64,000 nt of DNA from Benincasa hispida (Eukaryota; Streptophyta; Magnoliopsida; Cucurbitales; Cucurbitaceae), in assembly GCF_009727055.1 (NCBI RefSeq), contig NC_052357.1, forward strand, positions 82,399,621-82,463,620, written 5' to 3'. The notes under the pieces were generated by a model. That model was not told the origin of the DNA. It saw nothing but the letters and a program-made list of their open reading frames with translations, and did no database searches. Positions 1-64,000 of this stretch are shown piece after piece (position 1 is the stretch's first letter; every line of letters begins with the position of its first letter). A program made the translations under genes and the position numbers.

Positions 1-1629
1 GGCAAAAGCTTTTTAATCCAAAATAGAAAGTCCAATTTATAGAAAAAAGCCATGCAACAATTGCATGAACCAAATCCATAAAACCCCAACACCTATAATC
101 TACTGTCTTAGTGTGCTTAACGTCTCCACTATAAGCCAACACTTAGGCCACTATTTTGTTAGTGGAATTATCCAACAAAAGTTTAGATTTTTTCACTAAC
201 TATAGTCAAAGGGCAAAATAGTCATTTGGCCAAAGTCAAACTCTGACAAAAAAGTCAACATTTTGACTTTTAATGATTTTTTCTGTGTTGACTAATTTTG
301 ACCTCCCGAGCATGAATCCGCATTCATTTTCTCGAAACTCAAATCATATTTGAATATAAGATCGGTCAAAGTTTGACTTTTCAAAGTAAAAAAGTCAACT
401 CTTTGACTTTTTAAATCTTTAACCATTTCCATTATTTTCGACCTTCCGAATATGAACGTATTCATATTCTTGATATTTAAATCTCATTTAAATATTAAAT
501 CAGTATCTCTAAACTAAAAACCCAACCACTTTATCACATATACTTGTCAATTTCTCTCTCTTCACCTAATTCAAACAATTCGAATCATTCTATCATACTG
601 TTCTAAGTTTATTCCATATGAGCTAGTAGGGGAACCTAATAGACCTATAAATCATGGGCTCCAACGATCCGAGATTAGCTAGGTAAACTCTTTAGACGGA
701 GTTAATCAACATTCGTTAACTAACGGGTCATTCCACTATAATCCAGTAGTTGCACTCCCCTCACTATACATATATTTGTGTCCATTTGATATAACCATGA
801 TTAGTTAGCTAATCCTTCACAGGTTGTTCGTAATCTCGACTAGGTCATAAAAACCGTTTTACCCCCAAGACTACATCTTGTTCCTTAAGTTCCACTGATT
901 CTCTAATGAACAATTGGTTTAAGGTCATCCAACCTATAAACCGAATCCTTCTTGGGCCAAGGAGAGGGTGGGGCCCCTTGTTAAAGACCTGGATTCAGTA
1001 CTAATGGGAACAATCTATCTACTATCCCTATAACGGGTAGGAGTGAATTCTATCTTGCACCCTATGTTTCCAGCTATCCACCCGATCTTACCCCTGAAAT
1101 GGGAGGCTTATTGGGCCAGCGATGATGAGCTACCCTCACTTATGCAGATCTAAGGATAGTTCCGAGTGAACAGGAGTTCATAGTTAGCTCAGGATTAAGA
1201 TTATATTACCTAGGTCATCAATTAACGAAATAGTCAGTTTTATACATAAAACGACATTTAGAACATAAAAAGTGACTATTTCATGGTCCAGTCTTATGCA
1301 AACTCATTGCATAGGATGCCCCCACTCACATATCTTTATATGAACGATTTAGGATCACATCGTTTGTACCAACCACAAAGTGGGCCGCATCTATAGTGTC
1401 CCCCGAATAAGGCGCCCAACCTTATTCATATACTATAGACCATTTTGGCTATATATTTGAACTTGATCCACATTTATGTCACTACATAAAGTTCAAACTA
1501 CATTAAATAGCCTCAGGACCTTAGTTTATTGGATTCAAGATTACAATTTCAATAACAACTTTATCGAAAAACAAAACAGAATATGTTTATTAATTACAAA
1601 CTACGAGTTTTAGGACATATAATCCAACA
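1..1629 (-). mobile_element. Copia-type LTR, minus strand, cut by the window edge
   Basis: Read on the minus strand, this begins at 1629 with TGTTGGATTATATGTCC and then a match to the Copia-A 3' LTR start at 14018 (ACTCGTAGTTTGTAA). The homology continues through the stretch about an annual-type GACATAA...GTGGATCAAG region that is cut at 14188 in the other copy. No PPT adjoins 1629, so it is a solo LTR or a truncated end rather than a 3' LTR with its internal region. No coding sequence is seen. The other LTR end lies to the left of the window. Confidence 0.75.
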
Positions 1630-2042
1630 GCTACAACACATGCAGCTCTTCTCTTTGCATGTTGATCGATAATATAATGAGAAGATTGGAGTAAAATCAG
1701 GCATGCAATAAAAAGGTTTTTTAGAGGAAAACTGGTTAGAAGAAAGGTTCTTCAACCTTGTTGCAACAGTGAGCTTTTCTCCTTCATCCCTTGATTCAAG
1801 CTTGTTTTGAGTCCCACAACTCAATCTAGAGCACAGAGAGAATAGTGAGGAAGATCTTAAGGTGGTCTACAACAAGAAATAGAGAAGATTGTATCTAGAG
1901 AAGAAGCCTTGAAGAAGTTCTACAAGAGGAATGTCTTGAAACCTATTTTTCTGCATAAGGATGCTTTGCATTATGCCAAAATTAGTGAATTTGAATGCTT
2001 AGATGATCTTTGTGCTTCCGCTGCAATTGATACAATCGTACA
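1630..2042 (+). repeat. Remnant of the Copia-A 5' LTR (R/U5 side)
   Basis: The segment ends in ...CGTACA at 2042, directly before a Copia-type primer site, so it is the 3' part of a 5' LTR. Its U3 start is missing and is replaced by the minus-strand LTR ending at 1629. A short open frame at 1909-2094 crosses the LTR/primer-site boundary and is not a gene. Confidence 0.65.
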
Positions 2043-2044
2043 AT

Positions 2045-2056
2045 TAGTATCAGAGC
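2045..2056 (+). other. Primer-binding site of Copia-A (initiator-Met tRNA type)
   Basis: The bases TAGTATCAGAGC match the plant retrotransposon PBS TGGTATCAGAGC (3' end of tRNA-iMet) with one mismatch. It lies 2 bases after the LTR end ACA at 2042, the normal Copia arrangement (ACA, ATT, GGTATCAGAGC). Confidence 0.75.
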
Positions 2057-2329
2057 ATCAAATCAGCATTCAATTCGGTTTAATTTTGGTTTAGTGGGTG
2101 TTTTATATGAGAAATATGAAACTGATGCACTGATATGGTTTTCTGAGTTTTGGTTGTTTAATTCTCTTTAATTTCTCATTTAAATTTGTAATTGGCTCTT
2201 GCTCGATGAGCTTTAATGTGTTCTCAAGAATCTATAATTTATTTGAAGTCATTAGAGTAGAAATGAAGCTGTAAATCAAAGAAACAAGCGAAGAGGCCGA
2301 GTTGCAGTTCCAGAAAAATCAGCGTCTGT

Positions 2330-3140
2330 TTTTATCGTCTCTGTGGTTCCAGTTGCTAAACGATCGTCTAGCTCTAGAAGCTACATGATGTGAATAAAAG
2401 CTAGACGATCATATAGCAATGGGTATTGGTCATTGTGATGTTGAACGCTAGACGATCGTGTACCTACGGGAGCTGAACGATGCATTCAATTTGCTATACG
2501 ATAGCATTAAGCGATCGTTTAGCTTTGGCATGGGAACTAAACGATACGTTGAATTTACTATATGATAGTACTATGCGATCGTTTAACAACGATGCGCGCT
2601 AAGTGATGCGATGAAGTGCTACGCGATAGCACTGAGCGATCGTTTAGATGCGAAGCTAAGCGATCGTATAGACGAAGTGCTAAGCGATGCATTGAAGTTT
2701 CTATGCGATGGAACTAAACAAATCGCTTACCTACGATGTTGAACGACGTGATGATGTTCAATATGATGGATCTAAGCGATCGTTTAGCTACACGGCGGAT
2801 ACTGAACAATGACATGTAGCATTAGACGATGGTGTTAAGCGATTATTTGGTTCTATACGATAGAACTAAAAGATAGTGATGAAGAGCTATACGATAGCCA
2901 TGAGCGATCGCTTACTTCGATCGTTTATCTTTGATCAGGAGCTAAATGATGCGTCGAGTTGCTATGCGATAGCACTACGCGATTGTTTACCTCTATGCGG
3001 GTGCTAGAAAATGCGTTGAATGCTATGCGATGGCATTAAACGATCGTTTACCTTTTCGCGTGCTAAACGATCAAGCATTTACTAAACGATTTGGCAAAAT
3101 GCTAGACGATGGTCGTCATAGCTAAACGATGAGACTTAGC
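2330..3140. repeat. Degenerate tract of ACGATCGT palindromes in the Copia-A leader
   Basis: About 800 bp contain dozens of copies of CTAAACGATCGTTTAG-like and GCTATGCGATAGCACT-like strings, with CGATCG cores or GCTATxCGATAGC inverted repeats, spaced roughly 25-45 bp. A shorter related tract is in the Copia LTR fragment near 44700-44900. No reading frame is maintained. The open frame at 3155-3340 just after it is GGTTC-rich low-complexity sequence. Confidence 0.8.
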
Positions 3141-4941
3141 GAGATGTTGAACATGTGCAAGGGCTGCCGGTTCAACCGATTCTCTTGTGGTATGGTCTGG
3201 TTCAGCTTCTAATGGTTCTTGGCTGGTCTGGTTCAGACATAGCTAGTCCGGTTCAGATGGTTCGGGTCCGGTTCAAGCTACTTGAGTTCGTTTTGAAGCG
3301 GTTCGAGCGGTCCGGGAGCTGTCTGGAAGCTGTTTTGTAATAATTAGGTTTTGTTTGCATGTTTTTGCCAAAACTAAAACCATATCAGTCTGTGTTTAAT
3401 TATTTATGCATTTGATGTATGTTATAATTAAATAAATCTTGTATGTGCATATAGTATGCCATTTAGATTTAAAATCTCACCATAGGAAGCATGTAACATG
3501 CATTGAAAGTATGTAACAACAGCTGAATGCTCACGTAGGTCGACCACCTGTTTTAATTGTTAAAACTTATAAAGCCTAGGTTACAAACTCAACTGGTATA
3601 TAATCTTGTCTAAGGCTGGGGGTACTTACCTGGGGATTATGGCCGAATTATTGAGAGTGATGTAAGGTAATAAAATGGTTTATCACCTAGAGATCATAGG
3701 TTAAAATCCAATTATAAGGGTTATACTTGGATAAACCACATGCACTTAGGGTTGTTTTATTAGCCGAAAAGAACCTAAGTATAAATCTACCCAAAATAGA
3801 ACACTTCAGTGGTAGTTTAATAACTTTTATATGATAGAGTTATTAGAAAACTTCAGTGGAAGATTAATAACATATACGATATGTTATTTTTTAGCTATCA
3901 CATCTCTAAGAGTTCACAATCCAGAGTTAAGCGGTACTTCGTGTCACCCTAGAAGTGACCTGCATTCGGAAAGTATCTTTTAGCTTGAATCTATATTTTG
4001 GTGAATAAGAGAATTTTGTTCAAATTTAAGTCTATTATACGATATATAGATTTCAACTGCCATGTCTCCACATAGTTTACACCGTGAGATTCGTATGACG
4101 CTTCGTGTTACCCTGGAAGTGGCCTCCATTCGGAAAGTGTTTTGTATAAGTCAAGATCAAGGTAAACAGAGGAAGTAGTTCATAGTAAGTGGGTGAAGGA
4201 TATATGTCAATATATCCTCCGATCTCCTCCATTAGTCTGAACCGTGAGATTCCTATGTTGTGCCTGCTGATTTACTTAGGCGGCCCTTTGCTAGTCGTTT
4301 AGCGACGGCTATCCCCGCCCTTTACTTAGGCGGCCCTTTACATAGGATTCGGAACAACATAGGCTTCATTAAAATGAATAGGGTCTTATAGTTCCGTCTT
4401 GGATGTTGTCTTCTATTTCGGAGGCAAATTCATACCGTCCTATAGGATCTGAACATGGTGGGTCACACTTACAAGAATTACTAAATTGTTAGTAAAGATC
4501 TTGACCGAAAACGATAACTAAACGACTATAGGAATAAAGAGTTATTCCGAAGACAATAGGAATAAGAGTTATTCCGGGGATAGTGTTTGGTAAAAATTGT
4601 TTGTTTTAGTGAAGGAGTATCTTACTACCCCACGGTAGCACATATTCTGACTCACTAAATATCGTTGCAAATAAATAATGGTTATGGGTACATTATTACT
4701 TTTTGCTAAAACTTGACTTTGGATTTAGTTACAATTTGCTAATTGGAATTTGTTTGAATTTTATCAGCATGTTGAATTCTAGAATACTCATTCCGATGTA
4801 CATAACAATAAAATCAAATCAACAAACAAATTACTAGCAGTTGATTATACCAAAAGAGTTTCAGCAGAGGATTGTCCTCTATCTCCCAACTCATTTGAAA
4901 TTATGAATTATATAGATGAGAATGCTGAATTCGAACAATAA
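3141..4941. other. Non-coding leader of Copia-A (gag not recognisable)
   Basis: No gag homology is seen. There are two related segments near 3905-3980 and 4080-4145 (each with CTTCGTGT.ACCCT.GAAGTG followed by CATTCGGAAAGT), and a doubled TTTACTTAGGCGGCCC near 4271 and 4320. Near 4780-4938 a degraded frame approaches the protease. Gag is expected here, so this region is probably deleted or degenerate. Confidence 0.55.
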
Positions 4942-5483
4942 GATAAATATGATTTACTTGTTATCGAAGCATGTTTAGTGGAAAACGATAAAATCTGGAT
5001 AATTGATTCAGGTGCCGCAAATCATGTATGTACTATCTCACAGGAAACAAGTTCCTAGAGACAATTGACAGAAGGTGAAACAATCTTTAAGGTAGGGACC
5101 GGGGAGATTGTTTCAGCCAAAGTAGTGGGGATATGAAGTTATTTATAGGAGATAAGTACATCTATTTGAAAAATGTATATTATATTCCTTCTATGAAAAG
5201 GAATCTAATTTCTGCCTCCTGTTTGCTAGAACAAAATTATAAAGTTTATTTCGAAAATGGTGAAGTGTTCATCAAAATGGGAAATAAACAGATTTGCTCT
5301 GCAAAATTAGAAAATAACTTGTACATGTTAAAACCAACTGAGTTCAAAGCTATTGTGAACATAGAGATGTTTAAAACTATTGGGACTCATAAGAAGAAGA
5401 TTTCTCCAAATGCCTATCTTTGGCACTTAAGACTGGGTCACATAAATATCAATAGGATTGAGAGATTGGTTAAGAACAGTTAA
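4942..5483 (+). pseudogene. Copia-A protease and pre-integrase segment (broken)
   Basis: The frame opening at 4942 encodes IWIIDSGAANHVC, the aspartic protease active site (DSG) of Copia polyproteins. It stops at TAG 5056-5058. A second break near 5125 shifts the reading into the frame of 5133-5483. That part carries the typical post-protease sequence (LKNVYYIPSMKRNLISASCL) and the pre-integrase zinc-binding start (WHLRLGHIN), then stops at 5481. The next segment continues integrase in a new frame, so the polyprotein is interrupted at least three times within 550 bp. Confidence 0.85.
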
Positions 5484-5492
5484 CTAAATAAG

Positions 5493-5894
5493 TTGGAAGA
5501 TAGTTCATTACCACCATGTGAGTCTTGTCTTGAGGGTAAAATGACAAAAAGATCTTTTTCTAGAAAAGGTCTTAGAGCCAAGGAACCCCAAGAGCTGATT
5601 CACTCAGACCTTTGTGGGCCTCTAAATGATAGAGCAATAGGAGGGTTTGAATATTTCATCAATTTTATAGATGATTATTCAAGGTATGGGCATATTTACC
5701 TAATATGCCAGAGTTCAAAGAGTATAAGGCTGGGGTTGAAAACCAATTATGTAAAAAGATTAAAACACTTCGATCGGATCGAGGTGGTGAATATATGGAC
5801 ACAAAATTCCAGAACTATTTGATAGAACATGGAATTCCGTCTCAACTCCCAGCCCCTAGCACACCCCAGCAGAACGGTGTGGCAGAAAGGAGAA
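5493..5894 (+). pseudogene. Copia-A integrase core, truncated
   Basis: The frame starting at 5493 holds the second half of the HHCC domain (CESCLEGK) and the core with HSDLCGPL (first catalytic Asp), then FIDDYSRYG. A shift moves the reading to the 5705 frame, which has LRSDRGGEY (second Asp) and NGVAERR (catalytic Glu region). The match stops abruptly at about 5894, where the sequence becomes an Athila-like element on the opposite strand. Some 50-60 codons normally found before the GCP.H motif are missing, and Copia resumes at 10115. Confidence 0.87.
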
Positions 5895-6396
5895 ATGCAT
5901 ACGTCAAATGTGTTGGTAGGGTTTTTAGTTCAAGGGTTGGTGGTTCCACGAGAGAAGGTTGCGTTATTTTTCTTTCTTCTTTTAGCTCTTCTTCATGTGT
6001 TGCAATCGATCCTTCTTCTTGGTTTGTTTATGCTACGATCGCATTACAGGCAGCTACGGATGCATCCTCTTCTTCACACTCTTCATCAGACTTTTCTTCT
6101 TCAATCAAATTTAGGTCATCATCAAAATCTTGCATGTCTTCTTCATCAGGAAATTTCATGGCAAGAATTATATTAAACTTGAGCTTCTGTCCATTTATGC
6201 TCAAAGTGATTTCTCCCTTATGCACATCAATTTGAGCACGACCCGTTGATAGGAAAGGTCGCCCCAAAACGATGGACAGATCTTTGTCAGTCTCATAGTC
6301 TAGGATGATGAAGTCAGCTAGCAAAATAAATTTATCAATCGTGATCAACACATCCTTCACCTTACCTTTTGGATGAACCAGAGATCTATTTGGCAA
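5895..6396 (-). pseudogene. Athila-like protease C-terminal half and pre-RT spacer
   Basis: On the minus strand the frame 6396-6028 encodes IDKFILLADFIILDYE and the retropepsin-like motif IVLGRPFLSTGRAQIDV, then an acidic stretch (FPDEEDMQDFDDD). After a stop, a related frame continues to about 5895 with EPPTLELKTLPTHLTYAFL, the conserved spacer just before RT in Athila-type pol. The sequence ends there, within a few codons of where RT would begin. The catalytic half of protease (D.GAS) lies in the degraded sequence to the right (6400-6690). Confidence 0.75.
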
Positions 6397-7293
6397 TTAA
6401 AGAGTCACGAAGGTGGGCACAAGTTGCCCCATATTTAATTGTCGAAAGATTGACAGCGGCATCAAATTTATGCTGGCCCCAATTAATACAGGGCTTGCCT
6501 AATATAGAGTCCTTCTATAGAGCAAGGAATAGTGAAGATCCCAGGATCGCTCATCTTCGGTGGGATAATAGATTTGGAACTTTGCATTAATGCCACCATG
6601 AAAAATTTCCAGCACCTCTTTTCTTAGTTACCATGTCCTTCAGAAACTTGACATAGGTAGGCATTTCCTCTATCGCTTCGCTGAAAGGAATATTAACATG
6701 TAATTGTTAGCATAGACAGGAAGCGTTGGTATTGTACCTCTTCGTTTTTCTTCTTCCTTAGCCTCTGAGGGAAGGGTGGTAACTGAATTTTCATCGTTCC
6801 CGTTTCATTTGAATTTGAGGTTAATGCAACCTCAGGTTCTACTACTTCATTTTCCTTCTCTTCTTCTTGCATTGCAGCAATCTCAGGCTCAGCTGTGATG
6901 GAAGTTATTCTACTCTGATCCTTTCTTCCTCCCTCCACGGTCTTTCCACTGCGCAATGTCACAACCTGACATTACTCTCTACCTGATCCCCTTGGGTTGT
7001 GTGGAAGCTCGATTGAACTTGGCAATGCCCCTTGCGGTCTACTTTTGAGCTCATTCACAATCTGGCCCATTTGCAATTTAAGGTTGCGGATGGACGTTGC
7101 CTGACTTTAAAGCACTATCTCATTTTTCTCTATATATTGCTTCAATAGGCTTTCTAGAGAAGAAGATTGCGGTGGTTGTTGTGAGCTTCTTGCTTGGTTG
7201 CTCTATTGACTGTTACTGCGTTGAAAGAATCCTAGTGGCCATTCTTTTTGTGCCACAGATTGAAAATTTTGTTGTTGATTCTTCCAAGCAAAA
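6397..7293 (-). pseudogene. Athila-like gag C-terminus and linker, with TLRSGK motif
   Basis: The minus-strand frame 6962-6693 begins MTLRSGKTVEGGRK. TLRSGK is a signature of Athila-type gag-pol. It continues as an acidic linker (MQEEEKENEVVEPEVAL) towards LPPFPQRLRKKKNEEVQYQRFL, which normally precedes protease. The strand between 6970 and 7293 encodes the MGQI...ELK coiled-coil-like region and a FNRSNSQ... basic stretch in degraded form. Frames are broken in several places. Confidence 0.65.
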
Positions 7294-8138
7294 TTAGGGT
7301 GGTTTTTCCACCTGTGCTTGTAGGTGCTTGAAAAGGGGTTTCTTTACAAAATATATAGACTGTGGATTTTGTAGGCAATCCTCCATCGCATGCCCATCAC
7401 CGCAAGTCGCACACCTTATGGTGTTTTGACTTATTGCGTTGATTTGCCCACCTTGCAGTGTTGAGCTGCTGATCATCATTCCTTGAATCAAATTCATCAT
7501 TGCGGTCATTTAGTTTTGTAATGAGACAATAGCACCGTTATTTGCATCAGAATCATTGAGTCTTAATCTCTGGTCACTCTTCCTCCAGTCTTCATGATTC
7601 TTGGAGATGTGGTCCAGGATATTCTTCACCTCATCATAAGTCTTGTGAAGCAGACCACCAGCTGCTGCCGCATTAGTAGTGGTCTGCGAAGTAGGATTCA
7701 AACCGTAGTAGAAAATTTCCATTTACAGACAATCTGGTAGCCCATTATGCAGAAAATCTCTCCTGGTTCGAGTGAATAAGCCCATTTCCTAGCTTGATCA
7801 CAGAGAGAAAATGGGAACAACATTAATCGAACTTCTTCATCAGAGATGTTCGGGAACACAAAAGTATTGCATATTTCAATAAAACTTCGGACATGGGCGT
7901 GTGGATCCTCGCCACGCCTTCGTCCGAATTGACCTACAGTCTGGATCATCTGCAGCATCACCGGTTTCATTTCAAATATACTTCCGTCTAAGGCAGGCCT
8001 TATGATTCCCAGAGAGAAATCATAGAGGTTTGGCGATGTATAGTCTCTAATATGCCTATTGCGATCGTTTTCCAACAGAATCGGATGTTCCATGACATTG
8101 TTGTTGTTTGGTGCTTCATTCCTAGGCTGCTCCGCCAT
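7294..8138 (-). pseudogene. Athila-like gag, N-terminal and zinc-knuckle parts, internally deleted
   Basis: The minus frame starting at 8138 (MAEQPRNEAPNNNN) has the conserved gag core: HPILLENDRNRHIRDY, LYDFSLGIIRPALDG, FIEICNTFVFPNIS and LFPFSLCDQARKWAYSLEPGEI. At about 7750 the sequence jumps from PGEI to the segment NGLPDCLQMEIFYYGLNP, losing about 190 bp (the TSWE...KKYFPP and KRLVRDCP parts present at 47370-47530) and changing frame. The parts at 7722-7510 and 7509-7294 contain KTYDEVKNILDHISKNHEDW and a CATCGDGHAMEDC zinc knuckle (CX2CX3HX4C). Confidence 0.85.
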
Positions 8139-8256
8139 CTCTTCATTCCTAGTCTCCTTCGAAATGTTCTCTCAATCTTCGGGTCGTACTTCACCAGAGA
8201 TTGAGAGTTATGCAAAGAAATCATAAAAATTACCGTTAACATCTATTTTGCCGAAG

Positions 8257-8274
8257 TCCCCGGCAACGGCGCCA
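8257..8274 (-). other. Primer-binding site, Asp-tRNA type
   Basis: The minus strand reads TGGCGCCGTTGCCGGGGA, which is complementary to the 3' end of plant tRNA-Asp. It is 6 bases inside the LTR end (ATCA, AGTTTT). This is the best-preserved Asp PBS in the window. Confidence 0.85.
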
Positions 8275-8280
8275 AAAACT

Positions 8281-10114
8281 TGATGCTTGAATTTTATGAA
8301 GTGGAAATATGGATGATATGCGTTGACGGAGTTGTGCACTCAAGTTTCTCTAGCGGAATTCAAGTATAAATTCCTCTGAGTTTCCTGGTAAGTCTAGGGT
8401 CAAACACAGGGACTTGTGAAAATAGTTGCGTTGATAATGTTTATGAAAACTTTGTGGTAACCAAGTACATAAATAAAGTGCGGATGTGTTATTGCGTTGA
8501 TAAAAAAAGAGTAAATAAAGGCGGCGGATTTGAGAAAGAGAGTTGCGTTGATAGATGCACTGAGTATGCGATGAACGAGTTGAGAAGATCATTAGCTAGC
8601 GTTACTCGGGAATGCGTCAAACTTTGCGATCATGTTACAACCATGCACAACAAGTCATTTCCTAATGTAAATGCGATGCTCCTAAGTCTAGGACACATGT
8701 GTTGAATGCAAAATGTCCATAGAGCTTATCCCTAAGTCTCTACTCTTGTCCTATGCATTGATGCAAAATGCATGAAAGCAAGGTGACCGCATACAATCAT
8801 ATCTTATTGCTAAGATGCATGCAATGCGTTCTGTCTCTTATACACATCTAGATGTGTATAAGAGACAGGTCTAGGACACATGTGTTGAATGCAAAATGTC
8901 CATAGAGCTTATCCCTAAGTCTCTACTCTTGTCCTATGCATTGATGCAAAATGCATGAAAGCAAGGTGACCGCATACAATCATATCTTATTGCTAAGATG
9001 CATGCAATGCGTTAATAACAAATAGTGCTCATTCCTAAGCGCCTATCTCTCGTTTATGTGTTCACATCTGGTTCTTCCAAACCTAGATTATGACCTAACC
9101 TTCCCAGTTCTAGATCTTGTCCTTAGACTACCCTTCCGAGTATCTCTAATAGACGAATGAAGCATAAATAAACAAGATAATCATAAAGAATGAAGATTCC
9201 CTAGTTGTGCTAGCTAAATGCTTCTCAACCCATTTAACTGTTTTAGTTACTCATGCGTGAATTACAGAGAGTGAACAGATATAAAGGAAGACGTTCCATT
9301 CTTATAATTGAATTGAGTACAAAATGATAATGGAAATAAAGGTAGAGAGCCTGGTAGCAATTCCTTGCTGACCGAAGCTTTTTACACTGAATATCTATTC
9401 TGATCTACAAATATTCCCGCTTCCGCAGGTGTCGGCCCTCTCTCTGTCTTGGAGCTTTCGGTGCTTTCCCCAGCTTATCGGAACGATCTATCGACACACC
9501 TTCTTCCTCGCGTCTACCTTAAAATGAAAAAAGACTATGGACATAGATGCGAACTTGTAAAATGATGAAATAATTGACTGCTTAACCGCTTCTCTGAAGA
9601 ATGCACTTGGTATTTATAGGGCATCAAAGGTGAAAGGCGGCTTCTCTCTCTTGGTTGTACAGATGGGACAACTTTAATTCCTTACTGATGCGCCGGATAA
9701 TTTTCACCGATAAAGCTAGATGTACTTTGTGACCATTATCGGCTATTAACTTAATTTGGATCCAACTGCCGTCAGCTTTCTGTCCCATCGATCTTAGTTG
9801 TCCTTTCATCCGAATGCGCCCACCATGTTGCGGTGATTCTTCTTGGGTGAATGTTTGCGAGCATGATCAACGCAAAGTCTTGCGATGAAGTTGCGCTCGA
9901 CCAATGTATTCCTATGATCGCATTCTTTGCATTGCGTTAACGCATTATTCTGCACAAAAATATAAAGATCAACTGCTCTAATGCATTGGACGCATGTGAC
10001 TGCAATATTATAGAATTTATGCTTCATGGACGCAATTTAACATATTTCATCAACACAATCCGACATTGTTTAAGGATTCAGCACTATGATAACGTGCATT
10101 TCTGCCCGTTATCA
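8281..10114 (-). repeat. Alpha-group 5' LTR of the truncated Athila-like element
   Basis: On the minus strand it begins TGATAACGGGCAGAAATGCACG at 10114 and ends in CATCA at 8281. The TATA box (CTATAAATA) is at 9611-9619. The apparent length is 1834 bp, but 183 bp of this are a sequencing-adapter artefact (8831-9013). The corrected length, about 1651 bp, agrees with other alpha LTRs (1615-1703 bp). Confidence 0.85.
8831..8868. other. Tn5/Nextera mosaic-end junction, an assembly artefact
   Basis: CTGTCTCTTATACACATCT is followed at once by its reverse complement AGATGTGTATAAGAGACAG. These are the two 19-bp Tn5 mosaic ends, abutted as in a Nextera mate-pair junction adapter. The same 145 bp flank it on both sides (8686-8830 and 8869-9013), in the same orientation. 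Other alpha LTRs lack both. It is not plant DNA. Confidence 0.96.
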
Positions 10115-11021
10115 GTTGTCCAACACATTTGTTTGTGCAGAATGTTAAAAAACTGGAACATCGTTCAAAAGTATGCCTATTTGTAGGTTGCCCAAAAGAA
10201 GCAAAAGGTGGTCTCTTTAATGATCCTGAGGAAGATAAAATGTTTGTATCGCTAAATGCAACCTTCCTGGAGGAAGATTATATAACGAACCATCAACCTC
10301 GCAGTAAGCTAGTAATAGAAGAAATGTCCAAAGAAACGAAAAATGTATCAACAAGAGTTGTTGATCGAGCAGGTCCTTCAACACGAGTTGTTGATAGAGC
10401 AGGTCCGTTTACAAGAGTTATTGATGAATTTGATACTTCACATCCTTCTCAAGAGTTGAGAATTCCTCGTCGTAGTGGAAGGGTTGTGCAACAGCCTGAT
10501 CGGTACATTGGTTTAACTGAAACTCAAGTCATCATACCAGATGATGGTTTAGAGGATCCATTGTCTTTTAATCAAACAATGAACGATGTGGACAAAGACC
10601 AATGGATTAAAGCCATGGACCTTGAAATGGAATCTATGTAATTCAATTCTATCTAGGATCTTATAGATCAACTGGAAGGGGTAAAACCCATCGGTTGAAA
10701 GTGAGTACAGACCTACAAAGCTAGACTTGTAGCAAAAGGGTTTACCCAAAGAGAGAGGTTAGATTTTGAAGAAATCTTCTCACCAGTTGCCATGATAAAG
10801 TCTATTAGAATACTCTTGTCCATAGCCACATTTTATGATTATGAAATATTGCAAATGGATGTCAAGACAGATTTTCTAAATGGCTATCTTGAAGAGAGTA
10901 TCTATATGTCTCAACCAGAAGGGTTTATGCAGAAGGGTCAAGAGCAAAAAGTTTGCAAGCTTAATCGATCCATTTATGGATTAAAACAAGCTTCTAGATC
11001 CTGGAATATGAGATTTGACAC
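10115..11021 (+). pseudogene. Copia-A, integrase C-terminal region and RT N-terminal half
   Basis: Copia resumes at 10115 with GCPTHLFVQN followed by KKLEHRSKVCLFVGCPKE, then FLEEDYITNHQPRSK and a proline/serine-poor linker with a doubled TRVVDRAGP (positions 10350-10420). The RT start (DQWIKAMDLEMESM) is at 10590-10640 and ends at a stop. A new frame carries LDFEEIFSPVAMIKSIRILL, LQMDVKTDFLNG (first RT catalytic Asp), EESIYMSQPEGF and KLNRSIYGLKQASRSWNMRFD. The frame is then cut at 11021 by a solo LTR. Confidence 0.87.
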
Positions 11022-12815
11022 TGATAACTTGTAGAAATACAAGTTATTTATGCCACCTTATCTAGATATTGCGGCCAAAAGTTAGTAATTATGCACCAAT
11101 TGTATGAAGATTATTCCAGTATGACAATAATTATAAATGTTTGCACTTACTCCCACTAATGCCAAAAAGATGGAACACAAGCCAAATGTTACTCTGTTTT
11201 GCAGAAGACTAAGTCACCGTTTGTGCTCAAGGCTCATGAGAAACTAATTAACACATCTCTGCCACATTGCGCCCGTCGATCAACCATGAAGAGACAATTA
11301 CCAAAGTAACAGCGCAATACGATAGTCGGTCCAGAGCTATGCTTCAACTGGATGCGGTAATAAAAACAAACACCACATGCGAACCTATGATCGAAAGATG
11401 CAACTGAGCAATGCGAGAGCAGGAGATTGAGACACGTGTACAACTAACGGTTGTGCAGAATTGATGGTCTGATTGCATAACAAAAGGAATAATATCCCTC
11501 CATTTTCAAATTTACCATAACCATCAAGTGGGGACCACAAAGTCGGAGTTAAAGATCTACTCCTATAAATACCCCATTGATTTCAAAGAAAAGTATGATA
11601 TTTGATACGGGGCTAAGTGCTGCATGATTTTAGAGAGAAAAGGCTGAGCTGAGTGCTGAAGAGAAGAAATCTGGGAAGAGAACGAGATAAGGCCAAGAGG
11701 TGAATCTCAGATTTGACCTACAGTATACTCGATAGAAACTCTGTGTAGAGACCCCTGCTACCGGTGGAGCAAGCCTGAGAGGGAAGCTCTTCCTGCCATC
11801 GAAACCATCCTATCTGGTAAGCAGATCTCCATCAAATCTGTGCCAAGGCATTGGCACTTGTTTATATCTGTTCTATCTCTCTTTCATTGTATTCCATAGT
11901 TTCTCTATCTCGTCATTCACACATCATGTATCAAACACTTAGTAGAAATATTAAATGTTTCGATATATTCCATCTACCATTTTCCGTATGTTTCCGTTCA
12001 CCCATTAGTCACTTTCTTCATGATGTTTTCTTAATCTCTTCATGAGCAATATGAATCACCAAGAACTTAATCTGTATTAAAGTTAATACGTTTAGCTAAA
12101 GCATGCTAGACGGCATTCTCACCTGTGAGAGTAAAAGTGAAGATATCATTCTGATCTATTGAGAGAAGGTCAGAAGAGTGTGTTAACTAAAGCGAGTAGT
12201 ACTTCCAGACATGGAAGCAACCTTGCATTCATTACATTAGACTCTGTTTCACCACAGACATGTGGGGAACATGGCCGATCACTGAGAGGTGTACGCCAAG
12301 AGAAGAGCAAAATAGTATTTGTACCTTCAAATCCAATTAAGGTCTTGCGTTATTTGTACTACTTATCTTTATCTTTCTATTCTTTTCATAAGACTTGTCG
12401 CCGCATCCCACATCTTTGCACAACCTTCACAGCCAGCCTTAATCCTAGCATTTTGTACATGAAGTCTGTATCTTTTAACATCTAGCTTACGTTTATCGCA
12501 TTTTTATGTTTTATCGCATCTTTAATGCTTTCCTTTATTTTGCTGCAATTTACTTACCTGTACAAACTCCTTTATAAAGAATTGGAAACCTGATCGCATA
12601 TACCATGAACATACCGCAATAACCGACACCCTTTCCCCGTGTTCGACATCGGATCACACCGAGAAACTTGCGGTGGAATTACACTTAGTTCCATCATAAG
12701 GAAACTTGTGACAACGCAAAGCATACTACATGAACATTCCAAATTAACGCATAAATAGAAGTAGTATCGCATCATCATGAGCATTTAATGTTATACATCC
12801 CAAAAACACGTTACA
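11022..12815 (+). mobile_element. Gamma-group solo LTR inserted in Copia-A RT
   Basis: It starts TGATAACTTGTAGAAATACA and ends CACGTTACA, 1794 bp, with a TATA box (CTATAAATA) at 11563-11571. It is flanked by GACAC (11017-11021) and GACGC (12816-12820), a 5-bp target duplication with one later change. The Copia codons read through once the LTR is removed (RFD then AIKSYGFEQ). No internal region is present, so it is a solo LTR left by recombination. Confidence 0.92.
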
Positions 12816-13848
12816 GACGCTGCGATTAAATCTTATGGCTTTGAACAAAATATTGACGAACCCTGTGTCTACAAGAAAATCGTCAACAAAACTGTCACTT
12901 TTCTGGTGTTGTATGTTGATGATATTCTACTTATTGGAATATCTAGCTGACATTAAGAGATGGATAGCTTCACAATTCCAAATGATAGATTTGGGAGAAG
13001 CACAATATGTTCTTGGAATCCAAATAGTTCGGAATCGCAAGAACGGAACATTGGCATTATCTCAAGCATCTTATATAAACAAGATGTTTTCTAGGTATAA
13101 AATGCAAAATTCCAAGAAAGGATCTTTACCTTTCAGGCATGGAATTCACTTGTCTAAGAAGCAGAGTCCTAAGACAACTCAAAAGGTTGAGGAGATGAAT
13201 CGAATTCCATATGCATCTACAGTTGGGAATTTGATCTATGCAATGTTGTTTACTCATCCCGACATATGCTATGCCGTAGGAATTGTCAGTAGATTTCAGT
13301 CCAATCCTGGTCATGACCATTGGACTGCTGTTAAAAACATTCTCAAGTATCTTCGGAGAATGAGAGATTTTATGCTCGTGTATGGTTCTAAGGATCTGAT
13401 CCTTACTGGATACACTGATTCTGACTTTCAGACCGATATTGATTCGAGGAAATCAACTTCAGGGCCAGTATTCACTCTGAATGGAGGAGTAGGTGTGTGG
13501 AGGAGCATCAAGCAGAGTTGTAGTGCAGACTCCACAATGGAAGCTGAGTATGTAGCTGCACGCAAAGCAGCAAAAGAAGCAATATGGCTCAAAAAGTTCT
13601 TGATAGATCTGGAAGTAGTTCCTAATATGCACTTGTCTGTCACTCTCTATTGTGACAACAGTGGAGCAGTTGCAAATTCAAAGGAACCACAAAGCCATAA
13701 AATGGGAAAGCATATCGAACGGAAGTACCATCTCATCAAGGAGATTGTACACAGAGGAGACGTCATTGTCACTCAGATTGCTTCCCAAGACAACTTAGCT
13801 AATTTGTTTACGAAGGCTCTCTCGGCTAAAGTGTTCGAGGGCACCTAG
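12816..13848 (+). pseudogene. Copia-A, RT C-terminal half and RNase H
   Basis: Directly after the solo LTR the frame gives AIKSYGFEQ and, shifted, LVLYVDDILLIG with the RT catalytic YVDD at 12912-12923. A frameshift then leads into a long open frame through 13848: FQMIDLGEAQYVLGIQI, LSRYKMQN-like text, PDICYAVGIVSR, then RNase H with YTDSDFQTD, STMEAEYVAA and LYCDNSGAVA (the acidic catalytic residues) and HIERKYHLI. It ends at a normal-looking stop after KVFEGT. This is the least damaged coding stretch of Copia-A. Confidence 0.92.
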
Positions 13849-13875
13849 TAGGCTAGGTCTACGAGTTTTGTATCA

Positions 13876-14017
13876 CTAGGGCAAGTGGGAGAATTGATGG
13901 GTATAGTGATACCCTAGTTTATTGTATTTATACATTTTATTCTCTCCATGTAAACTTAACATTATGTATATATTTGTATATATTGATCCACTGGAGTTTT
14001 AGTCCAAGTAGGAGTAT
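13876..14017 (+). other. Two polypurine tracts before the Copia-A 3' LTR
   Basis: GGGCAAGTGGGAGA (about 13879-13892) and GTCCAAGTAGGAGTAT (about 14002-14017) both look like Copia PPTs. The second touches the LTR start TGTTGGG at 14018 and should be the functional one. The first is about 125 bp upstream and may be an extra initiation site or an old LTR edge. Confidence 0.6.
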
Positions 14018-14188
14018 TGTTGGGTTTTATGTCCTAAAACTCGTAGTTTGTAAAATGATAAACATTTTCTATTATCAATATATTTGTTATTGATCTAATA
14101 AATTGTATGAAAGTATAAATTCAATAAACTAAGACACATGACTATTGTATGAGTACTTGAACTTTATGTGGAGACATAAGAGTGGATA
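14018..14188 (+). repeat. Copia-A 3' LTR, truncated
   Basis: It begins TGTTGGGTTTTATGTCC and matches the minus-strand LTR ending at 1629. It stops at GAGTGGAT (14188), where related LTRs continue with CAAGTT; from 14189 the sequence is a gamma LTR in the opposite orientation. About 90 percent of the LTR is missing. Confidence 0.8.
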
Positions 14189-15975
14189 CTACCGCTAGAT
14201 ATGCGTTAATTATGGATTGATGATGTTCTATGATCGAAATGATGCGATACTACCGCTAGATAAGCGTTAATTATGGATGTTCACATAGTACGCCATGCGT
14301 TGTCATAAGTTTCCTTACGATGGAACCAAGTGTAATTCCACCGCAAGTTTCTCGGTGTGATCCGAGGTCGAACATGGGGACTGATTTAGGTTATTGTGGT
14401 ATGTTCATAATATATGCGACCAGGTTTTCAATCTTTAAAAGTTTGGTTTGTACAGGTATATAAATTTCAATAAAGTAGAGTAAAGCTGTAAAGGTGCGAT
14501 AATAAAATAAAAATACAATAAACCTAAGCTAGATGATACAAGATACAGGCTTCATGTTACAAGATGCTAGGGCCAAGCTCTAGTTGTGAAAGTTATGCAA
14601 AGAACGTGGAATTCACCTTTCAGTGATCGACTGCGCTCCCACAAGTCTTATGAACAGAATAGAAAGACAAAGACAAAGAATATAACAACGCAAGTTCTCA
14701 ATTGCATTGAAGCTACAAATGTTTTTCTGCTCTTCTCTTGGCGTACACCTTTCAGTGATCGACTGCGCTCTCACATGTCCATGGTGAAACAAAGACTAAT
14801 GTAATGAACACAAGGTTGCTTCCATGTTTGGAAGTATTGCTCGTTTTAGTTAACGCATTCTTTTGACCTTCTCTCAATAGGTCAGAGTGGCATCTTCACT
14901 TCTGCTCTAACAAGTGAAGATGCCGTCTAGCATGCCTTAGCTAAACGCATTTTATATCTTTAACACGGATTAAGTACTTGGTTAATTCATATTGCTTATC
15001 AGGGAATTAAGAAGACATCATGAAGCAAGTGATTGACGGGTGAACGAAAATAGACAGAAAATGGTAAATGAAAGCTATTAAAACATTTAATATCTCTATT
15101 AATCTTTCGATACATGGTGTGAATGCAGAGGTAAAGAAATAGTGAAATACAACGATGAAAGAGATAGAACAAATACAAACAAGTGCCAATGTCTTGGCAC
15201 TGATTCGATGGAGATCTGCTTGCCGGATTTGATGGATTTGATGGTAGGAAGAGCTTCCCTCTCAGGCTTGCTCCATCGATAGCAGGGATCCTTACACAAA
15301 GCTTTCAATCGGGTGTTTAGCGGATTAGATCTGAGATTCACCTCTCGACCTTATCTCATCTTCTTCCCGAATTTCTTCACTTAAGCACTCAGCTCAGCCT
15401 TTCCTCTCAACAGTTTTGCAACACTTACCCCGTATTAAGTAGCATCCTTTTTTCTCTAAAATCTATGGGGTATTTATAGGTGCAAGTTTTTGACTTCGGC
15501 CTTGTAGTCCCCACTGATTGTTATGGCAATTCCGAAGATGGAGGGATATTATTCATTCTGTTATGCAATCAGACCGTCAATTCTGCACAACCGTTAGTTG
15601 TACACATGTCTCAATCCTCTGCTTTTGCGTTGCTCGGCTGCATCTTTTGATCATGGGTTCACATGCGGTGTTGTTTTTATTAACGCATGCGGTTGCAACA
15701 CAACTTTGGATCGACTGTTGCATTGCACCATCATTGCGATAATCGTCTCTTCATTGTTGATGGATGGGCGCAATGTGACAGAGATGCTTTGATCAGTTTC
15801 TCGTGAGCCTTGAGCGCAAGCGGTGACTTGGTCTCCTACAAAACAGAGTAAAATTCGGCTTTATAATTATTGTAATACTAGGCTAATTTTCATACAATAG
15901 GTGCATATTTACTAACTTTTGGCTGCAATATCTAGATAAGGTGGCATAAATAACTTGTATTTCTACAAGTTATAA
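14189..15975 (-). mobile_element. Gamma-group LTR, inverted and truncated at its 3' end
   Basis: Read on the minus strand it starts at 15975 with a changed TTATAACTTGTAGAAATAC (TG altered to TT) and matches 11022-12815 and 60309-62207. The TATA box is at 15471-15479. The terminal ...CGTAACA end is missing at 14189. A local duplication of 63 bp (TACCGCTAGATA at 14190 and 14253) and two copies of CAGTGATCGACTGCGCTC (near 14621 and 14753) lie inside. It separates the Copia-A 3' LTR from the accessory ORF that follows. Confidence 0.8.
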
Positions 15976-15977
15976 AC

Positions 15978-17495
15978 AAGCTTGCACGACAGAGGCGAAG
16001 GAAGTTTGCCCTTCAGAAGGAATTGGAAAATGAATTAAGGAAACTTGCATGGGAAGCCAAAGCGCATGAGGCGGGCAAACGCAAGGTGACTATCGTGGCA
16101 CCTAAAGAGACCAAAGGCAGGAAGCGCCAATTTAGTGACATCCTTATTGAGAAGGGCTTTTTTCCCGAACGCAACCCATTGCCTCCATATATAACCGAAA
16201 CTATGGATGCAATAGGCTGGGGTCAGCTATGCATTAGGCACACGAGGATTTGGCCCAATCTTGTCCGCCAATTCTGTAGTAGTGAGTTTGATGAGGAGAA
16301 AAATACGATGCTTGTTGATGACGTTTTGGTGTGCTTCTCCATCGACAAAATTAATGAAGTGATCAATATTGCAAGCAACCCGGATACAGAGGGAAATCGT
16401 ATCTTGGAATATCCAACTCCAAGCTAGATAGAAGATGCGTTAAGAGTGGTGGCCAAACCTGGAAACAAATGAAAAATATCAAGAAGTGGAGTAATGATCT
16501 TAGCTTCCAGGAATCTGAAACCGGATGCAAACTTATGGTTATACTTGAATAACAAAAGTATCATGCCTACAACGCATGATGAAACAGTCTCGAGAGAACG
16601 CGTCCTGGCCACTTATTGCATCATGCAACGCATTCCTCTAGACGTAGGGAGGATATCTGGACCCAGATCAAAGCCATCAAAGCAAAACCCCCGAGAACAA
16701 CTTTACTTTCTTTGGTTGATCTGTGCGCTGTGTGAACACGGGGCCTTCCTCTGGGGGATGATTATGAGGAAGTCAATGGTCTGATGGACATCAAGTTTAA
16801 TCAGGCATTTGCTTCGCGGTTTCACCACACCAGCCTGCCCTACTCGCAAGAATGCGGCAGCAAGACCTCGACCCTCCCAACGCGCCCAAGAAGACGCGTC
16901 CGAGTAATTGAACACAGCGATGATGTTTCGATGAAACAGTTCGAAGCAGAAGCATGCATTTACTGATGAAAAGCGCTGACAGACTTAACATCCCTCTCTC
17001 AAACTCACCTTTGGCCTCGCAAGAAGAGATTCTTGATCCAACGCAACATGATACTACTAACTTGGATCAAGAAATCCCTAGTCCCCTTCCTTCCCCCTTA
17101 GCAGCTCAAATTCCAACTTTTATCCATCCAATTATTTTTGAACCAACTGGGTTAGGGACAAGCAACGTAGGAAATTTTGAGAGACCCAATTGAAAGAGCC
17201 GAAGAACCAACACTGCCGCAACCAAGGACTGATCTTGACGAGTTGAAAACTTTCATTAGCGATCAACTCAGACCATTGGCTGTGTCCATTGAAACACTTC
17301 AATAGCAAAATAGGGTTCTAAGGGACTACATGCGGCAGAAAACAAGAAGAATGCAAGACCAGTTAGTCTATACAACGCAATATATTAACCAGGTCCTAGT
17401 TGGGATGTTTGCCTTGCCACCATTACCTACCCACCTAAGGAACCCTCTGCGCTTCCCCGCGGAAGAACGTAGGGATGACGCGCCAACACAATAAA
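15978..17495 (+). pseudogene. Plant-transposon-type accessory ORF (PF20167-like), broken
   Basis: The frame is already open at 15978 (KLARQRRRRKFALQKELE), so its start was cut off by the inverted LTR. The first part, to 16427, contains FSDILIEKGFFPERN, DAIGWGQLC, WPNLVRQFC and MLVDDVLVCFSIDKINEVINI. After a stop and frameshift, 16494-16784 gives LKPDANLWLYLNNKSIMPTTH and DETVSRERVLATYCIMQRIPLDVGRI. These blocks resemble the 'putative plant transposon protein' domain often found as an extra ORF in plant LTR elements. A proline-rich stretch and a QNRVLRDYMRQKTRRMQDQ coiled-coil-like tail follow to about 17490. Its function is unknown. No gag or pol accompanies it here. Confidence 0.65.
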
Positions 17496-18599
17496 TTTGG
17501 GGGTGTTGGTTACTTTGTTTTATTTATTGATCTTTTGTATTTGTTTTTTGTGTTTGTTTTATTCCATTAATGAGTTATCCAATGAAATTGATGAAATTTC
17601 CATCATTTTTCATCTTTGTGTTTGTTCTTAGCATACCTTTTTTGTTCTTTGGCTATTTTTCTTGTCTTGTGCGTTGTTTTACCTCAATGATATTAGTAAT
17701 ATGAAACTTGTAAGTACAGAGTAGGCATTAAGAAAATCAACAAAACCTGAACTTTTGTAAAAAGTCTACATGTTTTCTTTCTAATGCATGCAAGCTCAAA
17801 ATCAAAACTCCTTTCGAAATTCTCAAAGCCTTTTCGAAATTTTGTTTCTCTTTTAGCAATGAGGATTTAGCTAATCTCCAAAATTTGGGGGTGAGGGAAA
17901 TCCAAGTTAAGACGCATTCAATGAGTAAGTTCATCAAAAAGAGAGGAAACAAAATAGAAAGATGTTTAACAGAAACTCTCCTCTGTCAATATTCTATAAA
18001 AGAAAACCTCAATTTGGCATGAGTTAAAAAATTGAAACAGACACTTAGCCGTAGTTGGATACTCGCATGACACCAGTGGGAGCAAGCCAAAACGAAGTTA
18101 AGTCCCGTAGACCAATGCGTCCCAAAACTCCGCTATCTAGTTTAAAGAAGTTGTATCTTGAAATGCATACATGCTAGATATGAGTTTAGTTGTGAAGGGC
18201 TCTCACCCGTAGTTGGATGCTCGCATGACACCCGTGGGGGCAAGAAAAAATGAAAGTGGGATACCTGGAACAACGTATGGGTAACCCATAATTCGTACTT
18301 TTTCTTTCACCGACATACTGTTTTAAAACAAAAAAAAAGCATCTAACGCATTGTTGGTTTAGGAAAAACGAGAATGTTTTGAGAAACGAAAGGAGTCGTT
18401 GACAAAAGGCTTGTTGCACCTAAAATAAAACATTCTTCCTTTTAGAAAAGAATCAACCTGCGTTACATTTTCCAAACTCCAGTCTCAAGCTTATAAGTGA
18501 ATATGATGAGAGGTGAACCCTGCACACTTAAGACAATGGAGATAACAAAGAATCATTTGTGGAATGCTCGAGGACAAGCATTGTTCAAATTTTGGGGTG
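17496..18599 (+). other. 3' control region of the delta element
   Basis: Non-coding. It holds purine tracts AAATTTGGGGGTG at about 17493 and 17882, two conserved modules (18050-18097 and 18207-18257), a hairpin at 18564-18581, and the terminal PPT at 18586-18599. Order and spacing match those of elements M and P. The open frames at 17737-17952 and 18186-18419 on the other strand have no recognisable product. Confidence 0.7.
18050..18257 (+). repeat. Paired conserved module, delta element
   Basis: Copy 1 (18050-18097) reads CGTAGTTGGAT, CTCGCATGACACCAGTGGGA and GCAAGCCAAAACGAAG. Copy 2 (18207-18257) reads CGTAGTTGGATGCTCGCATG, ACACCCGTGGGGGCAAG, then AAAAAATGAAAG. The starts are 157 bp apart. 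Confidence 0.8.
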
Positions 18600-18625
18600 T
18601 GATAACTTGTAGAAATACAAGTTAT
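18564..18625 (+). promoter_or_regulatory. Hairpin, polypurine tract and LTR-start hairpin, delta element
   Basis: ATGCTCGAGGACAAGCAT (one mismatch in the stem), then AAATTTTGGGGTG, then the LTR start T plus GATAACTTGTA, GAAA, TACAAGTTATT. This is the 3' replication signal block shared by all Athila-like elements in the window. Confidence 0.75.
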
Positions 18626-20033
18626 TGTGACTCAAAAGTTGGAACAATTAGGGTCTTTAATGATAAAATCTCTTCATTTTTAGAGAAAACACATGGAACT
18701 ATCGAACTCATGCAAAAGAATGTTTATTGCTAAAATACTGCAGCGCTAACGCATGATATTGCAGGATTTCAACAAATGCATGGGCATGCATCGACGGGAT
18801 TCACCGCAAGGAAGATTCATTGAGTCAGGCTGTTTGTGTCAAATCTCCACTTGCAAGCATGGGCGTCTGAAAAGCATCTGAGTGTCAGGCAGTTGACCAG
18901 GGTATGGAATTTAATGCTACCCCATCATCAAGTTGGAGAAGACCGATGCCTATAAATAGAAAAAATCCCACCAGATGAAGAGATCTTTTAGCTCATTGTA
19001 TAATTCTAAAATTTTGAGACTTTAGAGCTATGTCGTGGTGACGAGAAGGACACAAGAGGGAAGAGAACCACCACCATCGCCGATCAAGGAGTGGAGAAAG
19101 CTAGGCTCGAGAAAGAACTTTCTTCCATTTCTTGCATAAGTGGTTGTACACGAATTAGAATTGAGCCAAAGAGGACAAGATATTTTACTCTACAAATTGA
19201 CTCCTTTCATTTCATCTTACTTATCGTTTTCTTCATCTCATTTGATTGAGTATTGGTTTTGTAAAGACAATCAATTTCTTTATAAATTCACATATTTGAT
19301 CTATCTCACTTCGCCACTGTTTATTTCTTGTTTTATGTTAGATGCATCTATAACTTCATGAAAAATCCAATTCTAAACGCTTAAGCCAACTAAATCACTT
19401 GGTAAAAGCAGCTTTAGCTTAAATTATTCAAGAGAATAAGCAAGCCAGCATCAAGTTAGAAATGCTTAGTACATCTAGAGATAGACGCACTAGTGTTTTT
19501 GTTGCATCTTGTGACTGACGCATACATCCTAGAGATAGGTATTGTATGATATTCTCATTAAGAAGTGTCGAATAGAAGTCTAACGCATAAACGGAGATAA
19601 GCAAGTCATCTCATCCGCATCATATTCGTGTTCGTGTACATTTAACTTAGATCGACGCATATCCTCTGCATCAAACTCCATTTTCACACGATCCCTTATT
19701 TTCTGCTTGACCCTTTTGTATTTTCTTGCACGAACACAGTAGCTTAGTGTAAATAACTCAGTTCTACATTCACTTAGGATATTTCTACAACAGTTACAAT
19801 GCAAGATCTGCGTTAGCTTTAGTCTGAATCCCTGAGTTCGACCCTGAACTTACCAGGTACCTAAGTTGGATTTATACTTGGATCTGATTTAGGAAAACTT
19901 GAATGCCTATAGAGGAGTGTCATGCATCTCGTTGCACATCACTAACCCATCACTAACACATCATTAATGCATCATTCACATTCACACTTATTTTTCCAAT
20001 TACTTTATACAATACACTCCTAAGCTCACATCA
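18600..20033 (+). repeat. Delta-group 3' LTR
   Basis: It begins TGATAACTTGTAGAAATACA directly after a PPT, so it is a 3' LTR. Beyond the first 27 bp it does not match the gamma LTRs. TATA box CTATAAATA is at 18950-18958. The segment near 19825-19880 (GAGTTCGACCCTGAACTTACCAGG) is the conserved late-LTR sequence. The end at CACATCA (20033) is my best guess, as no partner LTR is available. Confidence 0.6.
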
Positions 20034-20890
20034 TGAATTCAACGAACAACCACCATCATTAAAGAGCTTGCGATACAAAAGATAGATCATATACAAAATA
20101 TATAGTCATTATTCTCTAGTTATTCTTATACTTAGAAGGCAGAGGTGAGCAAAGAGAAGAAGACGCCAAGAGATCATTCCTGGATAGCTCAAAAGATTGT
20201 CAGGAAGCGATATAGAAGTAGAAAGGGCCGACACTTGCAAAAGCAAGGATATTCTTTTGGGCAGAGTAGAGTAAAAATACAGTGTAAAAGCCACGAGAAG
20301 CAAGACATTGCTACCGGGCTTCTTATCCTTACTTTCCATTGTTGTTTTGTATTCTAACTTTATTTATAGAAAATGAAATTCTCATCTCAACATCTATTCA
20401 CTTTCTCCACATTTTGCATGAGTAGCTAAATTTCCGAATGGGTTGAGAAGTACTTAGCTAGCATGACCTAAGAGTTTCACTTTATGCGATCATCTTGGTA
20501 TGCGTCATTCACCCTTTAGAGATACTTGAAAGAGTAGTCTAAAGAAAGAACCTAGACTTGCGCATAACTTGAATGCAATCTTCGGAAGTGTTAGCTAAAT
20601 CCCTTCTCAGCCCGTTCATCGCATACTCATTGTAACTTTCGATTTCATCAACCCTTTACTTAAATCCGTCGCATAGGACATATACTTAAACTAAATACCA
20701 ACCAACTTATTTGTTTTTGCCACCGCAAAGGAATCAAAATTTATGCCACATAGTAACTCAGTAGTCCCTGTGTTTGACCCTGAACTTACTAGGAAACCTA
20801 GTGAGATTTACACTTGGGTTTTACTAGGAAAACTTGCATGTGCAACACATAAATAATCATTGCAATTATACACCATTATTTCTTCACATC
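20034..20890 (+). repeat. Alpha-related LTR fragment
   Basis: From about 20100 it parallels the alpha LTR downstream of the TATA box (compare 52500-53562): GCTACCGGGCTTCTTATCC, CATGAGTAGCTAAATTTCC, then AGTCCCTGTGTTTGACCCTG and ACTTACTAGGAAACC near 20765. The U3 half is missing. The right edge, near 20890, is uncertain. Confidence 0.55.
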
Positions 20891-20986
20891 TACAACGCAT
20901 CAATAATTAATAAATTAATATTAATTTTCATATTCAATATCTATTAAATTTCTAACATAAGTACAATATTTTATGATAGTGCTACC

Positions 20987-22082
20987 ATGACAAATCTCAA
21001 AAAATTAGAATTTTTCGCCCTTGATATTAACGACAATAATTATTTGTCATGGGTACTTGATGTCGAAATTCACCTGGATTCTATGAATCTTGGGGAGACT
21101 ATTAAAGAAGAAAATATGACATCCAATTAGAACAAAGCAAAAGCTATGATTTTTCTTCATCATCATATCCACGAGGGATTGAAAATGGAGTATCTTATAA
21201 TAAAAGATCCTGGTATCTTGTGAAAAAATTTAAAAGAGAGGTATGATAATAAAAAAAACATTTATTCTTCCTAAAGCTTGTTATGAGTGGATGCACTTGA
21301 GGCTATAAGATTTCATATCAGTAAGTGATTACAACTCCGCATTATTTAAAATCAATTCAAAATTGTTGTTATGTGGAGAGAAAATTACTGATACTGATAT
21401 GTTGGAGAAGACATTTTCTACATTTCATGTCTCGAATATGCTTCTGCAGCAGAAATATCGAGAAAAAGGTTTTAAACAGTATTCTAAATTAATTTTATGT
21501 CTCTAATATGCTCCTGCAGCAACAATATCGAGAGAAAAATTTTAAACAGTATTCTAAATTAATTTTACGTCTTCTCGTAGCCAAACAAAATAACGAGTTA
21601 TTGATGAAAAATCACGAATCTCGACCAGAACAACACCATTCCCTAAAGTGAATGCTGTGAATTTTAATAATAATCGTGGTCGAGGTCATGACTGTGACAG
21701 AGGAAGAAATAATTATTATTTTTGTGGTGGTCGTTCTAATCATTTAAATTTCAAAAAAACCACACAAAATAATGATCACAAAAGAAAAGCTCCACAAGAT
21801 AAAAGTTCAAAGAGTGTTGAAAATAAATGCTTTCGATGCAGAATGACTGAGCATTGGCCACGTACATGTCGTACGTCAAAACACTTAATTGACCTCTATC
21901 AAGCTTCCTTGAAGAAAAAAGAGAAAAATGTGAAGGCAAATTTTGTATACCAGGATAATGACATATTTGACCCATCCCATATGACAAATTTGGATGTGGC
22001 GAGCTTCTTTGAATCTCCTAAAGAGAAGATTGACACAGTTGGTGGCACATCAAGTGTTTCTTTTGACTTTGAGAATATCTAG
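20987..22082 (+). pseudogene. Copia-C gag
   Basis: ATG at 20987 opens FFALDINDNNYLSWVLDVEI, the conserved start of this Copia gag type. The frame stops at TAG 21128. Degraded gag follows to 21640, including a tandem duplication of about 75 bp (21425-21580; both copies contain ATATCGAGA and TTTTAAACAGTATTC). The open frame 21648-22082 has the nucleocapsid: basic NRGRGHDCDRGRN and the zinc knuckle CFRCRMTEHWPRTC (CX2CX4HX4C), then the typical HLIDLYQASLKKKEKNVK tail. Confidence 0.85.
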
Positions 22083-22222
22083 ACTTAATGTTGTTGTTTT
22101 CTTTTATCTATCTTCATGTTTTTTTAGTAACTTTTGTATATTTTAAGTGTTGATTTTTTATTGTAATTATTTTCTTTTATTGAAGAAACATGGATCATTT
22201 TCATATGTTGGGTGTTTAAAAA

Positions 22223-22669
22223 ATGAGCAAAGAAGATCTATGTCTGGCGGACAGTGCAACTACACATACAATACTTGCAAATAAAAAATACTTTTCCAAA
22301 TTAACAATGCTGAAAGCAAAAGTAAATGCAATATCATGTTTTGCAAACTTGATCGAAGGTTTTGGAAAAGCAAATATTATTTTGCCTAGAGGAACAAAAT
22401 TTACAATTGACATTACATTGTTCTCTAGTCAATCAAAGAGAAATCTTCTAAGCTTTAAAGATATACATTGCAATGGTTATCATATTGAGACTGATAGCAA
22501 GAATAATGTGGAATATCTATATATCATATCCACTGTCTCAAATGAAAAACGTATATTAGAAAAGTTGTCTGCTTTATCTTCTAGATTGTATTATACTCAT
22601 AAACGAGTAATTGAAACATATGCAACAATGAACCTGAAGTTCATGAATCCAGACATATTTACAATTTGA
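22223..22669 (+). pseudogene. Copia-C protease and pre-integrase start
   Basis: The open frame begins with CLADSATTHTILANKKYF. In this lineage DS(A/G)TTHTIL is the protease active site. It continues with FGKANIILPRGTKFTI and SKRNLLSFKDIHCNGYHIET, which normally link protease to integrase. It ends at a TGA where the conserved WHDRLGHP would begin (ICHDQLGHP is readable after the stop), so a single substitution breaks it. Confidence 0.8.
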
Positions 22670-23560
22670 CATGACCAATTGGGTCATCCAGGATCTATAA
22701 TGATAAGGAGAAATATTGAAAATTAAAATGGACACCCATTGAAGAACCAACAAATTCTTCAATCTAATGAATTATCATGTGGTGCTTGCTCTCAAGGAAA
22801 ATTGATAAGTAGACCATCACCATCTAAAGTGGGGATTGAATCACCCGTAATTTTAGAACGAATTCATGATGATATATGTGGACCCATTAACCCATCAAGT
22901 GGACCATTTAGATATTTTATGGTATTAATGGATGCATCCAGTAGATGGTCACACGTATGCTTATACCAAGTTGAAATCTTTCATTTGCAAGATCATTTGC
23001 TCAAATAATTAAGTTAAGAGCACAATTTCCTTATTATACAATTAAGACTATTCGTCTTGATAATGCTGGTGAATTTACATCCCAAGCTTTTGATAATTAT
23101 TGTATATCAATTGGGATAAGTGTTGAACATTCTGTAGCTCGTGTTCATACACAAAATGCTTTAGCAGAATCATTAATAAAAAGTTTGCAATTAATTGCAA
23201 GACCATTACTTATGAGAGCTAAGCTTCCTTCATCTGTATGGGGACATGTTATTTTGCATGCAGCGTCACTTGTACACATTAGACCAGTAGCTTATCATAA
23301 GTACTCGCCATTATAATTAGCTTATGGTCATAAGCCAAATATTTACCATCTGAGAATTTTTGGATGTGTAGTATATGTTCCAATTACTCCACCACAACGC
23401 ACTAAGTTGAATTCTCAGAGGAAGTTAGTAATATATGTTGGATATGATTCCCCATCAATTATTAAATATCTTGAGCCCCTGATGGGTGATGTATTTACTA
23501 CATGATTTGCTGATTGTCATTTTAATGAGACAAATTTTCCAACATTAGGGGCATGAATTA
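22670..23560 (+). pseudogene. Copia-C integrase
   Basis: The post-stop frame reads HDQLGHPGS and, in 22739-23008, CGACSQGKLISRPS (HHCC end) and ILERIHDDICGPINPSSGPF with the first catalytic Asp. Shifted, it gives TIRLDNAGEFTSQAF (second Asp) near 23045-23100 and SVEHSVARVHTQNALAES near 23115-23170, where the usual NGLAES reads NALAES. It continues through RPVAYHKYSP and LRIFGCVVYVPI. Several stops and shifts are present. Confidence 0.8.
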
Positions 23561-23656
23561 AGAAGTTGGAAAAAAAAATTACATGGAATACATCATTATT
23601 GTCTCATTTAGATCCCCGTACAGATCAATGTGAACTTGAAGTTCATAAAATAATTT

Positions 23657-24453
23657 GTGTATAATGTTGCTTTTGATATTATATCTCATAATGAGGATCC
23701 TGAACCAAAATCTATTGAAGATTGTCAACATAGAAAAGATCGGCTTCAGTGGAAAGTAGCAATTGAGTCAGAATTAAATTCACTTTCAAAACGTCAAGTT
23801 TTTGGACCTAAAGCCCAAACACCAGAAGATGTTAAACCTATGGGATACAAATGGGTATTTGTGAGGAAAACAATGAAAATAATGAAGTCACAAGATATAA
23901 AGAAAAACTAGTTGCATAAGGTTTTTCACAAAGACCTAGTATTGATTTTGATGAGAGGTATTCTCCGGTAGTGGATGCAATTACATTAAGATATTTAATT
24001 GGCTTGACTGTGTATAAAAGTCTGTATATGCATCTTATGGATGTAGTCACAACATATTTATATGGATCTCTTGATAATGATATTTATATGAGAATCCCAG
24101 AAGGATTTAAGGTACTTGAAATATAAACATCAAATTATTGGGAATGGTATTTAATAAAGTTATAGAAATCACTATATGGATTGACACAATCAGGACGAAT
24201 GTGGTACAATCGTCTGAATGGATATTTATTGAAAGAAGGATATAAAAATAATCCAATATGTCCGTGTGTTTTTATAAAGAAATCACAATCAGGATTTGCT
24301 TTTATAACTGGATATGTTAATGACTTGAATATAATTGGAACCCTTGAAGAGCTTTCAAAGGCAATAGAATATTTTAAGAAAGAATTTGAGATGAAAGATC
24401 TCAGAAAAACAAAATTTTGCCTTGGTTTGCAAATTGAACGTTTAGTAGATTGA
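23657..24453 (+). pseudogene. Copia-C reverse transcriptase, catalytic YVDD altered to YVND
   Basis: The RT start is RKDRLQWKVAIESELNSL in 23657-23911, with MGYKWVFVRK. Shifted frames carry DFDERYSPVVDAITLRYL and MDVVTTYLYGS (first catalytic Asp). The frame 24181-24453 has GLTQSGRMWYNRL and YVNDLNIIG. At 24315-24323 the first Asp of the YVDD box is Asn, consistent with a G-to-A change, which would abolish catalysis. FEMKDLRKTKFCLGLQIE follows. Confidence 0.85.
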
Positions 24454-24990
24454 ATATTTCTTCATCAGTCAACTTATACTGGAAAAATTTTGAAAAGATT
24501 TTATATGGACAAAGCACATCCATTAAATATTCCAATTGAAGTCTGTTCATTGGATATAAAGAAAGAATATTTTGGCCTCAAGAAGATAATGAAGAACTTC
24601 TTGGTCCTGAAGTACCATATCTTAGTACAATTGGCACACTTATATATCTTGCTAAATATTGCATTTTCAATAAATTTATTAGCTAGATATAGTTCTTCTC
24701 CTACAAAAAGACATTGAAACAGAATTAAGCATATACTCCGTTATCTCCAAGGAACAATCAATATGAGCTTGTTTTATTCAAATAAATCAAATTTTGATCT
24801 AGTTGGTTATGCAGATTATGGATATTTATCTGATCTACACAAAGCTAGATCTCAAACAAGTCATCTGTTCACATGTGGAGGAACTGTTATATCATGGTGA
24901 TCGGTGAAACAGACTATAAGAGCCACTTCCTCAAATCATGCTGAAATTCTTGCAATTCACGAGGCTAGTCGAGAATATGTATGGTATTAT
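24454..24990 (+). pseudogene. Copia-C RT thumb and truncated RNase H
   Basis: Readable in broken frames: LKRFYMDKAHPLNIP, YLSTIGTLIYLANIAF-like text, RHWNRIKHILRYLQGT and then the RNase H motifs GYADYGYLSDLHKARSQT, GGTVISW and SSNHAEILAIHEASREYVW. It ends there; the rest of RNase H (usually 60-80 more residues) is missing. Confidence 0.75.
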
Positions 24991-25400
24991 GAATATTATA
25001 ATAGAAAATAGATGCCATTGCTTAGTGTCCCAAAGACCATGTGTCATCATTCATGTTGTCCATGTGTCATGTAGTTATTCATGCTTAGTATCCATAAGTC
25101 CACATCCTACTTGCCACTTTGCCTATAAATAGTGGCATTTAGTGGATCTTAAGAACACACCTACATTGGTGATAATTCCACTTCCACCAATTTCCATATT
25201 ATCCAATTTCCTAATTTTGGTTATTTTATGTTTTATTATTTTATTTTATAATTTTAGTTTTTACTTATTTACTATTATTATATAAAATTATATTATATTA
25301 TATTTTTCATATTCGTATTCCCATTGTGCTCCTCAATTTTCATAACAAAAATAAAGATTATCTGACCCATGATAAAATTTTTACATAAATGCCCATAACA
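24991..25400 (+). repeat. Probable Copia-C 3' LTR region
   Basis: The sequence turns non-coding after 24990. It has TGTGTCATCATTCATG and ATGTGTCATGTAGTTATTC repeats, a TATA box (CTATAAATAG at 25122-25131) and an AT-rich stretch to about 25330. This is typical of the short LTRs of this Copia lineage. Edges are not resolved. Confidence 0.5.
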
Positions 25401-26697
25401 ACACAGAGTTTGGTAACCAGTTTGATGCAATACCACCTACGTAATTGAATCGTTTATCCATAGAAAAATATTTTCACAATAATATAAAGTCAAGCAATTA
25501 CAGCAATGTACTTATGTGTAAATAAGTAGCAATTATAGTGACACTTGAATAGTCCAACTTAGAAAATGATCACTTAGGCTCTCTAAATGTGAGACATCCT
25601 CCCAATGACCCTTAAGTGTGAGATCCTCTCACCTTCCACGTACTTAGGTTCTTCTTAAGTATAAGAATATTAGTGAATGATTATATAGATTCTTTTTAAG
25701 TGTGGGACTCGGTCTCAACTCAAACTTCAATCGTTCCCACTTCAAATGAAAACATCTTCACTTGGAAAACTGAGGCTCCCATATATATGTGAATCAGGTA
25801 CAACGATTCTAGAGATCTCTCTAGGTTGACAGTAGAACAAACGTCACAATCAAAAGATTGACATAGAAGGAGGAAATCTCTTCCAACAAAGTTTATTCTT
25901 CCACGTGAAGTAATTATTCATTAGATTCGATGCAACGATTCTGCAATTGCTCATATTCCTTCAATGGCATGGTTTTTGCATGAAGATGGTTGAGTTCAGA
26001 AGACATCCTTTGAGTGGCCAATATTAAGCTCACATATCGCTATGCAGTCAACATGGTTAGAAAGATAAATACAAAAGCACAACAAAGGTAGGAAAGTAAG
26101 TTTACCTCTTGAAAATGAAGTAACTTGTTCGTCATGCCATTATTAGGGGTTGTTCCAACCTTCGAGGAAGGCTCGCTAGGTGCTTTTGTCCAAGTGACGA
26201 ACGTTGCAAACAAGGTAGCAGTGGGGTCATTAGAAGCTTAAAAGGGACCACTGAAAATAAATCAATTTGTTGTAGTTAATGTGGAATTATCTATTTATAC
26301 TGTTGAGATGGGTGGTGTCGATTTCAAGTGAGGAGGAGAAACATGGAGAGTTTGGCATTGAGAAGGGAGGTCCTCTCAAGAGCAATGTCCCTAGCATTGA
26401 GGGTGTCGACATTCAAACCCACACAATTAACTTCTAAAAGTGTTGGTCCCTGATTTCCTTCAGAGGAAGAAGACAAGTCTATGATGATGGGTGGTGAGGC
26501 TAGCAATTTAGTTAGCTGTTGAGCTTGGAGTTCCCGCTCTTGTTAAAAGAGGGTGATAGGATGAGTAGGAGGTATGCCTATGTATTCCATTAGCATATGA
26601 TTAAAGTTATAAGATAAAGACACTAAATGGATTCACTACAACAAGAACTACCAACCTGGGAGGAGTTTATTACCAACCAACTATTAGGTATAGAGTA
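25401..26697. other. Unassigned relic sequence
   Basis: I see no clear gene. The part 25560-25780 has three related segments (AAGTGTGAGA/AAGTATAAG with CTTAGG..CT). A hydrophilic open frame on the minus strand (26324-26506) is listed separately. A CACTACAACAAGAAC string at 26635 recalls a CACTA terminus but has no partner. Confidence 0.5.
26324..26506 (-). pseudogene. Possible gag-like fragment of an old gypsy-type element
   Basis: It encodes PPIIIDLSSSSEGNQGPTLL then ALERTSLLNAKLSMF. A short proline/serine block of the form PPIIIDLSSS is common in the C-terminal part of 'putative gypsy type transposon' proteins. Identity is weak. It could be the continuation of the fragment at 42209-42487, on the same strand, now separated by the Tekay-like and Copia-B insertions. 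Confidence 0.3.
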
Positions 26698-27463
26698 TGT
26701 CACACCGCGCCTCGAATGCTCTACTAACCTCTCAAACATAGCATATGATTAAAGTTATACTAAGCATTGCTTATTTACTACACTATCAACCCGCGTACAC
26801 ATCTCCAGCGCCTTGCGCCTATATCCGCACAACTTGAGGCTACCGCATGCTCTACTAACCTCTCAAACATAGGTTGCCGCATGTTTGTCCCCGCATAGCC
26901 TTTCCTCTCAGCCATACTTCANAGCATCGCCGCATACCATCGCGTAGCATCGCCGGATCCATCGTGTAGCATCGCCGCATACCATCGCGTAGCATTGGCG
27001 CATCCATCACGTAGCATACACGATCAACCCGTGTGCGCATCTCTAGCGCTTTGCGCCTTATTCCGCACACTTGAGGCTACCGCATGCTCTACTAACCTCT
27101 CAAACATAGGTTGCCGCATGTTTGTCCCCGCATAGCCTTTCCTCTCAGCCATACTTCAGCCTCTTTCAATACCCAAATAAACTCTCAAATTCTAATGGCC
27201 AACGCATGGCACAACACCAATGCTTAGAACAAGGCTAACGCATTGTCTAATACTTAGCTATTTTTCCTAGCCTCCAACGCATTGTTCTTTTTGGATTCAT
27301 ACTTAACCAAATTTTTACTAGTTAAGGCTTATCTCAAAGGTACTAAACAATCTTATTTAAACACTTAGATTTTTCCTACTCTTTAACATAGGATTTAACT
27401 TATACTTAGTTAATCCTTTTTATTTCCTGCTTAAGTAGGGAAAATGGAAATCTAGGTTTCGCA
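26698..27463 (-). repeat. 3' LTR of the Tekay-like element, internally deleted
   Basis: The left edge TGTCACACCGCGCCTCGAA matches 28102 onward, then jumps to sequence matching 40320-40805 (TGCTCTACTAACCTCTCAAA). About 2.5 kb of the LTR is missing. It contains a short minisatellite with a single N at 26922. The right edge ...TTTCGCA is followed by the minus-strand PPT. Confidence 0.75.
26920..27020. repeat. Short minisatellite in the Tekay-like 3' LTR
   Basis: About four copies of a 23-bp unit (GCATACCATCGCGTAGCATC, GCC) follow the single N at 26922. The same unit is present about 18 times in the 5' LTR (39905-40350). The N marks a probable collapsed or unclosed array. Confidence 0.8.
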
Positions 27464-28101
27464 TTTACTTCCCACTTAAGAAAATTTCGTCCTCGAAATT
27501 TATTCGAACTAACTCCGGTTTTAAAGTTTCACAATAACCACTGTTGTAATCTCTTATAACCTTGTCTATTACCACGCTTCCACTGCGCTACTCTGATATT
27601 AATTTCTTAGTTTGTCCAACGATACCCCATCTAACCATCGTGAATCTAGATGCTAAACAAACTATCTACAACATAGCTTTTCTATCTCAAATACTAAATA
27701 AGAATAATTTAAATTCATTCTTACCTCCCTCGGTAGATTTTTAGGTAGCGGTGTGAGTTCCAGCTCCGGTTGTCTGCTAGGTCATGCCACTTCCACCATT
27801 TGTCTTAGTCTATTTCAACTAATTCTTAGGTTTCTCTTTAAACCTTTACTCTACCACACATGCCTCTAGTTTTACTAAACTCAAACCTCAAGTTTTCTAG
27901 ACTTAACCCTTTGGTTTCCAAGAATTTATGCATTGATACTGGACTAGTATCAACTCAATCTCAACCTTTTCCCAGGTTTTACGTATACCTTTGTTCTAAT
28001 ACCAAGTGGTATCAACTAACTCTTTAACCTTCCCAAAACTTATACTTTGATACTAAGCTAATTCCTCAATTTTCCCAGAAACTTATGCTCTGATACCAAG
28101 T
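27464..28101 (-). other. Residual internal region of the Tekay-like element
   Basis: On the minus strand it runs from the PBS (28088-28099) to the pol end and PPT (GTGGGAAGTAAA at 27464-27475). There is no open frame of note. Its PBS end consists of four degenerate copies of a PBS-containing unit (27926, 27990, 28037 and 28081). Confidence 0.7.
28088..28099 (-). other. Primer-binding site, initiator-Met type
   Basis: The minus strand reads TGGTATCAGAGC, an exact match to the plant iMet PBS, 2 bases from the LTR end TGTGACA at 28102. Confidence 0.85.
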
Positions 28102-29334
28102 TGTCACACCTCGCCCCGAACCCGCATTATTGAGCCCGAGGAGAGGCGTGAAGGACCACAGATACCACCCTTTTGTGATACCTACTGCCCAACTGAACCT
28201 TTTTACTACACTCAATAAACTTAAGTCAAGGAGATAACAACAACAGATTAAGTAGGCTCATTTTATATTACAACAATGTAATGTTTATATAATTCCAAGA
28301 CTTAATTACAAAGTTTACAACAACCATTCTTTAAACCCTCCGGAAGTGTAACTGTGGATTGTAGCAGACTTTGACCTTAGCAGCACCCTGGAACTCCTCA
28401 CCTTCCGCTACCGATTGCGGGGGGAGGGGGGGAGACATAAAACATGGAAAACGTGAGCTACAAATTTCTGTGAGTGACAGCTTTAAACAAATATAAGTTT
28501 GATTTTAGAAATTCATGTTTGGGAATACAATCCTATGATCAACGAAAATCACATAATAAAATGTAATCACCTCAGCCTGTCAGCTGGACAACCCTGGCAT
28601 GATCATGTATCTTCCCTGGGTATTCTCCGCGAATAACTTGCGATGACAAAATTTGGACACAATCCTATAGTCCGTTGAGTATATTATTAGTTCCTATTAG
28701 TCGTGCTTGAGTACGTTGACAATTCCCGTCAAGTACCTTCAGCCAAACGTCCACAAGGCATGCTAACAGTATCCTGAGTATAAATCTCATTCCGACACAA
28801 TGACACACGCATTATGACAACAATACAACAACAATCAATTTAGGCAAAACACATTTCCCGATCACGCTAATATTTCAAACACAACCTATATATATTCACA
28901 TATATACATAGAAATCAATCATACAAACAATAGAATAACCACTCACCTTGGTTGGTTAGGAACTTTCCTTTCCGAAGTTCCTTAGGTTTCTTTGGTTTCC
29001 CTTTTGAACCCTAAATTCTAGATTCAATTATCAGCCTAGATTACTCATAATTCTAGAACTTATTTTAAGATACTTCCTTCTACAAACATGTTCTAAAATG
29101 TCTCAGGAAGCTTACCCTAAAATCTTAGCTTAGTACTCTTCCTGGTTTGGCCGAAATCATCAAAAAATCAAGGCGAGCCCAAGATTACCCGACAGCTCAA
29201 CCCTTTTGTATTTTCTTCATTTTCCAGCCCGATTCCTTGGAGCTTCTTCTCCGGCATCCTACACTGAAAACTAGACTCTCAGAGCTTTCAGGTGGCTTTA
29301 GAATCACTCTAAACGCACGAGTATTCTAGGAGAA

Positions 29335-31037
29335 TGATGAATTATTTTATGAGATGAAATTATGGATGAAATGCGGTGATGAAAAATGCATTGAGCAATC
29401 AAGCTTTCTTAGTGGAATCCAAGTATAAACCCCAATCAGTTTCCTGGTAAGTCCAGGCTCGAACTCAGGGACTTAGGAAAATAATATGTGATGATAATTT
29501 TTCACGAAAACTTTGCGGTAACCGGTAACTCAAATAGTTGTTTGGTGTTGTTGGTTCCGATAATGAAATAAATAAATGCGGCAGATTTGAGAAAAGTTTG
29601 ATTATGCGATAGATGCACTGAGTATGCGGATGAACGGGTTGAGAAAGTCTTTAACTAGCATTACCTGGGAATGCATCAGACTATGCGATCATGACGCACC
29701 CATGCACAGCAAGTCATTTTCCAATGCAAATGCGGTGCTCCTAAGTCTAGGACGCATGTGTTGAATGCAAAAGTATCCAAGAGCTTATTCCTAAGTCTCT
29801 ACTCTTTTTCTATACGATGATGCAAGATGCACACAAAGACAAGGTGACCGCACACCATCATATCCTATCTCTAGGATGCATGCGATGCGTTAATAGCAAA
29901 CAGTGTTTATTCCTAACCTCCTATCTCTTGATTATGCGTTCAAATCTGACTCTCCCGAGCCTAGATTCTAACTTGACTTTTCCAAGCCTAGATCCTGTCC
30001 TTAGACTACCCTCCCGCGTATCTCTAATGGACGAATGAAGCATACATAATACAAGATAATTGCATAGAATGAAGATCCCGAGTTACGCTAACTAAGTACT
30101 CCTCAACCCATTCAACAAATTTAGCTACCCATGCATATTAAACAGAGAGTGAACAGATATAGAGAAGTAAATTCCATTTCTATAAATGAGTTTGAATACA
30201 AAATAACAATGGAAGATAAAGGTAGAGAGCCTAGTAGTAATCTCTTTCTACCCAAGGCTTTTACATTGGCAACTCTATTCGGTTTAAAAGATATTCCTGC
30301 TTTCGTAGGAGCTGGCCCTCTCTCTGATCTTGATGCTTCTGGCACTCTCCCGAGCTCACCAGAATGATCTATCAGCACACACTCCTTCTCTCGCTTCTAC
30401 CTTAAAATAAAAGGAAATCTAAGAACAAAGCTACTCTAACTATGGAAAAATTCTCTTAACTCTCCAAACTTGCTAAACTAGCTGAATAGCTCAACCCCTT
30501 TTCTGAAAGATACCTTCGGTATTTATAGAACTTCGGGGTGAAAGGCGATTTCTCTCTTATGATTGCACAGATGGGATGGCTTTAATTCTCTGACTGATGC
30601 GCTGAATATTTGTCTCTGAAAAGCTAAGTGTACTTTGTTATCGTTAGCGGTTTGTCACCTTAATTCGGATTCGACCGTCATTAGCTTTTTGTCCCATCGT
30701 GATTAATTGTGCCTTTCACCCAGATGCGCCCACCAAGTTGCACCGGCTCTATGCAGCAATCCTTCTTGAGCAGATGTTTGCGAACACAAATCTCCGCAAA
30801 GCCTTGTGGTAATGCTGCACTCGATCGTTGATTTCTTGTGATCACACTTTTCACCTTGCGTCAATGCATATTCTGCATAGAAACACAAAAGTTAACTGTT
30901 TCTAGACGATGGACACATATGACCGCAATGTTATGAACTGAATGATTTTTGGATGCAATCTAACATATTTTATCAATGCAAGCCAGCATTGTCGAAGAAC
31001 TTAGCACTGTAATAACGTGCATTTCTGCCCATTATCA
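29335..31037 (-). repeat. Element M 3' LTR (alpha)
   Basis: 1703 bp. The minus strand starts TGATAATGGGCAGAAATGCACG at 31037 and ends ATTCATCA at 29335. TATA box at 30520-30528 (CTATAAATA, minus). Confidence 0.9.
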
Positions 31038-31074
31038 CACCCCCCAAATTTAAACAATGCTTGTCCTCAAGCAT
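31012..31074 (-). promoter_or_regulatory. Hairpin, polypurine tract and LTR-start hairpin, element M
   Basis: Minus strand: ATGCTTGAGGACAAGCAT (31074-31057, perfect 7-bp stem, AGGA-type loop), TAAATTTGGGGGGTG (31052-31038), then LTR T plus GATAATGGGCA, GAAA, TGCACGTTATT. Confidence 0.85.
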
Positions 31075-31372
31075 AAGTTAAGATTTCCTTTAGCAAGTCG
31101 ACCACAATTCTCTTTTCCTAGATTTCCCAAGGATACTCCATGCAAATCCTATACACCAAAATTTCCTCAATTCTTATTCATGTCTCCTCTTAGAATATTT
31201 CTAAGACCTAGGGACCGCAAGTTTAACCTTAAAAAAGGACTTTACTAGATTCCGGGACATCGCATGATTTATTTCAAAAAAACTTTTCCACTGGGGTGTC
31301 AAATGATTTTTTATCCTTGCATATTTCTTGATATTATTATTTTTTTTTCTAACTTTGCACTGGTCCAAGTGA

Positions 31373-31430
31373 CTTGTCTTCGTTTTGGCTTTCCCCCACG
31401 TATGTCATGCGGACATCCAACTACGAGCAA
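31373..31430 (-). repeat. Conserved module 2, element M
   Basis: Minus strand: CTCGTAGTTGGATGTCCGCA, TGACATACGTGGGGGAAAGC and CAAAACGAAG. Confidence 0.8.
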
Positions 31431-31509
31431 TGCGCTCTTTCTCAGACTAAACTCATACCTACTTGGCAGCGGATTTGCGGTTATTTATTTATATGTTGAT
31501 CCTAGCGAC

Positions 31510-33173
31510 TGATGCGTTATTTTATTGAATGGAAATATGGATGATATGCATTGGTGGATTGTGTTGTGCATTCAAGTTTCCCCAACGAAATTCAAGTGTA
31601 AATTCCCCTGGGTTTCCTGGTAAGTCCAGAGTCGAACACAGGGACTTGTGAAAGTAGTTATGTTGGTAATATTTATGACATTTTGTGGTAACCAAGTAAA
31701 TAATAAGTTTTGGGTGTGTTGTTGCATTGATGTAGAAGAAATAAATAAAGGTGGTGGATTTGAGAAAGATAGTTGCATTGATAGATGCAATAAGTATGCG
31801 ATGAACGAGTTGAGAAGGTTTTTTAGCTAGCGTTACTCGGGAATGCGTCAAACCTTGTGATCATGTTACAACCATGCACAACAAATCATTTCCCAATGTA
31901 AATGCGATGCTCCTAAATCTAGGACGCATGTGTTGAATGCAAAATGTCCATAGAGCTTATCTCTAAGTCTCTACTCTTGTCCTATGCGTTGATGCAAAAT
32001 GCATGAAAGCAAGGTGACTGCATAGAATCATACCTTATTGCTAAGATGCATGCGATGTGTTAATAATAAATAGTGCTCATTCCTAAATGCCTATCTCGCA
32101 CTTATGCATTCTAATTTGGTTCTTCTAAACCTAGATTCTGACCTGACCTTCCCAAGTCTAGATCCTGTCTTTAGATTACCCTCCCGAGTATCTCTAAAAG
32201 ACGAATGAAGCATACATAAACAAGATAATCTCAAAGATGAAGATTCCCTCGTTTTGCTAGCTAACTACTTCTCAACCCATTCAACTAATTTAGCTACTCA
32301 TGCATGAATAACAAAGAGTGAACAGATATAGAGAAAGACATTCCATTCTTATAACTGAGTTGAGTACAAAATGATAATGGAAAATAAAGGTAGAGAGCCT
32401 GGTAGCAATTCCTTGCTGACCGAGGCTTTTTACACTGAATCTCTATTCTGATCTACAAATGTTCCCTCTTCCGCAGGCGTCGGCCCTCTCTGTCTTGGAG
32501 CTTCTGGTGCTTTCCCAAGCTTGCCCGAACGATCTATCAGCACACCTTCTTCCTCATGTCCCTCTTAAAATGGAAGAAAACTACGGACAGAGGCGTGAAC
32601 TTGTAAAGTGATGAAGTAATCGACTACTTAACCCCTTCTTTGAAGAATGCACTTGGTATTTATAGAGTTTCCATGGTGAAAGGCGGCTTCTCTCTCCCGG
32701 TTGTACAGATGGGATAGCTTTAATTCCTGACTGATTCGCCTGGTAATTGTCACCGATAAAGCTGAATGTACTTTGTGACTGTTATCAGCTGTCAACTTAA
32801 TTTGGATCCAACTGCCATCAGCTTTCTGTCCCATCGATCTTAATTATCCTTTCATCCAGATGCGCCCACCATGTTGCACCGACCAAGTTGCGGTGATCCT
32901 TTTTGGGCGAATGTTTGCGAGCACGATCAACTCAAAGTCTTACGGTGAAGTTGCGCTCGAGCAATGTATTCCTATGATCGCAATCTCTACACTGCGTTAA
33001 CACATATTCTGCATAAAAATATCAAGATCAACTGCTCTAATGCGTTGGACGCGTGCAAATGCAATATTATAGAATTTATGCTTAATGGACGCAATTTAAC
33101 ATATTTCATCAACACAATCCAACATTGTTTAAGAATTTAATACTATGATAACGTGCATTTCTGTCCGTTATCA
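31510..33173 (-). mobile_element. Alpha-group solo LTR inside element M
   Basis: 1664 bp. The minus strand begins TGATAACGGACAGAAATGCACG at 33173 and ends ...AACGCATCA at 31510. A perfect target duplication GCGAC lies at 31505-31509 and 33174-33178. TATA box at 32657-32665. No internal region is present. Confidence 0.95.
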
Positions 33174-33177
33174 GCGA

Positions 33178-33231
33178 CTTACTTTCGTTTTGGCTTACCC
33201 AACGTGTGTCATGCGAACATCCAATTATGGG
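33178..33231 (-). repeat. Conserved module 1, element M
   Basis: Minus strand: CCATAATTGGATGTTCGCAT, GACACACGTTGGGTAAGCC and AAAACGAAAG. With the solo LTR removed, its distance from module 2 is about 135 bp. Confidence 0.8.
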
Positions 33232-34093
33232 TAAGTGCCCTTCACAACTTAACTCTTATTAACATGGGTTTCCCCATTGCGTTGACAGTGGAGTTGTTAT
33301 TCTCAAATAATTTTTTTTTTATAAAGCTAAAAATAGCAAGGTCAAAAAATAAATACCTCACCCCCAAATTTAAAATGTGGCAATGTCCCTATTGCCAAAA
33401 GATTGAAAGAAGTCATGTGATGTTCTTAGAAAGTTTGGTAAAGGGTCAGTTTGAAAGAAAGCTAGCAGACCACTAACTTCTAGAAATATTCCATGAGGTG
33501 ACTATCCTAAAATTAAGCTGACCCTAATGTATACAAAAGAATAGAAGCATGTGTGTTATATTTGAAATCATAATTGGCAAAGAGAAAATCATGCGGAAAC
33601 TTACTAAATTCATCAATATGGAATGATTACGGTAATCAAAGAGGATGCGGTGATAAAACTTTCAAAATGAAAATGCAATGCAATAGTGCAAAATTTGGAA
33701 TAAAGTCAAGAAAGAATACAACCCCCAAATTTGCGCTATCGCCCGCATTGTTTGTTGACGCATCCTACTTTGCAGCGATTTTCTTCTTTTGGATTGTGGT
33801 GACAGAATGAAGGAGTTGCATCTTCGTGTGGCGCCTCCGCAATTGTTCGCCTCGATTATTTGCAAGAAAAACATTGAGAGGTTTTGAATATTATTAAACA
33901 AAACAAACTCTTTTACCGCAATCCTTTTTTTTTAAAGAAAAGTGTTGATAGATAATCAATAACAACAAAGTAATTGTGATAATAGATAATAACGAGTATG
34001 ACGAAAGTTCATGAAGTATTGATGCAGGAAAAAGGATATTCAAAAGAGTTGCGTCCCTGATGAGGTTGAGTTATATAGTAACTCAAGGACAAC

Positions 34094-34760
34094 TTATTCC
34101 AAGCTGGTCTTTTCACGTCCATGGTGGCTTTTCCTCTTTTCTTTGTCCCCTGGGATCTTGACTGCCTTAATACAGAGCTTTTTCCCATGAATGTTCATTA
34201 CGATCTCCCCCTTGCACACATCAATTTGAGCGCGACTGGTCGAAAGGAAAGGTCGTCCCAATATGATGGGCGCATCTTCGTCTACTTTATAATCCAAAAT
34301 GAGGAAGTCTGCCGGTAAGATGAATTTATCAATTGAGATTACGACATTTTTTAGCTCTCCTTCAGGATGGATTAGGGATCTATCCGCAAGCAGGAGAGTC
34401 TCTGTCATGGACGTGAGTGTGCAAATACTCAAGCATTTGAAGATTGATAGCGGCATTATGTTTATACTCGCCCCAAGATCACATAACGCTTGGCCGTTGT
34501 AGACCCCTCCAATGGAGCATGGTATCATGAAGATTCCTAGGTTGCACATTTTTTGTGGCATCATAACATTTTGCATTATTGCCACTGTTGTGATCTTGTC
34601 TTCTTCATTTTGTTTTTCTTTCAATCTTTGTGGAGCTGATGGTAGCTGGACTTCTTCTGTCTCATGTTCTGAAGGCTTGAGGGTGGACACAACTTTGGGG
34701 TTCATTCTTGGGCTGTTCCGAACTATAGGTCAACGGGTCCTTAGTTGTCACCGCATTTAA
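34094..34760 (-). pseudogene. Element M protease
   Basis: The minus frame 34705-34094 encodes FMIPCSIGGVYNGQALCDLGASINIMPLSIF, written here in parts: ALCDLGASINIMPL is the retropepsin-type active site with intact D.GAS, and APIILGRPFLSTSRAQIDV is the C-terminal motif. It ends after GREKTSLE at a stop. No pol follows. The stop and the sequence after it (GTTGTCC...CCTCATCAGGGACGCAA) are shared with element P, so loss of pol came before both insertions. This protease is the most intact coding part of element M. Confidence 0.88.
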
Positions 34761-36073
34761 GGTTGTCATGATGGGCTCCTCCCCTACTTCTGCAGTCATT
34801 TTATCGCTTAGCACGGAGACTACTAAGCATTATTCCTTCTCGGTACCCCCAGCATTGTGAGGAAGCTCAGTTGAGCTCGGCAACGCTCCTTGCAGTCTAT
34901 TTTTCAGCTCGCCCGTAATTTGTCCCAGTTGAATCTCGAGATTTCTAATGGACGTTGCTCGATTCTAAAGCACTGATTCGTTTTTCTCAATGTACTGCTT
35001 CAACAAGCTCTCTAAGGACAAAGATTGCGATGTTTGCGAGTTGCTAGCTTGACTATGCATTGGACCATTGTTTTATGGGAAAAATCTGGGTGGCCCTCCT
35101 TTTTGCGCCACTGGTTGGAAGTTTTATTGTTGATTTTTCCATGCAAAATTTGGATGGTTTCTCCACTCGAGGTTATATGTATCGGAATAGGGATTATTCT
35201 TTATGAAGCATACTAACTGCGGGTTAGCTGGACATTCGTCCATCGAATGAGCATCTCCGCAAATGACACAGCTTGCGATTGTTTGAGCAATTGCATTGAC
35301 CTGCCCTTTCTTCGCTCGCAAAATTTGGGTGGTTTCTCCACCCGGGGTTGTATGTATCGGAATAGGGATTATTCTTTATGAAGCATACTGACTGCGGGTT
35401 AGCTGGACATTCCTCCATCGAATGAACATCTCCGCAAATGACACAGCTTGCGATTGTTTGAGCAATTGCATTGACCTGCCCTTTCTTCGCTCCCATGCTG
35501 TTAATTGCGATGCCTTGTATCAAACTCATCATCGCAGTCATTTGATTTTGAAGGGATGCGATAGCCCCGTTGTTTGTATCATTATCTTTTATGCTTGATC
35601 TCCGATCGCTCTCTCTTCAGTCCTCGTGATTTTTAGAGATGCGATCAGGGATATTCTTAGCCTCCTCATATGTTTTGTCTAGCAGACCACCAGCGGCTGC
35701 CGCATTAGCAGTGGTCTCCAAAGCAGGGATCAGTCCTTAGTAAAAAATCTCCATCTGCAGGCAGTCTAGTAAGCCATTATGTGGACAGTCTCTTACCAGC
35801 CGCTTAAATCTTGCCCAAGCATCGCTGAGCAATTCGTCATCTTCTTATTCAAAATTTGTTATTAATTTCCTTCTCATAGCATTCTCAGTTGGTGGGAAAT
35901 ACTTCTTCATAAACTTTTCCACCACCTGTTCCTACGAAGTGATCTCTCCCGGCTTGAGGGAATACACCCATTTTCTTGCTTGATCACACAGAGAAAATGG
36001 AAACAAAGTTAGTCAAACTTCTTTGGTAGAGATGTTCGAGAACACAAAAGTGTTGCTGATTTCTATGAAGCTT
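34761..36073 (-). pseudogene. Element M gag C-terminal half, with duplicated zinc knuckle
   Basis: The minus strand carries KNILD...ISKNHED-type sequence (35640-35560), the GAKKGQVNAIAQTIASCVIC stretch with zinc knuckle CVICGDVHSMEEC, then PNPQSVCFIKNNPYSDTYNPGWRNHPNF. A tandem duplication of 175 bp (35143-35317 and 35318-35492) repeats the knuckle and shifts the frame. Towards 34860 the coiled-coil segment (QLGQITGELKNRLQG) and ELPHNAG follow in broken frames. The right part (36073-35750) covers the FIEICN...FPPTEN core, also broken. Confidence 0.8.
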
Positions 36074-36074
36074 N

Positions 36075-37090
36075 ATGACACAACTTGCGGTCGTTTAAGG
36101 AATTGCGTTGACCTGCCTTTTTTTCGCTCTCGTGTTATTAATTGCAATGCCCTGAATCAAACTCATCATCGCAGTCATCTGGTTTTGTAAGGATGCGATG
36201 GCCTCATTGTTTGCATCATTATCTTTTATGCTCAATCTCCGATCACTCTCTCTCCAGTCCTCGTGATTTTTAGAGATGCGATCGAGGATGTTCTTAGCCT
36301 CCTCATATGTTTTGTCTAGCAGACCACCAGCAGTTGTTGCATTGGCAGTGTTCTATGAAGAGGGATTCAGTCCTTGATAAAAGATCTCTATCTGCAGGCA
36401 GTTTGGTAAGCCATTATGTGGACAGTCTCTTACCAGCCGCTTAAACCTCGCCTAAGCATCGCTAAGTGATTCCTCATCTTCTTGTTCAAAATTTGTTATT
36501 AATTTCTTCTCCTAGCATTCTCAGTTGGTGGGAAATACTTCTTCATAAACTTTTCCACCACTTGTTCCCATGAAGTGATCTCTCTCGGCTTGAGGGAATA
36601 CGCCCATTTTCTTGCCTGATCACACAGAGAAAATGGAAACAGAGTTAGTCGAACTTCTTTGGTAGAGATATTCGGGAACACAAAAGTGTTGCAGATTTCT
36701 ATGAAGCTCCAGAGCTGAGCGTGCGGGTCTTCGCCACGCCTTCCTCCAAACTACCCAGCAGCTTGGATCTTCTACAACATTATCGGCTTCATTTCAAACC
36801 TCGATCCATCTAACACTGGCCTCATGATTCCTGGAGAGAAATCATAGAGGTTGGGCGACGCATAGTCCTGAATAGGTCTATTGCGGTCATTCGCCAAAAG
36901 GATAGGGTTGGCCATTATATTGTTCGCGATCGTGGCCCTTGCTTCCAGTTGTTCGCGATCGTGGCCCTTGCTTCCAGTTGTTCCGCCATTCTTGGTGTTC
37001 TCTCTTATTATTGGAGGTTGTCTCTTAGTCTGCGTCGAAATGTTCTCTCAATCTCCAGGTCGTAATTCGCCAGAGATTGAGAGCTGCAAA
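36075..37090 (-). pseudogene. Element M gag N-terminal half (right of the N join)
   Basis: The minus strand runs from about 37060 through MANPILLANDRNRPIQDY, LYDFSPGIMRPVLDG and HAQLWSFIEIC to the open frame 36681-36499 (MFPNISTKEVRLTLFPFSLC, DQARKWAYSLK, FMKKYFPPTENARRR). It continues to 36075 through a second, diverged copy of the gag stretch that also lies at 35444-36073. A perfect tandem duplication of about 30 bp (TTCGCGATCGTGGCCCTTGC) at 36925-36982 is another lesion. Confidence 0.8.
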
Positions 37091-37131
37091 GATATCAGAA
37101 AAATTATTGTTAGCACATTGATTTGCCGAAG

Positions 37132-37149
37132 TCCCTGGCAACGACGCTA
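37132..37149 (-). other. Primer-binding site of element M, Asp type, degenerate
   Basis: The minus strand reads TAGCGTCGTTGCCAGGGA, matching the Asp PBS TGGCGCCGTTGCCGGGGA with three differences, 6 bases from the LTR end. Confidence 0.8.
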
Positions 37150-37155
37150 AAAACT

Positions 37156-38770
37156 TGATGCATTATTTTATAAGCTGAAATTATGGATGAAATGCGGTGA
37201 TGAAAAATGCGTTGAGCAATCAAGCTTTCTCAGTGGAATCCAAGTATAAACCCCACAGAGTTTCCTGGTAAGTCCAGGCTCGAACTTAGGGACTTGGGAA
37301 AACAATATGCGGTGATCATTTATCACGAAAACTTTGTGGTAATCGATAACTGAAATATTTGTTTGGTGTTGTTGGTTGCGGTAATGAAATAAATAAATGC
37401 GGCGGATTTGAGAAAAGTTTGATTATGCGATAGATGCACTGAGTATGCAGATGAACGGGTTAAGAAGGTCTTTAACTAGCGTTACCTGGGAATGCGTCAG
37501 ACTATGCAATCATGCTGCACCCATGCACAGCAAGTCATTTTCCAATGCAAATGTAGTGCTCCTATGTTTAGGACGCATGTGTTGAATGCAAAAGTGTCCA
37601 TAGATAAGTCTCTACTCTTTTCCTATGTGATGATGCATTATGCACACAAAGACAAGGTGACACAATCATATCCTATCTCTAGGATGCATGCGATGGTTAA
37701 TAGCAAACAGTGCTTATTTCTAAGCTCCTATCTCTTGATTATGCGTTCTAATCTGACTCTCTCGAGCCTAGATTCTAACCTCACTTTTCCAAGCCTAGAT
37801 CTTATCCTTAGACTACCCTCCCGAGTATCTCTAATAGACGAATGAAGCATACATAATACAAGATAATTGCATAGAATGAAGATCCCGAGTTACACTAGCT
37901 AAGTACTCCTCAACCCATTCAACAGATTTAGCTACTCATGCATAATAAACAAAGAGTGAACAAAGATAGAGAAGTAAATTCCATTTCTATAAATGAGTTT
38001 GAATACAAAATAATAATGGAAGATAAAGGTAGAGAGCCTGGTAGCAATCTCTTGCTACCCAAGGCTTTTACACTGGCAACTCTATTCATTCCAAAAGATA
38101 TTTCTGCTTCCGCAGGAGCTGGCCTTCTCTCTGATCTTGATGCTTCAGCACTCTTCCGAGCTCATCGGAACGATCTATGGCAAAATTCTCTAACTCTTCA
38201 AACTTGTTGAACTGGCTGAACAGCTCAACCCCTTTTCTGAAGGATGCCTTCGGTATTTATAGAGCTTCGGGGTGAAAGGCGGCTTCTCTCTTATGATTGC
38301 ACAGATGGGATGACTTTAATTCTCTGACTGATGTGCTAAATATTTTCCACTGAAAAGCTTAGTGTACTTTGTTACTGTTAGCGACTTGTCAACTTAATTC
38401 GGATTTGACCGTCATCAGCTCTCTGTCCCATCGTGATTAATTATGCCTTTCACCCAGATGCGCCCACCAAGTTGCGCCGACTCTATGTGACAATCCTTCT
38501 TAAGCAGATGTTTGCAAACAAAAATCACCGCATAGCCTTGCGGTAATGCTGCGCTCGACTGTTGATTTCTTGTAATCGCGCTTTTCGCCTTGCGTCAATG
38601 CATATTCTGCGTAAAAATACAAAAGTTAACTGCTTCTATGCGATGGACGATGCGACTGCAATGTTATGAACTTAATGCTTTTTGGACACAATCTAACATA
38701 TTTTATCAACGCAAGCTAACATTGTCTAAGAACTTAGCACTGTAATAACGTGCATTTTTGCCAATTATCA
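37156..38770 (-). repeat. Element M 5' LTR (alpha)
   Basis: 1615 bp. The minus strand begins TGATAATTGGCAAAAATGCACG at 38770 and ends ATGCATCA at 37156. TATA box at 38254-38262. It aligns with 29335-31037 throughout, with small gaps. Confidence 0.9.
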
Positions 38771-39904
38771 GAGAACTCCTCATCCCAAGTTGATGCTACT
38801 TCCACACCTTCCTGTCTGATAGCATCTCATCTTCTTGGAACTTTATGACCGACGCATGGTTTCTCCTACAAATGCATGCGTTCTTCCATCAACACATAGT
38901 CTTCTCCAAATCAGCCTTCATACACTCTTCTTAATGTCCTTTGAAGAGAATTTGAGTTATGGTCTGAAGTCCTTGGCCCTATTTATAGGCGTCCAAAATC
39001 TCTCTAAGGCCGACACCTCCTACTTGGCTGCATGTCCAAGTATCCTTTCCCTACACTATTACCGCAATCTTTATGTCACCGTAATCTAAGGTGTCTTCCT
39101 CTTCCTTTAGCCAAAACATAGCCCTCACATTTGCATGTCTTCTGATGCATCCACCTCATTTGCTTAAGCCCTAATATTTCTTTCTAACAAGCCACATGTC
39201 CGGATGACGACCCTGAATGCGTCCATCCAATCTCAATGCGTCCATCTAACTTCATATGCATTCATCCGACGGGCGCAACACACTTATGTCCGGATACCCC
39301 CCACTGGCACATGCGTCCATCCCATCTTTGCGCCCTTGCGGTGTTTTTAAATCTCAACATAACACCCTTCAAGCCATTGCCGCCTAGCACCTTTCCCCAT
39401 ATGCGACCTACTAACCTCGATTGTGCCATTTCCAATTAACACAACCTTACTTTGTGCATCCCATTGATGCAACTTGGTCGCATATGCTAGATGCTCGCAA
39501 GGCTCCCCCTTGGCCGTATGCCCTCTACCGCATGGCTTACCTTTTTCTTATGCGCTCAACTAGGATTATGACCAACCCTATTCCACCGCATACTATTTGC
39601 TCAAGCCTTGTCCTATGCGTCCACATGCCTCGGATGTCCAACGCATATATCACATATCCAATACATGTCAACTCTTGAGTCAAGCTAAGTCTCAGCTCAA
39701 CACCTCATGGTATAACTTACTATCGCCTAGACTCTTGCCAACGCATCCCTCATGACCATCGCATGTATGTCTTAGTTGCTTGTCTACGTCCTTAGTTTCT
39801 TACTCAAGACCGACGCAACCAACCTCATAAACCTTATTAGCGTAAACCTTAGCAACGCAAAGACAATTCACCATATGTTCACAATGGTTTGTCTCATTGC
39901 CTAG

Positions 39905-40350
39905 CTCATCGTTTAGCAAGGCCACCGCAAATCACCATCGCATAGTGTTGCCACATAGCACCATCGCATAGTGTTATTGCATAGCACCATCGCATAGCAT
40001 TGTCGCATGACACCATCGCGTAGCATTGCCGCATACCATTGTGTAGCATTGCCGCATACCATCGCGTAGCATTGCCGTACACCATCGGGTAGCATTGCCG
40101 CACACCATCGGGTAGCATTGCCGTATACCATCGCGTAGCATTTCCACATACCATCGTGTAGCATCGCCGCATACCATTATCTAGCATTGCCACATACCAT
40201 CGTGTAGCATCGTCGCATACCATCGTGTAGCATCGTCGCATACCATCGTCTAGCATCGTCGCATACCATCTTGTAGCATTGCCGCATACCATCGTGTAGC
40301 ATCGCCATATACCATCGTCTAGCATCGCCGCATACCATCGTGTAGCAATG
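39905..40350. repeat. 23-bp minisatellite in the Tekay-like 5' LTR
   Basis: About 18 degenerate copies of CATACCATCGTGTAGCATCG plus CCG. The unit length is not a multiple of 3, so long open frames appear in all phases on the minus strand with a 23-residue period (CYTMVCGNATRWY...). These are by-products of the repeat, not proteins. Confidence 0.9.
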
Positions 40351-40805
40351 CTTATTTACTACACGATCAACCTGCGCACACATCTCCAACACCTTGCGCC
40401 TATGTCCGCACAACTTGAGGCTACCGCATGCACTACTAATCTCTCAAACATAGGCTGCCCATGCTTGTCCCCGCATAGCCTTTCCTCTCGGCCATACTTC
40501 AGCCTCTTTCAATACCCAAATAACCTCTCAAATTATAATGGCCAATGCATGGCACAACACCAACGCTTAGCACAAGGCCAACGCATTGTCTAATACTTAG
40601 CTATTTTTCCTAGTCTCCAACGCATAATTCTTTTTGGATTCATACTTAACCAAATTTTTACTAGTTAAGGCTTATCTCAAAGCTACTAAACAATCTTATT
40701 TAAATACTTAGAATTTTCCTACTCTTTATATAGGATTTAACTTATACTTAATTAATCCCTTTTATTTTCTGCTTAAGTAGGGAAAATGGAAATTCGGGTT
40801 TCATA

Positions 40806-41890
40806 GAATATGTCCTAGGATACATATCTCACCGACTTTAGTGCAAATGGGAGATTGTTAGGATATATACCTTAAAACCTCGTAGTTAATATGTTATTTG
40901 AAATAATAGTTGATTATTTTATATTCTATTGTCCATTAAAGAAAGATCCAAGGTTATTTTATGAAACTTGAACAAAATGTGGTAGACATACAAGTGAATC
41001 ATGTTCAAGTAATAACTTATATGGTCTGTAGTATATGGATAAGATTGGGTGTCTTATCTTGGTGACACTACAGATATGGTCCACCTTATAATTGTTATAA
41101 GAGTTGTATAGTGTTACAAATGATTTGATCCTAATCGTCTATGTAGAGATTGCGAGTGGGAGTATCCTATACAAAGAGTTTGTATAAGACTGGACCACAA
41201 AATGATTAAAACTATAAGTTATTATTAATATGAATGAGATTTTCATTAAAATTATAGGTTATAATTAATATGAACGAGATTCATATTAAAACAATAAGTT
41301 ATAATTAATATGAATAAGATTCATATTAATACCATATGTTAAAATTAATATGAATGAGATTCATATTAAAACGATTAAATTAAGTATATCATATTTAATT
41401 AATTAATTAATTGTTATTTATTTGATTATATATTAAAATTTGATTTAATATATAAAGTAGTTAAATTTAAAATAATAACTACCACTGAGAGTTATTATAA
41501 GTCGGTAGAAGGGAGTTTTAATTCTCTCTCTCCAACCAACTCACTCTCACATAAAAGAAAAGGGCAAGATTTATTTATTTTTTATTATTTTCCAATGCAT
41601 AGGTCATAAACAAACAAAAAAGAAAAGTTTTCTATATGTATTTGATATTCTTTCCCAAGTCTCTATCACAAAAATCTCACCCTATAAAATTAAGGAGCCC
41701 AAACATCCTTGATTTTTATTCTGAGAATAGCAAGAAAAACCAAGTGGTGATGTCCTCTGTTCATAACTTGCTTTTTTCATGAGAGGCATTTTCCAGTTCG
41801 AGGAGATCTTGCGTTTGTGCTGTTATGTTTTGAGGAAAGGAATTACGAGAAGAAAAGTCTTCAAAGGTTAGTTCTTCTCATCATTTTCTC
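40806..41890 (+). mobile_element. Copia-B 3' end and 3' LTR
   Basis: 40806-40857 is the end of a Copia internal region with the PPT GCAAATGGGAGAT. The LTR starts at 40858 (TGTTAGGATATATACC, then CTCGTAGTT). The stretch near 41065-41190 (GGTGACACTACAGATATGG, GTATAAGACTGGACCAC) is shared with the fragment at 43547-43690. The 3' edge near 41890 is estimated. The rest of the element is to the left of the Tekay-like insertion or lost. Confidence 0.65.
41221..41380. repeat. 40-bp tandem repeat in the Copia-B LTR
   Basis: Four consecutive units of 40 bp, each with AATTAATATGAATGAGATTC then ATATTAAAA. The core AATATGAAT.AGATTCATATT is palindromic. Confidence 0.85.
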
Positions 41891-43540
41891 CCTAGAAGCA
41901 TGCTGTAATTTATAAATGTTTATCTTGTTCTTCTATAATTTCTCTACTTTTTCGAGTTTTTTAAATTGAATTACATTGGCATGTGCATTTACACACTTCT
42001 GCTTAGAATTCCATTCCTTCACCAACATCTTTAGTATTACGAGTGAAGAACCTTTTTTATGATCATCGGGAAGTGACATTGTTGAAATATGGAAGTTAGT
42101 GGCAATAGCAGACGACTCTCTTCTCTTTCTAATTGGAAAATATGAAGAATTATTTATATTCCGTGACAAGAAAATATCGCGAGTCTAGTAGAAAGAGGAA
42201 AACGTACCTCAATTTTGAAATTCAGTTGGAAGTAAGGAGGCAAAATCCCATTCAAAACGAGCAAGACAGTCACCACTAACAAATAACCAGTCAAGATTCC
42301 AGACCTTGCTTGATGAAAAAGTCTTCACAATAGACTTAGATTGGTAATAAGGGCTAATGTAAAAGGTTAAGTTAACTTCAGGTTGCTTCTTTAATGAGCA
42401 TAGAGATATGAAATTTTCAACAGTCATTAGCTCAGATTTGACAAGTTTAGCCCATAAAATGTAATATCCAGGATAGAACCCCATCAATTAGGGAAACTTT
42501 TAGTAGGAGCCAAGCTTACATAACCTAAGAAACTCTTGCAAAAAAAAAAGAATGAGCAGAAGCTGAACTCTAAACTTTAATGCAACAATGTAAAATGCCA
42601 CTTCACCTAGATGGGGTGAATCAACTCTCTCATCTGGAAGGGGAACCTTATGTGAATAGAATGAGGGATATTGTATAATGTCCTCAAGCCCTCTAAAGAT
42701 TTGATGTTCATGAGATTGTGGGGTCGTGGGGTGCTAGGTCGATGTTCGAAACTTTCCTATTGTTTTGTTGGGTTAGTCCTTTTAAAGCTAAGTTGGAGGA
42801 AATTTCCAGCTCATGATACGATGAGCTACCAAGACTGGCGACATTAGGCTAAGTTGTCCGACATGGGAATGAAAATGAAATGTAAGAAATTACTTTAGAG
42901 TAAGAAGACAAATGTCAAAGGGGTGAAAAAAAAAGAAACTTAGAACCGAGAGAAGTTATCTAGATTGCTCCAAGGTTGACAAGAGCTCATAAGAAAGAAA
43001 AAATTCCCACATGTCTTTAAGGGGTCATTTGATTAGAGGGTTTATTGCATGGGAATTGGCACAAACATCCAAATCCTATATTTGTTTCATAGTTTTCAAC
43101 CATTGACCTGAAGCTATTCCCAGGCATTCTCATTTCTCACAAACAAGGGTTTTCTATTCCCTCCCAAAATTGTAGGTTTTCTCTTTTCCCTTCCTCATTT
43201 GCTTTAGTTTTATATATAATTTCACTTTAAATATAGTTAATTAGTTAAGTAATTAATATTAATTTAATAAAAATAATAAAAATATTTATTTTAATAAATC
43301 AATAATAATCTATTAAAATGTTTACTTAACTTATTTTATAATAAAATTTTATTAAATGAATACAATTATTTTTTTACATAAATTAATAATTTATTAGCTA
43401 ACAATATCTTAAATATATTTAATTAGTAAACTAGGATTAGTTAAATTTAATTAGTACACAAATTCTATTTTTATAATAATAATTTATTACTTTATTGTTT
43501 TTTTAATAACCATGTAAACTAGGATTAAGGAGGGATACCT
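41891..43540. other. Unassigned, partly AT-rich sequence
   Basis: Apart from the minus-strand fragment at 42209-42487, I recognise nothing. 43190-43510 is very AT-rich with AATTTAATTAGTA-like strings and no reading frame. Confidence 0.5.
42209..42487 (-). pseudogene. Possible 'putative gypsy type transposon' protein fragment
   Basis: The 92-residue minus frame contains NFISLCSLKKQPEVNLTFYI and, later, SSKVWNLDWLFVSGD. The pattern (a F..L..L hydrophobic helix, a YFSPR-like stretch, then SSK.WK.RFFFVSGD) recalls the PF04195-type domain found in old plant gypsy elements. The match is from memory and weak. A stop-riddled continuation runs to 41933. Confidence 0.35.
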
Positions 43541-44989
43541 GATCCTGGTGACACTACGGATATGACCCGCTTTGTAGAGGTTTGCAAGTGTTGTGTACTA
43601 CTACAAATGGTAGATCCTGACTATTAATATGGAGACATGCGAGCGGGGGGTGTCCTATACAAAGAGTTTGTATAAGACTGGACCACAAGATGACTAGTCT
43701 CTTTATATAACGTTGTTGATACTTGAGACTTACATCACACCTAAATGACCATAGGTGACATGATCTCAATCCTGAGTGTTTTGGGAACTCCTACCTTTGA
43801 GGATGGTTCTTTGATTAGTATGGGTGAGAGTGGCTAGATTGCCAACTCAACATGCCTACCTTTTTGGGGATTTGTCTGATTTAGGAGCTGCGAACTCAGT
43901 TACACAAGATGGAATTCACTTCTTCCTCGAAGCAGGGATAAGTAGATAGATTGCTCCCAGGGGCTAATTCCGGGTCTTGAACATAGTGGCCACAACTTTT
44001 CTTTGGAAGAGAGAACTCAGTCAAACTAGGATTATGATTATAGGGGCATAACGGTTATTGCCCCAGCTATACTTACGAGCGATCTGTGACGGGTTATCAC
44101 ACTGTTGATTGGTTTATATGAACACATAATATATCTGTAATAAGGAGAGTTAAGCTGTCGGTCTTTAGTGGAGTGCCTGACAGTTAACAGATGGTGGATC
44201 TCGTGACTAAATAGTTTAGTTAGTTATTCACGTACCATTGGAGCTTCGAGCTACAGGTCCATAAGGTCCCTTTGGTAGCTTAATGAATTCAAGTGGAGAA
44301 TCAGTTCTTGATGTTGATTTGAAATGTTCAAATTGACAAGGGGAAATTCAATTATATATGACATGATCGGCGTGATGTATGAGATACATCAAGTGGAGGA
44401 TTAATGTAAATGAGATTTACATTAAGTACCATAAAATAGAGAAAGAACTATGGTTTATATATTTCATGAGATGAAATATTAAAACTATAGGTTATAAATA
44501 TAATATGGTAAATTGGTTATCATATATATTTATAATAATATTAATTATTGGGTAATTATCTCTTTTTCTCTAATAACCAATTGAGTGGGAGGTTATTGGT
44601 GGTTTCATGGTAAGCATGAGATAAAAAGAAAAATGTTTTCCTAAATTTAGTAGTTGTTGTGAGGTTTTTGCCATTCTCGGAAAAACTCACGGAAAGGCTG
44701 TCGAGTGAATAGGATTCACTAAACGATAGCTAAATAGAGACTAAACGATCGTGGAGTAACACTACACAATAGTTCACTCAGTTGACCATTAGCTAAACGG
44801 TCACAGAGCTTTTGCTAAACAATCACAGAGCATTTGTTAAACGATTGGCAATCGTCTATACGATAGACCTTTGTCATCTCCCACTTACACAATCATTTAC
44901 ACGATATTTCTTCCTCTGGCCTCTTCCTCTAACCAAGTCCACACAGAGCCCACACTTCTGGATTCTCACAGCGAGAATACCAATGTAGC
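43541..44989 (+). repeat. Copia LTR fragment related to Copia-A and Copia-B
   Basis: It lacks the TGTTGG start. It matches the LTR at 1-1629 (reverse strand) through GACTGGACCAC, the AGATAGATTG...CCGGGTCTT region and GGGGCATAACGG. Near 44700-44900 it has a short tract of AAACGATCG and CTAAACGGTCA strings like that at 2330-3140. It is cut at 44989 by the beta element. Confidence 0.65.
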
Positions 44990-45583
44990 TGATGACATGC
45001 GGAAATGCATGTCATCTTAGGCCTTTTACTTAGAATTATGAAGGTTGTTAAGCAAAATATGCGGTAATTGTGCTAGGAATCCATGAGAAAAGTAAGCTTG
45101 CGTTGTTCAGCATAATGAATCTCGGCTAACCCATTATTATGTGATATTATGCATTCAATGTTATATTTTTGTAGCTAACACAGGAAGTTGATGCAAACGC
45201 AGAAACCGAATCACCGCATAGACGACCGCATACGGAGAAACTCTCCATTGCAAAGGCGAACACGTCCAACAACGCATGGATGTTGCGGTAATCAGCCGTA
45301 TGTGTCCATCGCATAGGAGTTGCGCTCATCAAGCGATTGCGGTCATCGTGTAGAGTTACGGTATTAAGCGAATGTGATCATTGAATGATTGCGGCTATGC
45401 GATAACGTATGCTAATGGGATCAACGCAAGGTTGGTGGAATGAACGCATCAACACATCTACCTTGAGAAAATCAAAAGTTGATGTTGACATTTCACCTAC
45501 CACGCCGTTAGCAGTAGAGGTTCAGAAAGAACTAAACACGCCGAATGTTAGAATCAGAGCAATCGATTAATGCTGTCGGTAAT

Positions 45584-46823
45584 TGATAACGGGTAGAAAT
45601 GCACGTTATCAAAGTGCTAAGTTTTTAAACAATGTTAGATTGCGTTGATAAAAACATTTAAATTACATCCATCAAGCATCAATTTCATAATAATGCGGTC
45701 GCATCCGTTCAACGCATAGGAACAATTGATTTTTGTATTTTTATGCAGAATATGCGTTAAAACAAGGAAAGAATTGCAATCATAGGAAATCATCGGTAGA
45801 GCGCAACTTCACCGCAAGGCTTTGCGATGATTGTGCTCGCAAAAATTCGACCGAGAAGGATTGCCATAACTTTGTCAGTGCAACATGGTGGGCGCATCTG
45901 AGTGAAAGGCTAATTAATCGCGGATGGATAGAAAGCTGATGACAGTCGAATCCGAATTAAGTTGATAGCCGATAACAATCACAAGTACATTCAGCTCTTC
46001 GGTGACAAATATTAGGCGCATCATTCAGGAATTAAAGTCATCCCATATGTACAATCATGAGAGAGAAGCCGCCGTTCACCTTGGATGTTCTATAAATACT
46101 AGAGGCATCCTTGTATTATATATGCTTCATTCGTCTATTAGAGATACTCGGGAGGGTAGTCTAAGGACAAAATCTAGACTTGGGAAGGTTAGGTTAAAAT
46201 CTAAGCTTGGGAGAGTCAGATTAGAATGCATAATCAAGAGATGGGAGCTTAGGAATGAGCACTATTTGTTATCAACGCATTGCGCATCCTAGAGATAGGA
46301 TATGGTTGTATGCGATCACCTTGCTTTTATGCATTTTGTATCATCGCATAGGATAAGAGTAGAGACTTAGGGATAAGCACTATGGACACTTTTGTATTTA
46401 ACACATGCGTCCTAGACTTAGGAGCATCGCATTTGCATTGGAAAATGACTTGCTATGCATGGTGGTAGCATGATCGCATAGTCTGATGCATTCCCAAGTA
46501 ACGCTAGCTAAAGATCTTCTCAACCCATTCATCACATACTCAGTGCATCTATCACACAACTGACTTTTCTCAAATCTGCCGCATTTGTTTATTTTCTCAT
46601 TAACGCAATCAACAACAAACCAAAAATTAATTTATTTGGCCACCGCAAAGTTTTCATAAAAATTACCAACACAATCTATTTTCACAAGTCCCTGTGTTCG
46701 ACCCTAGACTTACCAGGAAACTCAGTGGAATTTACACTTGGATTCCACTGAAGAAACGTGCGTGCACAACACAATTTCATCAAAGTATATCATCCATAAT
46801 CCACTTTATAAAATTAGGTATCA
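45584..46823 (+). repeat. Element P 5' LTR (alpha), 432 bp shorter than its partner
   Basis: 1240 bp. It starts TGATAACGGGTAGAAATGCA and ends GGTATCA. TATA box CTATAAATA is at 46090-46098. At about 46113 it jumps from CATCCTT to CTTGTATTAT, omitting what is 52418-52849 in the 3' LTR. The trinucleotide CTT is shared by both edges of the deletion. Confidence 0.9.
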
Positions 46824-46829
46824 AGTTTT

Positions 46830-46847
46830 TGGCACCGTTGCCGGGGA
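46830..46847 (+). other. Primer-binding site of element P, Asp-tRNA type
   Basis: TGGCACCGTTGCCGGGGA, one difference from the perfect Asp PBS at 8257-8274, 6 bases after the LTR end. Confidence 0.85.
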
Positions 46848-46909
46848 CTTCGGCTAAATAGTGTGCTAACGATAATTTTTATGATTTCTTTGCAGACTCT
46901 CAATCTCTG

Positions 46910-48115
46910 GTGAATTACGACTCGGAGATTGAGAGAACATACATACACAGACTAAGAGACAACTACCAACAACAAGAGAGAACACCAAGAATGGCGGAGC
47001 AACCGAAAGCAAGGGCCGCTAAATCGAATAACATAATAGCCAACCCCATTCTTCTGGCGAATGATCGCAATAGACCCATCTGGGACTATGCATCACCTAA
47101 GCTCTATGATTTCACTCCAGGAATTATGAGGCCGGCATTAGATGGATTGAGGTTTGAAATGAAGTCGGTAATGTTGCTGATGATCCAGGCTACTAGGCAG
47201 TTTGGAGGAAGGCATGGCAAAGACTCGCACGCCCACCTCTGGAGCTTCATAGAGATCTGCAACACTTTTGTGTTCCCGAATATCTCTACCAAGGAAGTTC
47301 GACTAACTCTATTTCCATTTTTTTTGTGTGATCAGGCGAGGAAATGGGCATATTCTCTCGAACCGGAAAATATTACTTCGTGGGAAAAGGTGGTGAAAAA
47401 GTTTATGAAGAAGTATTTCCCACCAACTGAGAACGCTAGGAGAAGGAAATTAATACCAAATTTTGAACAAGAATATGACGAATCGCTCAGTGATGCTTGG
47501 GTGAGATTTAAGCGGCTGGTAAGAGATTGTCCACACAATGGCTTACCAGACTGTCTGCATATGAAGATTTTCTACCAAGGATTGAATCCCTCTTCGTAGA
47601 CCACTGCCACTCTTTGCCTTCTCATATGTTTTGTCGAGCAGACCACCAGGGGCTGCCGCATTGGCAGCCGCTGGTGGTCTACTCAACAAAACATATGAGA
47701 AGGCAAAGAGTATACTTGATCGCATTTTCAAAAATCATGAGGATTGGCGGGAAAGCGATTAGAGATTAAGAATAAAAGAAAATGATGCAAACAATGGGGC
47801 CATTGCATCCCTGCAAAATCGAATGACTGCGATGATGAGTTTGATATGAGGCATTACAATTAATAATACGGGAGCGAAAAAGGGCAAGTCAGCGCAATTA
47901 CTCAAATGACCACAAGTTATGTCATTTGCGGAGATGCTCACCCGATGGAGGAATGCCCAACAAACCCGCAGTTGGTATGCTTCATGAGAGATAATCCCTA
48001 TTTCAATACATATAACCCCGGGTGGCGGAACCACCTAAATTTTGCGTGGAAAAATCAACAACAAAGCTTTCAACCTGTGGTACAAAAAAGAGGGCCACCG
48101 GGATTTTTCCCGTAA
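46910..48115 (+). pseudogene. Element P gag, broken by a foldback insertion
   Basis: The frame 46910-47599 begins MNYDSEIERTYIHRLRDN and contains the whole gag core: ANPILLANDRNRPIWDYASP, LYDFTPGIMRPALDG, HLWSFIEICNTFVFPNIS, LCDQARKWAYSLEPENITSW, FMKKYFPPTENARRRK, LSDAWVRFKRLVRDCPHNGL and IFYQGLNPSS. It then meets a stop inside an inverted duplication (47610-47710). Gag resumes as LLNKTYEKAKSILDRIFKNH and ends at 47906-48115 with the knuckle CGDAHPMEECP and NPGWRNHLNFAWKNQQQSF. It is the most complete gag in the window; the Met at 46910 or the later one in RMAEQPKAR (46991) could be the start. Confidence 0.9.
47610..47710. repeat. 48-bp inverted duplication (foldback) inside gag
   Basis: The arms 47610-47657 and 47663-47710 are reverse complements with three mismatches, around the 5-bp centre GCATT. 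The right arm is genuine gag sequence (AAGGLLNKTYEKAK). The left arm is the inserted inverted copy. Confidence 0.93.
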
Positions 48116-48181
48116 AACAACGGTCCAACGCATAGCCAAGCCAGCAGCTCACAAACACCGCAATCTTCGTCCTTAGAGAGC

Positions 48182-49024
48182 TTGTTGAAGCAATACATTG
48201 AGAAATATGAATCAGTGCTTCAGAATCAAGCTACATCCATTAGAAATCTTGAAATCCAAATGGGACAAATTATAGGCGAGCTGAGACCGCAAGGAGCATT
48301 GTCGAGCTCAACTGAGCTCCCTCGAAATGCTGGGGGTAATGGGAAGGAACAATGCTTAGCAGTCTCCTTGCTAAGCGACAACATGGTTGCAGAAGTAGGG
48401 AAGAAGCCCATTGCGACCAACTTGAATGCGGTGACAACCAAACACCCGTTGACCTATAGTTTGGAGAAGCCCGAGAAAATAGACCCTGAAGTTGCATCCA
48501 CCCTTAAGCCTCTAGATCTTGAGACAAAAGAAGTCCAACCACCAGCAACTCCGCAAATATTGAAAAAGGAACAAAATGAGGAAGGAAAGATCGCAATAGT
48601 GGCTGTAGTGCAAAATGCTATGATCCCACCGAAAATGGGCGACCCAGGAATCTTCACGATACCATGCTCTATCGGAGGGACCTACAGTGGCAGAGCACTA
48701 TGCGATCTTAGGGCAAGTATAAACATAATGCCGCTATCAATCTTCAAACAACTGAATGCCGACACATTTATGCCCACAAAGGAAACTCTCCTACTCGCTA
48801 ACAGATCTTGAATACACCCTGAAAGAGAGTTGAAAAATGTTGCAATTTCAATCGATAAATTCATCCTATCGGCAGACTTCCTCATTTTGGATTATAAAGC
48901 GGACAAAGATGCACCCATCATATTGGGACGACCATTCCTTTCAACCGGTCGCGCTCAAATTGATGTGCGCAAGGGGGAAATTATAATGAGCATTCATGGG
49001 GAAAACTCCGGATCAAGGCAATAA
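48182..49024 (+). pseudogene. Element P gag-PR linker and protease
   Basis: The frame 48182-48811 starts with a coiled-coil-like segment (QYIEKYESVLQNQATSIRNL, EIQMGQIIGELRPQGALSS), a variable linker, then the protease FTIPCSIGG and ALCDLRASINIMPLSIFKQL. The active site DLGAS of element M is DLRAS here (Gly to Arg), which should inactivate it. A TGA at 48809-48811 replaces the Leu of RSLIHPE. The frame resumes at 48830-49024 with SIDKFILSADFLILDYKA and PIILGRPFLSTGRAQIDVRK. No pol follows. Confidence 0.88.
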
Positions 49025-49934
49025 AGATCCCAAAGGACAAAGAAAAGAAAGAAAAGCCATCATGGACGTGAACGAACCAGCCTGGAATAAGTGGTCCCTG
49101 AGTATTATGTGATTTAACCTCATCAGGGACGCAATCCTTTTGAATATCCTTTTTCCGCATCAAATACTTCATGAACTTTTATCTTACTCGTTATTATCTA
49201 TTATCGCAATTACTTTGTTTTACTGACTATCTATCTACATTGTTCCTATTTCTCTAAATAAATAAAAAATAAAAAAAAACTTGTTGTTTTGTTTAAAAAC
49301 ATTTGACCTTCTCTTTGTTTGTTTATAACGATTAAGGCACAGGATTGCAGAGATGTTACATGAAGCAACAAATTATCTCACTCTATCACCACAATCCAAA
49401 GAAAAGAGATCGCCGCAAAGATGGATGTGTCAATACACAATGCAGGCGACGGTGCAAATTTGGGGGTGTACTCTTCCTTATCTTTATTTCAAATTTTGTG
49501 CTATCACATCGCATGTTAGTTTTAAAAGTTTTATCATCGCATCCTCTTTGATTACTGCAATCATTTGACATAGATAAATTTAGTAAGTTACCGCATGTTG
49601 TTTCTTTGCCAAGTATGAATTCAATGATGAAAAATATGCTTCTATGCCTTTCATATATACTAGAGTTTTCTTAACTTTAAGATAGTCACCTCATAAAATA
49701 TTTCTAGAAGTTAGGGGTTTGCTAGTTTTCTGTCAAACTCTCTTTACAACATTCTAAGAACATCGTATGACTCATTTCAATCTTTTGGCAATGAGGATAT
49801 TGTTGCATTTTAAATTTGGGGGTGAGGTATTTATTTTTAACTTTGCTATATAAAAAAAAATTGAGAATAACAAATCCACTGTCAACGCAATGGGAAACCC
49901 ATGTTGATAAGAGTTAAGTTGTGAAAGACACTTA

Positions 49935-49985
49935 CCCGTAGTTGGATGTCCACATGACACACGTGGGGGCAAGCCAAAACGAAAG
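49935..49985 (+). repeat. Conserved module 1, element P
   Basis: CCCGTAGTTGGATGTCCACA, TGACACACGTGGGGGCAAGC and CAAAACGAAAG. Confidence 0.85.
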
Positions 49986-50081
49986 TAAGTCACCAGGATC
50001 AATGCATAAATAAATGACCACAACTCCATTGCCAAGTAGGCATAAGTTTAGTTCGAGAAAGGGCACATTGCTCGTAGTTGG

Positions 50082-51497
50082 TGTTGGCTTTTTGGCCCTT
50101 AATCTAAAATTAATTAATTTTAATTAATTAATTAATTAATCAATGTTTTGATGATAACAAACTCAATTTTTAATTACTGAAAATCTTAGTGTTTTAATAT
50201 GTTCATAGCATAGAGCTCGGAACAACGATTCTAACACCTCTTGAATCACTCAAATCGGAGCTAAAACGAAGACGATATGACCAAAACAAATCTATAGAGA
50301 AAATACCATGGTGGATGACGTGGCATAACCAGACCATTTGCATGTAGACATGTGGCAGCATATTGGTTGAATTGTGGATCATTAAGAGATTAACATATGA
50401 TGGACTTTTGATTTTTGGATTGATTTAAAATAAAAAAATTGAAATTAAAAAGAAATTTAAAAGGAAAATAATTTAATATTATTTTATGTTTATGTCTAAC
50501 GGCTAGTTTTTTACACATTGATGTTTTTTATTTTTGGATTGTCTTTAAAGAGAATGAATTTAAAAAGAAAATGAATTAAAAGAAAAATGAATTTAATATT
50601 AGTTTATGTTTGTGTCTAACGGCTAGTTTTTGACACATGGTATGTTTTTTTATTTTTTGGATTAATTTAAAAAAAAAAAAATTTTAATATTATATTTTAT
50701 TTGTATCTAATGACTAGTTTAGTTTAAAATCTCCACCATTGATTTTTCTTTTCCAAAATCCAATGGTCCAAATTAATTGTGGTTTCTAAAAATTTTTCCA
50801 TCTCTATAGAAACCATCTTCCTCTCCAAATTGTAAATCAACAAATTTTACATTTCTTAATCCTTCCAAAACTCAAAAGTTTCATTGTTGCTCTCTCTAGT
50901 TCCCAATTTTCTTTTCATCTTATTCTTGGAGAGTGTTATTGTTATTGTGAGGATAACTTTGTGAGTGCTTAAACTTATAAATTCCACTCTACTGAGAGTT
51001 GTATTGTGTTCTTTAAAAATTTCCAACATTTTATAACGGTTTGATTCCTAAACCGTGAAAAGGAATCGGGTTTGCTTTTTGAAACCGTAAAAGGAGCCGT
51101 GGTGTAACAGTTGGGCTCTAATCCGTGGAAAAGAGTCCGGAAAAGATTTTATTCAAATTCTCAAGAGGCGCTTGGGGAGTGGAATAGGTTCGAGTTTGAC
51201 CAAACCACTATAAAAAGTATGGAGTCTTCTTCTCTAACTCTTTCCTTTTTTTTTTTGTAATTAATTTAAGCAATTTTATGTATGTTTTAGTTTGTTCTTA
51301 TTTATTTGCTTTAAAATTTGATAGAAATTAAATTATCACATTTTTGTCATCTTATTTGTTGCATAAATTGAATTTTTCTTATTATTTATATAAAAGTGTA
51401 TTAATTAGTTTAATTGGGTTTAATTTAGAAAAAAAAAAATTAATTAAACCCTTCACCCCCACCCCCCCCCCCATAGGGTTGCCATATCGATCCAAAC
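50082..51497 (+). mobile_element. Copia-type solo LTR inserted in module 2 of element P
   Basis: It starts TGTTGGCTTTTTGGCCC and ends with an oligo-C segment (CCCTTCACCCCC...) followed by GGGTTGCCATATCGATCC. In many plant Copia LTRs an AATTAAACCCATTCACCCCC segment of this kind lies just before the LTR end. Left flank GTTGG (50077-50081), right flank GTTTAG (51498-51503): an imperfect target duplication. There is no internal region and no ORF with homology. Confidence 0.6.
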
Positions 51498-51500
51498 GTT

Positions 51501-51543
51501 TAGATGTTCGCATGACACCATGGGGGCAAGCCAAAAGGAAGAC
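51501..51543 (+). repeat. Right half of conserved module 2, element P
   Basis: GATGTTCGCATGACACC, then ATGGGGGCAAGCCAAAAGGA. The left half, CTCGTAGTTGG, is at 50071-50081. Confidence 0.8.
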
Positions 51544-51858
51544 AAAGCACTTGGATCAACGCAAGGTCAGGAAAAAAAATAAAAAAATAATAATAACAAT
51601 GACAAGAAATATGCAAGGATAAAATTATTTGACACCTCGGTGGAAAAATTTTCTTTTTGAAATAAATCATGCGATGTTCCGGAAGTTAGTAAAGTCTTTT
51701 TGAAGGTTGAGCTTGCGGTCCCTAGGCCTTAGAAATATTTTGAGAGAAGACTTGAACATGATCTAAGGAAACTTTGGTATATAGGAACTGAATGAAGTAT
51801 CCATGAGAAATCTAGGAAAAGAACATTGTGGTTGACTTGCTAAAGGAATCTTTAGCTT

Positions 51859-51921
51859 ATGCTTGACGACAAGCATTGTTTAAATTTGGGGGTGTGATAA
51901 CGGGTAGAAATGCACGTTGTC
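51859..51921 (+). promoter_or_regulatory. Hairpin, polypurine tract and LTR-start hairpin, element P
   Basis: ATGCTTGACGACAAGCAT (7-bp stem, loop ACGA), TAAATTTGGGGGTG, then LTR T plus GATAACGGGTA, GAAA, TGCACGTTGTC. Confidence 0.85.
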
Positions 51922-53562
51922 ATAGTGCTAAGTTCTTAAACAATATTGGATTGTGTTGATAAAAACATGTTAAATTGCGTCCATCAAGCATTAATTTCAT
52001 AATAATGCAGTCGCATGTGTTCAACGCATAGGAACAGTTGATTTTTGTATTTTTATGCAGAATATGCGTTAACACAAGGCAAGAATTGCGATCATAGGAA
52101 ATCATCGGTCGAGTGCAACTTCACCACAAGGCTTTGCGATGATTGTGCTCGCAAACATTCGACCGAGAAGGATTGCTGCAACTTGGTCAGTGCAACATGG
52201 TGGGCGCATCTGGATGAAAGGCTAACTAATCACGATGGGATAGAAAGCTGATGACAATTGAATCCGAATTAAGTTGACAGCCGATAACGATCATAAGTAC
52301 ATTCAGCTTTTCGATGACAGGCGCATCGGTCAGGAATTAAAGCTGTTCCATCTGTACAGTCATGAGAAAGAAACCGTCGTTCACCTTGGATGTTTTATAA
52401 ATACTAGAGGCATCCTTCGGAAAAGGGGTTCACCGGTCCACCATTCTTTAGTTAGAAATTCATACATTCGCACGTCATTGTTCATAGTTTTCTTTCATTT
52501 TAAGGTGGACGTAAGGGAGGATGTTGTGCCGGCAAATCGTTCCGGTAAGCTTGGGAAAGCACCGGAAGCTTCAAGGACAGAGAGAGGGTTGATGCCTACG
52601 GAAGCAGGAACATCTTTAGAACCGAACAGAGATTTCAATGTAAAAGCCTCGGTCAGCAAAGAATTGCTACCAGGCTCTCTATCTTTAACTTCCATTGTCA
52701 TTTTGTACTCCATTCATTTATCGAAATGAAATATATTTCTCTATCTGTTCACTCTCTGTTATTTATGCATGAGTAGCTAAATTAGTTGAATGGTTTGAGA
52801 AGCATTTAGCTAGCACAACTAGGGAATCTTCGTTCTATGCGATTATCTTGTATTATGTATGTTTCATTCGTCCATTAAAGATACTCGGGAAGGTAGTCTA
52901 AGGGCAGGATCTAGACTTGGGTAGGTCAGGTTAGAATCTAGGCTCGAGAGAGTCAGATTAGAACGCATAATCATGAGATAAGAGCTTAGGAATGAGCACT
53001 ATTTTTTATCAACACATCGCATGCATCCTAGAGATAGGATATGATTGTATGCGGTCACCTTGATTTTATGCATTTTGCATCATCGCATAGGACACGAGTA
53101 AAGACTTAGGGATAAACTCTATGGACACTTTTGCATTCAACACATGCATCCTAGACTTAGGAGCATCGCATTTGCATTGGAAAATGACTTGATATGCATG
53201 GTGGTAGCATGATCGCATAGTCTGACACATTCCCTAGTAACGCTAGCTAAAGATCTTCTCAACCCGTTCATCGCATACTCAGTGCATCTATCACACAACT
53301 GAATTTTCTCAAATCCGCCACATTTGTTTATTTTCTCATTAACACAATCAACAACAAACCAACAATTTATTTATTTGGCCACCACAAAGTTTTCATAAAA
53401 ATTACCAATGAAATCTGTTTTCACAAGTCCCTGTGTTCGACCCTAGACTTACCAGGAAACTTAGTGGAATTTACATTTGGATTCCGCTGAAGAAACTTGA
53501 GTGCACAACGCAATTTCATCAATGCATATCATCCATAATCCACTTCATGAAATTAAGCATCA
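51895..53562 (+). repeat. Element P 3' LTR (alpha)
   Basis: 1668 bp. It starts TGATAACGGGTAGAAATGCA and ends TTAAGCATCA. TATA box TATAAATA is at 52396-52403. It carries the 432 bp missing from the 5' LTR. Confidence 0.92.
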
Positions 53563-53575
53563 GCAATCCAGGCTT

Positions 53576-53583
53576 TATATAAA
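53576..53583 (+). promoter_or_regulatory. TATA box of beta LTR1
   Basis: TATATAAA, matched by the same box at 57161-57168 in LTR2 within GGCTCTATATAAAGAAGCC. Element P sits immediately upstream, so the normal U3 of LTR1 is now 8 kb away. Confidence 0.65.
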
Positions 53584-55075
53584 GAAGCCGATGAGCAAAA
53601 ATTCAACTTGTACAGGGATTTCCCCTGCAACCCAGAGTTCTCCATGTGATCCAGACAAAATGCGTGAGAAGACGCTTGAAATTTCTTCACCTCCTTCATC
53701 CATTCAAAGTGACGACCGGAGCCTTCGACCGGAAGTAGATCTCGGGAGAGTCAGCTCTACCACCCATCCATGGCACCACCGACAGCCTTGACGCACATCT
53801 GTTGGAAGCAAGTCTTTGCTTCCAGCCAGTTATTTCATTTTCCTTTCTTTTCTTATATTGTATTGTATGACATTTGGTGATTATGGAATTAATACAATTT
53901 ATTTTCAATGCATTTCTATGTTCCTTCGATTCCATCTCCATCATCTTCACTTAGCTTCTTTACTTTCATTGCAACACTTAGTAAGATTGCTTGGGTATCG
54001 CATACTTAGTCATGTGGATTAGGGATATGAAGCATGTAGCAACCCACCGAAAGGTGTGCGTTGCGTGAGTGTATGAGTAACCTCATTTTCTTAGTGTGAA
54101 GCTGCAGCAATGCCTGTCTATAGGCTAATGCAATGCCTGTCTATGAGTAAAGTCAGTAACAACCAACTGCCCAAGAGGGTAAGTGGTTGGTTGCATTAAG
54201 CAATGTAAGTCATTGTTCATTCGGGATAGGAACAATCTTAGGTCAACAGAGTTCATGCGGTTACCTTGTCCTATGAGTGCTTCATTCATCATTTAGACAT
54301 ACTTGGGAGAGTAGTTTAAAACCCAAATCTAAGACTCGGAAGAGCGGATTGGAACACATAGGCAAGAATGGGGAACTTAGGGATAAGCTCCGTTTGCTAT
54401 CACATAGTGTATGCATCCTACGGAAATGATATTGCATGCATCCAAGAGGTAGAATAAGGTGTTATGCGGCTATCACGTTGATGCGGTGAGAGCTCGTGAG
54501 CGGGTTATGGACATTTAGGCAGGTATAGGCTTCCCGGCAATATCATAGATACATCGCATACGTCCTAAAGTTAGGTTTACTAGTGTGTAGCATGATTGCA
54601 TGATTTGCGTTGACTAAGGTTGCCCTTGCGGTCACTCTTAAGAGTTGCAATGAAATCCTCTCCACATTTTATCTATTTTCCCATTCATTTATTTCATGTC
54701 AAGAGTTGTCGTGTCTCTACCTCTCATGTATATTCTCATTGCGTTGTCTGTTAGTTAGAAGAAGGAGTAGGATTAGCTTAGCAACCCCTCCAACATTCTT
54801 TTATTTAACCGTCGCATGCACATTACAACATTCAGCTAGCTACAAGTCCCTGTGTTCGACCTCGGATCACCCGAGAAACTTGCGTTCACGTTATACTTGG
54901 CGTGAACGCAAGAAAACTTGTGACAAGACGCATGGTCATCGTTCGTAACGCATAATCATTCTAACGCATGACCATCAACGCATGACTATCAACGCATACC
55001 TTAAGAACATGCATCGCATATTGCATCTAAGGGATTTTAATTATCGAGTATTTGACGTCTAATTTCCTGTCATCA

Positions 55076-56568
55076 AGTTTTTGGCATCGTTGCCAGGGAC
55101 TTGGCAGCTAATTGTTTGTTGAGTTTTGTGCCTCTGCAGGCAACCTTTTTATCTTGGGAGTATTGTAGCTTGTGCGACCAGGCTACAAACAATATTGAAG
55201 TGTAGGCGATGCGCCGAAAGCCAGTATTGACCCCAAGGTAGAAGGGCAATTAGTCGTAAAAGAGCTGAAGGTAGTTCTAAGCACATGGTGGCCAACATGT
55301 GCCGAACAATTGTCGGAAGTTCTAAGGTCAGGGCATGATCGTTGACCCAAGTAGTTGAGAGTAATCTCCTGTATGGAAGATTCCTTGCTGTGATAACACT
55401 CTTATTTTTCCAGGGACGTCTTCTACTCTATCTTTAACTTGCTTTCTTAGTATAGATTATTTTTATTTTCATTGTTATTTTGGATATATGGCTGCTTTCT
55501 TGGTTGTGGTGCGTTTGCTCTTGTAGGTGCAACAATAAGTCTCCTCGGTGTGTAGTTCAATGGAAGAATTCCTTTCATCCTTCAACGCATGGCTTCAGTC
55601 GCATGAATTCCATGCATGATCGCATATGTTGTTCCGCCTAAGGTATTTTCCTGTTATCTTGTATGCCTTATCCTTTGAAATTCTCTTTTTCCCGATTGCG
55701 TTGCTTTGCGATGTTTCTTTGATGGTACGTATAATTCATCACATATTCTAATTAATCATCGCAAGACACTCATTTCTTTTATTAGCTTCTTCAAATTTTG
55801 AAAGTCTTAAGTTTTATTTTGTGCAAACTTCTGCTCAAACATTTATTACTACATTCTTGTAATTTTGATTTTAGTTTTGCGGTGAGAACGCTGCCACCTC
55901 TAAGTTTGGGGGTGGCAGCGGTCTCGGAGAATTGCGTTCATTACATTGCGATCATTTAAAAAAAGTGAAGCGCTTTTTTTAGAATAATAACTCCACTATC
56001 AACGTAATGGGGAAACCCATGTTGATAAGAGTAAAGTTGTGAAAGGCACTTGCTCGAAGTTGGATGTCCGCATGACACACGTGGGGGCAAGCCAAAACGA
56101 AGGCAAGTCGCCAGGATCAGCGCATAAGCACACTCCTCTGTCCGGCGCAAGCCAAATCAGACAAGAAAAGAGTTGAGTTGAATATGGAATGCAACCAAAG
56201 TTGGATGCCCGCATGACACACGTGGGGGTAAACCAAAACGAAGGGCGTAACCAGGTTCAACGCCGCATTTGAATAAGTCATCGCAAAATTTTTGAAGTAT
56301 TTTGAACGAACGCATTCTCAAAAGCTAAATGCAAAGTTGCGGTGAATGAATAAAAAGTTCTTTAGCAAAGGCTTGCCAGATTTAAACTTAGAAAAGATCT
56401 TTTTGAAGAAGCAGCCAAAATGGAGGAAAGCATTGCGGTGATGGTCAGAGGTGTGTGTAAATTATATTTTGAGAAGATGGTCATCGCAAAGGAAAACATG
56501 AAGGTGAGTTAGAATTTCTTGAGTATAACACATGCTTGAGGACAAGCATGATTTTAAGTTTGAGGATG
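55076..56568 (+). other. Beta internal region 1, non-coding
   Basis: PBS TGGCATCGTTGCCAGGGA at 55082-55099 (Asp type, two changes). There is no gag or pol in any frame. It holds a purine tract inside a hairpin (CTGCCACC ... GGTGGCAG, 55889-55917), modules 1 and 2 (56053-56103 and 56195-56245), hairpin 56532-56549 and a weakened PPT (AAGTTTGAGGATG, ending 56568). Confidence 0.85.
56053..56245 (+). repeat. Paired conserved module, beta internal region 1
   Basis: Copy 1 (56053-56103): TCGAAGTTGGATGTCCGCAT, GACACACGTGGGGGCAAGCC and AAAACGAAG. Copy 2 (56195-56245): CAAAGTTGGATGCCCGCATG, ACACACGTGGGGGTAAACC and AAAACGAAG. About 142 bp apart. Confidence 0.88.
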
Positions 56569-56595
56569 TGATGACATACAGAAATGCATGTCATC
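56532..56595 (+). promoter_or_regulatory. Hairpin, polypurine tract and LTR-start hairpin, beta LTR2
   Basis: ATGCTTGAGGACAAGCAT, AAGTTTGAGGATG, then LTR T plus GATGACATACA, GAAA, TGCATGTCATC. One arm base is changed relative to the beta consensus. Confidence 0.85.
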
Positions 56596-58748
56596 TTAGG
56601 CCTTTTACTTATAATTATGAAGGTTGTTAAGCAGAATATGTGGCAATTGTTCTAGGAATCCATGAGAAAAGTGAGCTTGCGTCGTTCAACATGATGAATC
56701 TCGGCTAACCCATTATTATGCGATATTATGCGTTCAATGTTCTATTTTTGTAGCTAACGCACGTAAACACAAAAACCGAACCACCGTATAGACGACCGCA
56801 TACGGAGAAACTCTCCATCGCAAAGGCGAACGCGTCGATCAACGCATAGATGTTGCGGTAATCAGTTGTATGTGTCTATCGCATGGGACTTGTGCTATCA
56901 AGCGATTACGGTCATCGTGTAGAGTTGCGGTATTAAGCGAATGCGGTCATTGAATGATTGCGGCTACACAATAACACATGCTAATGGAATCAATGCAAGG
57001 TTAGTGGAATGAACGCATCAACGCATCTACCTTGAGAAAATCAAAAGTTGATGTTGACATTTCACCTACCTTTCCGTTAGCGGCAGAGGTTCCGAAAGGA
57101 CTAAATGCGCAAAATGTTAGAATCAGAGTAGTCCATTAATGCTGTCAGCAATCCAGGCTCTATATAAAGAAGCCGATGAGCAGACATTCAACTTGTATGA
57201 GGATTATCCCTACAACCCAGGGTTCTCCCTATGATCCAGACAAAATGCGTGAGAAGATGCTTGAGAGTTCTTCACCTCCTTCATCCATTCCAAGTGACGA
57301 CCAGAGCCTTCAACCGGAAGTAGATCTCGGGAGAGTCAGCTCTATCGCCCATCCATGGCACCACCGATAGCCTTGACGCACATATGCATGAAGCAAGTCT
57401 TTGCTTCCAGCCGGTCATTTCATTTTTCTTTCGTTTCTTATATTGTATTGTATGACATTTTGTAATTAAGGAATTAATACAATTTGTTTTCAATGCATTT
57501 TTGTGTTCCTTCGATTCCATCTCCATCATCTTCACTTAATTCTTTACTTTCATTGCAACACTTAGTGAGATTGCTTGGGTATCGCATGCTTAGTCATGTG
57601 GATTAAGGATATGAAGCATGTAGTAAACCACCGAGAGGTGTGCGTTGCGTGAGTGTGTGAGTGACCTCATTTGCTCAGTGTGAAGCTGCAATAATGCCTG
57701 TCTATAGGCTAATGCAATGCTTGTCTACGAGTAAAGTCAGCAACAACCAACTGCCCGGGAGAGTAAGTGGTTGGTCGCATTAAGCAATGTAAGTCATTGT
57801 TCACTAGGGATAGGAACAATCTTAGGTTAGCAAAGTTCATACGGTTACCTTGTCCTATGAGTGCTTCATTCATCATTTAGGCATACTTGGGAGAGTAGTC
57901 TAAAACCCAAATCTAAGACTCAGAAGAGCGGATTGAAACGCATAGGAAAGAATGGGGAACTTAGGGATAAGCTCCGTTTGCTATCACACAACGTATGCAC
58001 CCTACAGATAGGATATTGCATGCGTCCAAGAGGTAGGATAAGGTGTAATGCGGCTATCACGCTCATGTGGCGAGAGCTCGTGAGTGGGTTATAGAGGTCT
58101 AGGCAGGCATAGGCTTCTTGACAATATCGCAGATACACCGCATACGTTCTANGCGAGAGCTCGTGAGTGGGTTATAGAGGTCTAGGCAGGCATAGGCTTC
58201 TTGACAATATCGCAGATACACCGCATACGTTCTAAAGTTAGGTTCACGTGTGTGTAGCATGATTGCATGGCTTGCATTGACTAAGGTTGCCCTTGCGATT
58301 ACTCTTAAGGGTTGGAATGAAATCATATCCATATTTTATCTATTTTCCCATTCATTTATTTCATGTCAAGAGTTTTTGTGTCTCTACCTCTCATGCATAT
58401 TCTCATTGCATTGTCTGTTAGTTAGAAGTAGAAGTAGGATTAGCTTAGCAATCCCTCAAACATTCTTTTATTTAACCGCCGCATGCACATTACCGCATTC
58501 AACCAGCTACAAGTCCCTATGTTCGAACTCGGATCACCCGAGAAACTTGCGTTCGTGTTATACTTGGCGTGAACACAAGAAAACTTGTGACAGGACGTAT
58601 GATCATCGCATACATTTGTAACGTATAATCATTCTAACGCATGACCATCAATGCATGACTATCAACGCATACCTTAAGAACATGCATCGCATATTGCGTC
58701 CAAGGGATTTTAGTTGTTGAGTATTTGACGTCTAATTTCCCATCATCA
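56569..58748 (+). repeat. Beta LTR2, shared middle LTR
   Basis: 2180 bp as assembled. It starts TGATGACATACAGAAATGCA and ends CCATCATCA. It contains an exact 82-bp duplication across a single N at 58152. Without the 83 extra bases it is 2097 bp, matching LTR1. TATA box at 57161-57168. Open frames at 57176-57370 and 58250-58621, and their LTR1 counterparts (53501-53791, 54610-54948), are conserved only because the LTRs are; no known product. Confidence 0.9.
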
Positions 58749-60196
58749 AGTTTTTGGCATCGTTGCTGGGGACTTGGCAGCTAATTGTTTGTTGAGTTTT
58801 GTGCCTCTGCAAGCAACCTTTTTATCTTGGGAGTATTGTAGCTTGTGCGACCATGCTGCAAACAATATTGAAGTGTAGGCGATGCGCCGAAAGCCAATAT
58901 TGACCCCAAGGTAGAAAGGCAATTAGTCGTAAAAGAGCTTAAGGTAGTTCTAAGCACATGGTGGCCAACATGCGCCCAACAATTGCCGGAAGTTCCAAGG
59001 TCAGGGCATGATCCTTGACCCAAGCAGTTGAGAGCAAACTCTTGCATGGAAGACTCCTTACGGTGACAACACTCTTATTTTTCCAGGGACGTCTTATACT
59101 CTATCTTTAACTTGCTTTCTTAGTATAGGTTATTTTTATTTTCATTGTTATTTTGGATATATGGTTGCTTCCTTGGTTGTGGTGCATTTTCTCTTGTAGG
59201 TGCAATAATAAGTCTCCTCGTTGCGCAATTCAACGGAAAAATTCCTTTCATCCTTCAACGCATTCTTCAGTCGCATGAATTCCATGCATGATCGCATGTG
59301 TTGTTCCGCCTAAGGTATTTTCCTATTATCTTGTATGTCTTATCCTTTTGAAATTCTCTTTTTCCCGATTGCGTTTCTTTGCGATGTTTCTATGATGGTA
59401 CGTATAATTCATCGCATCTTCTAATTAATCATCGCAAGGCACTCCTTACTTTTATTAGCTTCTTCAAATTTTGAAAGTTTTAAGTTTTATTTTCTGCAAA
59501 CCTCTGCTCAAACATTTATTATCGCATTCTTGTAATTTTGATTTTAGCTTTGCGGTGAGAACACTGCCAACCTCTAAGTTTGGGGTGGCAGTGGTCTCGG
59601 AGAATTGCGTTCATTACGTTGCGATCATTTAAAAAAAAAATGAAGCGCGTTTTTTAGAATAATAACTCCACTGTCAACGTAATGGGGAAACCCATGTTGA
59701 TAAAAGTAAAGTTGTGAAAGGCACTTGCTCAAAGTTGGATGTCCGCATGACACACGTGAGGGCAAGCCAAAACGAAGGCAAGTCGCCAGGATTAGCGCAT
59801 AAGCGTAACTCCTCTGTCCAGCGCAAGCCAAATCAAACAAGAAAAGAGTTAAGTTGAATATGGAACGCAACCAAAGTTGAATGCCCGCATGACACATGTG
59901 GAGGTAAGCCAAAATACGAAGGGCGTATTTTGAACGAACGCATTCTCAAAATCTATATGCAAAGTTACAGTGAATGAATAAAAAGTTTTTGAGCAAAGGC
60001 TTGTCGGATTTAAACTTAGAAAAGATCTTTTTGAAGAAGCAGCCAAAGTGGAGGAGAGCATTGCGGTGATGGTCAGAGGTATGTGTAAATTATATTCTGA
60101 GAAGTTGCTTATCGCAAAGGAAAGCATAAAGGTGAGTTAGAATTTCTTGAGTATAACGCATGCTTAAGGACAAGCATGATTTTAAGTTTGGGGGTG
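58749..60196 (+). other. Beta internal region 2, non-coding
   Basis: PBS TGGCATCGTTGCTGGGGA at 58755-58772. Same layout as internal region 1: purine tract near 59575, module 1 (59729-59779), module 2 (59870-59922), hairpin 60160-60177 (one mismatch), PPT AAGTTTGGGGGTG (60184-60196). No coding sequence. Confidence 0.85.
59729..59922 (+). repeat. Paired conserved module, beta internal region 2
   Basis: Copy 1: TCAAAGTTGGATGTCCGCAT, GACACACGTGAGGGCAAGCC and AAAACGAAG. Copy 2: CCAAAGTTGAATGCCCGCAT, GACACATGTGGAGGTAAGCC and AAAATACGAAG. Confidence 0.85.
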
Positions 60197-60223
60197 TGAT
60201 GACATGCAGAAATTCATGTCATC
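60160..60223 (+). promoter_or_regulatory. Hairpin, polypurine tract and LTR-start hairpin, beta LTR3
   Basis: ATGCTTAAGGACAAGCAT, AAGTTTGGGGGTG, then LTR T plus GATGACATGCA, GAAA, TTCATGTCATC. Confidence 0.85.
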
Positions 60224-60308
60224 TTAGGCCTTTTACTTAGAATTATGAAGGTTGTTAAGCAGAATATGCTGCGATTGTGCTAGGAATCCATGAGAAAAGT
60301 GAGCTTGC
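60197..60308 (+). repeat. Beta LTR3, first 112 bp only
   Basis: It matches the starts of LTR1 and LTR2 up to GTGAGCTTGC, then is cut by a gamma LTR. In LTR2 the next bases are GTCGTTCAAC. The last five bases, CTTGC, should be the gamma element's target duplication. Confidence 0.88.
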
Positions 60309-62207
60309 TGTTACGCAAAAACTATACCATGATGCACACAAGGTTCAAGTCCATAAACTTGACACACACAAATTTGAGTCTTAAACAATGCACTAATACA
60401 AATATGGATATGCATAGTGATATGTGATGATGTGTGATACTACTTCTAGAAATGCGTTATTAACGAATGTTCTTGTAGTATGTTGTGCATTGTCGCAAGT
60501 TTCCTTGTGTTGAAACCAAGTATAATTTCACCGCAAGTTTCTCGGTGTGATCTGAGGTCGAACACAGGGACTATTTTAGGTTATTGCATTATGCTTGTGA
60601 TACATACGACCAAGGTTTTTTCAATTTATAAAAGAATTTGTGTACAAGAAATTAAACATGCGATAAAGTAAAGTAAAGCAGTAAAATGTGACAATAACAT
60701 AAATTGCATTAAAGTAAATCTAAGCTAAGATGATACAAGATACAGGTTTCATGATACAAGATACCGAGGTCAAGGTTGACTGTGAAGATATACAAAAATC
60801 GTGTTATGTGGTGGCAAGTCTTATGTGTGAAATAAAAAGAGAAAAGATAATTAGCACACACATCGCAAGTTCCTTAATTGCGTTAAAGGCATAAATACAG
60901 TTCCGCTTTTCCCTTGACGTACACCTCTCGGTGATCGGCCGTGCTTCCACATCTCTGTGATGAAACAAGGACAAACGTAATGAACGCAAGGTTTCTTCCA
61001 TCACTGGAAGTACTTTTTACTTTAGTTAACGCATTCTTCTAACCTTCTCTCGACAGATCAGAATGGCATCTTCACTTCTGCTCTCACAGGTGAAGATGTC
61101 GTCTAGCATGCTTTAGCTAAACCTTCTTATTTCTTTAGCATAGAGTAAGTTACTTGTTTAATTCATATTAATTATCAAGGGATTAAGAAGACTTTATGAA
61201 GAAAGTCATAAATGGAGGAACGGAAATAGACAAAGAAGGGGATATGAAAATGATCGAGACATTCAATATTTCTATTCAGCGTCTGATACATGATTTGTGA
61301 ATGAAAAGATTAAGAAGATGAAATACAGTGATGAATAGAGTTAGAAACAAATACAAATAAACGCCAATGTCTTGGCACCGATCTGGATGGAGTTTTGATC
61401 GCCAATGTGGATGGATCATGCAGACGAATGAGCTTCCCTCTCAGGCTTGCTCAACTGGTAGCAGGGATCTGAGTATAGAGCTTCGCGGCGGGGATCTGGC
61501 AGAATAGCACTGAGACTCACCTCTCGGCCTTATCTCTTTTCTTCCTGGATTTCTTCCGATCAGTACTCAGCTCAGCCTCTCTCTCAATAATTCAGCAGCA
61601 ATTAGACCTCATATCAATGATACACATATCAAGTATATCTTCTCTGAATTCTATGGGGGTATTTATAGGTGAAAAGCTTTGACTCTTGGCTAATGGACCC
61701 CACTTCTTGTTATGGAAATTCCAAAGATGGAGGAATAAATATTCTTTCTATTATGCAATCAGACCGTCAAATCTACACAACGGTTAGTTGTACACATGTC
61801 ACAATCCTCCGCGTTTGTGTTGCTCAGCTACATATTTCGATCGGTTGCTCGCATGCGGTGTTGTTTTTATTACCGCATGCGGTTGAAATTTAGCTCGGGA
61901 TCGACTGTCACATTGCACCATCATTGCATTAATTGTCTCTTCATTGTGGATTGACAGGCGCAATGTAACAGAGATGCGTTGTTCAGTTTCTTGTTGAACC
62001 TTAATCGCAAGTGGTGACTTGGTTTCCTGCAAAATAGAGTAAAAATATCCTCTTCTACCATCTTGACGATGTTAGTGGGTGTACAATTGCGTTAATTCAT
62101 AATTATTGTATTTCTGAGCTAATTTTCATACAATCAACGCATATTCCTTCTCTTTTGGCCGCAATATCTAGATAAGGCAGAATAACTTGTATTTCTACAA
62201 GTTATCA
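60309..62207 (-). repeat. Gamma-group 3' LTR
   Basis: 1899 bp. The minus strand begins TGATAACTTGTAGAAATACA at 62207 and ends TTTGCGTAACA at 60309. TATA box (CTATAAATA, minus) at 61660-61668. It aligns with the solo LTR at 11022-12815 and the inverted LTR at 14189-15975. Confidence 0.9.
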
Positions 62208-62244
62208 CACCCCCAAATTTAGATATATGCTTGTCCTCAAGCAT
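62181..62244 (-). promoter_or_regulatory. Hairpin, polypurine tract and LTR-start hairpin, gamma element
   Basis: Minus strand: ATGCTTGAGGACAAGCAT (62244-62227), AAATTTGGGGGTG (62220-62208), then LTR T plus GATAACTTGTA, GAAA, TACAAGTTATT. Confidence 0.87.
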
Positions 62245-63894
62245 ATCTTCTACTAAGGCAATAAAGCTAAATTCCTCTCCTATATTTTTGCATCGATTGG
62301 CTGCTCCGAATGTTACAGTCAGACGCATTTCTTAACAACGCAGTTTCCTTCTATCCTTGCTAATTCTGAACAAAGCCCTACTTTATTCTTCTATATAACA
62401 AAATTCTGCTCAAAGATTCTTTTCTAGTTTTGAAAATGGAATGCTTATCTCTTCTTTGTCAAAATAACTTGATATGTCTATATGCAGTGGTCAAACTTTG
62501 CGTTATTTAATAGAGACTGTTAGTCATGGTTACACTCTTCATGTTGGTTTGTTCCCACGGGTGTCATGCGAACATCCAACTATGGTTATGTGCCAATTTC
62601 AACTTTAACTCATGATATTCAGAGGAGTTGTCTCTTATCCTCTTTTATTTTCTCTTTTATTGCTTTGTTCTTGAAAACCCACCTTCTTTTTGGCTTGCTC
62701 CTACAGGTATCATACGAACATCCAACTACGAGCATACTTCTTTCACAACTAAACTCTTATCAGGTTAAGAACATTTTTTAGGTTTTTCCTTGCGCTGACA
62801 TTGGAGTTTTGTATAATTTTTTTTTAAATGAAAAATGAACGCATTTTCTTAATCATCGCATATTCTTGATCTTATCTGCTCAGACCTTCCCCACCCCCAA
62901 ATTTAAAGATAAGCAAGGTCCTCATTGTGTTGTTTGGATAGACTAGACAAACACTTAGAATAAAAAATTTAAAAAAAAGGTTTGAGCAAAACTTTGAAAG
63001 ATAAAAGGTAAAATACTGCTAAACTAAAAATTAACTAAGTGTTAGTCAGATTTTACAAAGTATGGGAAATGTTTCTATGTATAAACATATATTACATCAT
63101 GGCAACATAATGAATAACGCAATCAATAAAAGATCAGAACATCGCAAATATTAACAAAGGATGATAAAGAAAAAGGCACAGGCAGAAAAGAGTGAATATG
63201 TACTCAATTGTATTAAATATTAACAAAGTATACAAAGAATGAAAAATTAACGCAATACAAAAATTTCTGCCTATACAAAGAATCAAAGAATTTCGTTAAC
63301 TTTTTAAATTTGATTCAGATGGGTGCATGTTAAAATTTGACACCCTACTTCTAATAACGCAAATACATCTTTGCTGAGGACAGGCAACAACGCATGCACC
63401 CCCGCAACACACCCCTTAACTAACACATTTCTGGAGGATACCTCAACATAGTGCATTTGGCTAAGGACGGGCAAAGGATACATACGCATGCAACACACCT
63501 CTTAACACAATGTATTTGGGTGTACTGGACGCAAGGTGTCTCTTGTTAACTCACAGAGTACCCATCATCGCATTACATACTAATTTCTCTTCTTTTTATG
63601 TCATAAAAAATGCAAGTAAAAAAGACTTTGCAGTGTCTAATGTTTCATCCAATCCTTCACAAAAATTAAAGAACAATGCTACTAATGTATACAAACTAAG
63701 AGAAATAAGCATGACATGAAAAATGAAATTGAAGAGAATTACTGAAAACATCAAATGCTACTTCTAAAAAGCAGTAAATAACATGATTTATAAAGCAGTA
63801 AAAGAAAACTGTAAAGAAAGCAAGTAAACATAGATAGGGATGCTGATTGAAAGAAGTTCTCAGAATTACCATAATTACTTCCCCCGCAAACGGT
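62208..63894 (-). other. 3' control region of the gamma element
   Basis: About 1.7 kb without coding sequence, between the pol stop and the LTR. It has a purine tract AAATTTGGGGGTG near 62901-62889, two modules (62733-62684 and 62588-62539) and the terminal hairpin and PPT. The part 62960-63890 is A-rich on the plus strand and I see nothing else in it. Confidence 0.7.
62539..62733 (-). repeat. Paired conserved module, gamma element
   Basis: Minus strand. Copy 1 (62733-62684): CTCGTAGTTGGATGTTCGTA, TGATACCTGTAGGAGCAAGC and CAAAA. Copy 2 (62588-62539): CCATAGTTGGATGTTCGCAT, GACACCCGTGGGAACAAACC and AAC. The starts are about 145 bp apart. The most diverged pair. Confidence 0.75.
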
Positions 63895-63999
63895 TTAATC
63901 CTGCTTGCCCAAGTCAATGGTGTCCATGCGTCGCTTGAAGTCACCTCCGTAATACGGCTTAATCCATTGACCATTGACTTTAAACACGTTGTTCCCGTC
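63895..63999 (-). CDS. C-terminal end of gypsy pol (integrase tail), partial
   Basis: Reading in from the right edge on the minus strand, the open frame gives GNNVFKVNGQWIKPYYGGDF, then KRRMDTIDLGKQD and a TAA at 63897-63895. FKVNGQR(L)KPY is a familiar ending of integrase in Athila-type and related plant Ty3/gypsy pol. The rest of the gene is outside the window, so integrity is unknown. It lies the expected distance upstream of a 3' control region and LTR. Confidence 0.72.
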   Translation of the reverse strand, partial: DGNNVFKVNGQWIKPYYGGDFKRRMDTIDLGKQD

Positions 64000-64000
64000 T

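Follow-up and report, generated by a model that had tools for sequence, protein, structure and literature searches.

A paired RNA hairpin upstream of the 3' LTR in LTR retrotransposons of Benincasa hispida

Several LTR retrotransposons in a Benincasa hispida window (the whole stretch of DNA analysed, 64,000 nt) carry in their 3' region a paired module that forms, on the sense strand, an RNA hairpin of ~98 nt with a three-part outer stem, an inner stem and an ACACM loop. Covariation shows this structure to be real. Covariance and profile searches located 12 module places in the elements here called delta, M, P, beta1, beta2 and gamma, 11 of them whole and 1 split by an insertion (Table 1), and a module was present at every position given in the original prediction. 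A module of ~50 nt had been described; this holds for the conserved core, and the unit is ~98 nt rather than 50 because an outer stem, variable in its letters but still pairing, encloses that core.

A covariance model built from the 11 copies returned the 12 places with E-values from 6e-32 to 9e-9 and nothing else in the 64 kb up to E 10. Profiles that left whole groups out performed similarly: the seven beta, P and M copies sufficed to recover the four delta and gamma copies (E 8e-20 to 3e-15), and a delta plus gamma profile recovered the remaining ones (E 2e-23 to 4e-10), the top match outside the modules in the window having E 0.49. The distance from start to start is 158 nt in delta, 141 and 142 nt in beta and 146 nt in gamma (covariance-model matches), and 136 nt in P by the earlier core coordinates. 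Module 2 of P is interrupted by the insertion (left part to about 50081, right part from about 51500), and the two M copies, both whole, have a solo LTR (31507-33173) between them. In several elements a block resembling ACTCC.CTGTC is seen by eye 5' of each copy, so that the repeat unit extends farther upstream.

Table 1. Modules and surrounding landmarks in the 64-kb window
Feature	Position	Strand	Remarks
delta module 1	18025..18122	+	~98-nt hairpin; covariance model 84.4 bits
delta module 2	18183..18280	+	covariance model 96.2 bits
M module 1	33158..33254	-	3' end cut by solo LTR; covariance model 84.5 bits
M module 2	31353..31453	-	covariance model 75.8 bits
P module 1	49912..50009	+	covariance model 107.5 bits
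P module 2, left part	50045..50081	+	5' of insertion, not joined; direct view; nhmmer alone weak, E 0.69
P module 2, right part	51500..51566	+	3' of insertion, not joined; nhmmer E 1.8e-10; covariance model 39.3 bits
beta1 module 1	56030..56127	+	covariance model 115.8 bits; fold z -3.16, 0/200 shuffles
beta1 module 2	56171..56267	+	covariance model 92.8 bits; fold of 56165-56267 z -2.87
beta2 module 1	59705..59802	+	covariance model 111.7 bits
beta2 module 2	59847..59945	+	3' arm partly lost; covariance model 74.7 bits
gamma module 1	62658..62755	-	covariance model 92.3 bits
gamma module 2	62513..62609	-	covariance model 81.9 bits
delta internal PPT-like tract	17881..17893	+	upstream of module 1
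P internal PPT-like tract	49812..49824	+	upstream of module 1
M internal PPT-like tract	33359..33371	-	upstream of module 1
beta1 internal PPT-like tract	55902..55914	+	upstream of module 1; 1 mismatch
gamma internal PPT-like tract	62892..62904	-	upstream of module 1
delta hairpin and PPT at 3' LTR	18564..18599	+	ATGCTTGAGGACAAGCAT type, 1 mismatch
P hairpin and PPT at 3' LTR	51859..51894	+	hairpin with 1 mismatch
M hairpin and PPT at 3' LTR	31038..31074	-	
beta1 hairpin and PPT at 3' LTR	56532..56568	+	PPT degenerate
beta2 hairpin and PPT at 3' LTR	60160..60196	+	hairpin with 1 mismatch
gamma hairpin and PPT at 3' LTR	62208..62244	-	
P primer binding site	46830..46846	+	16/17 letters complementary to plant tRNA-Asp 3' end
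beta1 internal region	55082..56568	+	PBS at start, PPT at end; no coding sequence of note
beta2 internal region	58755..60196	+	no coding sequence of note

The module pair follows an additional PPT-like tract and precedes the hairpin-PPT at the 3' LTR. Further primer binding sites complementary to the tRNA-Asp end occur at 8258 on the minus strand (17/17 letters) and at 37133 (minus strand), 55082 and 58755 (14/17 each). No delta PBS was found within the window, and that of gamma is ambiguous. We presume the elements to be Athila-like, a label that follows the original naming; among Athila-like traits, the tRNA-Asp PBS and an additional internal PPT towards the 3' end are present. When eight ORFs were scanned, the P gag matched PF03732 and the sole reverse transcriptase match was to the copia-type RVT_2, below its cut-off; five Gag homologues gave no lineage name. 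The 2002 work of Wright and Voytas on Athila4 and Calypso may bear on the module. Both of these elements are described as carrying an extra PPT (PMC2829016).

The outer stem is irregular, its letters varying while pairing is kept, the inner stem is nearly fixed, and the internal loop between them is mostly CRWAR opposite AANGAA. In a plain MAFFT alignment of 11 of the 12 modules (the split P module 2 being omitted here and in the swap test on the window), 90.0% of 281 cells were paired and 10 of 26 pairs showed changes on both sides; none of 500 shuffles reached any of five measures, and slid versions paired in 29.5-45.9%. RNAalifold, run unaided on a plain MAFFT alignment of 32 modules (from 15 of the 90 genomic loci described below, hand-picked among those with two good copies, plus P module 1 and M module 2), produced the same hairpin, with 97.1% of 736 cells paired and 60 both-side cells; four of the five measures were reached by 0/500 shuffles and the fifth by 43/500. 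In fitted alignments of single families, two of the five measures were not clearly above shuffles. For 15 modules from eight further loci RNAalifold returned the inner stem only; MAFFT probably misaligns their outer arms, and an alignment-free swap test used instead agrees with the hairpin (53/50000 for these modules), as it does on those of the window (231/50000; n = 11). The stems contain 34 G-U against 10 A-C oppositions, an excess consistent with folding of the sense strand. Within the internal loop, a possible additional 3-bp helix (CGU/ACG) was discarded, its covariation being no greater than that of shuffles (at least 330/500).

Folding energies of single copies are modest on the sense strand (z-scores from 0.01 to -3.16), with several copies more stable than shuffles; P module 1 folds no better in sense than in antisense (z -0.59 versus -0.58). 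The minimum-energy fold of delta module 2 by itself yields the outer stem and S5/S6, and that of M module 2 keeps the inner stem only, with no outer stem by energy.

In the B. hispida genome, 86 of the 90 loci retrieved for three families carry the module pair (beta 26/30, delta 30/30, gamma 30/30), and a hairpin and PPT/LTR junction lay downstream in 25/30, 22/30 and 30/30 of them, respectively, against 0/30 in each reversed control. For each family the 30 loci are the best-scoring among 40 candidates that were scored (out of 1,393, 1,390 and 2,449), so the sample leans towards close copies of the query. Exact matches to a 25-letter core pattern number 2,617 in the same genome. Occurrence outside retrotransposon 3' regions, which would count against the original prediction, was not seen in the eight of these matches that were examined: 8/8 lie upstream of a PPT/LTR junction (no reversed control), the eight being a non-random choice, picked by hand and by position among the first 100 matches listed, all on one contig, with odd letters included. 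Three module patterns had 0 matches each in viral contigs, one 451-nt query found nothing in plasmids, and genome contigs beyond gave a single pattern match, in a bacterial contig of 74% GC without the rest of the module.

Known RNA classes did not account for the module. At the gathering threshold, Rfam 15 reported only snoR71 in the whole window, away from the modules; when matches up to E 10 were admitted for 55880-56330, two sub-threshold ones appeared, mir-451 at E 0.063 upstream and a snoRNA at E 8.8 that reaches the end of module 2. No covariance model of a known RNA family, self-cleaving ribozymes included, matched the modules, and despite a resemblance to A and B boxes noticed by eye ARAGORN finds neither a tRNA gene nor a tRNA-like element in the window.

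As had been claimed, the module persists in beta, which has no coding sequence of note (longest stop-to-stop stretch 92 aa in beta1 and 106 aa in beta2, on the minus strand), and coding does not explain it, there being no codon-phase bias and short open stretches only. One frame, V-G-C-x-H-D-T-R-G-G-K-P-K-R, is readable in most copies and could be taken for a short coding remnant. However, stop-to-stop stretches in that frame span 19-57 aa (nine copies, delta module 1 and M module 1 being read in another frame), stops fall within delta module 2 and gamma module 2, the variable columns number 6, 8 and 8 of 16 across the three phases (nine copies, with M module 1 and beta2 module 2 omitted), and beta lacks a gene of note; a remnant is thus rejected as exceedingly improbable. 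The surroundings do differ between elements: among delta, beta1 and gamma the modules are 59-74% identical, against 42-63% for the inter-module stretch and 54-59% for the 3' spacer, and at E up to 1e-3 the P and M internal regions have no match to that of beta1 beyond the modules and the final ~80 nt. Equal divergence of module and flanks, which would have told against the original prediction, is not seen in delta, where the module not used as query diverges by 0.109 and the flanks by 0.190 (0/5000 shuffles; 29/30 loci), and more weakly in beta, where the corresponding values for module 2 are 0.113 and 0.146 (132/5000; 24/30 loci). The weakness of this difference, together with a core of beta module 2 that by itself hardly differs from the 3' spacer (0.116 versus 0.123; 24/30 loci), speaks for a DNA-level element or a duplicated relic kept by mere shared ancestry, but compensatory changes, the G-U bias and the delta divergence below that of the flanks make either very improbable.

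The original interpretation as a cis-acting RNA signal is well supported, since compensatory changes, the sense-strand G-U bias, the lack of a coding phase and retention in gene-less beta all point to it. Recognition by a host protein fits as well as recognition by the proteins of an autonomous relative, which had been supposed. A hairpin of this kind could serve export, packaging, translation or stability, functions between which structure does not discriminate. The reading we favour, plausible but short of probable, is by analogy with the DR of Rous sarcoma virus (RSV): the duplicated hairpin may be a cis element that routes full-length RNA (export and delivery to Gag). We infer that the fixed inner part would be a protein-binding platform, doubled for avidity, which the outer stem merely presents. 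A protein would bind this part of each hairpin, and the bound modules would single out the unspliced full-length transcript to be exported from the nucleus and handed to Gag, acting like the duplicated DR elements of RSV or the MPMV CTE. Gene-less beta RNA would enter the same route and be copied by proteins made elsewhere; beta may keep the module because its RNA must do so. Since plants reportedly rely on TREX and not on NXF1 (PMC12786077), none of the known CTE receptors can be taken for granted. Against export, beta RNA may lack an intron, and an intronless RNA may need no special export element.

The main rival is packaging, with the hairpins bound directly by the nucleocapsid of an Athila-like Gag and selecting RNA for particles, without an export role. 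It is possible though doubtful. Besides a short PBS common to both, the beta1 internal region shares with gag-bearing P only the modules and the hairpin-PPT; Ty3 reportedly depends on both UTRs and on POL for localisation and packaging, and the smallest miniTy3 mobilised in trans retains 5' sequence plus a short 3' portion (PMC11381356); and a title cited in PMC3856414 links point mutations in an avian 3' UTR to a packaging defect. On the other hand, the same Ty3 text assigns the packaging sequences known from Ty1, Ty3 and HIV-1 to the 5' end (PMC11381356), and one core serves families whose proteins may differ. An element of RNA stability or translation instead of routing (exonuclease block, poly(A)-site control or silencing shield) would agree with the location in the 3' part of the transcript and with the several hairpins that beat shuffles in stability; it is improbable, a translation role being pointless in gene-less beta and the nearly fixed internal letters suggesting specific recognition. 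Quite improbable, too, is an element of reverse transcription that would anneal primer tRNA-Asp or circularise the RNA, comparable to the 3' half found in the bipartite Ty3 PBS or to the HIV A-loop. The PBS of several elements is complementary to tRNA-Asp, and the apical AUGAYA holds five letters complementary, by eye, to the Asp anticodon loop. Ty3 is also described as having a 3' PBS part (PMC4974528). However, for seven copies out of the 11, the shuffles (of 300) that attained the duplex energy of core and tRNA-Asp numbered 1, 5, 43, 50, 64, 71 and 159, with values of 5 or below in beta1 alone (both copies), and part of the tRNA complement falls in a covarying stem. Of the functions first proposed for the signal, priming through this complementarity is thus not borne out, the energies being unexceptional, and dimerisation through the CACGTG palindrome is unlikely because that motif occurs in 4/11 copies only, being absent by eye from both delta, both M and both gamma modules and from beta2 module 2.

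With respect to the routing reading, the RSV/ASLV DR resemble the module pair in being a direct repeat of ~100 nt, present twice towards the 3' end of a retroelement RNA. Those of RSV are given as 115 nt and as flanking src (PMC3856414), and the DR is variously credited with binding NXF1 and DDX5 or with an indirect action through Tap (PMC3856414, PMC7551171, PMC5035971). The DR, however, are animal elements and flank a gene, whereas the starts of the plant modules are separated by ~140-160 nt and no coding sequence intervenes; the likeness drawn here is one of layout. The MPMV/SRV CTE is likewise a long stem-loop interrupted by internal loops (two, in 150-175 nt; PMC7551171), and the module resembles it in placing a structured stem-loop after the last gene and ahead of the 3' LTR, but the CTE is a single hairpin and the modules are two separate direct-repeat hairpins. 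The IAP RTE and musD MTE are also cis RNA elements of LTR retrotransposons, reported to export full-length transcripts; the MTE is said to use a pseudoknot and kissing loops (PMC12786077). In Ty3, of the same superfamily, the UTRs are needed for packaging and the 3' PBS part for priming; the available portions of PMC11381356 and PMC4974528 mention no duplicated hairpin in the 3' UTR, and the module has no supported primer-tRNA complementarity. Sireviruses resemble our elements in having conserved non-coding motifs and extra PPTs, but they are Ty1/copia elements, whose repeats are palindromic in the LTR and at the env side while the one at the PPT is inverted, and the accessible part of that source mentions no covarying hairpin of ~98 nt (PMC2829016).

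A wider proposal, which we consider somewhat unlikely as a whole, is a plant counterpart of CTE and DR: a duplicated hairpin with its core at 2,617 places in one genome, recruiting a putative export or RNP factor, common to several Athila-like families and serving, besides PBS, PPT and LTRs, as the main signal for mobilising a gene-less parasite element. Among the titles and opening lines of abstracts listed, none described the paired hairpin. According to PMC12786077, the way in which plant LTR-retrotransposon RNA leaves the nucleus has not been studied directly; a doubled RNA structure supported by covariation is now defined in three families and kept by a gene-less element. The module is a concrete bait for the protein that reads it, and the covariance model can be used to annotate non-autonomous Athila-like elements. 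It may also explain mobilisation across families, of the kind inferred for pol-less Athila in Arabidopsis (PMC2410132). The paired hairpin points to an apparently undescribed signal that element RNA may need in order to spread.

Profiles built from one set of element groups recovered the module copies of the other groups at E-values of 8e-20 to 3e-15, and conversely; the best other match in the 64 kb had an E-value of 0.49. A covariance model found 12 places in the window and nothing further up to E = 10, and the module coordinates of the original prediction were correct. An insertion splits 1 of the 12 places, and a solo LTR stands between the two copies of element M. An exact CGCATGACAC occurs at 40004 (+) with short direct repeats around it; the remainder of the module is absent there and no model match was obtained. 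Elements were mapped by self-comparison together with primer binding sites (PBS), PPTs and LTR starts (see table). Beta (44990–60427) is a tandem LTR-internal-LTR-internal-LTR arrangement whose first LTR holds the P insertion. The Athila label of these elements is putative, based on PBS and PPT layout.

Elements, hairpin segments and neighbouring motifs in the window
Feature	Position (strand)	Description
P element	45584–53562	located within beta1 5′ LTR
Beta internals	start at PBS 55082 and 58755	length ~1.44–1.49 kb
M and gamma	(−)	
LTR starts	18600 (+), 62207 (−), 51895 (+), 31037 (−), 56569 (+), 60197 (+), 33173 (−), ~15973 (−)	
PPT-preceding short hairpin	18564, 31057 (−), 51859, 56532, 60160, 62227 (−)	
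Internal PPT-like tracts	P 49456, 49812; M 33720 (−), 33359 (−); delta 17493, 17881	
Module 1 leader	49861–49911, 55978–56029	
S1		GTTG/CAAY
S2		stem segment of the 26-pair structure
S3		ACTTAC/GTAAGT, ACTTGC/GCAAGT, TCTCAC/GTGGGA, ATGC/GCGT, varying by copy
S4		TTGG/CCAA
S5		TGYYC/GRGCA
S6		CATG/CGTG; gamma copy 1, TATG/TGTA
Apical loop		ACACM

Several other features were noted. The LTR begins as a palindrome with a fixed GAAA loop (ATAACTTGTA-GAAA-TACAAGTTAT type), the arms of which vary by family yet keep their pairing: 92.3% of 78 cells are paired, and 3 of 10 pairs have changes on both sides. Shuffles reached its values in 0/500 cases on three of five measures and in 152/500 and 354/500 on the others. 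P, M and delta each carry, besides the real PPT, two internal PPT-like tracts ~355–390 nt apart. By eye, module 1 of P, M and beta is preceded by a leader with a hairpin of the ATGGG-GAAA-CCCAT type (one G shorter in P); this leader also has an ACTCC.CTGTC-like block, repeated ahead of module 2. An Rfam snoR71 match at 47438–47544 (−), opposite in strand to the P gag frame (41.9 bits, cut-off 40), may be spurious or may reflect a family derived from gag.

The full hairpin, as drawn up here, has 26 pairs. On the plain MAFFT alignment of 11 window copies, RNAalifold returned 18 pairs, which give the inner stem together with a portion of the outer one. In this alignment 90.0% of 281 cells are paired, with both-side changes in 10 pairs (19 cells); all five measures were reached by 0/500 shuffles, and slid structures gave 29.5–45.9%. 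Copy 2 of M does not form the modelled fold in single-sequence folding. The 22-nt flanks on either side of the conserved core pair more strongly with each other than they do when exchanged among copies (−125.5 kcal for a copy's own flanks versus −101.2 permuted, sd 8.7; 231/50 000 permutations), and less redundant sets gave 375/50 000 (8 copies) and 855/50 000 (7 copies).

As these rows had themselves contributed to the structure, it was retested on loci of three families (beta, delta and gamma) from the same genome. In model-fitted alignments, paired cells amounted to 92.5% of 1475 (beta), 93.9% of 1504 (delta) and 93.5% of 1500 (gamma), and three measures exceeded all 500 shuffles in every family. 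Pairs with both-side changes (6/500, 283/500 and 51/500, respectively) and pair types (101/500, 488/500 and 71/500) did not always do so, which may be expected for rows that are near copies. When 32 modules (those of 15 loci plus P copy 1 and M copy 2) were aligned with plain MAFFT, unguided RNAalifold gave 23 pairs, which make up the inner stem and an outer stem in three parts. Here 97.1% of 736 cells are paired, both-side changes occur in 10 pairs (60 cells), four measures were reached by 0/500 shuffles and pair types by 43/500; one outer pair occurs as six standard pair types. For 15 modules of eight further loci, flank pairing was again stronger within copies (−185.6 versus −153.0, sd 10.1; 53/50 000), and RNAalifold on their MAFFT alignment returned the inner stem only. 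Of 59 gamma rows, 32 have C-G and 26 have U-A at one S6 pair; among gamma modules of the 32-module set that pair is U-A in 4/5 first copies and C-G in 5/5 second copies. Kinship of rows inflates the shuffle tests; swap tests and repeated compensations are less exposed, albeit not immune.

With one fixed U-G pair removed, the window alignment has 34 G-U versus 10 A-C cells, counts that would swap on the opposite strand. Fold z-scores of eight modules ranged from 0.01 to −3.16 in sense and from 0.14 to −1.08 in antisense (nearly alike for the first copies of P and delta), and flanks at the eight further loci paired more weakly in antisense (−163.1 versus −185.6). Therefore, the module is most likely RNA of the element's sense strand.

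The surrounding sequence was originally said to differ, as was found: among delta, beta1 and gamma, modules are 59–74% identical, the intervening stretch 42–63% and the 3′ spacer 54–59%. Identity is 94–100% for the PPT-side hairpin and 53–86% for the PPT itself. All six elements seen carry that short hairpin (ATGCTTG AGGA CAAGCAT type) ahead of the PPT, and no other 3′ block is as well conserved among delta, beta1 and gamma. Within families, the non-query module diverged less than its flanks in delta (0.109 versus 0.190; 0/5000), and the difference was weaker in beta (0.113 versus 0.146; 132/5000, or 54/5000 without CpG-type columns), where the core alone (0.116) is barely apart from the 3′ spacer (0.123). 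The beta1 internal region matches gamma across the 3′ ~800 nt (60%) and delta across 270–480 nt (59–65%). Against P or M internals (E up to 1e-3; the short PBS falls under this threshold and LTRs lie outside the comparison), similarity occurs only in the last ~80 nt and in the modules plus leader (150 nt at 89%, among others). This is the pattern to expect of cis signals that a gene-less element shares with a coding one.

Distribution was analysed in one genome of 913 Mb, with 30 loci per family. A partner module is present in 26/30 beta (two weak), 30/30 delta and 30/30 gamma loci; the hairpin with a PPT/LTR junction lies downstream in 25/30, 22/30 and 30/30, respectively (reversed controls 0/30 each). 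In all, 86/90 loci have the partner. Upstream PPT-like tracts were counted, without a reversed control, in 25/30, 29/30 and 29/30. A search pattern in which 25 letters are fixed matches exactly at 2617 places in the 913 Mb and at 0 when read backwards. Eight matches were examined: the junction lies downstream in 8/8 (≤4 mismatches), the PPT-side hairpin has ≤2 mismatches in 6/8 (6 and 7 in the remaining two), and a partner module accompanies 7/8. In a tree of the 32 modules, 4/6 copy groups are supported as clades (delta 2, gamma 1, gamma 2 and beta 2); the first-copy groups of delta and beta do not form resolved clades, nor is the between-family order resolved. First copies never fall inside their own family's second-copy clade. 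The pair therefore probably predates the spread of each family.

The module is not coding, in agreement with the original prediction; a tRNA gene was likewise rejected, and no described Rfam family matches. Priming had also been suggested, and the module is not evidently a tRNA-Asp annealing site. The predicted cis-acting signal is retained: the module is almost certainly a structured cis-acting RNA. As to its role, routing or export is plausible, and packaging is a possible, somewhat less likely, alternative. PMC12786077 states that export of plant retrotransposon RNA has had no direct studies; the RSV direct repeats and the MPMV CTE, described in PMC3856414, PMC7551171 and PMC5035971, offer the nearest working models. 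The inner stem, internal loop and apical loop, which hardly vary, would be read by a protein, the outer stem would present this inner part, and doubling of the module may increase avidity.
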